DNA from: Dokdonella sp. | Lineage (GTDB): Bacteria; Pseudomonadota; Gammaproteobacteria; Xanthomonadales; Rhodanobacteraceae | Length of the DNA stretch: 64,000 bases | NCBI GenBank assembly: GCA_023228465.1 | Contig: JALOBC010000015.1 | Location: forward strand, 16,515 to 80,514 | Direction of reading: 5' to 3' | In this document: piece by piece, positions 1-64,000 of the stretch | How the letters are laid out: the number at the start of each line of letters is the position of its first letter | Numbering within the stretch: the stretch's first letter is position 1 | Made by a program: the position numbers and the translations under genes | The notes under the pieces: model-generated | Told to the model about the DNA's origin: nothing | Databases searched by the model: none | Seen by the model: only the letters and a program-made list of their open reading frames with translations

Positions 1-944
1 CGCCAGACGTCGGCGGCAGCGGCGAACCGCACCAGCAGGAAGTTGCCCTGGGAGGGATGGACGCGGCGCACGCCGGCGGCGCGGCCCAGCGCACGGGTCA
101 TGCGCTCGCGCTCGATGCAGACGGCGCGCACGCAGGCTTCGGTGCGCTCGCGCGCAGCCGGCGCCAACGCGGCCAGCGCCAACTCGACTGCCGGCGTGGC
201 CAGCGGATAGGGTGCCTGGCAGTGGCCGAGCAGCCCGACCAGCGCCGGGTCGCCGATCACGCAACCCACGCGCGCGCCCGCCAGCGCGTGCGCCTTGGAC
301 AGGGTGCGCAGTACCAGCAGGTTGTCGTGCGACGCGAGGAGCGCAAGCGCCGAGGCCACGCTGGAAAACTCTCCATAGGCCTCGTCGACGACCACGGCAG
401 CCTTGCCGGCGAGACCTGCCGCAAGCATGGCGAGATCCGCAGGCCTCACGCCGTGCCCGGTGGGATTGCCCGGCGAGCAGACGAACACCAGCCTGGCCTC
501 GCTGCGCCGCGCCGCAGTGATGACGGCGGGGATGTCCAGCGAGAACCCGCCCGCGCCATCGCACAGCGGTACGTCGATGACCGGCGCGCCATGCAGGCGG
601 GCGCTGATGGCATACATGCCAAAGGTCGGCGTGGAGATGATCACGGCATCGCGACCGGGCCGGCAGAGCGCGCGCACCAGCAGGTCGATCGCCTCGTCGC
701 TGCCGCGGCAGGGCAGCAGGCGCGCGGGCGCGACCCCATGGAGATCGGCCAGCGCGTCACGCAGGGCCATGGACTGCGCAGCGGGATAACGCCGGCAGCG
801 CCCTGCCGCGTCCGCAGCATTCGGCCATGGGTTCTCGTTGGCGTCCAGGTGGATGCTCGCGGCCACGGCCTCGCGACGCGCCGAGGCGTAGCCGCCGAAG
901 TCGCGCAGATCCTCGCGCACCAGGTCCAGCGCGGAAGCGCTCAT
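1..944 (-). CDS. hisC: Histidinol-phosphate aminotransferase, C-terminus cut by the window edge
   Basis: A PLP-dependent class I/II aminotransferase that converts imidazole-acetol phosphate and glutamate to histidinol phosphate in cytosolic histidine synthesis. About 314 residues are present, against roughly 350-360 for the family, so about 40 C-terminal residues lie outside the window. Visible motifs are [11 protein letters not shown] near the N-terminus, SPGNPTG, DEAYGEF, and [11 protein letters not shown] with the PLP-binding lysine at residue 217. The ATG at 944 overlaps the hisD stop in an ATGA arrangement, which fixes the start and implies translational coupling in hisG-hisD-hisC. Identity is clear from motifs and context. 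Confidence 0.95.
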
Positions 945-2254
945 GCCATGGCCTCCAGCCGCGCCAGGCGCCGCGATACGGCGGCGGCATGGGCGTCCAG
1001 CCCTTCGGCCCGGGCCAGCGTGACGGCGTCGGCACCGATGCCGCGCAGCCCCTGGGCGTCGACTTCCTGCACGCTGATCCAGGTCTGGAAGCTCGCGACC
1101 GACAGCCCGCTGAAGGCGCGCGCTGCGCCATGGGTCGGCAGGACGTGGTTGGTGCCGCTGCAGTAGTCGCCGAGCGTCTCGGGAGCATGGTCGCCGAGGA
1201 ACACCGACCCGGCACTGGCCACCGCATCCAGCCAGCGCCGCGGCGCGCGCACGGCGAGGATCAGGTGCTCGGGCGCGTAGGCGTTGGAAATGCGCATCGC
1301 GGCGGCGATGTCCGGCACGCGCACGAGGCGCGCGTGGCGCAGCGAGCGCGCGAGGATCTCGGCACGCGCGAGCGTCGGCGCCTGGCGGCCGATCTCTCCG
1401 GCCACCGCGGCGAGCAGGCGCGGGCAGTCGCTGAGGAGGATGGCCTGGGAATCGGGTCCGTGCTCGGCCTGTGCCAGCAGGTCGGCGGCAACAAACTCGG
1501 CATCGGCGCCGGCATCGGCAATGACCAGCACTTCGGAAGGTCCGGCCGGCAGGTCGATGGCGACGCCTTCGGCACCGACCTGCCGCTTGGCTTCGCTGAC
1601 ATGGGCATTGCCCGGGCCGAACAGCTTGTCGCAGCGCGGCACCCCGCCCACGCCGTAGGCCATGGCGCCGATCGCCTGCACGCCGCCGAGCAGGAAGACG
1701 CGCTCGATGCCACAGGCTGCCGCGGCGCAGAGCACGGCCGGGTCTGCGCTGCCGTCGCGACGCGGCGGCGTGCACAACACGATGTCCTGGCAGCCGGCGA
1801 GACGCGCGGGCACGCCGAGCATCAGGGCGGTGGAAGGGAGCGGCGCCGAACCGGCCGGCACGTACAGCCCGACCCGCGCAATGGGGCGTGGCAGCCGCTC
1901 GCAGAGGACGCCGGGGGCGGTCTGCAGGGCATAGCCGGCGGCCATGCCCGCGCGATGGAACGCCTCGATGCGCGCGTACGCGGCCTGCATGGCCGCCGCC
2001 AGCCCGGCTGGCAGTTCGCGGCGCGCGCGGGCGAAGTCCCCAGGCGCCACCTCCAGGCATTCCAGCGCGCAGCCGTCGAAGCGTGCGGTCAGCGCGCGCA
2101 GCACCGGCGCGCCGCCGGTGCGCACCTCGCGCAGCAGGACCGCGACCTCCTCGCGCAGCCGCGTCTCGCCCACGGCCGTCGGCCGTTCCAGCAGCGCGCG
2201 CCGCGCTGCGCCGTCCAGCGCGTCCCAGTCGTGCACTTCCGGCAGCATCGTCAT
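941..2254 (-). CDS. hisD: Histidinol dehydrogenase
   Basis: A zinc-dependent NAD enzyme that oxidises L-histidinol in two steps to L-histidine, the last reactions of the pathway. The protein is 437 residues, close to the 434 of E. coli. It has the family segments [41 protein letters not shown] (zinc-side Gln and His), and NAYAPEHL with the catalytic pair Glu329-His330. The ATG at 2254 overlaps the hisG stop (ATGA). A reading frame extends much further upstream, but that part runs antisense through hisG in another frame and does not look like protein, so I take the short start. Confidence 0.97.
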
Positions 2255-3150
2255 AGCAGCATCTGCTCGACGGGCAACACCAGCATGCGCCGCGCGCCGG
2301 CCTGGCGCAGGTCCTCCAGCTGCCGCCAGGTCACGGCACCGGGGCACAGGGCCTGCAGCGCGACGACGTCGCTGTGCCCTTCGACCGCACTCACGCTCGG
2401 CGTCACGCCGGCCGGCAGCAGGCCGGCGATGGCCTGCAACTGGGTACGCTGCGCCTCGAGCATCAACAGGCGCGCATCCTGGCCGCCGAGCGCGCCGTCG
2501 ATGCGGCGCAGCAGCAGGTCGCGCAGGGCATCGCGCGCATCGCCGAACGCCGCGTGCGTGCCGGCCAGCACTGCCTCGCTGCGCAGCACCACCGCGACTT
2601 CGCGCAGCTGGTTGGCGGCGAGTGTCGCGCCCGAAGAGACCAGGTCGCAGATCGCCTCCGCCTTGCCCAGGCGCGGCGCGATTTCGACCGACCCGGACAG
2701 CGTCACCACCTCTGCGTTCACGCAGTTGTCGCGCAGCCAGGCATGCAGCAGGGCGGGATGCGAGGTGGCGATGCGCGCTCCCTGGAGGGTCAGCGGTCCG
2801 TCCCAGGCGGCGTCCACGGGCAGCGCGATGCTCAACCGACATTGCCCGAATCCCAGCGCGCGCAGTTCGACCAGGGCGGGGCGCTCGCCACCCGCGGCCT
2901 GGGCGGCGCGGCGCTCCTCCAGCACGTCACGACCGACCAGCCCGAGCTCGCAGGTGCCATCATGCAGGAGACCGGGGATATCGTCGTCGCGCACCAGCAA
3001 CAGGTCGATGGGCAGGCTTTCACCCAGGCAGAACAGGCGCTCGCGACCGGCGGCGAACTCGAGGCCGGCGCGCGCCAGCAGGGCGCGGCCCGGCGCGGTC
3101 AGGCGACCGGATTTCTGCGTGGCGACGCGCAGTCGTTCACGTGGCTTCAT
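2251..3150 (-). CDS. hisG: ATP phosphoribosyltransferase, long form
   Basis: Catalyses the committed step of histidine synthesis, condensing ATP with PRPP. At 299 residues it is the long HisG form, with two catalytic lobes and a C-terminal ACT-like regulatory domain, the type usually inhibited by histidine; it does not need HisZ. The start [17 protein letters not shown] and the [26 protein letters not shown] stretch (about residues 155-180) are characteristic. The gene follows the TrpR-like regulator gene by 62 bases and is coupled to hisD by an ATGA overlap. Feedback inhibition is family knowledge and was not read from the sequence. Confidence 0.97.
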
Positions 3151-3212
3151 GGGACATCCAGGAGCGGGAGGGAGGCTGGAGCGGAGAGGACGGGTCGAGC
3201 GGGGCCGCGCAG

Positions 3213-3533
3213 TCAGCTACGGTGTCGATGCAGTCCCAGGGCCGTGGCCGCCTGGCGGTAGCCACCGGCGCCGCTGCTCAGGCAGCGCGCGACGCGACCG
3301 ATGGTGGTGACGCTGACGCCGGTGCGCTGGTGGATGTCGCGGTAGGGGAGTTCTTCGAGCAGCAGCGGCACGACCTGCCAGCGGTCGGCCATGGCCTCGA
3401 GCTCCGCCGGCGTGCACAGATCCGTGAGCAGCGCATGCAGGTCCTCGCGCGTGCGCACGGCAAGCAACGCCTCGACAAGCCCGTCGAGGGCGGCGTCGCG
3501 TGCGGCGGAGGTGCGGGCGGGCGGACGTTTCAC
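3213..3533 (-). CDS. TrpR/YerC-family DNA-binding regulator of the his operon
   Basis: A small helix-turn-helix protein of the Trp-repressor superfamily (YerC/YecD type), about 106 residues from the GTG at 3533. The TrpR-like core runs LLTDLCTPAELEAMADRW, then the recognition-helix part YRDIHQRTGVSVTTIGRVARCLSSG. The open frame extends to an ATG at 3578, but that extension would place a strong palindrome (3548-3571) inside the gene, so the GTG followed by KRPP is preferred. Neither start has a clear ribosome binding site. TrpR-family regulators preceding hisG have been predicted as histidine repressors (HisR) in this order. That role fits the position and palindrome but is inferred. Confidence 0.85.
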   Translation of the reverse strand: MKRPPARTSAARDAALDGLVEALLAVRTREDLHALLTDLCTPAELEAMADRWQVVPLLLEELPYRDIHQRTGVSVTTIGRVARCLSSGAGGYRQAATALGLHRHRS

Positions 3534-3547
3534 CGGCAAGACAGACC

Positions 3548-3571
3548 AATGTAATAGCGCGTTAATACATT
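3548..3571. promoter_or_regulatory. Candidate operator palindrome for the his-operon regulator
   Basis: A 24-base near-perfect palindrome (20 of 24 positions match its own reverse complement) with arms AATGTA...TACATT around a central CGCG. It lies 15 bases upstream of the preferred GTG start of the TrpR-like gene and touches the candidate -10 box. The architecture matches autorepression by a dimeric TrpR-family protein. Seen directly: symmetry and position. Inferred: the bound protein. Confidence 0.6.
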
Positions 3572-3598
3572 GAAGCATGCGGCCTCGGGAAACGTCAA
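3569..3598 (-). promoter_or_regulatory. Candidate sigma70 promoter of the his operon
   Basis: On the minus strand TTGACG (3598-3593) is followed after 18 bases by TTCAAT (3574-3569). The -35 matches consensus at 5 of 6 positions and the -10 at 4 of 6. Transcription would start around 3562, inside the palindrome, giving a short leader before the GTG at 3533. Assigned by eye. Confidence 0.4.
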
Positions 3599-3658
3599 GC
3601 GGCGTGCGTCGATGGCCTGGCGTTGCGCCGTTCCTGCACGCGAATGGCGTGTTCCGCA

Positions 3659-3678
3659 GCGGGCGGCCTTGCGCCCGC
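3659..3678 (-). terminator. GC-rich hairpin between the moxR and his operons
   Basis: GCGGGCG and CGCCCGC form a perfect 7-base stem with a 6-base loop in the 175-base gap after the last moxR-operon gene. There is no T-run, so a role in stopping transcription is only possible. Confidence 0.25.
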
Positions 3679-3753
3679 CCCTGCCCGGCGCTCGCCAGGA
3701 ACCCGATTCACTTGGCGGGCACCGCACTGCAGCGGGCCGCGAGGCGCTGCGCC

Positions 3754-5526
3754 TCAGGTGTTAACGCGGTCCTCGCGCACACCGCGCTCCAGCCACCACA
3801 GCACGCCGACCGCAGCAAGGAACGCGAGGAAGAAGGGCCAGCGCGGCCACGGCCAGATTCTTGTCCCGGCAAGCTTCACGGGCCCGCCACCGGACACCAG
3901 CTCTGCGGTCGCCGCCTGTTGCTCCGCATGCGCGAGCGCAGCAGCCTCGCCGTGATCGCGCACCCATACCGGCACGTCCTCGCCGGCGCTGGAGAGCACG
4001 TGCCAGCCGGCGCTGCGCGGCCACCAGCCGGCGCAGCCCGCCGCGTCCGGGGTCAGCGACTCGGCTGCGCCATTTGCCGGGCGCACGCTTGCGTCGGCGG
4101 CGAGCGCACACACGCGCACCCGCTCATCGCGCCTGGGGTCGGGCGACAGCTCGGGCAGCGGCCTGCCGCGCGGCCGCGCGATGGCCTGGAAGACACCGCT
4201 CCAGAGCGAGCCGAAGGCCGCGGGACTCCCCGCCAGTTGCAGGCGTTCGCTGTCGGCCAGCAGCCACACGCCGACCCGTCCCTGTCCGCGGCCACGCAGC
4301 CACGCCGCGGTGCCGCCATCGGCCATCCGCAGCAGCGGCGCGACGTCCGCGGCATGTACCGTCCAGGGTAGGCGCGTGAGCGGGATGTCGGCGGCCAGCG
4401 GTTGGCCGACGAGCGGCGCCGGCGACCCGGGCTTGTCGGCCTGCAGCGGCACGCCGAGTGTGGCCCAGTCATCCACGGCGCGCTTGTCGGCCTGCAGCGG
4501 CACGCCGAGCGTGGCCCAGTCATCCACGGCGCGCTCGACGGCCGCGTCGCCGGCGGCGCCGCGCAGGCGCAGCAACAGGCCCATGCCGCCACGTACCGCT
4601 GCCTCCACACGCGCCCTGGCATCGGCAGCCAGAGCCGACCAGGCGCGCGCGTCGATGATGGCGAGATCGACCTGGGCGAGCGCCGCGGCGTCGAGCGGCG
4701 CGGCGCCTTCGCGCAGGTCGATGCCGGCGCTGAGTGCGACGCGGCTGGCCAGGTCAAGCCCGGCATCCTGCATCCAGCGGCGCAGGTACTTGAGTTCCGG
4801 ATCCGGTGCGCCGGCAAGCAGCAGCACGCGCAACGGCGCTCCAGGCAGGGCGGCGATCGGCACTGGCACGTCCTCGACGCGCTCGCCTGCCGGGTCGAGG
4901 ATCCGCAGACGAAACAGCGCGGGCCCCGCGGCCTTGGCCAGCGCGGCCAACTGGAAGCGGCCGTCCGCGGAGAGGCTGGCCGACGCGACCGGCGCGCCGG
5001 CGGGGTCGGCAAGTTCCACGCGCCCGCCGGGCGCCCCCTCCACCCGTCCCGTGACCGTCCACGCCTCGCCCGCGCGGACAGCCTGCGGCGCGGCGAGCTC
5101 GACCAGGCCACGCGGAAGCGGCGCCGGCTCGAAACGCCGGACCCGCCCGCGCGCCGCGTCGCGGTCACGTGCAGGCAGACCCAGTCCCACCACCCACAGG
5201 TCACGCGCCTCGGGGAAACGCCGCAGCGCGGTGGCAAGGTCGGGGACCGGTACGGCATTCGCCAGGCGGGGCGCGCCCGGCAGCCGCACGCGATCGCCCC
5301 CGCGCGGCAGGGCATCGCGCTGCACGCGCGTCGCTCCCGGCGTGACGACGATGAGCGAAGCGCCCACGGTCGGCTCGGTCATGGTCGGTGGAAGCAGCGT
5401 CAGGTAGAGCGCGGCGGTGGCGGCGACCAGCAGCGCGGCGCGCGCGATCCGCTGCCGCCCGCGCGTGCACCAGAGCCCGAGCAGCAGCGCCAGGCCAAGC
5501 AGGGCGAGCGTCGCGTCCGCGATCAT
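3754..5526 (-). CDS. Membrane-anchored protein of unknown function, last gene of the moxR operon
   Basis: A 590-residue protein, not recognised as a named family. Two hydrophobic segments near the N-terminus (about residues 4-18 and 30-45) and one near the C-terminus (WPFFLAFLAAVGVLWWLERG) bracket a large soluble part of probable periplasmic domains. An IDLREGAAPL...DLAIIDARAW stretch resembles the amidotransferase-like fold of membrane proteins often found in such operons. The ATG at 5526 overlaps the DUF4175 stop (ATGA). An exact 17-residue repeat (RAVDDWATLGVPLQADK twice) comes from a tandem DNA duplication at 4432-4533. The frame stays open through it, so the gene is probably intact. Confidence 0.8.
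   Translation of the reverse strand: MIADATLALLGLALLLGLWCTRGRQRIARAALLVAATAALYLTLLPPTMTEPTVGASLIVVTPGATRVQRDALPRGGDRVRLPGAPRLANAVPVPDLATALRRFPEARDLWVVGLGLPARDRDAARGRVRRFEPAPLPRGLVELAAPQAVRAGEAWTVTGRVEGAPGGRVELADPAGAPVASASLSADGRFQLAALAKAAGPALFRLRILDPAGERVEDVPVPIAALPGAPLRVLLLAGAPDPELKYLRRWMQDAGLDLASRVALSAGIDLREGAAPLDAAALAQVDLAIIDARAWSALAADARARVEAAVRGGMGLLLRLRGAAGDAAVERAVDDWATLGVPLQADKRAVDDWATLGVPLQADKPGSPAPLVGQPLAADIPLTRLPWTVHAADVAPLLRMADGGTAAWLRGRGQGRVGVWLLADSERLQLAGSPAAFGSLWSGVFQAIARPRGRPLPELSPDPRRDERVRVCALAADASVRPANGAAESLTPDAAGCAGWWPRSAGWHVLSSAGEDVPVWVRDHGEAAALAHAEQQAATAELVSGGGPVKLAGTRIWPWPRWPFFLAFLAAVGVLWWLERGVREDRVNT
4432..4533. repeat. Two tandem copies of a 51-base unit inside a coding region
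   Basis: Units 4432-4482 and 4483-4533 are identical except for one base (GAGTGTGG against GAGCGTGG). The length is a multiple of three, so the host gene gains 17 residues and keeps its frame. Near identity suggests a recent duplication. Confidence 0.95.
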
Positions 5527-7637
5527 GGGGAAGGCTCCGGCATGCCATGCAGGCGTTCGAGGCGTTCGAGCCAGGCGCGCCCGAGCGCATCGGGTTCGCG
5601 GCGTGGTCCGGTGACGGGCGGCGGTACCGCCAACAAAGGCCACAGGCGGGCGCGCAATTCCCGTCGGCACGCGTTGCAGGCCGGATCGGCGCGGGCGCGA
5701 TCGAGCGCGACCATGGCTTCCAGCGCATCGCCGCGTTCGCGCTGGCGCGCAGCAAGCTGGTCTTCGAGAGCATTCCAGTCGGGTGCACCCACGCCGGCCA
5801 GCGCCTGCCACGCCTGGCCCAGTGCCTGCGCTCCGCCGGTGGCCGGCGCCAGCGTGCCGCGGACGTCGGCCAGGCCCTCGCGATCGCCGCTGAGGCGGCG
5901 GCTCTCGTCCGGCACCGGCAGCTCGAGCCCCACGCGGGCGAGGTAGATGCGCGAGGCCTGCTGCACCTGCTTGATGAAGTCCAGCGCGCGGTACTCAAAA
6001 GGGAGCGCCAGGGCGGGTTCACCCTGGCGCAGGTGCAGTTCGGCCTGCCACATTTCGGCCAGCGCGGATTTCAGGATCGCCCGGGTCTGCGGATCGAGCA
6101 GGGTCGCCGCCTCGGCGCTGTCATGCGTATGACCGTATTCGGCGAGCACGTCACCGGCGTCGCCCATGCGCGGCGGCGCCGATGGCTCATGCGTTGCGCC
6201 ATGCTCATGCGCATCGTGATCCTGAGGACCGCCTTCGCCGCGCTGCCCGGCCGTCTCCGATTCCTCGCCGAGGAACTGGCCATAGCGCAGGCGCAGGATC
6301 TTCTGGTCCACGCCAATGGCGTCGGAGCGGTCGAGAAACCGCTCGGCGCCGAGCGTCGTCCGCGCCGCGACCAGTGCTTCGCTGTCGATGATGATCTGGC
6401 GCTGGCTGCGAAAGTACGCTGGCAGGGTGCGTTGCACCACCCCGTCCAGATCCGCCACATCCGCCGGCGCCGCGGCCGGCCAGCGCAGGATGAAGCTGGC
6501 GCTGCGCGTGATGTTGGGCGCCGGTTCGCGGTTGTCGCGCACCAGCACGCGCACGATCAGATCGTCGCCTTCGGCGAAGTCCAACGCGGCAAGATCGAGG
6601 GTGTGCCGGTAGCGGACGTGCCGCGTGCCGTCCAGGGCAGTGCCGTCCAGGTCAACGGTCTGCGCCCTGACCTGCACGCTGTCACCGCTGATCTGGGCGA
6701 GCTCCACGGCAAGCTGCGCGCCGGCGATGCCGTAGTCGTCCGTTGCCTCGACGTCCAGCGTCCACTCGGTCTGTCCACTCGCCAGCAGGCTGAGCGTGTG
6801 CTCCGGTGCCGACACGCGGACTGTCGGCGCCTGGTCGGCGATGACATCCAGCCGGTGCAATCCGCCTTTCAACGCGGGTGCGCCAGTCAGTTCGACGCGG
6901 TAGAGCGTGGATTCGGCCAACGCCAGCCCGCCGCGCCAGGCGCCATCCCCGCGCTCCAGCGGCACGCGCCGCCCATCGTGCAGCACCAGCGCCGCCGCGC
7001 GCGGCTCCGGCGCGAAGCGCAGCTGCCAGGTGAGCTGCGCGCCGGCAGGCACCTCGGCGTCCAGCGCCGGAACTTCGCGCGCGCCCAAACCGGTGTAGGC
7101 CGGTGGAACGATGCGCACGCGCGCCTGCACCAGGCGCGTGGCGAGCGTCTCGGCAGGCTGGCCAGCGGCAGACCCTGCGGCCGAGCGCGGCGCGGGTGCC
7201 CACAGCCAACCCGCCAGCAGCACGCCGAGTGCCGCGCCCCAGGCGATCCCCAGCGCGCCGCGCGGCCAGACAGGACGCGCGTCCACGCCCTGCTCGGCCA
7301 GGCGCCGCTGGAGGCGCTGGCGCTGCAGGCCGGCCAGCGGCGTCAGCCTGCGCGGATCATGCGTAAGCAAGGCGGCGCTGTCTTCCATGCGCGGATCGAG
7401 GGCATCGAGCCGGCGTGCCAGCCAGGCAGCATCGGTGCTCCGCCAGGTGCGCCAGGCGAGCAGCCCGAGCAAGACCGCGCCGCCGAACGCGGCCGCGCAG
7501 GCCGCAGCGATGCCGGTCTGGCGCCCGAACAGCGCGACCAGCGCCAGCATCAAGGGCAGCAGCAGCGCGATGCGGATGGCGATACGGCGCCTGGCCACCG
7601 ACCGGCGCAGGCGGGTAATGGGTCGATCGACGATCAT
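5523..7637 (-). CDS. DUF4175-family membrane protein
   Basis: A 704-residue protein. Two transmembrane helices (about residues 20-62) are followed by a cytosolic-looking SxxWLARRLDxLDPRMEDSAALL segment, a third helix (about 125-145), then a long periplasmic part with PPAYTGLG, a family signature. Function is unknown; the family sits in moxR-DUF58-BatA operons linked to envelope integrity and stress. Around residues 470-505 there is a histidine-rich insert (DHDAHEHGATHEP and YGHTHD). The ATG at 7637 overlaps the upstream stop, and its own stop overlaps the next ATG. A very long open frame continuing upstream to 8819 is antisense-like sequence and was rejected. Confidence 0.85.
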   Translation of the reverse strand: MIVDRPITRLRRSVARRRIAIRIALLLPLMLALVALFGRQTGIAAACAAAFGGAVLLGLLAWRTWRSTDAAWLARRLDALDPRMEDSAALLTHDPRRLTPLAGLQRQRLQRRLAEQGVDARPVWPRGALGIAWGAALGVLLAGWLWAPAPRSAAGSAAGQPAETLATRLVQARVRIVPPAYTGLGAREVPALDAEVPAGAQLTWQLRFAPEPRAAALVLHDGRRVPLERGDGAWRGGLALAESTLYRVELTGAPALKGGLHRLDVIADQAPTVRVSAPEHTLSLLASGQTEWTLDVEATDDYGIAGAQLAVELAQISGDSVQVRAQTVDLDGTALDGTRHVRYRHTLDLAALDFAEGDDLIVRVLVRDNREPAPNITRSASFILRWPAAAPADVADLDGVVQRTLPAYFRSQRQIIIDSEALVAARTTLGAERFLDRSDAIGVDQKILRLRYGQFLGEESETAGQRGEGGPQDHDAHEHGATHEPSAPPRMGDAGDVLAEYGHTHDSAEAATLLDPQTRAILKSALAEMWQAELHLRQGEPALALPFEYRALDFIKQVQQASRIYLARVGLELPVPDESRRLSGDREGLADVRGTLAPATGGAQALGQAWQALAGVGAPDWNALEDQLAARQRERGDALEAMVALDRARADPACNACRRELRARLWPLLAVPPPVTGPRREPDALGRAWLERLERLHGMPEPSP

Positions 7638-8794
7638 CGCGGGGACCTGCGCCAGCCGAGCGCGATCAGTCGCTCCAGCAGGAACGTTGCGGCGATGAGC
7701 GCCACCAGCCAGGCATCCAGCGAATGCACCGAGTGCCTTGGCGGCAAGGCCTCGCCCGCCATGCCCGGATCGAGCGTCGGGCGCAGCGCCGTCGCGCCCG
7801 CCGCTGTCGGCGCCGGCGGCGGGCCCGCCAGCGCTGCGTGCAGGCGCTGCGGGAAATCGGCGTCCAGCAGCGCGGGCAGATCGTGCGGCGCGAGCGCCCC
7901 GGCCAGGGTGACCAGGCGTCCCGCGCCTTGCCGGCTGGCACTGGCGAGCGGGCGGCCATGGGCATCCGGCCACAACGACGCGCCGGCGGCAGGGCCTGCG
8001 CCCACAACCAGCGCGGTGCCGCCCTGCTCCAGCCAGCGGTCCAGCGCCGGCGCTGGCGGCGCCAGCCACACCAGCCAGTCCGCGGTCGGCGGAACCGCTT
8101 GCCCGGCCGGCGCGGCGTCCAGCGTGTAGCGACCCGGTGCAGCCAGGTTCCAGACCGCGACCGCCGCTTCCACATACGTGGCGGACGGCGCCTGATCCGG
8201 CGCTAGGCGCAGCGCCAGCGTGCGGGGCAGCGCCGGCCCGGGCGGACGCGCGGGCATGCGCCCCGGCACGACGCGCCATTCGACCGGGCGCACCAGACGC
8301 GGGCGTTCGCCATCGAGCCCTTCCACCCGCTCGGGCACGATGACGGTGAGCGGGGTGTCCTTCGCCAGCGTAGCATCGAGTTCGCGCAGCAGGCTGGCGC
8401 TCGCTCCCGCCGATGGCGGCGCACCGGTGCCCAGCGCCGGAAAGCCGGGACTCAGCCAATGCCATTCCCCGTCCGACGCCACCGCGGCCCGGGCGCCGAC
8501 CGGATTCACACCCGGGGCGAGGACGATCCACGCGCTTGCCCGGGTGCCGCCGCGCTGCCACACCGGCTGCGCCAGGAGCAGGGCGAGCAAGGCCAGCAGC
8601 AGCAGCCGCACCAGCAGCAGCCAGGGGCGCTGGATGCGTATGCGCCGCTCGGGCCGGGCACGCGGACTGATCCAGCGCAGCGCCGCAAACTCCACGCGCA
8701 CGAGTTCCAGGCGCCGCACCAGGTGGATCCACAGCGGCAGCGCCAGCGCTGCCAGCGCAGCCAGTCCCAGGGGCGCAAGCAGCGCGAGACTCAC
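7634..8794 (-). CDS. BatA-domain membrane protein
   Basis: A 386-residue protein with a BatA (aerotolerance regulator N-terminal) domain: a first helix LLAPLGLAALAALALPLWIHL, then RPERRIRIQRPWLLLVRLLLLALLALLLAQPVW, the typical double-helix start. A soluble region follows and a final helix lies near the C-terminus (LVALIAATFLLERLIAL). The start is GTG at 8794, overlapping the DUF58 stop (GTGA). In relatives BatA works with MoxR AAA+ ATPases and DUF58 proteins at the inner membrane; the substrate is unknown. Confidence 0.88.
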   Translation of the reverse strand: MSLALLAPLGLAALAALALPLWIHLVRRLELVRVEFAALRWISPRARPERRIRIQRPWLLLVRLLLLALLALLLAQPVWQRGGTRASAWIVLAPGVNPVGARAAVASDGEWHWLSPGFPALGTGAPPSAGASASLLRELDATLAKDTPLTVIVPERVEGLDGERPRLVRPVEWRVVPGRMPARPPGPALPRTLALRLAPDQAPSATYVEAAVAVWNLAAPGRYTLDAAPAGQAVPPTADWLVWLAPPAPALDRWLEQGGTALVVGAGPAAGASLWPDAHGRPLASASRQGAGRLVTLAGALAPHDLPALLDADFPQRLHAALAGPPPAPTAAGATALRPTLDPGMAGEALPPRHSVHSLDAWLVALIAATFLLERLIALGWRRSPR

Positions 8795-9678
8795 GGCCCA
8801 CTGCCCCGGTCACCGCCAAACAGCACGCGCAACGGCTCGATCAGGGGCCGGTCGAGCACGTACTCGGCATGCCGGATGCCGGCGGCGGTGAAACGCTGCG
8901 CCAGTCGGGCACGTGCCGCGGCGAAGCGCTCCAGGTAGTCGCGCCGGGCCGCCGCCGCTTCGACGCGCAATTCGCTGCCGGACTCCGGATCGACGAAGCG
9001 GTGGCCACCGGCATAGGGAAAATCCCGCTCACCGGCAGTGAGGAGCTGGATCGACAGCACTTCGCGCCGGGTGGCGGCCAGGCGCAAGGCAAGTTCGACC
9101 ATGCTTTTGTCGAAGAAGTCCGAGAGCAGCAGTACCAATGCCGGCGGCAGCATGCGTTCGAGCATCGGCAACAGGCGCGCAGGATCGGGCAGCGTCGCCG
9201 CGGCGTTCAGCCGCTCGAGCGCCAGCAGGACCTGGTCGCGTTGACGCCGGCCGGCATGCGCGGGCAGGAACAGCGGTGCCGCGCCGCCGACGGCCAGCAA
9301 TCCGAAGCGGTCACCCTGGCGCAGGGCGAGTTCGATGACGCAAGCGGCAAGCTGCCGCGCAGCCTCCAGTCGCGAAGGCGCCGCCGGCCCGGCATCGCGC
9401 TGGCCCATCGAAGCGCTGGTGTCGATCACCAGCCAGACGCCGAGCGCGCTGTCGCGCTCGGCCTCGCGCACGAAATGCCGGTCCGAGCGCGCGTAGAGCT
9501 TCCAGTCGATGCGACGCGGATCATCACCCGGCTCGTAGGCACGGTATTCGGCGAATTCCAGGCCCGCGCCGCGCACGCGGCTGGCGTGCTGGCCAAGGCC
9601 GGCTGCGCCGCCGCGGCGCGAGGCCAGGCGCAGGTCGCGCAACTGGGCGCGCAAGGCGGGCGTAAGCGGCGCCAGCAC
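8791..9678 (-). CDS. DUF58 / von Willebrand A-like protein
   Basis: A 295-residue soluble protein with the DUF58 hallmark EFAEYRAYEPGDDPRRIDWKLYARSD and, just after it, a MIDAS-like VWA start VIDTSASM (D-x-S-x-S). The GTG at 9678 is preferred to an upstream ATG at 9723, which would overlap moxR: GAGG sits 5 bases before the GTG, 7 bases after the moxR stop. DUF58 proteins are the usual partners of MoxR ATPases, which are thought to act as chaperones inserting cofactors or folding VWA proteins. That role is family knowledge. Confidence 0.92.
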   Translation of the reverse strand: MLAPLTPALRAQLRDLRLASRRGGAAGLGQHASRVRGAGLEFAEYRAYEPGDDPRRIDWKLYARSDRHFVREAERDSALGVWLVIDTSASMGQRDAGPAAPSRLEAARQLAACVIELALRQGDRFGLLAVGGAAPLFLPAHAGRRQRDQVLLALERLNAAATLPDPARLLPMLERMLPPALVLLLSDFFDKSMVELALRLAATRREVLSIQLLTAGERDFPYAGGHRFVDPESGSELRVEAAAARRDYLERFAAARARLAQRFTAAGIRHAEYVLDRPLIEPLRVLFGGDRGSGP

Positions 9679-9685
9679 GGAAGCC

Positions 9686-10687
9686 TCAGGCCGGGAACGG
9701 CACCGCCGCCAACAGCTCGGCAATCACCGCGTCGGTGCTGCGTCCGGCAGCTTCGGCGCTGAAGGACAGCAACAGGCGGTGGCGCAGGACCGGCGCGGCC
9801 AGTGCCTTCAGGTCCACCCGCGTGGCAGCGAGCCGGCCGTGCAGCAGCGCGCGCGCCTTGGCCGCCAGCACCAGCGCCTGGCCGGCGCGCGGGCCGGCAC
9901 CCCAGCGCAGCGCTTCGCGCACCGATGCACTGCCGCCCTGCTGCGGCCGGGTGGCACGCACCAGGCGCACGATCCAGGCCAGCAGGTCCTCGCCCAGGTG
10001 CACTTCACGCACCAGGGCCTGCAGGGCAAGCACTTCGGCACCCTCCATCACCGGCTCGATGACCGGCGTGGCGCTGCCGGTGGTCTGCACCAGGATCGCG
10101 CGTTCCTCGGCTTCATCCGGATAATCCACGCGGATGTGCAGCAGAAAGCGGTCCAGCTGCGCCTCCGGCAACGGATAGGTGCCGGCCTGCTCCAGGGGAT
10201 TCTGCGTGGCCAGCACGAAGAATGGCTGCGGCAGCACATGCGTGACCCCGGCATAGCTCACGGTGCGTTCCTGCATCGCTTCGAGCAGCGCCGACTGGGT
10301 CTTGGGCGGGGTGCGGTTGAGCTCGTCGGCCAGCAGCAGGTGGGTGAAGACCGGGCCGCGCTGGAACGTGAAGCGGCGCCGGCCGGTGCCGTGTTCCTCT
10401 TCCAGGATTTCGGTGCCGATGATGTCTCCCGGCATCAGGTCCGGCGTGAACTGGATGCGTCGGAAGTCCAGCGCCAGTGCCTGCCCCAGCGCGCGCACCA
10501 GGAGCGTCTTGCCGAGCCCCGGCACACCCTCGATCAGGCAATGGCCGCCGGCGAGGAGCCCGATCAGGAGCTGCTCGACGACCTCGTCCTGCCCCACCAC
10601 CACGCGGCCGATGGCTTCGCGCAATGCGCCGAGCTGTTGCAGCCGGGCAGCGAGGGCGGCTTCGGTCGGGGCAGGCATCTGGGCCAT
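9686..10687 (-). CDS. MoxR-family AAA+ ATPase
   Basis: A 333-residue AAA+ ATPase of the MoxR family. Walker A is GVPGLGKT (residues 54-61), Walker B LLLADELNR, sensor 1 ATQNPLEQAGTYPLPEAQLDRF, with a C-terminal lid domain. The ATG at 10687 has GGAG 6 bases upstream and is chosen over an ATG at 10726. It is the first gene of a five-gene unit (moxR, DUF58, BatA, DUF4175, unknown). MoxR proteins act as ATP-driven chaperones for VWA proteins. Confidence 0.95.
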   Translation of the reverse strand: MAQMPAPTEAALAARLQQLGALREAIGRVVVGQDEVVEQLLIGLLAGGHCLIEGVPGLGKTLLVRALGQALALDFRRIQFTPDLMPGDIIGTEILEEEHGTGRRRFTFQRGPVFTHLLLADELNRTPPKTQSALLEAMQERTVSYAGVTHVLPQPFFVLATQNPLEQAGTYPLPEAQLDRFLLHIRVDYPDEAEERAILVQTTGSATPVIEPVMEGAEVLALQALVREVHLGEDLLAWIVRLVRATRPQQGGSASVREALRWGAGPRAGQALVLAAKARALLHGRLAATRVDLKALAAPVLRHRLLLSFSAEAAGRSTDAVIAELLAAVPFPA

Positions 10688-10711
10688 GGCATTCTCCAGG
10701 GACGGCAGTGG

Positions 10712-10740
10712 ATTGTCCCGGCCCACGCGGCCCGTGACAC
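10712..10740 (-). promoter_or_regulatory. Candidate moxR promoter
   Basis: On the minus strand GTGTCA (10740-10735), a 17-base spacer and GACAAT (10717-10712) give 4/6 matches at each box, with a start about 18 bases before the moxR ATG. The -35 lies in one arm of the inverted repeat at 10734-10754. Confidence 0.4.
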
Positions 10741-10754
10741 GTGCGGAATGTCAC
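10734..10754. promoter_or_regulatory. Inverted repeat at the moxR promoter
   Basis: GTGACA and TGTCAC arms with 9 bases between them overlap the candidate -35 box. The geometry could be a dimeric-regulator site; I do not recognise the regulator. Confidence 0.35.
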
Positions 10755-10973
10755 GCCCGGCATTGACGCGCGGCGGGCGTTTGCCACCATCGCCTGCCAG
10801 GCCGGTGCGCAAGCCGTCGTGAGGCCGCTCGCCGGACAGCGGTGGACGGCGTCCTGTCACGAGCGCAGCTTGGCCGCCTGATGACCTGCAGGCAGCAATC
10901 GTGGTGAGATAAGGGGGCTGCGCCGATGGCCACGCAGCCACACCACGCGCCGTGAACTTGAGGAGGCTGTTCC

Positions 10974-11972
10974 ATGCAAGCGTTCGTCGTACCGCTGTTT
11001 GCACTGGCGCTGGGCGCCGGCCCGGGCGCCCCGGCTGCCGCGGGAGACTGGGTCCTGGCCAGCGGCACCGGCACCTGTTCCGTTACATCGGTCGATTTTC
11101 CCGACGGACCGCGCGGCTTTGCCGCCGGCGCCTTCAATTGTGGCCTGTTGACCATGGACGGTGGCTACAGCTGGACACCGATCGACGTGGTCCCCGAGCA
11201 CGGCCAGAGCCTGGTCTGGGCGCATGCCGCCAGCGCGGACGAACTCTACGCCGCCCGCCTGGGCTTTTACCGCAGTACCGATCGCGGCGCCAGCTGGGCG
11301 CAGGTCGGCCCCTGGGATACGAGCAGCCCGGGGAGCATCTTCGACGTCGCCTTCCTGGCCTCGGGACGGTTGGTCGCGATCAAGGGCGGCCAGACCTGGA
11401 CCAGCGACGACCAGGGTGACCACTGGACCCTGCGCTACCCGGGCGAAATGGATCGCAACTTCCACGAGCTGCACTTCCCCGGCAGCGGCGCCATCGGTTA
11501 TGCCACTGGCGGCGTGGTGCGCGGCAGCATGGGTAACGGTATCGGCACGGTGCTGCGCACGGCCGATGCGGGGGCGACCTGGACCGTGCTGGACTTCCCG
11601 CACGGCGCGATCACTGCCGCAGACTTCGTCGATAGTGACCACGCCATGGTCGCGGTACAGAACCACTGGACCGGCACGCTGTACGTGACCAGCGACGGCG
11701 CCGCCACCTGGCAGGCGCTGCCCAGCGCGCCACCGGGCTGGATCACCAGCCTCAAGCAACGCAGCGCCAGCCACTGGTATGCGGCCACCGCGGACGGCTG
11801 CCTGCAAACCAGCCGCAATGGCGGGCACAGCTGGCAGGCGGATTACTGCGATGCGGATTTCCGCGCGCTGGCGTCGATCAACCTGCGCGGCGGCGCCGCC
11901 GTGGCTGCCGGCAATGACGGCCTGGTGCTATATGAGGATCGCATCCTGCGCAGCGGGTTCGAAGGCCCGTGA
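10974..11972 (+). CDS. Secreted beta-propeller protein with BNR/Ycf48-like repeats
   Basis: A 332-residue protein with a signal peptide ending around AAAG (residues 21-24). The mature part has repeats of the type TMDGGYSWTPI, STDRGASWAQV, TSDDQGDHWTL, TADAGATWTVL, TSDGAATWQAL, TSRNGGHSWQA, i.e. S/TxDxGxxW Asp-box motifs as in BNR and Ycf48-like propellers. It ends in RILRSGFEGP, close to the IFxDGFE endings I recall from secreted proteins of this order. A strong ribosome site (GAGGAGG) precedes the ATG. It stands alone, convergent with the DUF4159 gene. Function unknown. Confidence 0.85.
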   Translation: MQAFVVPLFALALGAGPGAPAAAGDWVLASGTGTCSVTSVDFPDGPRGFAAGAFNCGLLTMDGGYSWTPIDVVPEHGQSLVWAHAASADELYAARLGFYRSTDRGASWAQVGPWDTSSPGSIFDVAFLASGRLVAIKGGQTWTSDDQGDHWTLRYPGEMDRNFHELHFPGSGAIGYATGGVVRGSMGNGIGTVLRTADAGATWTVLDFPHGAITAADFVDSDHAMVAVQNHWTGTLYVTSDGAATWQALPSAPPGWITSLKQRSASHWYAATADGCLQTSRNGGHSWQADYCDADFRALASINLRGGAAVAAGNDGLVLYEDRILRSGFEGP

Positions 11973-12018
11973 GCTGCGCGAGCCGTGCCGCCGGTCGGTC
12001 GCAGGCCGTGGCACCAGC

Positions 12019-12810
12019 CTAGGTGGTCAGCGCGTACATCACGATGTTGACCGCGAACTTCGTGTTGTCCTCGGCGAGGAAGCGCTTGTTGCGCCAGTCG
12101 TAATCCCACTCGCAGCCATAGTCCTTGTTGGAGTAGAGCACGCCGAGGCGGCCGTCGATCTCGATGCCCTTGAGGTAGTCGTGAACGAGATCATCGCCCC
12201 AGCCGTTGAGCTCGAAGCTGGTTGCCGGCGGGCCGTCGAAGCGGAAGAAGCTGGCGTAGAGCGGGTGGTCGTTGGCCAGCTTGCCGAGGGCGTCCGGGCC
12301 GAAGATCGCGGCCATCTCGCGCTCGTAGGATTTCGCGAACAGGCCGTCGATGTCGTGGTTGCAGTCATCGACCAGCACGAAGCCGCCGTTCCTGACGTAG
12401 CGCTCGAAGTTGCGGCGCTCGTCGGGGTTGAACTCGACCAGCTTGTGGCCGGCGAGGTAGCAGAACGGCGCGGCGAGCATGGCCGGATCGGCCAGCGGCA
12501 ATACACGCTCGACCGGATCAATGCGCAGCGTCGTGTACTGGATCAGCGCGTCGAGCACGTTCGACGGCATGCGCTCGTCGACATCCCAGTCGCCCGACTC
12601 GTACATGAGGCGGGTGAAGTGGAAGTCGTAGGGACCGCCGGGAGCGGGGCTTGTGGCTTGCGAACTGGCAGGCACGGCACCGGCACGCCGTGCGGCGGGC
12701 GCGAGCAATGCGGCCGCGCCCATCGCGAACGCCGCACGCAGGAACCGGCGCCGCGAGGCGGTGCAGGAAGCAGGTTCCGGGCTAGGCCGGAATGGCGGCC
12801 GAAGCTTCAT
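12019..12810 (-). CDS. Tat-exported DUF4159-domain protein
   Basis: A 263-residue protein. The N-terminus has a twin-arginine signal (SRRRFLRAAFAMGAAALLAPAARRAGA), so export folded to the periplasm is predicted. The mature part YDFHFTRLMYESGDWDVDERMPSN...FNPDERRNFERYVRNGGFVLVDDCNHD is typical of DUF4159, an amidotransferase-fold-like domain of unknown role. No clear ribosome site precedes the ATG at 12810, but the start is needed for the signal. It follows the tldD-tldE pair by 154 bases on the same strand. Confidence 0.85.
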   Translation of the reverse strand: MKLRPPFRPSPEPASCTASRRRFLRAAFAMGAAALLAPAARRAGAVPASSQATSPAPGGPYDFHFTRLMYESGDWDVDERMPSNVLDALIQYTTLRIDPVERVLPLADPAMLAAPFCYLAGHKLVEFNPDERRNFERYVRNGGFVLVDDCNHDIDGLFAKSYEREMAAIFGPDALGKLANDHPLYASFFRFDGPPATSFELNGWGDDLVHDYLKGIEIDGRLGVLYSNKDYGCEWDYDWRNKRFLAEDNTKFAVNIVMYALTT

Positions 12811-12964
12811 CGTTCAGCGTCGCCGGTCGGCCCTGCGTGGCCGACGGGCGCCCGCAGGCAGCCCGGACCCGGCGCCGCCGCGCTGGCCCATGCCAGCGGG
12901 CAGCAGCGCCGAAGTTCGAACGCGTGACCACTGCGGTCCCAAATCCCGACTTGCCAAGCGCCGC

Positions 12965-14299
12965 TCAAACAGCATCCGACAGCGAGGTGAAGGTGAAGTC
13001 GCGGATCTTCATCGGCGGGATCAGCATCACGAAGGGCGATTCATCGTCACCCACGCGTACCGGCTTGCCGATCTCCTCGACGTTGTTGAGCATGATCGCC
13101 GGCGATTCGTTGAAGCGGAAGTTCTTGATCGGGTACTTGATCTTGCCGTTCTCGATGTAGAAGGTGCCATCGCGCGTGAGGCCGGTCAGCAGGACCGTCT
13201 GCGGATCGACCATGCGGATGTACCAGGTGCGCGTGACCAGGATCCCCTTCCTGGTGCCCTTGACCATGTCGGCAGTGGACTTGTCGCCGCCGGCCATGAT
13301 GAGGTTGCCCGGTCGCCCGCTCGCCTGCTTGCCCTGCTTTTGCGCCCAGTAGCGCGAGTAGTTGAGGTAGGCGACCTTGCCCTTGTCGATGATGGCGACC
13401 TTGTCGCGCGCCAGGCCCTCCTGGTCCCACGGCAGCACGGCCGCGTCGGGGTGCCAGGGATCGGCGTGGATGTTGACCCGCTCGTCGAACAGCTTCTCGC
13501 CCAGCTTGTTGCCGCCGCCCTTCTTCGACAGGAAGCTGCGGCCCTCGTCGGCCTGGCGTGCATCGAAGCCGAACATCATGAAGCTGATCAGGCCGGCGGT
13601 GGCCGCCGGCTCCATGATGACCGTGTACTTGCCCGGTTCCAGTGCCTTGGCCTCGGCTGATCCCTTGGCCTTCTGAATAGCCGTCTTGATCTCGTCCCTG
13701 GCATCGAATTTCGCCACATCGGCGAGATTGCGCGCAACCCAACCCGAACCCCGGCCATCCTCGGTGCGCACCGTGCAGGTGAAGTCCATCGCGGAAGACT
13801 TCTGGTAGCCGAAGTTGCCGTTGCTGTTGGCCAGCGCGGTGAACTCCCGGGAATCGGAGAAGAAGCCGGCGGCGACCAGCTTGTCCTTGCGGCACGGCTC
13901 GATGCAGTCGGCAGCGACCTGGGCGCGATATTCCGGCGTGATCGCGGCGGTGCGGGCATTGAAGGTGTCGCTGGCCCGATAGGCCTGCTTGGGAATGGCC
14001 GGCACGAACTCGGGATTTTCCGGCGCCAGCTTCGCCAGTTCCTCGGCGCGGCGCACGACGGCCACGATGGAAGCGTCATCGAAGGCATTGATGGTGGCCG
14101 TGCCCACGCGCTTTCCGAACGCGACCTCGACCGCCAGGTTGACGTCATCGACGTGCCCGGAGGTGGACACCGAGTTCAGCGCATAGCGCACGTTGCCGCT
14201 GCTGCCGCCCGCCAGCGTGGCGCTGCACTGGTCGGCCTTCGAGGCCTTGATGACCTTGTCCAGGATGGCCCTGGCCTGCTCTTCGCTGTAGATGCTCAT
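12965..14299 (-). CDS. tldE: TldE/PmbA-type subunit of a TldD/E protease
   Basis: A 444-residue TldD/PmbA-family protein. It lacks the HExxxH zinc motif, as expected for the non-catalytic partner. Family segments include SVSTSGHVDDVNLAVEVAFGKRVGTATIN near the N-terminus and LPWDQEGLARDKVAIIDKGKV, MAGGDKSTADMVKGTRKGILVTRTWYIRMVDPQT later. GGAG lies 8 bases before the ATG at 14299. It has no signal peptide, although its partner gene directly upstream does. TldD/E dimers cleave unfolded peptides, for example modified peptide leaders; the substrate here is unknown. Confidence 0.9.
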   Translation of the reverse strand: MSIYSEEQARAILDKVIKASKADQCSATLAGGSSGNVRYALNSVSTSGHVDDVNLAVEVAFGKRVGTATINAFDDASIVAVVRRAEELAKLAPENPEFVPAIPKQAYRASDTFNARTAAITPEYRAQVAADCIEPCRKDKLVAAGFFSDSREFTALANSNGNFGYQKSSAMDFTCTVRTEDGRGSGWVARNLADVAKFDARDEIKTAIQKAKGSAEAKALEPGKYTVIMEPAATAGLISFMMFGFDARQADEGRSFLSKKGGGNKLGEKLFDERVNIHADPWHPDAAVLPWDQEGLARDKVAIIDKGKVAYLNYSRYWAQKQGKQASGRPGNLIMAGGDKSTADMVKGTRKGILVTRTWYIRMVDPQTVLLTGLTRDGTFYIENGKIKYPIKNFRFNESPAIMLNNVEEIGKPVRVGDDESPFVMLIPPMKIRDFTFTSLSDAV

Positions 14300-14356
14300 G
14301 CTTGCTTCTCCAAACCTGTGTGGGGGCTGGCTGGCGGCGGCTGGGCGCGCTCTTGC

Positions 14357-14391
14357 CATCCCGAATCACGCATTGCCGATCGCCAATCCCG
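14357..14391. repeat. Short intergenic GATTCCC/GATCGCCAATCCC-type repeat
   Basis: The tldD-tldE gap contains strings such as CATCCCGAATC and CCGATCGCCAATCCCGG. They resemble the low-complexity units in the atpA-atpG and atpD-atpC gaps and look like one dispersed family. Confidence 0.45.
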
Positions 14392-14393
14392 GC

Positions 14394-16028
14394 TCAGCCA
14401 AGGCTGCGTGCCGTGTTGATGACGTTCACGCCATTGAAGCGCGCGGTGGACGATCCGTGCGATACCGCCGACACCTGGCTTGGCTGGCCCTTGCCGTCGA
14501 AGAACGAGCCGCCCAGGCGATAGTCGGACTGGTCGCATACCGCCACGCAGGCGTTCCAGAACTCGGGCGTGCGGATCTGGTAGGCGACATCCTCGATCGG
14601 GCGCGTGACCTTGCCATCCTTGATCTCGTAGAAAAGCTGGCCACCGAACTGCGCGTTGTAGCGCTGCTGGTCGATGGAGAAGGAACCGTCACCGATGATG
14701 TAGATGCCGTCTTCGACGTCCTTGATCATGCCTGCGGGGTCGAGCTTGTCCTTGCCGGCCTGCAGCGAAACATTGGGCATGCGCTGGAACTGCACGCTCG
14801 ACCAGGAATCGGCATAGCAGCAGCCTTGCGATTCCTTGAGGCCAAGGATGTGCGCCTGGTCGCGGATGACCTGGTAGTTGACCAGCTTGCCGTCCTTGAT
14901 GAGGTCCCACCTGCCGGTCTTGACGCCCTCATCGTCGTAACCGACCGCGCCCAGCGAACCCGGCTGGGTCTTGTCGGCGAAGATGGTGACCTTGTCGCTG
15001 CCGTACTGGAAGTGTTCCTTCCACTTGTCCAGGGTGGCGAAGCTGGTGCCGGCGTAGTTGGCCTCGTAGCCGAGCACGCGATCGAGTTCCAGCGGATGGC
15101 CGACCGATTCGTGGATGGTGAGCCACAGGTGCGAGGGGTCGAGTACCAGGTCGTACTTGCCCGGCTTGACCGAGGGTGCGGAGAGTTTCTCCTGCGCCTG
15201 CCTGGCGGCGGCGACCGCATCGGCCTGCATGTCGTAGGAGTCGCGGTACAGCACGGCCCCGCCCGGCAGCTCCACGCGGTCGGCGGGTTTGAATTCCAGA
15301 TACTCATAGCCCATGCCGCGCGGCGAGGACAGCCCGCCGCGCGAGCGGAACTTGCCGCTCTGCTTGTCGATCGCGGTGATCGACATCGGCGCCCAGATGC
15401 GGTGGATATCCTGGTCGATGTAGGAGCCATCGGTGGAAGCGAAATACTTCTGCTCGTTGACCGCAAACAGCATCGAGTTGACGAAACTGGCGCCCGCGGC
15501 GAGCGCGGCGGCATTGACGCCGAGCAGCAGCGCCACCTTGTCCTTGACCGGCACTTCCATGGCGTTGCGCTTGATCGGCGTCTTCCAGCTCACCTCGCCC
15601 ACACCCTTGACCGGCGCCAGTTCCACCGGGGCGGCCTGCAGACGCGAATTGGCCTTGGCGATGCTCAGCGCCCGGCGCACCGCAGCGGCCACGCTGTCCG
15701 GATCGAGCGTGCTGGTGGCGGCGAAGCCCCAGGTGCCCTTGGCAATGACGCGAATGCCGATGCCGGTGGACTCGGTGTTGACGACGTTCTGCACCTTGTC
15801 CTCGCGCGTGATGACGAACTGGCGCAGGTACTTGCCGATGCGCACGTCGCAGTAGGTCGCGCCGCCCGCGCGCGCGGCCTGGAGCGCGACGTCGGCAAGC
15901 CGTTTGCTGGTCGCCGGATCGAGCTTGTCTAGCAGCGCTTCGGCGGCGATCAGGCGACCATGGAACATCGGCAGCATGAGGCCACCGACGCCGATACCGG
16001 CCATCTTCAGGAAGTCGCGTCTTTCCAT
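14394..16028 (-). CDS. tldD: TldD-type metalloprotease with a twin-arginine signal
   Basis: A 544-residue TldD-family protein with the catalytic zinc motif HESVGH (HExxxH) in WLTIHESVGHPLELDRVLGYEANYAGTS. The N-terminus MERRDFLKMAGIGVGGLMLPMFHG is a classical Tat signal, whereas E. coli TldD (about 480 residues) is cytosolic, so a periplasmic form is predicted. GGAG lies 6 bases before the ATG. It is followed by tldE after 94 bases. The active dimer would need TldE as well. Confidence 0.92.
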   Translation of the reverse strand: MERRDFLKMAGIGVGGLMLPMFHGRLIAAEALLDKLDPATSKRLADVALQAARAGGATYCDVRIGKYLRQFVITREDKVQNVVNTESTGIGIRVIAKGTWGFAATSTLDPDSVAAAVRRALSIAKANSRLQAAPVELAPVKGVGEVSWKTPIKRNAMEVPVKDKVALLLGVNAAALAAGASFVNSMLFAVNEQKYFASTDGSYIDQDIHRIWAPMSITAIDKQSGKFRSRGGLSSPRGMGYEYLEFKPADRVELPGGAVLYRDSYDMQADAVAAARQAQEKLSAPSVKPGKYDLVLDPSHLWLTIHESVGHPLELDRVLGYEANYAGTSFATLDKWKEHFQYGSDKVTIFADKTQPGSLGAVGYDDEGVKTGRWDLIKDGKLVNYQVIRDQAHILGLKESQGCCYADSWSSVQFQRMPNVSLQAGKDKLDPAGMIKDVEDGIYIIGDGSFSIDQQRYNAQFGGQLFYEIKDGKVTRPIEDVAYQIRTPEFWNACVAVCDQSDYRLGGSFFDGKGQPSQVSAVSHGSSTARFNGVNVINTARSLG

Positions 16029-16319
16029 CGGTTGCTCCAGGTCTGTCGATCACGGGCGAGGTGCGTGATGTTCGCGCATGCGGGCGGGGCCGCCACGTGT
16101 CGAAAGGCATGGGCTGCGGGCTGCACGGACGAGCCACCCGGGCGCCGGGCCGCACGTGGTGCACGTGGTGCACGGCAGCGTGGTCGCAGGCGCGTGCGGG
16201 TCGGCGGGCGCCTGCACTGAAGGCCGGGGTGCGTGGTGGCGCCTGCCGATCCGCCAGCCACGAACCCGGCAGGCCTGCACCGGCCAACGACCCGTCGCCG
16301 TCCACGCTAGAATGGCCGG
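16029..16319. other. Divergent intergenic region between tldD and queD
   Basis: 291 bases with short GTGCACGTGGTGCAC-like palindromic strings near 16156-16172 and the queD -10 box at its right end. I see no gene in it. Confidence 0.5.
16308..16313 (+). promoter_or_regulatory. -10 box (TAGAAT) placed for a leaderless queD transcript
   Basis: TAGAAT (5/6 of consensus) ends 6 bases before the queD ATG, so the first transcribed base would be at or next to the A of the start codon. There is no ribosome binding site before the ATG, in agreement. The GCTAGAATG context recurs at the glmU promoter (33644-33652). Confidence 0.5.
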
Positions 16320-16691
16320 ATGGAGATCTCCCGGTCCTTTCACATCGAAGCGGCACACCGCCTGCCCAACGTCCCGGCCGGGCACAAGTGCGCACGCCTG
16401 CATGGGCATTCCTTCGTCATCGGCGTGCACGTGGCCGGACCGGTGGACCCGACACTCGGCTGGGTGATGGATTTTGCCGACATCAAGGCCGCCTTCGCAC
16501 CGCTGTTCGAGGCGCTCGACCACCGTTACCTGAACGATGTGGAAGGGCTGGAGAACCCGACCAGCGAGAACCTCGCGCGCTGGGTGTGGGACCGGCTTGC
16601 GCCGCGCCTGCCGCTGCTGGCGCGGGTGGTCGTGCAGGAAACCTGCACCTCGGCCTGCAGCTATACTGGCCCGGATACCGCCCGGCCCTGA
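16320..16691 (+). CDS. queD: 6-carboxy-5,6,7,8-tetrahydropterin synthase
   Basis: A 123-residue QueD of the PTPS family, which turns dihydroneopterin triphosphate into 6-carboxytetrahydropterin in queuosine and deazapurine synthesis. Zinc-binding histidines are visible in EAAHRLPN and CARLHGHSF; the Cys of [27 protein letters not shown] and [11 protein letters not shown] match the family. The other que genes are not adjacent. Probably translated from a leaderless transcript. Confidence 0.95.
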
Positions 16692-16748
16692 TATTTGGCG
16701 CGTCGCACAAAGCGGCGCAATCCAGCTTCAGGCCTGATCACGCATGTG

Positions 16749-16774
16749 CTCCAGCGCTCCTGCGGAGGTTTTTT
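16749..16774 (+). terminator. Rho-independent terminator after queD
   Basis: A stem CTCC(A)GC / GCGGAG with one bulged A and a 6-base loop is followed by G and six Ts (16769-16774). It separates queD from the phasin gene. Confidence 0.65.
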
Positions 16775-16782
16775 GTCTAGAT

Positions 16783-16799
16783 ATGTTGCATTGCAGCAT
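16783..16799. promoter_or_regulatory. TGC-rich inverted repeat, candidate PhaR site before the phasin gene
   Basis: ATGTTGCATTGCAGCAT has arms ATGTTGC and GCAGCAT (6 of 7 pairs) around ATT and covers the candidate -35 box. PhaR repressors of phasin genes are known to bind TGC-rich sites, and this one lies 53 bases before a phasin ATG. Binding by PhaR is inferred. Confidence 0.5.
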
Positions 16800-16814
16800 A
16801 AGACCTGCTAGGAT
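16786..16814 (+). promoter_or_regulatory. Candidate promoter of the phasin gene
   Basis: TTGCAT (16786-16791), a 17-base spacer and TAGGAT (16809-16814) lie 38 bases before the ATG and overlap the TGC-rich inverted repeat. Chosen by eye. Confidence 0.45.
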
Positions 16815-16852
16815 GCCATCCACACTCGCAGGACAACCCACAGGAGACCACC

Positions 16853-17251
16853 ATGTTTGAGCAGATCAACAACCAGTCGCTGAACCTCGGCAAGAACTAC
16901 GCGGACGCGTTCGTGAAGGCGCAGGGCCTGGCCCTGGCCGGCTTCGAGCGCATCACCGAACTCAACCTCAAGACCTTCGAGGATCGTGTCAAGGCCTCGG
17001 TCGAATTCTGGACCGAAGCGGCCGAAGTGCGCGATTTCGACGGCGCCAAGGCAATCTGGCCGAAGGGCGTGCAGCTGGCCAAGGAAAGCGCCGAGAAGCT
17101 GTTTGCGAACGGCCAGGAAGTGATCGGCGTTTCGCTGAAGACCGGCGAAGCCATCGGTTCGCTTGCCAAGGGCTCGCTCGAGAACACCGTCGAGACGGTG
17201 ACCAAGGAAGCCAGCGCAGCTGCCAAGAAGGCCTCGGCCGCTGCCCGCTGA
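16853..17251 (+). CDS. Phasin family protein
   Basis: A 132-residue, almost wholly helical, amphipathic protein without signal peptide. NQQ-type start (MFEQINNQSLNLGKNYADAFVKAQGLALAGFERITELNLKTFEDRVKASVEFWTEA) is typical of phasins, which coat polyhydroxyalkanoate granules. The C-terminus is Ala/Lys-rich (EASAAAKKASAAAR), as in many small phasins. AGGAGA precedes the ATG. It is monocistronic, between two terminators. No PHA synthase is in the window, so a PHA role rests on family membership. Confidence 0.9.
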   Translation: MFEQINNQSLNLGKNYADAFVKAQGLALAGFERITELNLKTFEDRVKASVEFWTEAAEVRDFDGAKAIWPKGVQLAKESAEKLFANGQEVIGVSLKTGEAIGSLAKGSLENTVETVTKEASAAAKKASAAAR

Positions 17252-17314
17252 ACCCTGGCAGGCACATTTCCCAGAGAACGCGCCGTCCCCTCCCCTGAGG
17301 GCGGCGCATGATTG

Positions 17315-17342
17315 GGGCCGGACTTGATCCGGCCCTTTTTTT
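17315..17342 (+). terminator. Strong rho-independent terminator after the phasin gene
   Basis: GGGCCGGA and TCCGGCCC form a perfect 8-base stem with loop CTTGA, followed by seven Ts (17336-17342). Confidence 0.92.
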
Positions 17343-17405
17343 GCCTGGCGCCGATCGGCGCCCGTGACAGGATGCCGCAGATTCCGTCGCGGGGCCCGCT
17401 GTGGA

Positions 17406-17435
17406 TTGCATGCAGGGCCAAGCGCTTGTTAAACT
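17406..17435 (+). promoter_or_regulatory. Possible promoter of the atp operon
   Basis: TTGCAT (17406-17411), an 18-base spacer and TAAACT (17430-17435) lie about 75 bases before the atpI start, in a TTGTTAAACTTCGC context. The match to consensus is weak. Confidence 0.3.
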
Positions 17436-17508
17436 TCGCGTCCTTTGGATGGGCTCGGGGCCGCGCCATCGTGGCATCGCCCGAACCCACCTGAAACGAA
17501 GGTTCCCG

Positions 17509-19434
<1,926 letters not shown>

Positions 19435-19488
19435 TCGACCGGCAGTGAACCGGCGACGGTTCGCCGTCGCCAGCGCAGGAGTTAGGCA

Positions 19489-19959
19489 ATGATCCCCAAT
19501 CTCACCCTGGTCATCCAGGGCCTGGCGTTCTTCGCCGTGGTCTGGCTGGTCATGAAATTCGGCTGGCCGCACATCATCGCGGCCATCGAGGAGCGCCAGA
19601 ACAAGATCGCCGAAGGCCTGTCGCAGGCGGAACGTGCACGCAAGCAGCTTGCCGATTCCGACGCGCGCGTGGCCGAGGAGATCAGGAAGGCCCGCGCCGA
19701 AGCGGCGGCCATCATCGACAAGGCGCACCAGCAGGCGACGCAGATCGTCGACAAGGCGCGCCAGGATGCCGTTGTCGAGGCGACCAAGCAGAAGGCCATC
19801 GCCGCGGCCGACATCGAGGCGCAGATGCACAAGGCACGCGAGGAACTGCGCGGCAAGGTGGCGGCGCTTGCCGTTGCCGGTGCCGAGAAGATCCTGCACC
19901 GCGAGATCGACGCCTCGGCGCACCGCGCGCTGATCGACCAGCTCGCCGCCGAGATCTGA
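19489..19959 (+). CDS. atpF: ATP synthase subunit b
   Basis: A 156-residue peripheral-stalk subunit. One N-terminal membrane helix (LTLVIQGLAFFAVVWLVMKFGWP) is followed by a long charged helix that forms the dimeric right-handed coiled coil. Length equals that of E. coli b. The start is MIPNLTL at 19489, 54 bases after atpE; atpH begins 2 bases after its stop. Confidence 0.97.
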   Translation: MIPNLTLVIQGLAFFAVVWLVMKFGWPHIIAAIEERQNKIAEGLSQAERARKQLADSDARVAEEIRKARAEAAAIIDKAHQQATQIVDKARQDAVVEATKQKAIAAADIEAQMHKAREELRGKVAALAVAGAEKILHREIDASAHRALIDQLAAEI

Positions 19960-19961
19960 CG

Positions 19962-20495
19962 ATGTCCAGCGCCCTTACCCTCGCTCGCCCCTACGCCCGT
20001 GCCGCCTTCGAGCTGGCGCGGGCCGCGGGCACCTTGCGTGACTGGTCGGAACGGCTCGACTTCGCCGCCACGCTGGTCAACGATCCGCGCGTCGCCCGCC
20101 TGATCAGCGACCCGCGCGTGCCCGAGGCCGACCTGGTGGCGCTCATGTTGCCGCCCGGCGAAGCCGCCGATTCGGAGTTTTCCCGCTTCGTACAGGTGCT
20201 GGTGGACAACGACCGCCTGGCCGTGATGCCCGAGGTGGCGGCGCTGTACTCGGTACTGCGCCAGGATGCCGAACACACCCTGCACGTGCGCCTGCGCTCG
20301 GCGAACGCGGTCGATGCGTCCGAGGTCGACAAGCTCAAGGCGGCGCTCAAGCGGCGCTTCGGGCGCGAGATCGAGATCGAGCAGGAAGTCGATCCGACCA
20401 TGCTGGGTGGCGCCATCATCGACGCCGGCGACGTGGTCATCGATGGCTCCGTGCGCGGCCGCCTGGCGAGGCTGGAGCAGGCACTGGTGAACTGA
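19962..20495 (+). CDS. atpH: ATP synthase subunit delta
   Basis: A 177-residue F1 subunit joining the b stalk to the top of the alpha3beta3 head. The N-terminal helical domain starts [21 protein letters not shown]; the C-terminal [29 protein letters not shown] is the conserved delta signature. Two bases separate it from atpF, implying coupled translation. 107 bases, with a small GCCGG-TCAG-CCGGC hairpin just after the stop, lead to atpA. Confidence 0.97.
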
Positions 20496-20602
20496 AAGCC
20501 GGTCAGCCGGCGGGAATCGCAGCTCGATCCCCGTTTGCGCGCCGCACTTTCCGAAACGAACCCCCGCGCGCCGCGCCTGCGGCGTGCACCGAGGAAAAAC
20601 CC

Positions 20603-22150
<1,548 letters not shown>

Positions 22151-22154
22151 CGAG

Positions 22155-22250
22155 CCGGGATCGGGAATCGAGAGCCGGGAATCGTGCAAGCGGGTGTGGG
22201 TTCGTCGAGACGTTGCTGACGATTCCCCATTCCCCACTCCCGCCTCCCCG
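22155..22250. repeat. GATTCCC/GGGAATCG-type repeats between atpA and atpG
   Basis: The gap holds GGGATCGGGAATCGAGAG, GCCGGGAATCG and ATTCCCCATTCCCCACTCCC, i.e. near-repeated 8-9 base units in both orientations. The same string type appears between atpD and atpC (24771-24798) and between tldD and tldE. Confidence 0.7.
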
Positions 22251-22274
22251 CAGCGGGCATAGCGAGCGAAGAAC

Positions 22275-23138
22275 ATGGCTGGTGCAAGAGAAATCCGTAC
22301 CAAGATCAAGAGCGTCCACAACACCCGCAAGGTGACCGGGGCGCTGGAGATGGTGTCGGCATCAAAGATCAGGAAGGCGCAGGATCTGATGCGCGCCTCG
22401 CGTCCGTACGCGCGTGCGATGCGCCAGGTGATCGGCCACATCGCGCGCGCCAACACCGAGGTGAAGCATCCCTTCCTGGTGGCCCGCGAGGAGGTCAAGC
22501 GCGTCGGTTACGTGATCATATCGACCGACCGCGGCCTGTGTGGCGGGCTCAATTCGAACCTGTTCCGCAAGATGCTGAGGGAGATCCGCAGCTGGCACGA
22601 GAAGGGTGTGGCGGTCGATGTCGTGTGCATCGGTCAGAAGGCCACGCAGTTCTTCCGCCGCCTGGACGTCAACATGGTCGGCAGCGTCACCCACCTGGGC
22701 GAACGACCGCAGATTGCCCAGCTCATCGGCGTGATCAAGGTGATGCTCGACGAGTACACCGCCGGCAACGTCGATCGGCTGAGCCTCGTCTACAACGACT
22801 TCATCAACACGATGACGCAGAAGGCGACCATCGACGCGCTGCTGCCGCTGCCGCCGTCGGATGACATCGCCTCGGTGCACGGCTGGGACTACATCTACGA
22901 ACCGGACGCGGAAAGCGTGCTCGAACACGTGCTCACGCGCTACATCGAGTCGCTGGTGTACCAGGCCGTGCTGGAAAACCTCGCCAGCGAGCACGCCGCA
23001 CGCATGGTGGCAATGAAGAGTGCCTCGGACAACGCCACCAAGGCCATCGAATCGCTGACGCTGGTTTACAACAAGGCGCGCCAGGCCGCGATCACGCAGG
23101 AGATCAGCGAGATCGTCGGCGGTGCAGCGGCGGTATGA
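22275..23138 (+). CDS. atpG: ATP synthase F1 subunit gamma
   Basis: The 287-residue rotor shaft. N-terminal helix [31 protein letters not shown] and C-terminal helix ...[22 protein letters not shown] form the coiled coil that turns in the alpha3beta3 head; [15 protein letters not shown] is the Rossmann-like middle segment. Length equals the E. coli protein. Start ATG at 22275. Confidence 0.98.
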
Positions 23139-23166
23139 GTGCGATCGTCGTTGATCGCGAGGATCA

Positions 23167-23191
23167 AGAAGCGGCCATCCGTGGCGCACTG
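23167..23191. repeat. Second copy of the atpB-atpE hairpin motif, in the atpG-atpD gap
   Basis: GCGGCCATCCGTGGCGCAC within flanks AGAA and CTG matches 18834-18859 over 25 bases with a single base missing. The lost C shortens the stem. Confidence 0.75.
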
Positions 23192-23200
23192 TCAAAATAA

Positions 23201-24694
<1,494 letters not shown>

Positions 24695-24770
24695 TCGGCG
24701 TTCTGCTCCGGCAATCGGGGTGGGTGAGTGGGGACTCGTCAACAGCGACACGCCGACGACCCGCTGCGAC

Positions 24771-24798
24771 CATTCCCGATTGCCGATTCCCCATTCCA
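24771..24798. repeat. CATTCCCGATTGCCGATTCC-type repeat between atpD and atpC
   Basis: Three consecutive variants of an ATTCCC/GATTCC unit just upstream of the atpC ribosome site, matching the elements at 22155-22250. Confidence 0.65.
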
Positions 24799-24826
24799 GT
24801 CGAACGAGCGAAGCGAGAGAGAACCC

Positions 24827-25249
24827 ATGGCCACCATCCGATGTGACATCGTCAGCGCCGAGTCAGAAATCTTCCGCGGCACGGCGCAAATGGTCATTGC
24901 GACCGGCGAGATGGGCGAGCTCGGCATCGCGCCGCGTCACGCACCACTGATCACCCGCCTCAAGCCCGGCCAGGTGCGCGTACTGCTGGAAGGCGGCGAG
25001 GAACAGTTCTTCTACGTTTCCGGCGGCATGCTGGAAGTGCAGCCGAACCTCGTCACCGTGCTGGCCGACACCGCGATCCGCGCCAGGGATCTCGACGAAG
25101 CCGCGGCGCGCAATGCCAAGGCCGAAGCCGAGCGCGCGCTTGCCGATCGCTCCGACGCCCTGTCGGTCGCCCAGGCACAGGCCCAGCTCGCCCAGGCGAT
25201 GGCCCAGCTGCAGGCCCTGGAAAAGCTGCGCCGCACGCTGAAGCGCTGA
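24827..25249 (+). CDS. atpC: ATP synthase F1 subunit epsilon
   Basis: A 140-residue central-stalk subunit and inhibitor of ATP hydrolysis. The N-terminal beta-sandwich ([18 protein letters not shown]...[19 protein letters not shown]) and C-terminal two-helix region rich in Ala, Arg and Gln are standard. Start ATG at 24827, chosen by family length over a start at 24728. It is the last gene of the atp operon; I see no clear terminator after it. Confidence 0.97.
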
Positions 25250-25340
25250 GCCCGCCCTCTTCGCTGAATCGACGCCGCCGGCGCAAGCTGGCGCTGTCAT
25301 TGGCGCGGGGCCCGCGCTGCAGGCATGCTCTACTGGCGCA

Positions 25341-26738
25341 ATGAAGCTGCCCGTCCTGCCCTCCCGCTGGCCCCGCCTGCTGCTGGTCCTGCTCATCGTG
25401 CAGGCGCCGCTGATCTTCAACCCCGGCTGGTTCAGCCACGACGAACTGCAGTGGGCCGCGCGCGCGGACGTCGCGCACTTTCGCGATCTGCCCTGGGTTC
25501 CGTGGGGCGATCTGGCCGCCTTCCAGTACCGCCCGCTGACCTTCAACCTGTGGCTGGTGCTGTCCTGGCTCGCCTTCGCGACGCCCTGGCTCATGCACGG
25601 ACTGTTCGTGATGCTGGGGAGCATCAATGCGCTGCTGATTGCAGCCGTGCTGCGCGCGGCTGCCGTTCCATCACGTACCGCCGCGGCTGCGGCCATCGTC
25701 TTCGTGCTCACGCCCTACGTGGTGTACGTGCACGGCTGGGTCGGTACGCTCGCCGACCTGCTGGTGCTGCTCGCCGGACTGGGCGCCCTGCGCCTGCTGC
25801 AGGTTTCCGCGCACGCGCCGTGGGCGCGCCAGGCAATGGCCACCGTACTGGTCGCACTCCTGGTCGCAATGGCCCTGCTGGCCAAGGAATCGGCCATCGT
25901 GCTTCCCGCGCTGCTGCTGCCGGCACTCTACCGTCACCCGCGCCCACGCCGGGCCCTGGCGATGATTGCACTCGCCAGCCTGCCTGTCCTGGGCTATCTG
26001 GCGCTGCGTTTCGCAACGCTCCTCGGCGCACCAGGCGCGCATGAAGGTTATGCCTGGGCCTGGCCAAACCTGCCGGCACGCCTGGCCGAGTACCTCCTGT
26101 TCCCTTTCATGCCGTCGCTGTTCGAGGTGGGTACCACCCTGGCCAAGAGCCCCGCGCGCCTGGCGGCAGCCGCGGCCTGCCTGGCTGCCCTGCTTGCCGC
26201 GCTGGCATGGCGCGGCTGGCGCTGGCCGCTGGCCTGGCTGGCCCTGGTGGTCGCGCTGCTGACACCGGTGCTGATCCTGGCCACCAGCTCCGGCCAGTAC
26301 GCCTATCTCGCCAGCGCGGCCGCCGTCGGCCTCGCAGCCGCCGCCTGGCCGCGCCTCGCACGCGCGCCACGCATCGCGCTCAGCGGTGCCAGCGTCGTGG
26401 TCATCGTGCACGGCCTCGCCGTCATGGCCGCGATGGTGCAGGTCGGCCAGATCCAGCACAGGTTCGATGCCGACCTGCGCGCCATCCTGGCCAGCGGCAT
26501 CGAAGCGCCTGCCATCGCCCCGGCAGCCGACGCCCGGGCCTGGATGCTGCGCCGCTTCCTGCACCAGGTGCCCCGGTACGCCGGGGCACGAATCGCCCAG
26601 CCGGGCCAGGCACCCAGGTACATCATGCAGCGCAATGGGCATCTGCTGCCGGCGCCTGCCCAGGCGTCCCCTGGCCCGTCCATGGCCCCGGTCCCGCGTG
26701 CCGCTGGGGAATCTGCAAGGCGCGACCAGAGCTGGTAG
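25341..26738 (+). CDS. Polytopic membrane protein, possible GT-C-fold glycosyltransferase
   Basis: A 465-residue protein with about ten membrane segments. The first luminal loop after helix 1 carries WFSHDELQWAARADV with an Asp-Glu pair, where GT-C transferases (PMT, ArnT types) keep their acidic catalytic residue. I cannot assign a substrate. It lies 91 bases after atpC and could be read through from it. Function is inferred only from topology. Confidence 0.7.
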   Translation: MKLPVLPSRWPRLLLVLLIVQAPLIFNPGWFSHDELQWAARADVAHFRDLPWVPWGDLAAFQYRPLTFNLWLVLSWLAFATPWLMHGLFVMLGSINALLIAAVLRAAAVPSRTAAAAAIVFVLTPYVVYVHGWVGTLADLLVLLAGLGALRLLQVSAHAPWARQAMATVLVALLVAMALLAKESAIVLPALLLPALYRHPRPRRALAMIALASLPVLGYLALRFATLLGAPGAHEGYAWAWPNLPARLAEYLLFPFMPSLFEVGTTLAKSPARLAAAAACLAALLAALAWRGWRWPLAWLALVVALLTPVLILATSSGQYAYLASAAAVGLAAAAWPRLARAPRIALSGASVVVIVHGLAVMAAMVQVGQIQHRFDADLRAILASGIEAPAIAPAADARAWMLRRFLHQVPRYAGARIAQPGQAPRYIMQRNGHLLPAPAQASPGPSMAPVPRAAGESARRDQSW

Positions 26739-26949
26739 AGTGTGTCCCAGTTCACACTTCTGCCGTGAGCACGTACCGGCAGTCACCGTGGCCTGCGCCA
26801 CTGATGTGAATTACCACGCAGATTACACTGCTTCCCGGTTGCCGGAACTCGTCAGGCAACTCTGCGGCACGACGCTCTTCGTGCAATCCATGAAAAGCGC
26901 GCAATCCCGGCAGGGATTGCACTGTTCGTGAATTCGACAGGAGTAGGCG
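26739..26949. other. Leader region of the paired secreted-protein genes
   Basis: A weak hairpin AGTGTG...CACACT (26739-26758) directly follows the upstream stop. A perfect hairpin GCAATCCC-GGCA-GGGATTGC (26901-26920) lies 30 bases before the ATG at 26950, close enough to affect initiation. A TTACACT string near 26822-26828 could be part of a promoter. Confidence 0.45.
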
Positions 26950-27534
26950 ATGAACGTTCGATTGAGCATCCACCCCCTTTGCCTCGCCGCAGTGCTGGCG
27001 CTGGCCCTACCCGCCGCTGCCCAGGCAATCGACGGCCCGAATGGCCCCCCCTCGTTCGATCCCGCACTGATGCAGTTTCAGGCCGAATCGACAAATGATG
27101 CTGCAACGCCGCTGGCCACCGACAGTTATTACTTCATTCCGGCCAGCGCCTTCAATCGCATACAGAGCAATACCGAGACCACCTACGTTGCCGGTGGCTG
27201 CATCCGCATCACCGGCGGATTCCGCTTCGCCACGACCGACATGCAGATCCCTACCGGGTCGAGCATCTACGGCCTGCGTGTGTACTACAAGGATACCGAC
27301 GCCAGCAACATGGTCAGGGGCTGGATCACGACCTACGATGGCAACTCGGTGTATGACGAACTGGTGGCGGTGGAAAGCGAAGTGTCAGTCGGCCATGGGT
27401 CGAAATATCTGGGCGTCACCCCCAGGCCCATAGTCGACAACTTCGCCCATGCCTACTCGATCGACATCGGGCAAACCGGATCATCGGCCAGCACGGCATT
27501 CTGCGGTGCGCGCGTCTTCTACAGCACGCCGTGA
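26950..27534 (+). CDS. Secreted protein of unknown function, paralogue 1
   Basis: A 194-residue protein with a Sec signal peptide (cleavage near AAAQA, about residue 26). The mature part has YYFIPASAFNRI, a GGCIR motif, LRVYYKDTDASNMVRGWITTYD, AYSIDIG and a C-terminal FCGARVFY. The next gene has the same order of motifs, so the two arose by tandem duplication; two cysteines are shared and may form a disulfide. AGGAG lies 7 bases before the ATG. No family recognised. Confidence 0.8.
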   Translation: MNVRLSIHPLCLAAVLALALPAAAQAIDGPNGPPSFDPALMQFQAESTNDAATPLATDSYYFIPASAFNRIQSNTETTYVAGGCIRITGGFRFATTDMQIPTGSSIYGLRVYYKDTDASNMVRGWITTYDGNSVYDELVAVESEVSVGHGSKYLGVTPRPIVDNFAHAYSIDIGQTGSSASTAFCGARVFYSTP

Positions 27535-27542
27535 GGTGCACC

Positions 27543-28085
27543 ATGAAACACAATGGATTCTGGTTATGGCTCGGGATCGCCCTGGCTCTGCCCGCCGGCA
27601 TGGCCATGGCAGGCCCGGCGCCCGATGCACCGCAAGCGCCCACGGCCACGCGCTGGATGTTCATTCCGGCCTCCTCATTCGTCCCGCGCAGCTCCAATTC
27701 GATCTACGACTACCACAGCGGCGCGTGCGTATCGGCAGCAACAGGCGTGACGCTGGTACACAAGTTGCTGCCACCCAACGGCGCGAATCTGCGCTACATG
27801 CGGCTCTATTACCTCGACAATTCCGGCGCCACCAGAATGAGCGGATTCGTCTCGTCCTATGATGCCGCAGGCACACTGACGGATCTCACCCAGGTGCGCT
27901 CGTCCAATCGGGGTGATTATTCCTCCAGCCTCTCGCCGGCCATCAACCACATCGTCGATCGTGTCGACACGAACTACGCAATCAACCTCCGTTTTGAGAG
28001 CGATTCCGATTCGATCTTCGTGGACAGCTTCGAAACCGCGCCGACCATGCGCTTCTGCGGCGTGCGCATGATGTGGGACGAGTAG
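27543..28085 (+). CDS. Secreted protein of unknown function, paralogue 2
   Basis: A 180-residue protein with a Sec signal peptide (cleavage near AMAG, about residue 22). It parallels paralogue 1: WMFIPASSFVPR, GACVS, MRLYYLDNSGATRMSGFVSSYD, NYAINLR, FCGVRMMW. Unlike paralogue 1 it contains DSIFVDSFE shortly before the C-terminal FCG, an IFxDGFE-like motif. The ATG at 27543 follows the upstream stop by 8 bases with GAGGTG as ribosome site overlapping that stop, so the two are co-translated. Confidence 0.8.
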   Translation: MKHNGFWLWLGIALALPAGMAMAGPAPDAPQAPTATRWMFIPASSFVPRSSNSIYDYHSGACVSAATGVTLVHKLLPPNGANLRYMRLYYLDNSGATRMSGFVSSYDAAGTLTDLTQVRSSNRGDYSSSLSPAINHIVDRVDTNYAINLRFESDSDSIFVDSFETAPTMRFCGVRMMWDE

Positions 28086-28102
28086 CGTCCCGCCCGAAGG
28101 AA

Positions 28103-28131
28103 GCGGCGCCCGTGGGACTCGCGGGCGCCGC
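28103..28131 (+). terminator. Ten-base-stem hairpin after the secreted pair
   Basis: GCGGCGCCCG and CGGGCGCCGC pair perfectly with a 9-base loop, 17 bases after the stop. There is no T-run, so termination may be inefficient or factor-dependent. Confidence 0.45.
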
Positions 28132-28230
28132 CCCGGATCAAGGCCGGTTGTACCTGGCATGTCATGTGGCGAACCCCTCCGGTTCTTCACCTTCCTGGCG
28201 AATGGCTCTGGTCGTCACCTGACGGGGCCC

Positions 28231-28500
28231 GGTGGATTCAATTCTGAAGTGCACCACTCACGCAGTGAGGTGGCGCAGGTGCGGTAGCCTGTGCAGCTTC
28301 ACCGCCAAGTGGAACCACACATGGGCTACGCGCACCTGAGCCAGGACGAACGCTACCAGATTCAGTGCCTGCATGACGGAGGTTTCGCCGCTCGGCAGAT
28401 TGCTCACGAGCTGCAGCAGTCGCCGAGCACGATCAGCCGCGAGTTGGCATGTAACGCGGGCAAGGAGGGCGACTACCGGGCACGCCAGGCGCATCGGCCG
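28231..28500 (+). mobile_element. IS30-family insertion sequence remnant
   Basis: The left part of an IS30-type element: a presumed terminal inverted repeat region with ATTCAATTCTGAAGTGCACC (28236-28255), then the start of the transposase gene. The rest is missing; ordinary chromosomal sequence resumes by about 28500. The exact borders and the right end could not be fixed; TGAATTGCACG at 28508-28518 may be a scrap of the other end. Confidence 0.6.
28321..28497 (+). pseudogene. IS30-family transposase, N-terminal fragment
   Basis: About 59 residues of an IS30 transposase from the ATG at 28321: MGYAHLSQDERYQIQ, then the helix-turn-helix GGFAARQIAHELQQSPSTISREL and YRARQAH. A full protein is about 320-380 residues with a C-terminal DDE integrase domain, wholly absent here. 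The frame stays open to 28632 but its translation no longer resembles the family. Clearly a dead remnant. Confidence 0.85.
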
Positions 28501-28591
28501 CACAGGCTGAATTGCACGTTGACGCCCGTTTGCGCGCCCCAGTCGGCGAGCGCCGTTGTCGTTTCCAGGCGCGCGATGGCGAGAAGGACCG

Positions 28592-30241
<1,650 letters not shown>

Positions 30242-30669
30242 CGGACGGATCACCTGTTTGGGCACAAGACCAGGGTCATCGGGCAGGAAGCCGCACGCAT
30301 TGGCGGCGCGCTGACGGCACGACAGTGGACCTTCCTGGCTATGCGTGGCAAGTGTCGATCGCACGACTCGCCAGCGCCGAACCGCGGGCGGCACGATCGG
30401 CGGCATTGGATCGACTCGTTTGCCGCTCGCGCGGCTTTCGGCAGGGTGCGGGGTGGGTGGTGATGGCATCAGGCGGGGGCCGGCGTCGCAAGTGGTGCGC
30501 CTGCACGGCGTCGATTGCGCGCCGACGCCCGCACGGGCGCACCTGGCGTCGAACCGTGCCACGCGCATGCGCGGCCCGGATACCCACCAGCCGCCAATCG
30601 AGCGCCATGAGCCACCTTGCCGCTGGTTTACGCCCATGTAAGGGCAATCCACCGAAACCGAGGCGTGTG
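30242..30669. other. Divergent gap between the M28 peptidase and FG-GAP protein genes
   Basis: 428 bases, GC-rich. Several frames are open, but none has a ribosome site plus family resemblance. It must hold the promoters of both flanking genes; I could not identify them with confidence. Confidence 0.4.
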
Positions 30670-31746
30670 ATGAACAGAACATCGTTGGTCTGCTTGTCCC
30701 TGATGTCGATGATGTCCCTGTTGTGCTGGAGCGACCGTGCATTGGCCGTTGCCGCAGAGGCTTGCCCCGATCCCATCTTCATCCAGTCCTTCGACGACGC
30801 TACGGCAGTCGTGTGTCCACGTCCGAAGGCGCGTTTTGACTGCTTTGGCAGTTACGCAACGAGCTTTGGCGCACTTTCCTCGACGGGTGCCGGCCAGCCG
30901 ATCCTGTGGACCATTGCCAGCAATGGCGGTCCCCCTGCCGCACCGATTTCCGTCGAGTTCGGCTCGTCATCGAGCAACGGCGTTGCCGAAGCCGATTTCG
31001 ACGGCGATGGAGTATTCGATGTTGCGGTATACGACATCGACGTTGGCGGCTTCAGCTACCTGCCCTCCAGTGGTGGCGCAGCGGTGACGATTACGTGGAG
31101 CAGCAACCCCAGCACCGATTTCTACACTGTGGTGGGTGATTATGACTGCGATGGAAAGTCCGATCCGACCTACGTCCGCTATGCAGGCGGGGCGATCGAA
31201 TGGGTCATCAACACCAGTGGTCCTGGACCTGACCGGGCAGTCACTTTCGGCTCGTGGACGACCGACTACGTGCTCGCCGGGATGGATTGGGACGGCGATG
31301 GCTGCGATGACCTGGGAACGGTCCGGATCGACGGCGCCAGCAACATGACCTGGCGCATTGGTGACGCCAGCAGCGGTGCATTGTTGCTGCAGCAGGTCTG
31401 GGGCAACCGCAGTACCGATTTCATCGTTCCCGGCGACTATCTCGGGGACGAACGGGCCGATTTCGCCATTTGGCGCTCCTTTGGCGCGGGCACCAGCGGG
31501 GAATGGCTGATCAAGGAAAACGGTGGGCCAGGCTCCCTGGCCCAAGTCTTCGGCACCCCCGGCGACTATGCCGTGCGTGACCTGGCGCTGCGCGGAGACT
31601 TCGACGGCGATGGCAAGGACGACATCGCGGTCAGGAAGAACGGCACGGCCATTTGGCAGTGGCGGCGCAGTTCCGACGCGGTGATCGACCAGGCGACGGT
31701 GGGCACGCCAAGCGGCTTTCCGATTCCTGCTACGGGCGTCCAATAG
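30670..31746 (+). CDS. Secreted FG-GAP/VCBS-like repeat protein with calcium-binding loops
   Basis: A 358-residue protein with a signal peptide (about residues 1-26). The mature part has repeated acidic loops of the form D-x-D-x-D-G: ADFDGDGVFD, GDYDCDGKSD, MDWDGDGCDD, GDFDGDGKDD, plus GDYLGDERAD. Spacing of about 55-60 residues is typical of integrin-like FG-GAP/VCBS propellers, so calcium binding is likely. PDPIFIQSFDD near the mature N-terminus resembles the IFxDGFE motif. GAGG lies 6 bases before the ATG. Substrate or adhesion role unknown. Confidence 0.82.
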   Translation: MNRTSLVCLSLMSMMSLLCWSDRALAVAAEACPDPIFIQSFDDATAVVCPRPKARFDCFGSYATSFGALSSTGAGQPILWTIASNGGPPAAPISVEFGSSSSNGVAEADFDGDGVFDVAVYDIDVGGFSYLPSSGGAAVTITWSSNPSTDFYTVVGDYDCDGKSDPTYVRYAGGAIEWVINTSGPGPDRAVTFGSWTTDYVLAGMDWDGDGCDDLGTVRIDGASNMTWRIGDASSGALLLQQVWGNRSTDFIVPGDYLGDERADFAIWRSFGAGTSGEWLIKENGGPGSLAQVFGTPGDYAVRDLALRGDFDGDGKDDIAVRKNGTAIWQWRRSSDAVIDQATVGTPSGFPIPATGVQ

Positions 31747-31929
31747 GGGGCGTCGACGTTCGCGCAGCGTGCCGCAGGCGAGTGAAATGCAAGGAGGCGC
31801 CCAGGCAGCCTGAACCTGGCGGCTGCGGACGGACGGCTGGCAAGACAGTGCGCGCAGTCGGCGCACGCACTCGCGAGAGCGATCTCCATGCAACCACTGC
31901 GCTCCGGCGACGATCACGGAAAGTCGGCC

Positions 31930-33513
31930 TTACCCCCTCTTCAACGCCTGCCGCAGGGGATCCAGCAACGCGCCATAGCGCGGCGCACGTGCCGTATCGC
32001 GGCGAATGGGCTGGCGCACCTGGCTGGCGCTGGCGGTGCGCACGCTGCGTTCGGCTTCGAAGTAGCGCAGGCAGACGGGATCGAAGGGCAGGCCGCAGAA
32101 CTCGAGCAGGGCGCGGGTTTCGCCTTCGGTGTCGGCCACCAGCGCTTCGTAGGACTGGCCGCGGATGTGTTCTGGATGGCGCGCCTGCCAGTGCTGCATG
32201 GTGTCCGCGTAGTCGTGATAGCAGGCAGCGAGGTCGCCAAGGTCGTAGCTGTATTCATGGCCGGCCCAGAAGATCTGGCGAAAGCAGGACAGGCAGGTTT
32301 CCACGGGGTCGCGACGGCAATCGATGATGTGCGCGCCGGGCAGCATGGCGCGGATGGCACCGACCAGCATCCAGTTGCCGGGCGTCTTGTCGGTGAAGCG
32401 CGGGCGTCGTTCGCGCCATTTCGCGGTGCGTGCCAGGTACGCCTTACCGAGTCGCTGCCAGTCATCCGGCGTGGCCTCGCTCACCCAGGCCGGAAAGGGC
32501 CTGCCGCGGCGGCGCGATTCCTCGCCGATCAGCATGCCAAGGTCGGTCAGTTCGCTGCCGCCCTCGACCTGCGGATGGGCGGCGAGAATCTGCTCGGTGA
32601 GCGTTGAACCCGAGCGCGGCAGGCTGACGACGAAGATGACTTCGCCACCGAGGGCGGCATCCGGCGCGCCGGCCACCGGGCCATCGAAGCTGGCGCGCAT
32701 CGCGCCGACCCAGGCGCGGAAGGCCGCGGCATTCCACGGGAAGCGCTGGCGTCCGAGCCGGTTCGCGGCGAGGTAGGCAGCAAAGGCGTCGGCGTGACGG
32801 TCGGCATCTTCCAACGCCTTGGCATGGGCGAACCCAAGGCCAATGCGCTCGTCCAGCGGCAATTCGCCGTGCCCACAGGCGGCCTCGAGCGCGGCCAGAT
32901 CAGCCGCTCCGAAACGCACCGCCTTGAGGTTGGCCAGACCCCACCAGGCGTGGCCCGAAAGCGGCGAAGCGGCCAGCACCTGGCGATACTGCGCTGCGGC
33001 AGCGTCGCTGCGCCCCAGCATCATCAGGGATTCGGCCAGCAGGAAGCGCGCCGACTGCATGCCCGGCTCCAGCGCCAGTGCCTGTTCCAGCGGTGCCAGC
33101 GACTCATCCAGCCTGGCCTGCAGCTGCAGCAGTTTGCCAAGGTTGTACCAGCCGCCTGCCGAGTGTGGTGCGAGCGTGCAGGACTGGCGCAGGGCAGCCT
33201 CGGCGGCGCCATGCTCGCCGGCATCGGCGAGCACGCCGCCGAGCTGCGCCAGGATCGCCGGATCGCGCGGGCGCAGGATCGCCGCGCGGCGCAAGGCGGT
33301 CGCGGCTTCGCCCGAACGCCCCAGGGCCGCCAGCGACAGGGCGTGTGCGCACAGCAGCTGTGGATCGTCTGGCACGGCACGCCGGGCCGCAGCGAAACAG
33401 CGCTCGGCGCTGAGCGGATCACGCTCGGCAAGTTTTTGCCGGCCGAGCCGGAACTGGCGCAGGGCCTCCGCCGCCGCAGGCGTGGCGGGAAATCGGGCGT
33501 CTTGCTCGGACAT
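31930..33513 (-). CDS. TPR-repeat sulfotransferase
   Basis: A 527-residue protein. The N-terminal half (about residues 15-210) consists of tetratricopeptide-like helices (YNLGKLLQLQARLDESLAPLEQALALEPGM). The C-terminal half is a sulfotransferase: the 5'-phosphosulfate loop VVSLPRSGSTLTEQIL at about residue 290, RFTDKTPGNW, and IIDCRRDPVETCLSCFRQ as the 3'-phosphate site. It would transfer sulfate from PAPS to a protein tyrosine or glycan. The ATG at 33513 is preferred to one at 33597. It lies next to the polysaccharide locus but points away from it, so sulfation of the polysaccharide is only a possibility. Confidence 0.9.
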   Translation of the reverse strand: MSEQDARFPATPAAAEALRQFRLGRQKLAERDPLSAERCFAAARRAVPDDPQLLCAHALSLAALGRSGEAATALRRAAILRPRDPAILAQLGGVLADAGEHGAAEAALRQSCTLAPHSAGGWYNLGKLLQLQARLDESLAPLEQALALEPGMQSARFLLAESLMMLGRSDAAAAQYRQVLAASPLSGHAWWGLANLKAVRFGAADLAALEAACGHGELPLDERIGLGFAHAKALEDADRHADAFAAYLAANRLGRQRFPWNAAAFRAWVGAMRASFDGPVAGAPDAALGGEVIFVVSLPRSGSTLTEQILAAHPQVEGGSELTDLGMLIGEESRRRGRPFPAWVSEATPDDWQRLGKAYLARTAKWRERRPRFTDKTPGNWMLVGAIRAMLPGAHIIDCRRDPVETCLSCFRQIFWAGHEYSYDLGDLAACYHDYADTMQHWQARHPEHIRGQSYEALVADTEGETRALLEFCGLPFDPVCLRYFEAERSVRTASASQVRQPIRRDTARAPRYGALLDPLRQALKRG

Positions 33514-33645
33514 CGACGACTGGCTCGCAAATGGACAGCTCACACGCTGCAAGCCGCTGAGCTTAGCAAGCCCGCCGGCACACCACAGCGCCACCACTCG
33601 CTCCGTTCACCCCGCGGGCGGCGCCGGGTGTGGAGGAAACCGAGC

Positions 33646-33651
33646 TAGAAT
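33646..33651 (+). promoter_or_regulatory. -10 box (TAGAAT) of glmU
   Basis: GCTAGAATG at 33644-33652 contains TAGAAT (5/6 of consensus), 30 bases before the GTG of glmU. The same 9-base context occurs at queD. No good -35 at the expected distance. Confidence 0.45.
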
Positions 33652-33681
33652 GCCCGCCTGCACAGAACGTGGGGAGTTTCC

Positions 33682-35049
33682 GTGAGCGGCATCCCGTTGC
33701 ATGTGATCGTGCTCGCCGCCGGCGAAGGCAAGCGCATGAAGTCGGCCCAGGCCAAGGTGCTGATGCCGCTGGCTGGCCGACCGATGCTGGCGCATGTACT
33801 GGATACCGCGCGCAGGCTGCAACCGGCCCGCATCCACATCGTCTACGGGCATCGCGGCGACCAGGTGCGCGCCGCCGCCACCGACCTGGGCGACCTCACC
33901 TGGGTGCACCAGCCGCAGCAGCGCGGTACCGGCCACGCCGTGCAACTGGCAATGGCCGGCATCGCCGGCGCGGCGCGCGTCCTGGTGCTTTACGGTGACG
34001 TGCCGCTGATCCGCGTGGAGACGCTGCAGAAACTGCTGGCCACCGAGGCCACGCTGGTGGCCCTGGTCACCCAGCTCGAAAATCCCTACGGCTATGGCCG
34101 CGTGCTGCGCGACGGCATCGGCCGCATCCGCGCCATCGTCGAGGAGAAGGACTGCACGGTCGAGCAGCGCGCGGTCAACTGCATCAACAGCGGCATCCTG
34201 GCCGCCGATGCCGGGCGCCTGCGTGGCTGGGTGGCGACCCTCGGCACCACCAACGCACAGCACGAATACTACCTGACCGACGTGTTCGCCAAGGCCGCCG
34301 ACGAGGGCGAACCGGCGGCGGCCAGCCTGTGCATCGATCCACAGGAAGTGTTCGGCGCCAACGATCCCTGGCAGCTGGCCGCCCTGGAACGCATGTACCA
34401 GCGACGCTGCGCCACTCACCTGGCCGCCGCCGGGGTACGCTTCGCCGATCCGGTACGCTTCGATGCCCGCGGCGAGGTCAGTGCGGGGCGTGACGTGGAG
34501 ATCGACATCGACGTCATCCTCGAAGGCCTGGTGGAGCTTGGCGACGAGGTGCGGATCGGCCCCTACTGCCGCATCCGCAATTCCACCCTCGCGGCCGGAA
34601 CGGTGGTGCATTCGCACTGCAACCTGGACGGCGTGGTCACCCACGGCCCCTGCAGCATCGGCCCGTACGCACGCCTGCGCCCGGGCACGGATCTGGCTGC
34701 CGGCGTGCATGTCGGCAGCTTCGTGGAGACCAAGCAGGCACGCTTCGGCCGCGACGCCAAGGCCAACCACCTGAGCTATCTCGGCGACGCCGAGATCGGC
34801 GCCGGCGTGAACATCGGCGCAGGGACCATCACCTGCAACTACGACGGCGCCTCCAAGCACCTGACCGCGATCGAGGATGGCGTGTTCGTCGGCTCCAACA
34901 GCTCGCTGGTCGCACCGGTGCGCATCGGCCGCGATGCCACCATTGGCGCGGGCTCGGTGATTGCCGGCGAGGCGCCGGCCGGCGAACTCACGCTCTCGCG
35001 CGTGCGCCAGCGCAGCGTGCCGGGCTGGCGCCGGCCCGGCAAGCGTTGA
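33682..35049 (+). CDS. glmU: Bifunctional GlcN-1-P acetyltransferase / GlcNAc-1-P uridylyltransferase
   Basis: A 455-residue cytosolic enzyme making UDP-GlcNAc for peptidoglycan, lipopolysaccharide and other glycans. The N-terminal uridylyltransferase has [11 protein letters not shown] (residues 11-21; the usual Thr is Lys here) and VLYGDVPL; the C-terminal left-handed beta-helix has [26 protein letters not shown] and [17 protein letters not shown]. The start is GTG with GGGGAG 5 bases upstream. It directly precedes genes using UDP-HexNAc, although it is also a housekeeping enzyme. Confidence 0.97.
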
Positions 35050-35179
35050 CCGGCGCTCGTGCAGGAGCGCAACGCGTGTATCGTCCTGGCCTGCCGGCGC
35101 CTGCGCCAAGGGCAGTCGCCCGTCCGTCAGCCTGCCGCTTGGCGGCGCAGCGCGGGCCTGACCAACCACCCTGTTCCCA

Positions 35180-36490
35180 ATGAGCCTGCTGGAACCTGCA
35201 ATGGAAGCACCCCTGCCCATCCTCGATGACGCACAGCTTGCGGTCATCGGCCTAGGCTACGTCGGCCTGCCGCTCGCGGTCGGCTTCGGCCGCCAGTTGC
35301 CGACACTCGGCTTCGACGTGAACGCCGCGCGCATCGACGAACTGCGCGCGCACCGCGACCACACGCTGGAGGTGAACGCCGAAGAACTGGCGCAGGCGCA
35401 GCACCTGCGCTTTGCCACCGATCCGGCCGAGCTGGCGCGCTGCAATGTGTTCATCGTCACCGTGCCGACGCCGATCGATGCCGCCAAGCGACCGGATCTT
35501 TCCCCGCTGGAAGCGGCCAGCCGCACGGTCGGGCGCGCCATGCGCCGCGGCGACGTGGTGGTGTATGAATCCACCGTCTATCCGGGCGCGACCGAGGAAG
35601 TGTGCGTCCCCATCATCGAACGCGAATCGGGGCTCAGGTACCGGATCGATTTCCATGTCGGCTACAGCCCGGAACGCATCAACCCCGGCGATCGGGAGCA
35701 TCGCCTGGAGTCCATCCTCAAGATCACTTCCGGTTCCAGCCCGGCAGCCGCCGATTTCGTCGACGCGCTATACCGCAAGGTGGTCAGGGCCGGCACCCAC
35801 AAGGCGTCCAGCATCCGCGTGGCCGAAGCGGCCAAGGTCATCGAGAACACCCAGCGCGATCTTAATATCGCCCTGGTCAACGAACTGGCACTGATCTTCC
35901 ATCGCCTCGGCATCGACACCGCCGAGGTGCTGGCTGCGGCCGGTACCAAATGGAACTTCCTACCCTTTCGCCCCGGGCTGGTCGGCGGCCACTGCATCGG
36001 CGTGGATCCGTACTACCTGACCCACAAGGCGCAGCAGATCGGCTACCACCCGGAAGTGATCCTGTCCGGCCGTCGCATCAACGACGGCATGGGCGAGCAT
36101 GTGGCGCAGCGCGTGATCAAGCTGATGACCCAGCACTGCATCCAGGTGGTCGACTCGAACATCCTCGTCCTCGGCCTGGCCTTCAAGGAGAACTGCCCCG
36201 ACCTGCGCAACACGCGCGTGATGGACGTGATCAACGAGTTCGCCAGCTACCGCGCCAACATCGACGTGTATGACCCCTGGGTCGATGCGGCCGCGGCCGA
36301 ACGCGAGTACGGCATCCGCCTCATTCCCGAACTGGCACCCGATCACTACGACGCGATCGTGCTCGCGGTCGCGCACCGGCAGTTCCTCACCCTGGGCGCG
36401 CGCGGCATCCGCGCGCTGGGGCGCCCGGGTTGCGTGGTATTCGACGTCAAGCAGGCGCTGCCACGCAGCGAAGTGGACGACCGCCTCTGA
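35180..36490 (+). CDS. UDP-N-acetylhexosamine C6 dehydrogenase (TviB/WbpA type)
   Basis: A 436-residue nucleotide-sugar dehydrogenase of the UDP-GlcNAc/GalNAc branch. The NAD Rossmann motif is [12 protein letters not shown] (about 22-33); [41 protein letters not shown] and [12 protein letters not shown] with catalytic Cys272 follow; [17 protein letters not shown] ends the UDP-binding domain. It oxidises C6 to a carboxylate in two NAD steps, giving a UDP-N-acetyl-hexuronate for polysaccharide. The start may be 35180 or the ATG at 35201. A hairpin sits directly after its stop. Confidence 0.92.
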
Positions 36491-36509
36491 GGCCGCCGAC
36501 CGGGCGGCC
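36491..36509 (+). terminator. GGCCGCC/GGCGGCC hairpin directly after the dehydrogenase gene
   Basis: A perfect 7-base stem with loop GACCG starts on the base after the stop codon. It lacks a T-run, so it may be a weak terminator or an RNA 3'-end stabiliser. Confidence 0.4.
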
Positions 36510-36640
36510 CCAGCGACGAACACGCGGCCGGCGACCCGCCGGGCAGGGCCTCGGTCACCCGCCCGGCGGCGAGGCCACGCATACTTGTTGCCGGCCGCGG
36601 ATCGCGCGAAACTCGCGCCGTCACACCCAGGGCGACTGTC

Positions 36641-37564
36641 ATGGACGGGGAATCTCGTGCGCTGATCGACCTCGATTGGGATCGCTTCCACCCGTGGCGC
36701 ATCCAGCCAGTGCGCCATCGCCTGGCTGCGCATCCATTGCTGCAACCGGCGCAACTGGTGGAACTTGGCAAGCGGCTGGAACGGCTTGGGCGGGTGCGCA
36801 CCCACAGCGACGACGCCACTCCGGGGACCTCCTTCAACGCCGCGCCGCGCCTGCACCCGCACCGCAAGTCGGCGGCGGAAACGCTGGCCGACATCCACGC
36901 GGCGCGCGCCTGGATGTCCCTGCTCAACGTGCAGGCCGATCCGGTCTATCGCGCCCTGGTCGATGCGGTGCTGGACGATATCAGGCCCAGCGTGGAGCGC
37001 AGCGACCCGGGCATGTGCTATCGCGGTGGCTGGATCTTCGTCACCTCGCCGCGCACGGTGACCCCCTTCCACTTCGACAAGGAGCACAACTTCATCCTGC
37101 AGGTGCAGGGGCGCAAGACGCTCTACGTCTGGGACCACCGCGACACCGAGGCCGCCAGCGAACGCGCACGTGACCGTTTCCACGCCACCCACGAGCGCGA
37201 CCTGCTGGTCTGGCGCGAGGAACTGCGCGAGCGCGCGCAGGTCTTCCACCTGGAGCCCGGCCAGGGCGCCTACATGCCATCCACCAGTCCACACATGGTG
37301 GAGAACGGCGACGGCCCCTCGATCACCATGAGCTTCACCTACTACACCCACGCGACCCGTCGTGACAGCGCGCTGCACAGCCTGCACGAACGCCTGCGCG
37401 GGCTTGGCATCGCCCTGGCCCCGGTCGGCCATCGACCGGCGGTGGACGCCATGCTCCATCACGTCGGAGGCAGCGTGCGGGCGGTACGCCACGTGCTGCG
37501 CAAGCTGGCCGGGCGCCCGGTCTTCCCCACCAGCGCACCCTACGCCTTCACGGAAACCTACTGA
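36641..37564 (+). CDS. Cupin/JmjC-like protein, putative Fe(II)/2-oxoglutarate dioxygenase
   Basis: A 307-residue soluble protein. The central region TPFHFDKEHNFILQVQGRKTLYVW carries an HxD pair, and PGQGAYMPSTSPHMVENG supplies a distal His, the three-residue iron site of cupin_8/JmjC-like oxygenases. Such enzymes often hydroxylate amino-acid side chains, free or carrier-bound. It sits between the UDP-sugar dehydrogenase and the megasynthase genes, so action on the assembly-line product or on the glycan is plausible but inferred. Start ATG at 36641; the final residues AYAFTETY are not informative. Confidence 0.75.
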   Translation: MDGESRALIDLDWDRFHPWRIQPVRHRLAAHPLLQPAQLVELGKRLERLGRVRTHSDDATPGTSFNAAPRLHPHRKSAAETLADIHAARAWMSLLNVQADPVYRALVDAVLDDIRPSVERSDPGMCYRGGWIFVTSPRTVTPFHFDKEHNFILQVQGRKTLYVWDHRDTEAASERARDRFHATHERDLLVWREELRERAQVFHLEPGQGAYMPSTSPHMVENGDGPSITMSFTYYTHATRRDSALHSLHERLRGLGIALAPVGHRPAVDAMLHHVGGSVRAVRHVLRKLAGRPVFPTSAPYAFTETY

Positions 37565-37866
37565 GCGGCAGGCGCTTGCGGCGGATCCGCATCCCGCGCG
37601 ACCCACCCGATCCCCGAGGAACTTCGGACCGACAGACGCGCCGACAGCAACCCTTCACCTTTACATCAATACAGTTGCGCATACTGTGACGTACCGCACA
37701 AACTACACGCCCGGGGAGGGCGACATGTACGGACCAGCATGCGATGCCGAGATTATCCGGGGCGGATTCGCGGCCTCTGGACGGCACGTCGTCCGATTCC
37801 GCCCAGTCGTCCCACCCGCGCCGAGGGGGGGACAGGCTTGCATTTGCAGGCGTGCCCTGTCAGCCA
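37565..37866. other. Regulatory region upstream of the megasynthase genes
   Basis: 302 bases containing a CRP/Clp-like site (37685-37700) and the 16-base motif TTGCGCATACTGTGAC (37675-37690) that recurs at 63413-63428. It also has a short open frame with a strong ribosome site (37725-37880), a run of seven Gs (37825-37831), and a GACAGG...CCTGTC hairpin (37831-37861) ending 5 bases before the synthase ATG. Confidence 0.6.
37685..37700. promoter_or_regulatory. CRP/Clp-like binding site
   Basis: TGTGA-CGTACC-GCACA matches the CRP consensus TGTGA-N6-TCACA at 9 of 10 arm positions. In Xanthomonas, Clp, a CRP homologue responsive to cyclic di-GMP, controls exopolysaccharide genes, so this fits the locus. 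The site lies 167 bases before the synthase ATG at 37867. Confidence 0.5.
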
Positions 37867-37880
37867 ATGACCCGATGTGA
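37725..37880 (+). CDS. Short open frame overlapping the synthase start
   Basis: 51 codons from an ATG with an excellent ribosome site (GGGGAGGG, 4 bases away). It ends at a TGA 11 bases inside the megasynthase gene, in another frame. The synthase ATG at 37867 has no ribosome site of its own. Either this is a short upstream peptide that couples translation, or it is the true start of the synthase and the seven-G run carries an extra base. The peptide resembles nothing I know. Confidence 0.35.
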
Positions 37881-40800
37881 CCCGCCTGCGCACGCCCTCG
37901 CCATCCGCCTGGACGACGTGCTGCCCCGCCAACCGGCGGCCAGCCCGACCCGCGCGCCACCGGCGACTGCGCTTGCCCTGGGCGCAGCGCAATTGGCAGC
38001 ACTCGCCACGCGCGCCCGCCGGCTCGGCCTGACGCCGGCGGATCTTGGTCGCGCGGCCCTGGTGCTCACCGAGGCGCGCCTGACCGGCAACGCCCAGATC
38101 GCAACGGCCGATGGCGGCGCCCTGCCAGTGCCCGCCGCGGGCGCCCTGGATGCGTGGCTGGCCAGCACGCTCGGGGCCGACCAGGCCGCGGCGCCGCTCG
38201 CCGCGGGTGCCTGGCTGGCCGACGCGCGCGCCGCGCAGGCCGCGCTGGCCGAAACACGCTTCGCCTGGTGGCTGGACGAAGCCGGCCTGCACGGCCGCGC
38301 CCGCGATGGCGCCGACGCAGACGCCCTGCGCATCCTGGCCAGGGCCCTGGCCAATGTCCTGAGCGGCCTGGCGGATGCGTCCACCCTGGAAGAGGTGTCG
38401 GCCCTCGATGCCGCGACGCGGCAGCGCCTGTTGCACGACTGGAACGCGACCGCCGTCGCGCGCCGTCCCGACGACAGCATTCATGGCCTTTTTGCCGAGG
38501 TCGCCGCGCGCTGCCCGCAACGCATTGCCATCATCGATGGCGACACGCGCATCGACTACGCCACGCTCGCGCGCCGGGCCGACGATATCGCGCACGCGCT
38601 CGCCGCCCACGGCGCCGCGCCAGGCGAGGTGGTGGCCGTGCTGCTGGATCGCTCGGCCGAGGCGCTCGCCGTGCTGCTCGGCATCCTGCGTGCCGGCGCG
38701 GCCTACCTGCCACTCGATCGCAAGCATCCGGCCGAACGCCTCGCCGCCACCCTGGCCGATGCCGGCGTCCGCCTGGTGATCGCGCAGCAGGACGCTCCGG
38801 CCGCCGCGGCCTGCGCGGCAACCCGGCTGCTGGCGCTGGAGGACCTCCACGCCGCGGCTGCAGTCGGCGCACTGCCACCGCCCGTCACCGGCGCCGCGCC
38901 TGCCTATGTGATGTACACCTCCGGCTCCACCGGCACCCCCAAGGGCGTGGTGGTGCCGCACCGCGCCGTCATCCGCCTGGTGCGCGACGTGGACTATGTC
39001 GATTTCGGCACGGCGCCCTGCCTGCTGCACGCCGCGCCGCTGGGTTTCGATGCCGCCACCTTCGAGATCTGGGGCGCGCTGCTGAACGGCGGCACGCTGG
39101 TCGTGCACCGCGAGTCCATCCCGACCGGCGCCGCGCTCGCCGCCACCATCGCGCACGGCGGGGTGCGCATTGCCTGGCTGACGGCGGCGCTGTTCAACGC
39201 CATCGTGGATGACGATCCGCAGCACCTGGCCGGGCTCCACCAGCTGCTGATCGGTGGCGAGGCCCTGTCCGTGCCGCACGTGCGCAAGGCGTTGTCCGCC
39301 CTGCCCGACACCACCCTCATCAACGGCTACGGCCCGACCGAGTGCACCACGTTCGCGGCCACCTACCGCATTCCGCGCGACCTTGCGGCCGATGCGCCGT
39401 CGATTCCGCTCGGCCGCCCCATCGCCAATACCCGCCTGTACGTGCTCAATGCACGCGCCGAGCTGGTGCCGCCCGGCGTGCGCGGCGAACTTTACATTGG
39501 CGGCGAGGGCGTTGCGCTGGGCTACCTGGAGCGTCCGCAACTGAACGCCGAACGCTTCCTGGCCGATCCGTACGGCACGCCCGGCGCACGCATGTACCGC
39601 AGCGGCGACCAGGTGCGCTGGCAGGAAGATGGCACGCTGGAATTCGTCGGCCGCAGCGACGGGCAGGTCAAGATCCGCGGCTTCCGCATCGAGACCGGCG
39701 AAATCGAGGCAGCCCTCAAGCGCCACCCGGCGGTGCGCGATGCCGCGGTGGTGGCGCGCGAGGATCAGCCCGGCCGCAGGCGCCTGGTGGCCTATTTCGT
39801 AGCGGCCGCGCCGGTCGAGCCGCCCGCCCTGCGCGCCGCGCTCGCGCGCCACCTGCCCGAGTTCATGGTGCCGGCGCTTTACCTGCGCCTGGACCACCTG
39901 CCGGTCACGCCAAATGGCAAGCTCGACCGCCGCGCCCTGCCCGTACCCGAGCGGCGCCGGCCGGAGCTTGCCGTCGACTTTGCGCCACCGCGCGGCAACG
40001 CCGAACAGCGCGTCGCCGCGATTTTCGCCGACCTCACCGGCGTCGAAGCGGTCGGCCGCGACGACAACTTCTTCGAACTGGGCGGCGATTCGCTGCTCGC
40101 GCTCAAGGCAATGGCCGAAATCGATGCCGGCCCGGCACTCGGCATCGCCGACTTCTTCGCCGGACCCACCGCCGCCGGCATCGTCGCGCTGCTGGAACGC
40201 GCTGGCCCGACCGCCGCCGCCGCTGAACCCGGGCGCCCGCCCCCGGCCAACGCAAGCCAGGAACCGATCGCCATCATCGCCATGGCCGGCCGCTTCCCCG
40301 GCGCCAGCGACGTCGAGACCTTCTGGGACAACCTGTGCGCGGGCCGCGATTCGATCCGCTTCTTCGCCCCGGACGAACTCGATCCCGCCATCCCCGCCGC
40401 GCAGCGCGACGATCCCGCGTATGTGCGCGCCCGCGGCGTGCTCGAGGACGTGGCCGGGTTCGATGCCGCCTTCTTCGGCATCACTCCGCGCGAAGCGGAC
40501 CTGATGGACCCGCAGCAGCGCATCTTCCTGGAGCTTTGCTGGGAATGTTGCGAGCGCGCCGGCGAGGTGCCGGGACGCGGCGCCCCGGTCGGCGTGTTCG
40601 CCGGCATGTACAACGCGACCTACTTCCAGCAGCAGGTCAGCCGTCGCCCCGACCTGGTCGCCAAGTTCGGCGCCTTCCAGGTAATGCTGGACAACGAGAA
40701 GGACTACATCGCCACGCGTGTGGCGCACAAGCTGGATTTCACCGGTCCGGCCATCAGCGTGCACACCGCCTGCTCGACCTCGCTGGTGGCGATCTGCCAG

Positions 40801-43800
40801 GCCGTGGACGCCTTGCGCGCGGGCCACTGCACGATGGCGCTGGCCGGCGGCGTGGCCGTCACCTGTCCGCCGGCCAGCGGCTACCTCTACCAGGAAGGCG
40901 GCATGCTCTCGCCCGACGGTCACACGCGCAGCTTCGCCGCCGATGCGCAGGGCACGGTGTTCAGCGACGGCGCGGCGGTGGTGCTGCTCAAGCCGCTCGC
41001 CCAGGCGTTGGCCGACGGCAACCCGGTGCATGCGCTGATCCGCGGCGGCGCCGTGAACAATGATGGCGGCGGCAAGGCCAGCTTCACCGCTCCCAGCAGC
41101 AGCGGCCAGGCGCAGGTGATCGAGCGCGCCCTGGCTGCGGCCGGCGTGCACGCGCGCTCGATTTCCTACATCGAGACGCATGGCACCGCCACGCCACTTG
41201 GCGACCCGATCGAGATCGAGGGGCTGACCCGCGCCTTCCGCCGCGATACCACGGCCACCGGCTTCTGTGCCATCGGCTCGGTGAAGAGCAACATCGGCCA
41301 CACGGTCATCGCCGCGGGCGCGACCGGCGTCATCAAGACCGCGCTGGCGCTGGCCGAACACCGCCTGCCGCCGACGCTGCATGTCGCGGCAACGAATCCC
41401 GCCATCGACTTCGCCCAGTCGCCCTTCGTGCCCAATCGCGAGTTGCGCGCATGGACCAGCAGCGACGGCACGCCGCTGCGCGCCGGCGTCAGTTCGTTCG
41501 GTGTCGGCGGTACCAACGCGCACCTCATCTTGGAGGAAATGCCCGCGCGGCCGGCCACGCAAACCGGCGCAGGTCCGCACGTGCTGCTGCTCTCCGCGCG
41601 CACGCCGACCGCCCTCGCCGCGATCCGCGCGAACCTCGCCCGCCACCTGGCGGCGCACCCGGACAGCCATCTCGCCGATGTGGCCTGGACGCTCGCCACC
41701 GGTCGCAAGGCCTTCGCCCTGCGCAGCGCAGTGGTGGCCGCCGACGCTGCGGCTGCAGTGGCCGCCCTGGGCGCCGCGGCGGCGCCACGCACCGCCCAGC
41801 CAGGCAGCGGCACCGTCTTCATGTTCCCCGGCCAGGGCGCGCAGTACGCCGGCATGGGTCGCGCCCTGTACGCTGCCGAACCGGTGTTCCGCGATGCGCT
41901 GGATACCTGCGCCGAGCGCCTCGCCGGCATGCTCGGCTTCGACCTGCGCGAGCGCCTGTTCGCGGACGATGCCGCGGCGCTGCGCGAAACCGCACTCACC
42001 CAGCCGGCGACCTTCGCTATCGAATATGCGCTGGCGCAGTTGTGGCTGGACGTCGGCCTGCGCCCGGACGCGCTGGTCGGACACAGCATCGGCGAGTTCG
42101 TCGCCGCGGTGCTGGCCGGGGTGATGAGCCTGGACGACGGCTTGCACCTGATCGCCCTGCGCGGACGGCTGATGCAGGCGCTGCCCGCTGGCGCGATGCT
42201 ATCGGTGCGCCTGGATGCCGCGACCCTCGCCGCGCGCCTGGCGCCGCCACTCTCGCTCGCGGTCGAGAATGCGCCCGACGCCTGCGTGGTCGCCGGCCCC
42301 CTTGCCGCGGTGGAGACCCTGCGCATCGCGCTCGAGTCCGACGCCATCGCCTGCCGCAGGCTGCCCACTTCGCATGCCTTCCACTCGGCCATGATGGACC
42401 CGGTGGTCGCGCCGCTGCGCGAGGCGGTGGCCCACGTGGCGCTGGCCGCGCCGAGCATCCCGATCATCTCGACGCGCACCGGCGCATTGCTCGGCGACGC
42501 GCAGGCGACCTCGCCCGGGCATTGGGCCGACCACGCGCGCGACTGCGTGCAGTTTGCACGCGCGCTGGCCAGCCTGCACGCGCGCGACCCCGACGCCGTG
42601 CTGCTGGAAGTGGGGCCGCGCGCCACCCTGACCCGGCTGGCGCACCGGCAACCGGGGCGTCCGCGCGCGGCCATCGCCTCGCTCGGCGACCAGGTCGCAG
42701 ACGAGGTGCTGGCCTGGCGGCAAGCCGCCGGGGCCGCCTGGTGCGCGGGCGCGGCGCTCGACTTCACGCGCCTGGACCGGCGCGCACACCGGCAGCTGCT
42801 GCGCCTGCCCAGCTATCCCTTCGAGCATGTGCGCCACTGGATCGATGCGCCCATCGATGCGCCCGCCGATGCGGCACCCACGTCCCGGGTCGGCGCGCCG
42901 CCACCGTTGCCGATCGCCCCACCGGAAACCGCCATGTCAACCGCGCCCCCCACCCCTGCCCCGCCCGCCGCCGACCTGCGCCTGGCACGCCTCCGCACCG
43001 AGCTGGCCGCGCTGATCGAGGACGTGGCCGGCATCGACGTGGGCGAAGCCCCGCCGCAGGCCGATTTCGTCACCCTGGGCCTGGATTCCCTGGCCCTCAC
43101 CCAGCTCGCGCTGCAGGCCAGCCGGGCCTTCGACCTCAAGCTCACGTTCCGCCAGCTGATGGAAGACCTCGATTCGCCCGAGAGGCTCGCCATGCATATC
43201 GACCAGAACCTGCCCCCCGAGGCGGCCACGCCCGGCCCGCCGACGCCTGCAAGCACCGCGCCTGCGCCTGCCGCCACGCCCACGGCAACCGTGCCAGACG
43301 CGGCCGCCACGCCCGGCGGCGCCTTGCTGCGCGAGGTCATCGCCCAGCAGATGGCCTTGATGCAGCAGCAATTGGCGCTGCTGGGCGGCGCACCCGCCAC
43401 CGCACCCGTTGCCCCACCCGCGGCCGCGACGACGCCAGCGGCTGCGCCAGCGCCCGCCGCGCCGCCGGCCACACCGGTCGCTGACGAGGAAGCCGCGTTG
43501 GCACACACGCGCTACGACGTCAGCAAGGCCTTCGGCGCGATCGCGCGCATCCATTCCAGCCGCGGCGAGGCGGGGGAACGCCAGCGCCTGCGCCTGGACG
43601 CCTTCATGCGCCGCTACCTGGAGCGCACGCGCAAGTCGCGTGAGTACACCGAGCAGCATCGACCACACCTGGCCGACCCGCGGGTGGTCACCGGCTTTCG
43701 ACCGCAACTCAAGGAAATCACCTACCAGATCGTGGTCGAGCGCTCGCAGGGCGCGCACCTGTGGGACCTGGACGGCAACCGGTATGTCGATGCCCTGAAC

Positions 43801-45054
43801 GGATTCGGCATGAACCTGTTCGGCTGGCAACCCGATTTCGTGCTGGACGCGGTGCGCCGCCAGCTCGACCTGGGCTACGAGATCGGCCCGCAGCATCCGC
43901 TGGCCGGCGAGGTGGCGCGGCTGGTGTGCGAGCTCACCGGCTTCGAGCGCGCGGCGCTGTGCAACACCGGCTCGGAAGCGGTGATGGGCACGGTACGCAT
44001 CGCGCGCACCGTGACCGGCCGCGAGACCCTGGTGATCTTCAGCGGCGCCTATCACGGCATCTTCGACGAGGTGATCGTGCGCGGCACGCGCAAACTACAT
44101 TCGGTGCCGGCCGCGCCCGGCATCCTGCGCAATACCGCCGAGCACGTGCTGGTGCTGGACTACGGCGACCCGGCGTCGCTGGACATCATCCGCCAGCGCG
44201 CCGGCGAGATCGCCGCGGTGCTGGTCGAGCCGGTGCAGAGCCGGCGCCCGGACCTGCAACCGCGCGAGTTCCTGCAGGAACTGCGCCGCATCACGGCCGC
44301 CTCCGGCAGCCTGCTGATCTTCGACGAGGTGGTCACCGGCTTCCGCTCGCACCCGCGCGGCGCGCAGCACGTGTTCGGCGTGGATGCAGACCTCGCCTGC
44401 TATGGCAAGGTCGTCGGCGGCGGCATGCCGATCGGCGTGATCGCCGGCAAGCACGCGTACATGGACGCGCTCGACGGCGGCCAGTGGTCCTATGGCGATG
44501 ATTCGGTGCCCACGGTCGGCGTCACCTACTTCGCCGGCACCTTCGTGCGCCATCCGCTCGCGCTGGCCGCCGCCCGCGCCGTGCTGGAACATCTCAAGCA
44601 GGCCGGGCCGGCGCTGCAGGAACGGCTGAACGCCCGTACCAGCGCCTTCGCCGACGAACTCAATGGCGTGTGCCGCGCGGCCGGTGCGCCGGTGGCCATC
44701 ACGCACTTCGCCTCGCTCTGGCGCATCGGCTTCAGCGAAGACCACCCGCTGCAGGACCTGCTGTTCGCCATGATGCGCAGCCGTGGCATCCACATCCTCG
44801 ACCATTTCCCCTGCTTCTTTACTACCGCGCACGCGGAACAGGACTACGTCGCCATCGTCAACGCGTTCCGCGATTCGCTGGCGGAATTGCAGGCCTCGGA
44901 CTTCCTGCCGCGCCGGGTGGTGGCCGCGCCCGAACTGGACGCCAGCAGGCCACCGATGCCGGGCGCCCGGATCGGCCGTGACGCCGACGGCAACCCGGCC
45001 TGGTTCGTGCCCAATCCCGACCAGCCCGGCAAGTTCCAGAGGATCGGGGCATGA
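37867..45054 (+). CDS. Hybrid NRPS-PKS megasynthase: (C remnant)-A-T-KS-AT-T-aminotransferase
   Basis: A 2395-residue assembly-line protein from the ATG at 37867. In order: a degenerate C-domain tail (1-200) lacking HHxxxDG and ending in a normal C-A linker ([10 protein letters not shown]); A domain (about 202-690; [18 protein letters not shown]); T domain (Ser742 in GGDS); KS (about 799-1225; Cys969, His1105, His1145); AT (about 1313-1615; GHSIGE Ser1407, HAFH 1503-1506, the malonyl-CoA signature); T domain (Ser1741); an Ala/Pro linker; class III PLP aminotransferase (about 1935-2340; Lys2181). No KR, DH or ER. By hand alignment to GrsA-PheA the A code reads DAFWLGGTFK, one residue from a valine code. 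A beta-keto intermediate would be aminated in place, as in mycosubtilin or microcystin synthesis. Confidence 0.93.
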
Positions 45055-48000
45055 ATGTACGCACGGAAGATCACCTGGTCGAAGTCGACTACGACCCGTT
45101 TGCCCAGGCGCCGCTGGCGCGGGTGGTGCCCTCCACCGAGGCGCAGCGGGAAATCTGGCTTGCCGCCAGCCTCGCAGCGGAGGCGTCGCTGGCCTACAAC
45201 GAGTCGGCCACTCTGCACCTGCACGGCGCACTCGATGCGGCTGCGCTGCAGGCTGCGCTCACCACGCTGGTGGAACGCCACGAGGCCCTGCGTGCCACCG
45301 TCAGCGCGGATGGCCAACACCTGTGCATCGCCGAACCTGCGGCCTGCACCCTGACCATGCACGATCTTGCCGCGCTCGCGCCCGACGCGCGCGAAGACGC
45401 CATCGCCGACACCCTGCAGCGCGCGGTCGCGACCCCGTTCGACCTCGAACGCGGCCCGCTGTTCGCTGCCGAACTGCTGCGCCTGGGCGCCGATGAACAC
45501 ATCCTGCTGCTCAATGCCCATCACATCATCTGCGATGGCTGGTCCTTCGGTGTGATCGTGCGCGAACTGGCGGCACTGTATGCCGCAGCGCACGAACGGC
45601 GCGCCGCAGCGCTGCCACCTGCCGATTCCTTTGCCGGCTTCGCGCTGGCCGCCAGCGCCGCATCCGCCACGACGCAGGCGCACGAAGACTACTGGCTGGC
45701 CCGCTTCAGCCCCCCGCCTGCGCCCCTGGAGCTGCCCCTGGATCGACCCCGCCCGCGGCAGCGCAATTTCGCCTCGCGGCGCATCGATCACCACCTGGAT
45801 GCGCCCCTGGTGACCCGCCTGCGCGCCGCCGGTGCCAGTCAGGGCGCCAGCCTGTATGCGGTCCTGCTGACCGCCTTCGGCACCTTGCTGCAGCGCCTGA
45901 GCGGCCAGGACGACCTGGTGGTCGGCGTGCCGGCCGCCGGACAGGCGACCAGCGGCGCGCGCGCACTGGTCGGCCATGCCGTCAACGTGCTGCCGCTGCG
46001 CATGCGAGCGCAAGCGGCGATGCCCTTCGAGGCCCTGCTGCGCGAGGTGCGCGCGGATCTGCTGGATGCCTTCGACCACCCGCAGTACACCTTCGGCACC
46101 CTGCTGCAACGGCTGGCCCTGCCGCGCGACCCCACGCGCCTGCCCCTGGTCGGCGTGCTGTTCAACCTGGATCAGGCCCTCGAACCGGGCAGCATCGACT
46201 TTGGCGGCCTCGACTTCGAGTTCGCCGGCGTGCCGCGCAGCCACGAGAACTTCGAACTGTTCATCAACGCGGTGCAGGCCGGCGGTGGCCTGCGCCTGGA
46301 ATGCCAGTACAACACCGATCTTTTCGATGCCGCCACCATCGAGCGCTGGCTGGATGCCTACGCCACCCTGCTCGACGCACTGGTGGCGAACCCCCGGCAG
46401 ACCCTGGCCGCCCTGCCCATCCTGTCGCCCCGCGAGCGTGCCGCGCTGGCCGCGCTGCAACCGGCACCGGCCCCGCGCGCGGCGGGCCGGCGCGTGGAGG
46501 CGCTGGTGTTTGCCCAGGCACGCCGCACGCCCGAACGCGTTGCCCTGCGCTGCGGCGGGCAGACCTGGACCTATGCCCAGCTCGCCGCGCGCGCCCGCGG
46601 CATCGCCGCGGCGCTTGGCGCCCGCGGCATCGGCGCCGGCGCCCTGGTCGGCATTGCCCTGGAGCGCGATCCCGACCTCGTCGCCGCCACGCTCGGCGTG
46701 CTCGCAGCCGGTGCCGGCTACGTGCCGCTCGATCCGGCCTTCCCCGCCGACCGGCTCGCCTACATGGCCACGGATGCGCAGCTCGCGCTGCTGCTGGCCG
46801 GGCCGCCGACCGCTGGCCGCTTCGACTGGCCGGCCGCACGCACCCTGCTGCTCGATGACCCGGCCATCCCGGCGGACGCGCCCGACCTGCCACCGGCCCA
46901 GGGCGACGACGCCATCGCCTACGTCATCTACACGTCCGGTTCGACCGGCAAGCCCAAGGGCGTGTGCGTGCCGCAGGCAGCGGTCGTCAACTTCCTCCTT
47001 GCCATGCAGAGCGCGCCCGGCATCCAGCCGGACGACCGCCTGCTGGCGGTGACCACGCTGTCCTTCGACATCGCGGTGCTGGAACTCTTCCTGCCGCTCA
47101 CCTGCGGGGCCACCGTGGTGCTGGCCAGCCACGGCGAAGCGCTGGACGGGCATGCGCTCGGCGCGCTGATCGAACGCCACGCGGTGACCCTCATGCAGGC
47201 CACGCCGGCCAGCTGGCGCCTGCTGCTGGAAGCGGGCTGGCCGGGACGCGCGGGCCTGCGCGCCGTGTGCGGCGGCGAACCCCTGCCGCGCGACCTGGCC
47301 GAGGCCCTGCTGCAGCGCTGCGCTGCCCTGTGGAACCTGTACGGCCCCACCGAGACCACGGTCTGGTCGACCGCCTGGCGGGTGGAGGCGCCACAACGCG
47401 GCATCCGCATCGGCCGGCCGATCGACAACACCACGGTGTGGGTCCTCGATGCGCTGGATCAGCCCTGTCCGATCGGCGTGGCCGGCGAGATCGCGATCGG
47501 TGGTCGCGGCGTCGCGCTGGGCTACCTTGGCCGGCCCGAGCTCACGGCCGAGCGTTTCATTGCCGACCCATTCTCGCAAACGCCCGGCGCGCGCCTCTAC
47601 CGCACGGGCGATCGCGGGCGCTGGCGCAACGACGGCCTGCTCGAACACTTCGGCCGGCTCGACTTCCAGGTCAAGCTGCGCGGTTTCCGCATCGAACTGG
47701 GCGAGGTCGAGGCGAACCTGGTGAGCCACCCGTCGGTGGCCCGCGCCGTGGCCCTGGTGCGCGAGGATCGCCCCGGCGACCAGCGCCTGGTGGCCTACCT
47801 CACGCCGGCACCGGGGGCCACGCCGCAGGCGCAGGAGCTGCGCCGGCACCTGCGCCAGACGCTGCCGGACTACATGCTGCCGCAGCACTATCTGGTGCTC
47901 GCCACGATCCCGCAGTTGCCCAACGGCAAGATCGACCGCAAGGCCCTGCCGGCGCCCACCATGGCCAAGCTGGAAGCGGCGGCCGCCGCGCCGCCGCGCA

Positions 48001-49979
48001 ACACACTGGAGCGCCGCATCGGCGCGGCCATGGAAGAAGTCCTCGCCCTGCCGGGCCTGGGCCGCCACGACGACTTCTTCCGCCTGGGCGGCCACTCGCT
48101 GCTGGCCGCGCAGCTCACCGCGCGCCTGGCAAAGGAATTTGGCGTGCCGCTGTCCCTGCGCACCCTGTTCGACGCACCGACCATTGCCGGCCTGGCCGAC
48201 TTGCTGGCGGCGCGGCAAGGCACGCCGCAGGCCCCGCGCATCGAACCTCGCGCGGACCAGCATCTCGCGCCGCTGTCGCGCCAGCAGACGCGGCTGTGGC
48301 TGTTCGACCAGTTGCACCCCGGCAACCTCGTGTACAACACGCCATCGGCGCACCGTTTGCGCGGCGCGCTCGACGAGCCAGCCTTCGCCCAGGCCTTCCG
48401 CGCCCTGCTCGCGCGCCAGTCCAGCCTGCGCACCTCGATCGGCCACCTCGATGGCGAGCCGGTACAGGTGATCCACGAGGACATTCCGCTGGCACTGTTC
48501 CCCGCCGAAGACCTGGCGTCGCTGGCGGCGGACGTGCGCGAGGCCACGCTGATGCGACGCCTCGACGAACTCACCAACCAGCCCTTCGACCTGGCCAGCG
48601 CGCCGCTGTTCCGCGTACACCTGTTCCGCCTGGCGGACGATGAACACGTGCTGTTCTTCATGCCGCACCACATCATCTGGGACGGCTGGTCCTTCGACCT
48701 GTTCTACGCCGAATTCGCCGCGCTGTATGCCGCCTGCCAGGCAGGTCTTGCAGCGCAGCTGCCGCCCCTGCCGGTGTCCTATGGCGACTTTGCCGCCTGG
48801 CAGCAACGCTGGCTGGCAGGGCCCGAATACGCCACGCAGTTGCAGGCGCAGCTGGCGGCCTGGCATGCACGCCTGGCCAGGCACGGGCCACCGCCACCCT
48901 TGCCGACCGACCGGCCGCGGCCGCCGGCCCTGTCGCTGGCCGCGACCGGCGCCACCGAATGGCTGCAGGTATCCAGGGCGCAGACCGAGGCCTTGCGCGC
49001 GCTCGGCCAGCGCGCCGACGCCACCCTGTTCATGACCCTGCTGGCGGTGTTCTACACACTGCTGTACCGCTACATCGGCGCCACGCAACTGGTGGTTGGC
49101 ACGCCCGCGCGCGTGCGCAGTGCCGCCGAGGTCGAAAAGCTCATGGGCCTGTTCACCAACCTGCTGCCGCTGCCGCTCGATCTCGATCCCGCCAGCCGCT
49201 TCCTCGACCTGGTCGGCGCGGTGCGACAGGTCGTGCTGGATGGCTTTGCCCACCCGGACGTGCAGCTGGACGACCTGCTGCGCGAGCGCGACCTGCGCGC
49301 GGCGGTCGGCACCACCCAGCTCTACCAGGCGCAGTTCTCCTATCAGGATGCGCGGCAGCGCATCGTCGACTGGGGCGGTCTGGCACAGACGCAGATCCCG
49401 ATCTTCCAGCGTGGCACCAGCGAGGATCTGTCGCTGTGGCTCCTCGAGCACAACAACGGCATGCTCGGCGGTGCCATCTACAACGCCGACACGCTCGACG
49501 CCACCACCGTGCAACGCCTGTGCGCCGACTACCTCGACCTGCTCGATCGCGTGCTGGCCCATCCCGAGCAATCCATCGCCGCACTGGCCGCGCCCGGCGC
49601 CGGGCAGCAACGCATGCCCGAGCCGGCCGCGCCAGCGCCCGCACCGGCCGCACAGGGTGGCGCCACGCCGGCGGCGCCGGCGCCTGCCGACGCACCGGCC
49701 AGCGCGGCCGAGTGCTTCCTCGCCGACCTGTGGGCCGAACTCATCGGCGTGCCACGGGTCGGCTTGCGCGACAATTTCTTCGATCTGGGCGGCCATTCCC
49801 TGCTGGCCGTGGAGATGGCTTCCCGCGTGGAGCGGCGCACCGGGGTGCGCCTGAACCTGCTGCGGATCGCCAGCACGACGCTGGCCGGGCTGGCGGCGGA
49901 ACTGCCACGGGAACTGCCAGCCGCGCCGCCGGCAACCCTCGGTGGGCGCATGCGCAAACTGCTCGGGCTGCGCGCATGA
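45051..49979 (+). CDS. Nonribosomal peptide synthetase: C-A-T-C-T, no thioesterase
   Basis: A 1642-residue NRPS whose ATG overlaps the upstream synthase stop (ATGA). C1 has intact HHIICDG (His157-His158); the A domain spans about 480-960 with [11 protein letters not shown] (near 625) and NGKIDRK; T1 serine is Ser1016; C2 has intact HHIIWDG (from His1206); an Ala/Pro-rich linker leads to T2 (Ser1583 in GGHS) and a short tail. By hand alignment the A code reads DILQVGLVWK, close to the glycine code DILQLGLIWK. The last module has C and T but no A, and there is no TE or reductase, so release must involve C2 or a separate protein. Confidence 0.93.
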
Positions 49980-50092
49980 GGTCTGCCCGGTCATCCGCCG
50001 GTCGTGGCGTGGCGCCTGAACCTGTCCTGACGCCAGGCGCGCATGCCGGCCAATCCGGCGTCAAACCCGCGCGGACGCGCAAATGGCGGTTC

Positions 50093-50098
50093 TATACT
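50093..50098 (+). promoter_or_regulatory. Candidate -10 (TATACT) before the polysaccharide export operon
   Basis: TATACT (5/6) lies about 100 bases before the export lipoprotein ATG. The surrounding TATACTTTGTC resembles the CATACTGTGAC core of the shared motif at 8 of 11 positions. No strong -35. Confidence 0.4.
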
Positions 50099-50200
50099 TT
50101 GTCGCACGCCGCGTTGCGTTCGATGCCGCGCGCATCGCCTGGCTGCAGCGGGGCAAGGGGAAGCGATCCAACGGACCAATCAACTACCCGGGAGGTTTCG

Positions 50201-50824
50201 ATGAAAGTCCTCGTGCGTCTTCTTGCCTGCGCGTGCCTGCTCCTGCTGGGCGCCTGTGCCACCGGCAGCCTGTCTTCCAACGGGCCGCCGCCGATCGATC
50301 CGCAGGCCCAGGCCGTCAAGGTCTATCACATCGGCGTGGATGACATCCTGGATGTCTCGGTGTGGCAGAACCCCGACCTCAATACCAAGGTGCCGGTGCG
50401 TCCCGACGGCATGATCTCGGTGCCGCTGATCGGCGACGTGAAGGCTGGTGGCCGCACCCCCGAGGAAGTCGCCGCGGAAATCCAGGAACGGCTCAAGGCC
50501 TTCATCCGCGATCCGCAGGTGGCGGTGATCCTGACCGAACTGCGCAGCCACGAGTACCTTTCGCGGGTGCGCGTCACCGGCGCGGTGCGGCAACCGATAT
50601 CCGTACCCTACCGGCAGGGCATGACCGTGCTCGACGCGATCCTCGCCGCCGGCGGCACCAACGAATTCGCCGCCCCCAACCGCACCGAGCTGTACCGCAA
50701 GGTCGGCGACACCACCAAGGCCTACGCGATCCACCTGGATGACATCCTCAAGAAGGGCAACCTCAAGTCCAACTATCCGGCACAGCCGGGCGATGTCATC
50801 ACGGTGCCCGAACGCGTCTTCTGA
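50201..50824 (+). CDS. Polysaccharide export lipoprotein (Wza-like)
   Basis: A 207-residue lipoprotein with lipobox LLGAC (acylated Cys19). The mature part has the Poly_export signature YHIGVDDILDVSVWQNPDLNTKVPVRPDGMISVPLIGDVKAGGRTPEE, then a SLBB-type domain (YLSRVRVTGAVRQPISVPYRQGMTVLDAILAAGG). It is shorter than E. coli Wza (about 380) and matches the short export proteins of EpsH/exosortase-type EPS loci. GGGAGG lies 5 bases before the ATG. Predicted to form the outer-membrane exit of the exopolysaccharide. Confidence 0.93.
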   Translation: MKVLVRLLACACLLLLGACATGSLSSNGPPPIDPQAQAVKVYHIGVDDILDVSVWQNPDLNTKVPVRPDGMISVPLIGDVKAGGRTPEEVAAEIQERLKAFIRDPQVAVILTELRSHEYLSRVRVTGAVRQPISVPYRQGMTVLDAILAAGGTNEFAAPNRTELYRKVGDTTKAYAIHLDDILKKGNLKSNYPAQPGDVITVPERVF

Positions 50825-50841
50825 CACGACAGGATGGGTCG

Positions 50842-52392
50842 ATGAGTACCGCGATCATTCCGCTGAACGAACTGCTTCCGACCCTGGCGACGGAGGCGCG
50901 CCGGCGCAAGCTGCTGCTGAGCTTCCTGTTTGCGGCGATCGCGCTCGCGGCGCTGGCGGCCGGCATGCTGTGGCCGGAGAAATACAACGCCTCCACGACC
51001 ATCCTCGTGCAGGAAAGCAACATCGTCACCGGCCTGATGGAAGGCCGGGCGGTGGCGACCGGGGTTGCCAACCGCGCGGCCATTGCACGCGAGGTGATCT
51101 TCAGCCGCAAGGTCATGGACGACATCCTCGCGGCCGGTGGCTGGATGAGTGCCCAGCCACCGCCCACGCCGCTGCAGCAGGATCAGATCATCGAGCGTAT
51201 CGAGAGCCGCACGCGCATCGAAAGCCCGCGCGACAACCTGATCCAGATCGCCTACTCCGACAGCTCCCCCGAGCGGGCCTACCACGTGACGGAACACTTC
51301 GCGCGGATGTTCATCCAGGAGAGCCTGGCTGCCAAGGAACGCGAAAGCCGTGATGCCTTCGAGTTCATCAGCAGCCAGGTCGCTGCCTACCACAAGAAAC
51401 TGGAGGATGCGGAAAACAAGCTCAAGGCCTACCGCGACCAGAACCCGGACGCGCGCCCGGGCAGCGAGACCGACACCAACACGCGCATCAGCCAGTTGCG
51501 TGTGCAGATCGAGCAATCGCGCATGGAGATGATGGAGCAGCAGTCCAAGGAAGCGGCGATCCGCTCGCAACTGGGCGGCGAATCGGAGATCAACGTGGTG
51601 CAGACACGCTCGGGCCAGATCGAGGCACAACTGGCGACCCTGCAGAGCGAGCTCGACCGCCTGCTGCTGACCTATACCGACCAGTATCCGGATGTGGTGC
51701 GCATCCGCCACCAGATCCAGGAACTGAAGCAGGCGCTGGCCAAGGCGGACAGCGCCCAGGAGCGCAGCACCGGCACTTCCACCGCGCTGGGAGCGACCGT
51801 GCAGTACAGCCCGGTGTACCAGGAGCTCAAGCTCAAGCTGGGCGAAGCGCGCCGCAATGCCGCCGCCGCCGCCGCGCGCATGAAGTTCAGCGAGAACCAG
51901 CTCAATCAGGAGCTGGAACGCAGCAAGCGGGTGGCGAACACGGCGAACGCCGAGGCCGAGCTGACGCGCGACTATGAAGTGAACCGCGACATCTACCAGG
52001 ATCTGCTCAAGCGCCGCGAGAACGCGCGCGTGTCGATGAACCTGGACCAGGAACAGCGTGGCCTCACGTTCCGCATCCAGGAACCGGCCATCATGCCGCT
52101 GCAACCCTCGGGCCTGCGCATGGTGCACTTCGTCGCCGCCGGGCTGCTGCTCGGCCTGGCGGTGCCGTTCAGCCTGCTGTTCGGCTACGCGAGGTTCGAT
52201 CCGCGCGTGCACTCGGCGGCACAGATCGAGCGCATGGCCGGGGTGCCGGTGCTCGCATCCATTCCCGTTTACGATACGCCGCGTGAACGCCGGCGCGAAC
52301 GGCGCCAGTACCTGCTGGTGGCGCTCATCGTCCTCGCCACCGCGGCCGCCTACGTGTCGTTGTACCTGCTGCGCACGAGGATGCACCCATGA
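50842..52392 (+). CDS. Polysaccharide chain-length determinant / co-polymerase (Wzz-like)
   Basis: A 516-residue inner-membrane protein. Helix 1 is at about residues 24-43 and a Wzz domain starts NASTTILVQESNI. A long periplasmic coiled coil runs about 170-400 with heptad-like charged sequence. Two C-terminal helices follow (LRMVHFVAAGLLLGLAVPF and LLVALIVLATAAAYVSLYLL). The C-terminal Tyr-kinase domain of Wzc is absent; a kinase-like protein is encoded next. It starts 18 bases after the export gene and its stop overlaps the next ATG (ATGA). Confidence 0.92.
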   Translation: MSTAIIPLNELLPTLATEARRRKLLLSFLFAAIALAALAAGMLWPEKYNASTTILVQESNIVTGLMEGRAVATGVANRAAIAREVIFSRKVMDDILAAGGWMSAQPPPTPLQQDQIIERIESRTRIESPRDNLIQIAYSDSSPERAYHVTEHFARMFIQESLAAKERESRDAFEFISSQVAAYHKKLEDAENKLKAYRDQNPDARPGSETDTNTRISQLRVQIEQSRMEMMEQQSKEAAIRSQLGGESEINVVQTRSGQIEAQLATLQSELDRLLLTYTDQYPDVVRIRHQIQELKQALAKADSAQERSTGTSTALGATVQYSPVYQELKLKLGEARRNAAAAAARMKFSENQLNQELERSKRVANTANAEAELTRDYEVNRDIYQDLLKRRENARVSMNLDQEQRGLTFRIQEPAIMPLQPSGLRMVHFVAAGLLLGLAVPFSLLFGYARFDPRVHSAAQIERMAGVPVLASIPVYDTPRERRRERRQYLLVALIVLATAAAYVSLYLLRTRMHP

Positions 52393-53183
52393 GCACACCC
52401 GAGGGCAGCCCGGCACCACGTCAGGCGCCCCCCGACAGCGCCAGGGATCCGGCAACGGGAACCCAGCTCGAGGGCCTGGCACAGCGCGCCATCACCAGCC
52501 GCTCGATCGCGCGCATGGCGGAAACCACCGAACTGGCACCGCGGCAGTTGCAGGAACGCCAGATCATCCACCGCGACGGTTCCGGTCGTCACCAGGCCGA
52601 TGCCTTCCGCGAGATCCGCACGCGCCTGCTGGCCCTGGGCGGCGGACAGAACTTCGTCACCCTGGTGGTCTCGGTCAGCCCCGGCTCCGGCGGCAGCTTC
52701 GTGGCGCGCAACCTGGCTGCGGCCTTCGCCTTCGACGAGGCCATGACGGCGTTGCTGGTCGATTGCCACTTCCGCCACCCCGCCCAGCACACGGCCATGG
52801 GCGTGGACACCAGCAACGGCGGCCTTGCCGACTATCTCGACCACCCCGCGCTCGGCATCGAGAACATCCTCTACCGCACGGGCGTGCCACGCCTGCGCCT
52901 GATCCCGACCGGCCGTGCGCGTGAAATGCGTGGCGAATACCTGTCCTCGTTCCGCATGCGCGCGGTGATCGATTCCCTGCGTTGCCGCTATCCGGACCGC
53001 TACCTCGTGCTCGATGGTCCGGCGGTCAAGGGTTCGCCGGACGCGCGCATCGCTGCGGACCTGGCCGATTTCGTCGTCCTGGTGGCCGGCTATGGCCGCG
53101 ACACGCCCGCCGCCATCACGCACGCAGCGTCGGTCTTCGATCCCAACAAGTTCGCGGGGGTGGTATTCAATGAGCGCCCATGA
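52389..53183 (+). CDS. BY-kinase-like ATPase with a degenerate Walker A motif
   Basis: A 264-residue protein of the MinD/BY-kinase type expected beside the Wzz-like protein. The Walker A region reads VSPGSGGSFVARNLA, where active kinases have PGEGKS/T: the ATP-binding Lys is Gly. Walker A' is retained in part (LLVDCHFRHP; usual DxDxR pattern partly lost). There is no C-terminal tyrosine cluster (end FAGVVFNERP). It may be a catalytically weak or dead adaptor that works on the co-polymerase. It overlaps genes on both sides. Confidence 0.85.
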   Translation: MSTPEGSPAPRQAPPDSARDPATGTQLEGLAQRAITSRSIARMAETTELAPRQLQERQIIHRDGSGRHQADAFREIRTRLLALGGGQNFVTLVVSVSPGSGGSFVARNLAAAFAFDEAMTALLVDCHFRHPAQHTAMGVDTSNGGLADYLDHPALGIENILYRTGVPRLRLIPTGRAREMRGEYLSSFRMRAVIDSLRCRYPDRYLVLDGPAVKGSPDARIAADLADFVVLVAGYGRDTPAAITHAASVFDPNKFAGVVFNERP

Positions 53184-54516
53184 ACCAGCGACACGCCGTA
53201 TCGTGCCGGCCGCCAACCGCACCCTGCCTGCGCTGCTGGGCCTGACCTGCGCACTGCTCCCGTGTGCCGGCAATCCGAAACCGGTGCTCGATTACACCGT
53301 CGGCATCGGCTGGCTGCACGATGACAACGTGACCCAGAGCGAGACCGACGCGCGCAGCGACAACATCCTCGCGCCCCGGCTCGCCTTCTCGCTGGACCAG
53401 CAGGGTGCGAGCCTCTCGGCCCTGGCCGCCGGCACGATCGAATACCGCAAGTACCTGTCCGGCACCTTCAACAGCCAGTTTGCGGCGGTGGTTTCCGGCT
53501 CGGCAGCCTGGCACATCAGCCCCGACCGGCTGGACTGGGTGGTGGAGGACTATGTCGGCCGGCAACCGATCAACGTGCTGGCCAACAACGATCCGGACAA
53601 CCAGCAGCAGACCAACGTGTTCAGTACCGGGCCGACCCTGCGCGCGCACTTCTCCGACGCGCTGCGCGGCCAGCTGGATCTGCGCTACACGCGCAACTAC
53701 GCCGAGGTCAGCAAGGATTTCAACGGCGATCGCATCAGCGGCGCCGGTCGCCTGCTCTACCTGCTCGGCCAGGGTGACCTGGTCACCGGCAACCTGCGCT
53801 TCGAGCGCGCGCGCTTCGACCTCGATCCGGACACATCCGATTACGACCGCACCGACCTGTACGCCGGTTACAGCCACGATGGCAGCAGCATCGACCTGGT
53901 CGGCAATCTCGGCTACAGCCGGATCGACTTCACGCGCGGCAGCGGCGTGCACGACGGCGTGCTCGCCAATGCCACCCTGACCTGGAACCCCAGCGCTACC
54001 GACGCGCTGTCGATCCACGTCGCCGACAGCCTCGTCGATGCGGCCAGCGAACTGGCGATCGACCCCAGCCGCATCGGCCAACCGGGCGAACTGGGCATCG
54101 GCAGCGGCCTCAACGGCGTGGTCATTTCCCCGGATGTGTACCGGGCGCGCGAACTGCGCCTGGGCTACGGCCGCAGCACCGCACGCTATCGCCTTTCCGT
54201 CGCCCCGTTCCTGCGCAAGCTGAGCTATCTCGACGACACCGAGTCCGACCAGCGTTCGCGCGGGCTGTACGCCGATTTCGCCTGGTCGTTCACCCCGCTC
54301 ACGACCCTGACCGTGTACTGCGGCGGCGAGAACCGCACCTATCTGTCGCTCGACCGCAATGACGACGACCGCAGCTACGGCGCGCGCCTGTCCTGGCGCA
54401 GCACCCGGCACTGGGAGTGGATCGCGAGCTACGCACGGCTGCGGCGTGACAGCGACACCCCCGGGCAAAGCTACACCGACAACATTCTCGGCCTCGCCCT
54501 GGCCTGGCATCGCTGA
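53170..54516 (+). CDS. Outer-membrane beta-barrel protein of the EPS locus
   Basis: A 448-residue protein. A poor signal-like segment (LPALLGLTCALLPCAG, about 19-34) leads to alternating polar/aromatic beta strands: VLDYTVGIGWLHDDNVTQSETDARSDNI, LDLRYTRNYAEVSKDF, DLYAGYSHDGSSIDLVGNLGYSRIDF, YSDNILGLALAWHR-type end. It resembles the TIGR03016-type proteins of exosortase-linked EPS loci, about 420-480 residues long, probably outer-membrane barrels. The ATG at 53170 overlaps the upstream gene by 14 bases. Confidence 0.8.
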   Translation: MSAHEPATRRIVPAANRTLPALLGLTCALLPCAGNPKPVLDYTVGIGWLHDDNVTQSETDARSDNILAPRLAFSLDQQGASLSALAAGTIEYRKYLSGTFNSQFAAVVSGSAAWHISPDRLDWVVEDYVGRQPINVLANNDPDNQQQTNVFSTGPTLRAHFSDALRGQLDLRYTRNYAEVSKDFNGDRISGAGRLLYLLGQGDLVTGNLRFERARFDLDPDTSDYDRTDLYAGYSHDGSSIDLVGNLGYSRIDFTRGSGVHDGVLANATLTWNPSATDALSIHVADSLVDAASELAIDPSRIGQPGELGIGSGLNGVVISPDVYRARELRLGYGRSTARYRLSVAPFLRKLSYLDDTESDQRSRGLYADFAWSFTPLTTLTVYCGGENRTYLSLDRNDDDRSYGARLSWRSTRHWEWIASYARLRRDSDTPGQSYTDNILGLALAWHR

Positions 54517-54524
54517 GCAAAGCC

Positions 54525-55319
54525 ATGCCGCCCGTCCTGCCGCCACCGCGCCGCACCATCCTGATGTACCACGCGGTACGCGCGCCGGGCGTGAGCGTGG
54601 CTGGCGAGGATCCGCACTACACGGTCGAGCGCGACGCGTTCCTCGCCCAGCTGGATCTGGCCCAGGCCGGTGGCCGCGGGGTCGGCTGCGCCCGTGACCT
54701 GCTCGCCGGCGCGGACGGGCAGAGCGTGGCCCTCACCTTCGACGACGGCCACCTCAGCAACTACACGGTCGCCTGGCCGGAGCTGCTGGCACGCGGGCTG
54801 CGCGCCGACTTCTTCATCAATCCCGCCAGTGTGGGTCGACGCGATTTCGCCAGCTGGGCACAGTTGCGCGAGATGGCGCAAAGCGGCATGTCGATCCAGT
54901 CGCACGGTTACGAGCATCGCTATTTCGACGACCTCGATTCAATCGCGCTGGACGTCCAGCTGGCGCGTTCACGCGGCGAGATCGAGGAGCACATCGGCCA
55001 GCCGGTCACCCTGCTGGCGCCGCCCGGCGGACGCGCGCCGCCGGGCCTGCTCCCGCGCGCGCGCGATCTGGGTTACCGGCACGTGCTCGGCTCGCGCCCG
55101 GGCCATCTGCGTGCCGACGCCGGCAGCCGCATCCTGCCGCGCGTGGCGGTCACGGCCGACCTGGACGAGGCCCGCCTGGCCGCCTGGCTGGATGGATCCC
55201 GCCTCGTGGACCTGCGTGCACAGCTGCGCCACGATCTGCTCGGCGCGGCCAAGCACGTGCTCGGCAACCGGCGCTACGAGCGCCTGCGCGGGCGTCTGCT
55301 CGGACCGGCCCAGGGCTGA
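54525..55319 (+). CDS. Polysaccharide deacetylase (NodB/CE4 family)
   Basis: A 264-residue CE4 enzyme. Motif 1 is LTFDDGH (catalytic Asp and metal Asp), motif 2 SHGYEH (HxxxxH-type metal His pair), motif 3 LAPPGGRAPPG in place of RxPxG, which is altered. It would remove N- or O-acetyl groups from the polysaccharide, possibly GlcNAc-derived residues. No signal peptide is evident, so action in the cytosol or at the membrane is possible. It starts 8 bases after the barrel gene. Confidence 0.9.
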   Translation: MPPVLPPPRRTILMYHAVRAPGVSVAGEDPHYTVERDAFLAQLDLAQAGGRGVGCARDLLAGADGQSVALTFDDGHLSNYTVAWPELLARGLRADFFINPASVGRRDFASWAQLREMAQSGMSIQSHGYEHRYFDDLDSIALDVQLARSRGEIEEHIGQPVTLLAPPGGRAPPGLLPRARDLGYRHVLGSRPGHLRADAGSRILPRVAVTADLDEARLAAWLDGSRLVDLRAQLRHDLLGAAKHVLGNRRYERLRGRLLGPAQG

Positions 55320-55323
55320 TCGC

Positions 55324-56487
55324 ATGCTGGCCCTGCTGCTGTGGATCTGCCTGACCCTGCTGGCCTTCACCTATGTCGGCTACCCGCTGGTGATCTGGCT
55401 GCGCGCGCGCCTCGCGCCGCGCCCCCCGGGCTATCTGGAAGCCCACTGGGAACCGCGCGTGGACGTGCTGCTGGTGGTGCACAACGGCGCAGCCATGCTG
55501 CGGCGCAAGCTGGACAACCTGCTGGCGCTGGACTACCCGCCGGAACTGCTGCGCATCCACGTCGCCTGCGATGGCTGCGATGACAACAGCGTGTCGCTGG
55601 CCCGCGCCCACGGCGATCCACGCATCCAGGTACACGCCTTCGCCGCAAGGCGCGGCAAGTCGGCCTGCCTCGGCGACGTGCTGGCGCACCTCGACGCCGA
55701 GGTGGTGCTGTTCTGCGACCTGCGCCAGCGTATCGACGCCGGTGCGCTGCGCGCGCTGTTGCGCATCCTGGTCGATGTGCGGGTGGGCGCGGTCAGCGGT
55801 GCGCTGGTGTTCGAGCCGGCCGACGATCGCGGCTTCGCCCGCAGCGTCGATGCCTACTGGCGCTACGAGCGCTTCGTGCGCGAGCAGGAGGCCATCAGCG
55901 GCTCGGTGACCGGCGCCAGCGGCGCCCTGTACGCGGCGCGGCGCGCCCTGATTCCACCCATACCGCCGGGGCTGATCCTCGATGACCTGTGGATCCCGCT
56001 GGCGGTTGCGGCCGGCGGTGCGCGCGTGGGCTTCGCCAGCGATGCCCTGGCCTTCGATCACGCCAGCGCCGATCCTGCCATCGAAGCGGCGCGCAAGCGG
56101 CGCACCCTGGCCGGCAACTTCCAGCTGATCGCGCGCGACCCGGGCCTGCTGCTGCCGTGGCGTCACCCATTGGCCTGGCGCCTGTGGGGTCACAAGTGGC
56201 TGCGCCTGGCGGCACCCTGGCTGATGGCGCTGGCCCTGCTGGCCAATCTCGTGCTGGCCGTGGACAGCCGCCACTACCTGCTGCTGGCCCTGGCACAGCT
56301 GGCCTTCTACGCCCTGGCCGCGCTGGCGTGGCGGGTGCCGACGCTGGCGCGCTGGCGGCCTGCACAGATCGCCGCCACCTTCGTGCGCATGAACGGCTAT
56401 GCCGCGCTCGGCCTGCTCGATTTCCTGCGCGGCGCGGCGGCCACGACCTGGCAGCCGACCACCAACCCGGCGCCGCCGCATGAATGA
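55324..56487 (+). CDS. Membrane glycosyltransferase family 2
   Basis: A 387-residue GT2 with an N-terminal helix (LALLLWICLTLLAFTYVGYPLVIWL), a GT-A core VDVLLVVHNGAAMLRRKLDNLLALDYP, the metal/donor region VVLFCDLRQRID in place of DxD, SGALYAARRA, ILDDLWIPL, and C-terminal membrane helices (about 300-345). Adds a sugar to the repeat unit or acts processively; donor unknown. It starts 4 bases after the deacetylase stop and overlaps the next gene by 8 bases. Confidence 0.9.
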   Translation: MLALLLWICLTLLAFTYVGYPLVIWLRARLAPRPPGYLEAHWEPRVDVLLVVHNGAAMLRRKLDNLLALDYPPELLRIHVACDGCDDNSVSLARAHGDPRIQVHAFAARRGKSACLGDVLAHLDAEVVLFCDLRQRIDAGALRALLRILVDVRVGAVSGALVFEPADDRGFARSVDAYWRYERFVREQEAISGSVTGASGALYAARRALIPPIPPGLILDDLWIPLAVAAGGARVGFASDALAFDHASADPAIEAARKRRTLAGNFQLIARDPGLLLPWRHPLAWRLWGHKWLRLAAPWLMALALLANLVLAVDSRHYLLLALAQLAFYALAALAWRVPTLARWRPAQIAATFVRMNGYAALGLLDFLRGAAATTWQPTTNPAPPHE

Positions 56488-57715
56488 TGTCCGGGCCAGC
56501 CCGCCGCTGCGCGTGCTCTACGTGGTTTCGCTGTTCCCGTGCTGGTCGGAAACCTTCATCCTGCGCGAGTTGCATGCGCTGGCCGGCCATGGCGCCGAAC
56601 TCGGCATCCTCTCGCTCAAGCCGCCCAGCGAAACGATGGTCCAGCCCGGTGCCGCCGAGCTGCTCGAGCGCACCCGGCACCCGGCCGGCGCCGTGCGCTC
56701 GATGCTCGCCATGCTCGCCCTGTCGGCGCGCCATCCGCGCGTGGTAGGCGGCTTCCTGGCCACCCTGCTGACCGGAATGTGGCGCCAGCCGCGCGCGCTG
56801 ATCCTCAGCCTGGGCACGCTGTGCCGCGTCGCCGGGCAATGGCGCTGGATACGCCAGTTCGACCCGCACATCATCCATGCGCCCTGGGCCACCTACCCGG
56901 CCACCGCCGCGTGGTTCATCTCGCGCCTGAGCGGACGGCCGTTTTCCTTCACCAGCCGCGCCCACGACATCTTCGTCGAAGACCAGATGATGACGGAAAA
57001 GCTCGCCAGCACGGCCCTGGCCGTGACCATCACGCGCAACAACGTGCGCCACATGGCACGCTGGATGGCCACCCCCGGGGCGATTCCGATCCAGGTCGTG
57101 CATTCCGCGCTCGACCCCACGCAGATCGCCTACCGCCGCGATGGGCGCCGGCCGCACCAGCTGCTGTCGGTCGGCCGGCTCGATCCCATCAAGGGCTTCG
57201 ACGTGCTGCTTGCGGCGCTGGCCAAACTGGCGCAGCGCGGGGTTGCCTTCGACAGTCTCATCATCGGCGACGGCGCGGAACGCGCGCGCCTGGAGGCGCA
57301 GCGCGACGCCCTGGGCCTGCGTGACCGGGTCACCTTTGCCGGTACCCGCTCGTCCACCCAGGTGCGCGAAGCGATGCATGCCGCGACCCTCATGGTGATG
57401 CCCTGCGTGGTGACCCCGGAAGGCAACGCCGACGGCATCCCGAACGTGCTGACCGAAGCGCTCGCCGCCGGCCTGCCGGTGGTCAGCACGCGCGTTTCCG
57501 GCATCCCCGAGTTGATCGACGACGGCATCAGCGGACGCCTGGTGGCACCGCGTGACCCGCATGCCCTGGCCGACGCCATCGTCGGCCTGCTGGACGACCC
57601 GGTACTGCGCGACGCGTTTGCCGCCGCCGGACGGCGCAAGGTGGAACTGGAATTCGACGTGCGCATCGAATCGGGACGCCTGTTCGGGCACCTGCTGGAG
57701 GCGGCCCATGGCTGA
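56480..57715 (+). CDS. Glycosyltransferase family 4, first of three
   Basis: A 411-residue GT4/GT-B enzyme. N-terminal acceptor domain VVSLFPCWSETFILRELHALAGHGAELGIL; donor domain SVGRLDPIKGFDVLLAALAKL, then the E-x7-E signature in VVTPEGNADGIPNVLTEALAAGLPVVST. The SETFILRE start is found in colanic-acid/EPS transferases (WcaL-like). Retaining transfer from a nucleotide sugar at the cytosolic membrane face. The donor is not readable. It overlaps both neighbours. Confidence 0.93.
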   Translation: MNDVRASPPLRVLYVVSLFPCWSETFILRELHALAGHGAELGILSLKPPSETMVQPGAAELLERTRHPAGAVRSMLAMLALSARHPRVVGGFLATLLTGMWRQPRALILSLGTLCRVAGQWRWIRQFDPHIIHAPWATYPATAAWFISRLSGRPFSFTSRAHDIFVEDQMMTEKLASTALAVTITRNNVRHMARWMATPGAIPIQVVHSALDPTQIAYRRDGRRPHQLLSVGRLDPIKGFDVLLAALAKLAQRGVAFDSLIIGDGAERARLEAQRDALGLRDRVTFAGTRSSTQVREAMHAATLMVMPCVVTPEGNADGIPNVLTEALAAGLPVVSTRVSGIPELIDDGISGRLVAPRDPHALADAIVGLLDDPVLRDAFAAAGRRKVELEFDVRIESGRLFGHLLEAAHG

Positions 57716-58820
57716 GCTGCTGCGCGTGCTCATCGTCAGCGACGAAATGGAAGTCGGCGGCAGCCAGCGGCAGATCGCCGGATTGCTGCGCGCCCTGCCG
57801 CGTGCGCAGTGTCATGTGGAGCTGGCCTATTTCCGCAACCCTTCCTTCCTTGTGGACGACATCGAACAGGCCGGTACGACCGTGCACCTGGTGGCCAAGC
57901 GCCGCCCCATCGACCTGCGCTTCCTGCACGAGCTGGTGGGCTTCCTGCGCCGCGGCCGCTTTGACGTGATCCACTGCTTTTCGCTGACCGCCGAGCTGTG
58001 GACGGCGCTCGCGCTACGCCTGGCGCCGGGCGCACGGATGATCGCCTCGATGCGCGACATGGGCCACGGGCTGACCCCCCTGCAGTGGCGGCTCAAGCGC
58101 CGCGTCTGCCGCCAGGCCCGCGCGGTGATCTCCAACTCGCGCGGCGTGGCCGACTACCTGCGCGCGCAGATCGGCGCGCACCCGCCACAATTCGTGATCG
58201 CCAACGCGGTCGATCCGCCCGCCCCGCTCGCCGCCGCCGAACGGGAAGCGCTGCGCCTGGCGTTGGGCGCGCAGGCCGACCGCCCGCTGGCCCTGTTCGT
58301 GGGCCGCCTGGCGCATCAGAAGAACGTCGAACTGCTGCTCGGCGCGCTGGCTGCCCTGGCGCCAGCGCAACGACCCCAGGTCGCGCTGGCCGGCAGCGGC
58401 CCACTGCGCGCGGACCTGGAAGCGCAGTCACGCGAGCTGGGCCTGGAGCGGGTGGTGCGTTTCCTCGGCGAGCGCCGCGACGCGCCGGCCCTGATGCAGG
58501 CCGCGGACCTGCTGGTGCTGCCCTCGCGCGACGAGGGCCTGTCCAACGTCGTCATCGAAGCCATGGCCGCCGGCTGCCCGGTGCTGGCCACGCGCGTGGG
58601 CGGCAACCCGGAGCTGATCGAAGACCAGGTGTCCGGCATCCTGTTCGACAGCGGCGACGGTGTTGCCCTGGGCGCCGCGCTGGCCGAACTGTGCGCGGAT
58701 GCGCCGCGCCGCCAGGCGATGGGCGAGGCTGCGCGCGCGCGGGTGGCCGACCGCTACTCGCCGGAGCGGCTGGCGCGCGAGACCCTGGCCGTCTACCGGC
58801 ACTGCCTGGAGGCCGCGTGA
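57708..58820 (+). CDS. Glycosyltransferase family 4, second of three
   Basis: A 370-residue GT4 enzyme with the N-terminal loop EMEVGGSQRQIAGLLRAL, donor motif FVGRLAHQKNVELLLGALA and E-x7-E in PSRDEGLSNVVIEAMAAGCPVLATRVGG. Cytosolic or membrane-associated; assembles the repeat unit. It starts 8 bases inside the upstream gene and its stop overlaps the next GTG (GTGA). Confidence 0.93.
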   Translation: MAELLRVLIVSDEMEVGGSQRQIAGLLRALPRAQCHVELAYFRNPSFLVDDIEQAGTTVHLVAKRRPIDLRFLHELVGFLRRGRFDVIHCFSLTAELWTALALRLAPGARMIASMRDMGHGLTPLQWRLKRRVCRQARAVISNSRGVADYLRAQIGAHPPQFVIANAVDPPAPLAAAEREALRLALGAQADRPLALFVGRLAHQKNVELLLGALAALAPAQRPQVALAGSGPLRADLEAQSRELGLERVVRFLGERRDAPALMQAADLLVLPSRDEGLSNVVIEAMAAGCPVLATRVGGNPELIEDQVSGILFDSGDGVALGAALAELCADAPRRQAMGEAARARVADRYSPERLARETLAVYRHCLEAA

Positions 58821-60133
58821 GCCAGGCCAGCCCCATCCGCCGTCCGACGCGGCCTGCAGCCGCGCCCCCGCACCGGCTGCGCATCCTGATGGTGCTGGAA
58901 AGCGAGTTCCCGCCACGCCGTGGCGGCGGGTCGGAATATCAGGTGCGCACCCTGGGTGAGGCGCTGCACCAGCGCGGCCACCGCGTCAGCGTGCTCACGC
59001 CGCGTCTGATCGACGGGGCGCAGGCATCGGTCGAGCGTTATCGCGGCCTGGCCGTGGCGCGCCTGGCCTACCCCCACCTGCGCGTTCTTGGCGGGCTGGT
59101 GATGATGGCGCGCATGGCCCTGTTCCTGCGCCGGCATGCACGCCATTACGACGTGGCGCACGTGCACATCGCCCACCACCTGGCCGCGGTGTGCTGCCTG
59201 GTCGCGCCGGTGCTGGGATTGCGCACGCTCGTCAAGGTCGCCGGCGTGTGGGAGCTGCGCGACGGCCTGCTGCGCAGTCCAGGCAACCCGCTGACGCGCG
59301 CGCTGCGCCCGCTATGGCGGCGCGCCGACGGCTGGCAGGCGGTGAGCTCGCGCATTGCCGGCCACCTGGCTGGCCTGGGGATCGCGCGCGAGCGCATCCA
59401 TGCCATCCCGAACGCGGTGGACCTCACACATTTCTCCGCGCAGCGCGAGCCGCGCGCCGCCGGCACGCCGCGCACCCTGCTGTATGTGGGGCGGCTGGCG
59501 CCCGAGAAGGATCTGCCCACCCTCCTGCGCGCCTGGGCACGGGTGTTTGCCGGGCGCACGGACCGGCGTCTGTGGCTGGTCGGCTCCGGCGTGCAGCAGG
59601 AAGCGCTCGAACGGCTCGCCGGCGAACTGGGCTGCACCGCCAGTATCACCTTCCTTGGCCATCGCGACGATGTTGCCGACGTGCTCGCGCAGGCCGATGC
59701 CGGCGTCCTGCCCTCGCTGGTCGAGGGCCTGTCCAATACCCTGCTCGAGTTCATGGCCTGCGGCCTGCCGGTGCTGGCCTCGCGCGTCAGCGGCAGCGAG
59801 GATCTGATCGAACCGGGCGTGACCGGCTGGCTGCACGCACCCGGTGACCTGGACGGCCTTGCCACGGCGCTGCGCGCCATGGATGGCGCCAGCGACGCGC
59901 AGCTGGCAACGCTGGGGCACAACGCCCGCAGCGTGGTCGCCCGGTGCGCTTCACGCGAGCAGGTGATCGATCGTCTGCTGGCCGCCTACACTGGCAGCGT
60001 GGATGGCGACCCGGCCACGCCACCGCCCGCGCCTGCCGAGCCGGGTGCACCCGCGCCATCCGCGCCGCTACCGCCGGCGGCCCCACCGCGCGACCCTGCA
60101 GGCGTCGCCCGCCACCCCACCGGAGCGCGCTGA
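58817..60133 (+). CDS. Glycosyltransferase family 4, third of three, with Pro/Ala tail
   Basis: A 438-residue GT4 starting at GTG 58817 on the previous stop. The acceptor loop is ESEFPPRRGGGSEYQVRTLGEAL, the donor motif YVGRLAPEKDLPTLLRAW and the E-x7-E part PSLVEGLSNTLLEFMACGLPVLASR. The last 40 residues are a low-complexity Pro/Ala tail (DPATPPPAPAEPGAP...) not needed for the fold. Sugar specificity unknown. Confidence 0.92.
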   Translation: MSQASPIRRPTRPAAAPPHRLRILMVLESEFPPRRGGGSEYQVRTLGEALHQRGHRVSVLTPRLIDGAQASVERYRGLAVARLAYPHLRVLGGLVMMARMALFLRRHARHYDVAHVHIAHHLAAVCCLVAPVLGLRTLVKVAGVWELRDGLLRSPGNPLTRALRPLWRRADGWQAVSSRIAGHLAGLGIARERIHAIPNAVDLTHFSAQREPRAAGTPRTLLYVGRLAPEKDLPTLLRAWARVFAGRTDRRLWLVGSGVQQEALERLAGELGCTASITFLGHRDDVADVLAQADAGVLPSLVEGLSNTLLEFMACGLPVLASRVSGSEDLIEPGVTGWLHAPGDLDGLATALRAMDGASDAQLATLGHNARSVVARCASREQVIDRLLAAYTGSVDGDPATPPPAPAEPGAPAPSAPLPPAAPPRDPAGVARHPTGAR

Positions 60134-60134
60134 C

Positions 60135-62003
60135 ATGTGTGGAATCGCCGGCTACGTCGTTGCCCCTGGCGCCGCGCCACCCGACGTGCGCGACGCGCAC
60201 GCCATGAACCAGGTGATCCGCCATCGTGGCCCGGACGACGAAGGCGTGTTCTGCGACGCGCGCGCGCTGCTCGGCATGCGCCGACTGGCGATCATCGACC
60301 TGGCCTCCGGCCACCAGCCACTGACCAGCAGCGATGGCCAGGTGCACGTGGTATTCAACGGTGAAATCTACAACTTCCGCGAACTGCGCGAGGAACTGGC
60401 CGGACTGGGCCACAGCTTCCGCACACGCAGCGAAGCGGAGGTCATCGTCGAGGCCTACATCGCCTGGGGCGAAGGCTGCTTCGCCCACCTGCACGGCATG
60501 TTCGCGATCGCGCTGTGGGATGCGCGCAGGCAGGTGCTGCTGCTGGCGCGCGACCGCTTCGGCGAGAAGCCGCTGTACGTCGCCGAGCAGGCCAGCCGCC
60601 TGCTGTTCGCCAGTGAGCTGAAATCCCTGCTGCAGGTCCCGGGTTTCGCGGCAGGACTGGATCGCGAGGCCCTGCGCGGCTACGTCGCGTTCGGCTACGT
60701 ACCATCGCCACGCAGCATCCTCGCCGGCGTGCGCAAGCTGGCGCCCGGCCATTACCTGCGCTATGCGGACGGCAAGGCCAGCATCCAGCGCTACTACCAA
60801 CTGCGCTTCGAGCCCAAGACGCGCGCCAGCGAAGCCCAGGCGGGCGAGGAGCTGGCCCACCTGCTGGAGCAGGCGGTGTCCTCGCGCCTGGTGTCGGACG
60901 TGCCGTTTGGCGCCTTCCTCAGCGGCGGGCTCGATTCCTCGGTGGTGGTCGCCCTGATGTCGCGGCACCTGACCCAACCGGTCAAGACCTTCTCGATCGG
61001 ATTTCGCGAAGCGGAGTTCAATGAACTGGACGACGCGCGCCGCGTCGCCAACCTGCTCGGCACCGAACACCATGAACTGATGGTGGACCCGGATGCGGTA
61101 GCCCTGCTGCACACCCTGGTATGGCACCTGGACGAACCCTTTGCCGACGCCTCCGCCCTGCCCACCTACCTGGTCGCGCAACTGGCCAGCTCGCACGTGA
61201 AGATGGCCCTCAGCGGGGACGCGGGCGATGAAACGTTTGCCGGCTACACACGCTACCTGCGCTACCTGCGCCTGCATCAGTTGGGCGCGCTCAAGCCGCT
61301 CGCCGCCGCCGTCGCGACGCTGGGCGGCCATCTGCTGGGGGGGAGCAACCGCCGTCGCCTGCTGCGCATTGCCGAGAGCCTGCGCCTGCCGTTTCCCGAC
61401 AACTACCTGAGTGTCGTCGCCCTGACCCGCGTCGAGCGCGCGCAGGCCCTGCTGGGCGAAAGGGGCAGCCATTACGAGACGCTGGCCGCGGCCTGGGCGC
61501 AGGATCTGCCACGCGACCCGCTCGACCGCATCGTGGCCATCGACTTCGCCAGCTACCTGGCCGACGACATCCTGGTCAAGGTCGACCGCATGAGCATGGC
61601 CAATTCGCTGGAAAGCCGCGCGCCGCTGCTCGACCATCGCCTGGTGGAGTTTGCCGCCAGCCTGCCGGCCAACCTGCGCATCCGCGGCGGGCGCGGCAAA
61701 TACCTGCTGCGCCAGGTCGCAGCGCGCTGGCTGCCGCCGGACGTGCTGGAGAAGCGCAAGCAGGGCTTTGGCCTGCCCCTGGCCAGGTGGTTCCGCGGGC
61801 CGTTGCGCGAACTGGCCAGTGACCTGCTCGCCAGCCGCGCCTTCCGCGAACGCGGCCTGATCGACCCGCACGCAGCCGAGCAGTGCCTGCAGCAGCACCT
61901 GTCCGGCGCGGACGATTGCAGCGAGGCCCTGTGGCTGATCCTCAGTCTCGAACTGTGGGCGCGGCGATTCCTCGATGAGGGGGCGCGCGAGAACCCGCCA
62001 TGA
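60135..62003 (+). CDS. Asparagine-synthase-type amidotransferase of the EPS locus
   Basis: A 622-residue AsnB-like protein. The glutaminase domain begins with the nucleophile Cys2 (MCGIAGYV) and has RHRGPDDEG and FNGEIYNFRELR; the synthetase domain has the PP-loop SGGLDSS (about 262) and DGD-like SGDAGDETFAGY. Homologues in EPS and exosortase-linked loci are thought to amidate sugar carboxylates instead of aspartate, which would suit the uronate made by the dehydrogenase at 35180. A biosynthetic asparagine role cannot be excluded. Its stop overlaps the next ATG (ATGA). Confidence 0.9.
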   Translation: MCGIAGYVVAPGAAPPDVRDAHAMNQVIRHRGPDDEGVFCDARALLGMRRLAIIDLASGHQPLTSSDGQVHVVFNGEIYNFRELREELAGLGHSFRTRSEAEVIVEAYIAWGEGCFAHLHGMFAIALWDARRQVLLLARDRFGEKPLYVAEQASRLLFASELKSLLQVPGFAAGLDREALRGYVAFGYVPSPRSILAGVRKLAPGHYLRYADGKASIQRYYQLRFEPKTRASEAQAGEELAHLLEQAVSSRLVSDVPFGAFLSGGLDSSVVVALMSRHLTQPVKTFSIGFREAEFNELDDARRVANLLGTEHHELMVDPDAVALLHTLVWHLDEPFADASALPTYLVAQLASSHVKMALSGDAGDETFAGYTRYLRYLRLHQLGALKPLAAAVATLGGHLLGGSNRRRLLRIAESLRLPFPDNYLSVVALTRVERAQALLGERGSHYETLAAAWAQDLPRDPLDRIVAIDFASYLADDILVKVDRMSMANSLESRAPLLDHRLVEFAASLPANLRIRGGRGKYLLRQVAARWLPPDVLEKRKQGFGLPLARWFRGPLRELASDLLASRAFRERGLIDPHAAEQCLQQHLSGADDCSEALWLILSLELWARRFLDEGARENPP

Positions 62004-63355
62004 TCCTGCGCCTGCTGCTCGGTGTGCTGGTCGTCTACATGGTGTACGAGGCGCGCCTGGCGATCGACACCGGCATCACCGGGCTCAACCTGGCCAACCT
62101 GCTGATGCTGGCCACCGTGGTGATGATGATGCTGCACCACGACCCGGATCCGCCGCCTTCGCCGGCACGCCTGCGCACGCCCTTGTTGCTGTGGTTCCTG
62201 GCCCTTGGCCTGGGGCTGGTCATCGCCATGACCCGTGCCCCCGGCAACACCATGGACGACATCACCTACCTGAAGACGGCGATCTTCTCGCCCTTGCTGT
62301 ACTTCGTGATGCTGCGCTCGCGGCTGGAGTTCCGACATGTGCGCCTGCTGATCATCCTCACCCTGGTGGTGGCCGTGGTCGGCGGCGTGCAGGCGATCCG
62401 CCAGGCGCTGGACTTCGGCATCACCCATTTCCAGGAGACGCACCGCTCCACGGGGCCGTTCGGCCCGGAAATCTCCGCCGCGAACCGCGCCGGCGTGTAC
62501 TTTGCCATGTACCTGCCGATGTTCCTGGCGCTGGCCTTGTTCCTGCGCGGCCAGCGCGCCTGGCGCAGCGCCGCGGTGTTCGGCGTGGTGGTGCTGGGCC
62601 TGGGTATCCTGTTCACCTACTCGCGGCAGTCCTATTTCATCGCCCTGGTGGCCGTGGCGGTGCTCAGCCTGCGTCGCAACATCGTCTTCGCCGCGATCCT
62701 TTCCGGCGTCTTGATCTTCCTCGGTGGCTACCTGCCCAGCAGCGTCGAGCAGCGCGTGGACAAGACCGAACAGCGCGGGCCCCACGGCGGCGAACAGTTC
62801 GACGTCTCCACGGTCAGCCGCTGGGAGATCTGGGCCGGCGCAATGGAAATGTGGGAGCGACATCCGGCCGGGGTCGGCCTGCACCGCTTCCCCGACGAGA
62901 TCGGCAAGTATTCCAAGTGGAAGCACATGGACGCGCACAACTTCTACGTGCTGACCCTGGCCGAGGCCGGCCTGCAGGGGCTGGTCGCGCTGCTGTGGCT
63001 GTTGTTCGCATTGTTCCGTCTCGCCGGACACCTGCGACGAAGCGCGCCGCAGGACAATGCCGAGGCACGCGCACTTGCGCTGGGATTCACCGTGGCGACC
63101 CTGTGCATGGCGCTGGGCAACCTGTATGGCAGCCCGTTCCTCGAAGGCCGGGTCATGGGCAGCTACTGGATGCTGTGCGGCCTGCTGGAACGCTACATGC
63201 ACCTGCTGCGAGGCACGGCGGTGGCGGGCGCCGCGGCAGCCACCGAGACCGAAGCTGCAGAGCCGGCCCACGCCATTGCGCCAGCTCGCTTCCCGCTTGC
63301 CGAGCGCACCCTGCCAGGGCGCGTCTGGCTGCGCCGTGACCCGGGTCACGAATAG
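62000..63355 (+). CDS. O-antigen ligase/polymerase-family membrane protein
   Basis: A 451-residue polytopic protein, about ten helices, of the Wzy/WaaL (Wzy_C) class. A large periplasmic loop, GYLPSSVEQRVDKTEQRGPHGGEQFDVSTVSRWEIWAGAMEMWERHPAGVGLHRFPD, ends with an H-A/N motif (MDAHNFYVLTLAEAG) typical of ligases and polymerases. It would polymerise the repeat unit or transfer the finished chain. It is the last gene of the overlapping run; no flippase is seen in the window. Confidence 0.9.
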   Translation: MILRLLLGVLVVYMVYEARLAIDTGITGLNLANLLMLATVVMMMLHHDPDPPPSPARLRTPLLLWFLALGLGLVIAMTRAPGNTMDDITYLKTAIFSPLLYFVMLRSRLEFRHVRLLIILTLVVAVVGGVQAIRQALDFGITHFQETHRSTGPFGPEISAANRAGVYFAMYLPMFLALALFLRGQRAWRSAAVFGVVVLGLGILFTYSRQSYFIALVAVAVLSLRRNIVFAAILSGVLIFLGGYLPSSVEQRVDKTEQRGPHGGEQFDVSTVSRWEIWAGAMEMWERHPAGVGLHRFPDEIGKYSKWKHMDAHNFYVLTLAEAGLQGLVALLWLLFALFRLAGHLRRSAPQDNAEARALALGFTVATLCMALGNLYGSPFLEGRVMGSYWMLCGLLERYMHLLRGTAVAGAAAATETEAAEPAHAIAPARFPLAERTLPGRVWLRRDPGHE

Positions 63356-63412
63356 CGCCCCCAGCTGAAAACCTTTGCCGTTCCGTGACTTGGCTCCGGA
63401 TGGTGAGGTCAT

Positions 63413-63428
63413 TTGCTCATACTGTGAC
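63413..63428 (+). promoter_or_regulatory. Second copy of the TTGCkCATACTGTGAC motif
   Basis: TTGCTCATACTGTGAC differs from 37675-37690 at one of 16 positions. Unlike the first copy its TGTGA is not followed by a good right half-site (TTCCG), so a CRP-type reading is weaker here. Confidence 0.5.
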
Positions 63429-63591
63429 CGCCGTTCCGGTTCGCCAACGGCGATTCGTCCAGAATCGACGTTGCAGGGGCCTGTCGGATTGGTGGGACCA
63501 AAGGCGCGGCATCTGCCACGCGTGAAGCGTCTTCGCCTGAACGTCGGTCGGCAGTGCACCTGTCGGTTCGATGCCAGCGAAGGCCTGGATC

Positions 63592-63609
63592 GCGCAGGAA
63601 TTCCTGCGC
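63592..63609. promoter_or_regulatory. Perfect 18-base palindrome GCGCAGGAATTCCTGCGC
   Basis: The perfect core lies within longer arms (GATCG...CGATC) that match with one extra base. It is about 190 bases before the ATG at 63801. Operator, or a long RNA hairpin in the leader. Confidence 0.45.
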
Positions 63610-63800
63610 CGATCGATCCTCCGGCCTGATGGGCTCCTCGAACCCGGCCGACGGTACGTCGCCGGCCCAGTCCTGCCCGGCGCCGTCCTGGAAGTTGGCC
63701 GCCGGTGCCCATCCCCCCTGATATCCATTGCCATCCCGTTTCCGGGAGCGGCCATTCTGTTCGCAATTTGCCCCTCGTGGGGCCAGAGGTATCTCGCTCG

Positions 63801-64000
63801 ATGTCCACGCAATACAGACCCACCAGCCCAGCCTCGCGCTGGACACGCTGGCTCAGCTCGACCCTGCTCGCCTTCCTGTGCGTCGGCGCCCTGCCGGCCA
63901 TGGCGGCCACCACCTGGTACGTGCGCGCCGATGGCGGCACGCCCGCCCAATGCACCGGCCGCAGCGATGCCGCCTATCCGGGCAGCGGCAGCAACCAGGC
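63801..64000 (+). CDS. Secreted protein, start only, possibly a right-handed beta-helix protein
   Basis: 66 residues to the window edge. A signal peptide with a charged start (MSTQYRPTSPASRWTRW) and hydrophobic core (LSSTLLAFLCVGALPAMA) precedes TTWYVRADGGTPAQCTG and YPGSGSNQA. That beginning resembles what I remember of secreted parallel beta-helix proteins (YVRxDGG...QCTG...YPGSG), which would suit a polysaccharide lyase or surface protein. The body of the protein is outside the window, so the class is tentative. Confidence 0.6.
   Translation, partial: MSTQYRPTSPASRWTRWLSSTLLAFLCVGALPAMAATTWYVRADGGTPAQCTGRSDAAYPGSGSNQ

Follow-up and report, generated by a model that had tools for sequence, protein, structure and literature searches.

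A hybrid NRPS-PKS (M1) and an NRPS (M2) are encoded within the exopolysaccharide (EPS) locus of a Dokdonella sp., and the same pairing with EPS genes recurs in many genera of Lysobacterales and in some distant bacteria, which suggests that their peptide is made for the sugar coat and is perhaps attached to it. The explanation that we put forward, and which in our judgment has about an even chance of being correct, is that a mobile cassette with M1 and M2 at its core is built into EPS loci and makes a carrier-bound β-amino-acid peptide that would be attached to the EPS. The cassette would comprise this core, a phosphopantetheinyl transferase (PPTase) and two hydrolase-like proteins, hydr2 and hydr1, which often go with M1-M2, often together with a cupin in Lysobacterales, and it would be integrated into EPS loci of the Wzx/Wzy type.

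The genome measures 3.42 Mb, and the window (the whole stretch of 64,000 nucleotides which was analysed) covers the end of its contig C85, which stops at base 64000. Gene calling and family scans confirmed the genes, order, strand and domain strings given by a sequence-only reading of this DNA: from 33682 to 63355, all on the forward (+) strand, glmU, a dehydrogenase, a cupin, M1 and M2 are followed by EPS genes. GlmU (33682..35049, UDP-GlcNAc synthesis) scores 560 bits against TIGR01173 (cut-off 367). The UDP-GlcNAc 6-dehydrogenase (35180..36490) is TviB-like (NF011729, 586.6 bits, just below the cut-off of 592) and is above the cut-off of TIGR03026. The next gene (36641..37564) encodes a putative oxygenase of the Cupin_8/JmjC-like type, above the cut-offs of PF13621 and PF08007. 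M1 (37867..45054) and M2 (45051..49979) overlap by 4 bases (45051-45054).

After M2 come a wza-like export protein (50201..50824, scanned inside a longer open reading frame, 48959-50821), the chain-length determinant wzz (50842..52392), a tyrosine autokinase (52389..53183), an outer-membrane protein weakly similar to TIGR03016 (53203..54516; 35.6 bits, below the cut-off of 90.85), a polysaccharide deacetylase (54525..55319, PF01522) and a GT2 family glycosyltransferase (55324..56487, PF00535). Three GT4 glycosyltransferases follow, each below the cut-off of its best family: 56480..57715 (NF041876, GT4 EpsE, 176 bits for a cut-off of 400), 57708..58820 (TIGR03088, 179 bits for 409) and 58889..60133 (TIGR03088, 138 bits; a gene call whose start is uncertain). 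The run ends with an asparagine-synthase-like amidotransferase of EPS loci (60045..62003, above the cut-off of TIGR01536) and a Wzy-like polymerase (62000..63355, PF04932). The last open reading frame of the window (63801 on) was considered as the start of a second cupin found at the end of another contig, C37, but this was not supported, because its first part looks like another protein, of secreted-like type, and there is no overlap between the ends of the two contigs.

The description of this locus as being of exosortase type holds in part. Wza and wzz are above the NCBIfam cut-offs of the XrtA-type families (TIGR03027, 200.7 vs 180 bits; TIGR03007, 368.7 vs 278.85 bits), whereas the kinase (TIGR03018, 159 vs 230.65 bits) and the amidotransferase (TIGR03108, 634.7 vs 816.9 bits) are below theirs. 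The XrtA exosortase itself (TIGR03109) had matches in 0 of 13 genomes, that of the window among them, and gave no match in the controls either. Export, glycosyltransferase and polymerase genes are all present, but calling the set "full" was too strong, because no Wzx flippase was found among the window genes scanned against families (few in the left half, then up to the contig end) and because the scanned genes hold no priming transferase, the sole Bac_transf match of the genome at E 1e-20 being on another contig.

M1 has the domain string A-T-KS-AT-T-AMT, with a Val-like A domain and a malonyl-type AT, as judged from the domain scan, motifs and codes. Its longest open reading frame starts at 37744; according to codon scoring, the start is most likely 37867. 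In the numbering of the longest frame, the A domain spans residues 250-732 and is followed by T, KS (840-1214), AT (1358-1639), T (1753-1818) and a class-III aminotransferase (AMT, 1995-2335). M2 consists of two C, one A (Gly-like) and two T domains (C-A-T-C-T), by domain scan, motifs and code; it has a cationic C-terminal tail, and the family scan gave no thioesterase (TE) match. The active-site motifs are present in the window copies: the KS cysteine, GHSxGE and HAFH of the AT, the PLP lysine of the AMT, both HHxxxDG and both T serines. HAFH, which we take to be a mark of malonyl specificity, is found in every one of the 66 full-length M1, that of the window among them; 62 of these have the motif of the KS cysteine and 61 that of the PLP lysine. 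The M1 of loci L105 and L109 have no AMT domain; consistent with this, the AMT search had no match in genomes G301 and G302. Of the 39 M2, that of the window among them, 11 carry a second A core motif and 28 a single one, and a TE motif occurs in four (L054, L072, L086 and L093). By motif, the M2 of Bacteroidota mostly end in C-A-T-TE.

The AMT of mycosubtilin synthase aminates a β-keto thioester. M1 resembles the MycA module of mycosubtilin/iturin (KS-AT-ACP-AMT) in that KS-AT-T is followed by a MycA-like AMT with its PLP lysine; the closest solved chain is indeed MycA (6kfm, E 8e-117, vs E 4.6e-54 for the glutamate-semialdehyde aminomutase 5i92). MycA begins with a fatty acyl ligase, whereas M1 has none and opens with a Val-like amino-acid A domain (TIGR01733, 423 bits for a cut-off of 317), and M1 sits in EPS loci, without a lipopeptide string. 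When the 25 best NCBIfam families are considered for each megasynthase, this general adenylation family is the only one to reach its cut-off.

The A-domain codes, mapped by motif at nine of the ten specificity positions, are DAFWLGGTF for M1 and DILQVGLVW for M2, and we assume that they mean Val-like and Gly-like, respectively (all amino acids given for codes here are such assumptions). The predicted chain is likely 3,4-diamino-5-methylhexanoyl-Gly(-Gly), because of these two codes: M1 would load a Val-like amino acid, extend it with malonate and aminate the β-keto group, and M2 would add one Gly, probably followed by another, so that a β,γ-diamino peptide is formed on the carrier. The terminal C-T of the window M2 probably represents a module that has been reduced and depends on the Gly A domain for its loading, because the second A domain of its relatives is Gly-like (DILQ-type) where intact, or degenerate (by eye, in L032, L037, L069 and L100). 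The product probably differs between lineages, since the codes vary, and the Val/Gly prediction would apply to the window. Most proteobacterial M1 have DA(L/F)WxGGTF; deviant codes are Thr-like (L056, L093, L105, L108), Ser-like (L109) or other (L047, L052, L054, L086), and in Bacteroidota 10 of 21 are DVQ-type, Pro-like, the others being variable. Most Lysobacterales have an M2 code of the DILQ- or DIMQ-type and most Variovorax one of the DMPQW-type, whereas that of L061, L088 and L108 is Ser-like.

The profile and synteny search across Lysobacterales proposed by the sequence-only reading found M1 with wza recurrently. Among 250 genomes of the order, the M1 AMT (E up to 1e-110) is present in 34, the TIGR03027 wza (E up to 1e-30) in 57, of which 52 are above cut-off, and both in 33; the one M1 genome without wza (G213) has an M1 copy of 50% identity. 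At the level of the genus, wza is present in 18/18 M1 genera vs 9/59 others (hand count), and the values of the corresponding Fisher test are inflated because the genomes are related and their independence is overstated. For the 27 M1 copies with at least 70% identity (window included), wza is on the same contig in 24 cases and on another contig in 3; 21 of the 24 pairs lie within 50 kb and the others are 93, 404 and 470 kb apart. The last distance belongs to G255, where M1-M2 nevertheless sit among glycosyltransferase, Wzy, deacetylase and sugar-transferase genes; this cassette therefore stayed with repeat-unit genes despite the distant wza. Close relatives of the window GT2 are found in 29/33 genomes with M1 and wza vs 8/24 with wza only, so GT2 tracks M1 only in part. 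Gene calls in G012, G244 and parts of G024 and G278 missed megasynthase genes known there.

Several genera have loci of similar order to that of the window, and the cassette occupies different positions within EPS loci. In Lysobacter niastensis (G296), cassette and export genes are within one 55-kb stretch. A genome of another genus without M1 (G237) has a run of atp-like genes (a presumed naming), glmU, ugd, an epimerase, wza, wzz, the kinase and the outer-membrane protein. In the window, cupin-M1-M2 stand between ugd and wza, whereas G237 lacks them, and other genes separate the atp-like genes from glmU. The C37 end of the window genome carries an epimerase of the family found in the G237 run, with the second cupin, hydr2 and hydr1. 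In Dokdonella immobilis (G297), the EPS run adjoins the same atp-glmU genes, and cupin-M1-M2-hydr2-hydr1 follow on that contig at a distance of about 50 kb. It is very improbable that a secondary-metabolite cluster adjoins EPS genes in this genome by chance: Variovorax-type loci without EPS neighbours lend this idea a little support, but the co-occurrence and linkage counts, the GT2 association and the comparison with G237 strongly disfavor it. A one-off insertion is ruled out by the recurrence of M1 with EPS genes across genomes and genera.

At least 80 loci with M1-M2 relatives were found, in Rhodanobacteraceae, Lysobacteraceae, Variovorax, Thiomonas, Bacteroidota and a few others. Among the matches listed, two or more EPS-type genes are present in the fetched stretch for 43 of 80 loci: 27/33 of Lysobacterales type, 2/12 of Variovorax type, 5/14 others and 9/21 Bacteroidota (counts from our own profiles, with loci grouped from record titles, the Lysobacterales-type misses including the short contigs L043, L052 and L074). 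In a tree of 67 M1, the EPS label occurs on both the Bacteroidota and the Pseudomonadota sides, with 14 changes. Wza is 13 kb from M1 in Thiomonas (G280) and 44 kb in a Burkholderiales MAG (G278). In Puia (G284), M1-M2 are ringed by two Cupin_8 proteins, a flippase-type protein, a GT2, an asparagine-synthase-like protein and a sugar transferase. The 117 proteins near M1-M2 in the 21 Bacteroidota loci include 15 GT2, 3 Bac_transf, 4 Polysacc_synt, 3 Cupin_8, 2 ABC_tran and 4 OEP. With our own profile, a GT2 is within 6 kb in 8 of these loci; about 1.3 genes (about 6%) would be expected from a background of 234 GT2 in 41.3 Mb of 7 genomes. By our own profiles, 9 of the 21 have no EPS-type gene at all in the fetched stretch. 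Unrelated families, such as OEP, also occur near the Bacteroidota M1-M2.

The sequence-only reading had stated that it would be contradicted if homologous megasynthases usually occurred away from EPS genes. This is not the case in Lysobacterales, because the link of the megasynthases with EPS genes is real and recurrent there, but it describes the Variovorax-type loci: with our own profiles, 10 of 12 have M1 and no EPS gene in the fetched stretch (L046 and L080 being cut by contig ends), and TIGR03027 at E 1e-20 had matches in 0 of the 8 Variovorax-type genomes searched. PPTase-hydr2-hydr1 are kept in 8 of the 10 EPS-less loci, and a pair of what we take to be RND/MFP-like genes adjoins six Variovorax-type loci. 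Such loci could be expected if M1-M2 made a small free peptide (a signal, an antibiotic or a metal binder) which is merely co-expressed and co-inherited with the EPS locus. We nevertheless hold this to be the less likely reading, since many genera have the same cassette in their EPS loci, where its position differs, GT2 far outnumber ABC_tran in the Bacteroidota flanks, and the window cassette is placed inside the ugd-wza interval. The TE motifs of some M2 fit the release of a free product, and EPS loci can be spots where foreign genes gather, which would also agree with a free peptide.

Megasynthases tend to be interpreted as producers of diffusible natural products. The sequence-only reading knew of no described system with this layout and would have been contradicted by a known small diffusible product of the same domain string; neither a description of the M1-M2/EPS layout nor such a product was recognised in open-access full text (subscription papers lie outside). 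XrtA/PEP-CTERM-type EPS loci come with a small AMP-ligase (TIGR03098) set and with hydrolases of TIGR03100 and TIGR03101. The present locus, which resembles them in its wza and wzz, has two multimodular megasynthases; relatives of hydr1 and hydr2 have their best matches in TIGR03100 (81.8 bits for the hydr1 of L054, cut-off 168.45) and TIGR03101 (82.6 bits for the hydr2 of L039, cut-off 202.75), far below the cut-offs. A term search of PMC1569441 on such loci found no occurrence. The outline is also like that of the Dlt aminoacylation of teichoic acids, where a carrier is loaded by an A domain and a polymer would receive the group; M1 and M2 have A domains that match DltA models below cut-off, and the present system differs in being multimodular and PKS-extended, with a hydrolase pair, in a Gram-negative EPS locus. 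The sheath polysaccharide of Leptothrix/Sphaerotilus carries Gly/Cys substituents. The likeness here would be one of amino-acid substitution, and no link of these sheaths to an NRPS was found in open-access literature. PMC11596576 lists an NRPS,T1PKS cluster of Rhodanobacter, which may or may not be the present one, and the two passages concerned do not connect it with EPS. What may be new is that a complete NRPS-PKS line makes a carrier-bound group, possibly meant for a polymer. If M1-M2 builds a group of the matrix polysaccharide, genome-mining tools misfile a widespread cluster class, and biofilm polysaccharides would carry a genetically programmable peptide side group.

The C-terminal tail of M2 has a net charge of +2 to +7 in all 34 tails examined (39 M2 less the four TE-type and L040). 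A strongly amphipathic membrane helix at this end was rejected: only 2/34 tails beat their own shuffles at the 0.05 level, and that of the window is below its shuffles. Positive charge alone is therefore claimed. A cationic last carrier could sit at the membrane, and the product could be a group linked to a lipid or a protein, or could prime or anchor the polysaccharide, rather than a repeating substituent; the cassette that remains with repeat-unit genes in G255 could be read in the same way. The failure of the amphipathy test and the fact that no anchor enzyme was recognised among the genes scanned make this quite improbable.

Attachment of the peptide to the repeat unit, which we prefer, would involve the accessory proteins. 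The cupin cluster is present in 21 sources including the window, and its relatives are near M1 in many Lysobacterales loci. Four EPS regions that lack M1, fetched at 40-57 kb each, all have neither hydr1, hydr2, the PPTase of the cassette nor the cupin, while hydr1 is in 10 of 12 M1-type regions (the 7-kb contig of G016 excluded; G012, G015 and G018, which have a more distant M1-like AMT of about 57%, included). The statement that the hydrolases follow the megasynthases rests on these four M1-free regions, because in several Rhodanobacteraceae the hydr1/hydr2 pair is beside wza-wzz and not M1-M2. In the window genome the two genes are on a separate contig (C37). The gene calls of G271 were poor and were used for the hydr2 match alone, those of L044/L095 being used instead. 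A PaaK-like ligase and deacetylases were discarded as cassette members, as they are also present in EPS loci without M1.

The Gly-x-Cys nucleophile elbow of hydr1 (Cys103) and its Asp232-His233 are invariant in 24/24 aligned sequences, and hydr2 has an invariant Arg93 at the matching position (21/21). From these motif positions, hydr1 is a putative Cys-nucleophile α/β hydrolase and hydr2 its putative partner without nucleophile. Cys-type thioesterase-like enzymes can favor transfer, and hydr1 is for this reason proposed as a candidate transferase; no dedicated sugar acyltransferase or exporter tied to the cassette was identified among the genes scanned. In the TE-less form of the window, hydr1 with hydr2 would take the chain off the last carrier, and the peptide would end up on an amino group within the repeat unit, such as one that the deacetylase of the locus has exposed. 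A broader proposal, which we hold more tentatively, is that the NRPS-PKS line is an EPS decorating machine, in which a carrier with a cationic tail would bear the β,γ-diamino acyl-glycyl(-glycyl) chain, and a Cys hydrolase with its dead partner would acylate sugar amino groups with it and yield a cationic or zwitterionic peptidyl-polysaccharide in Lysobacterales and some Burkholderiales, with a TE variant in Bacteroidota. The mostly EPS-less Variovorax-type loci, the TE of some relatives, the AMT-less M1 and the EPS-less Bacteroidota loci argue against strict decoration. In L040, the end of M2 resembles, by eye, a fused hydr2.

The aminotransferase domain is missing from M1, the hybrid NRPS-PKS, at two of the fetched loci, L105 and L109, so that the products predicted from their domain order should be devoid of the beta-amine. 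In the M2 of locus L054 (16873-23010), a thioesterase-like stretch, recognized by eye, is flanked by two carrier domains; this apparent T-TE-T order is unusual.

In Lysobacter-type loci, the hydrolase-like gene hydr1 is immediately followed by a gene (L105:19980-21722) whose protein cluster has further members in L052, L059, L088 and L109; the L105 member matches PF24793 (GINT1_N, the glucosamine inositolphosphorylceramide transferase N-terminal domain). A GMC-type oxidoreductase (L032:3261-4934 and relatives) is encoded in EPS loci of Rhodanobacteraceae, with an epimerase on one side and the PPTase on the other.

The end of contig C37, from the same genome as the window, carries a cluster (L197:6707-14056) of a second cupin, hydr2, hydr1, a DnaJ-like protein, a further protein (c10) and an epimerase which is 86% identical to those of EPS loci. 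M1-M2 is absent from this cluster, and the cupin gene is interrupted by the contig end.

Immediately past the Variovorax cassette, on the opposite strand, lie what we take to be RND-pump-like and membrane-fusion-like genes (L041, L057, L067, L078, L084 and L108); such genes are also close to M1 in Dyella (L081). In L056, deposited as a MAG of Bordetella parapertussis, a deacetylase, a GT2 and a sugar transferase are close to M1-M2.

Immediately upstream of the EPS genes of the window, a sulfotransferase-domain protein with TPR repeats (31930-33513, minus strand) might be involved in EPS sulfation. Genome G009 has a 66% relative at about the corresponding place. A presumably ATP-synthase-like run (17509-25249) is also close to the EPS locus, and in the window additional genes separate it from glmU. 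Its neighbourhood is common to the window, G009 and G237 (another genus, without M1), and partially conserved in Dokdonella immobilis.
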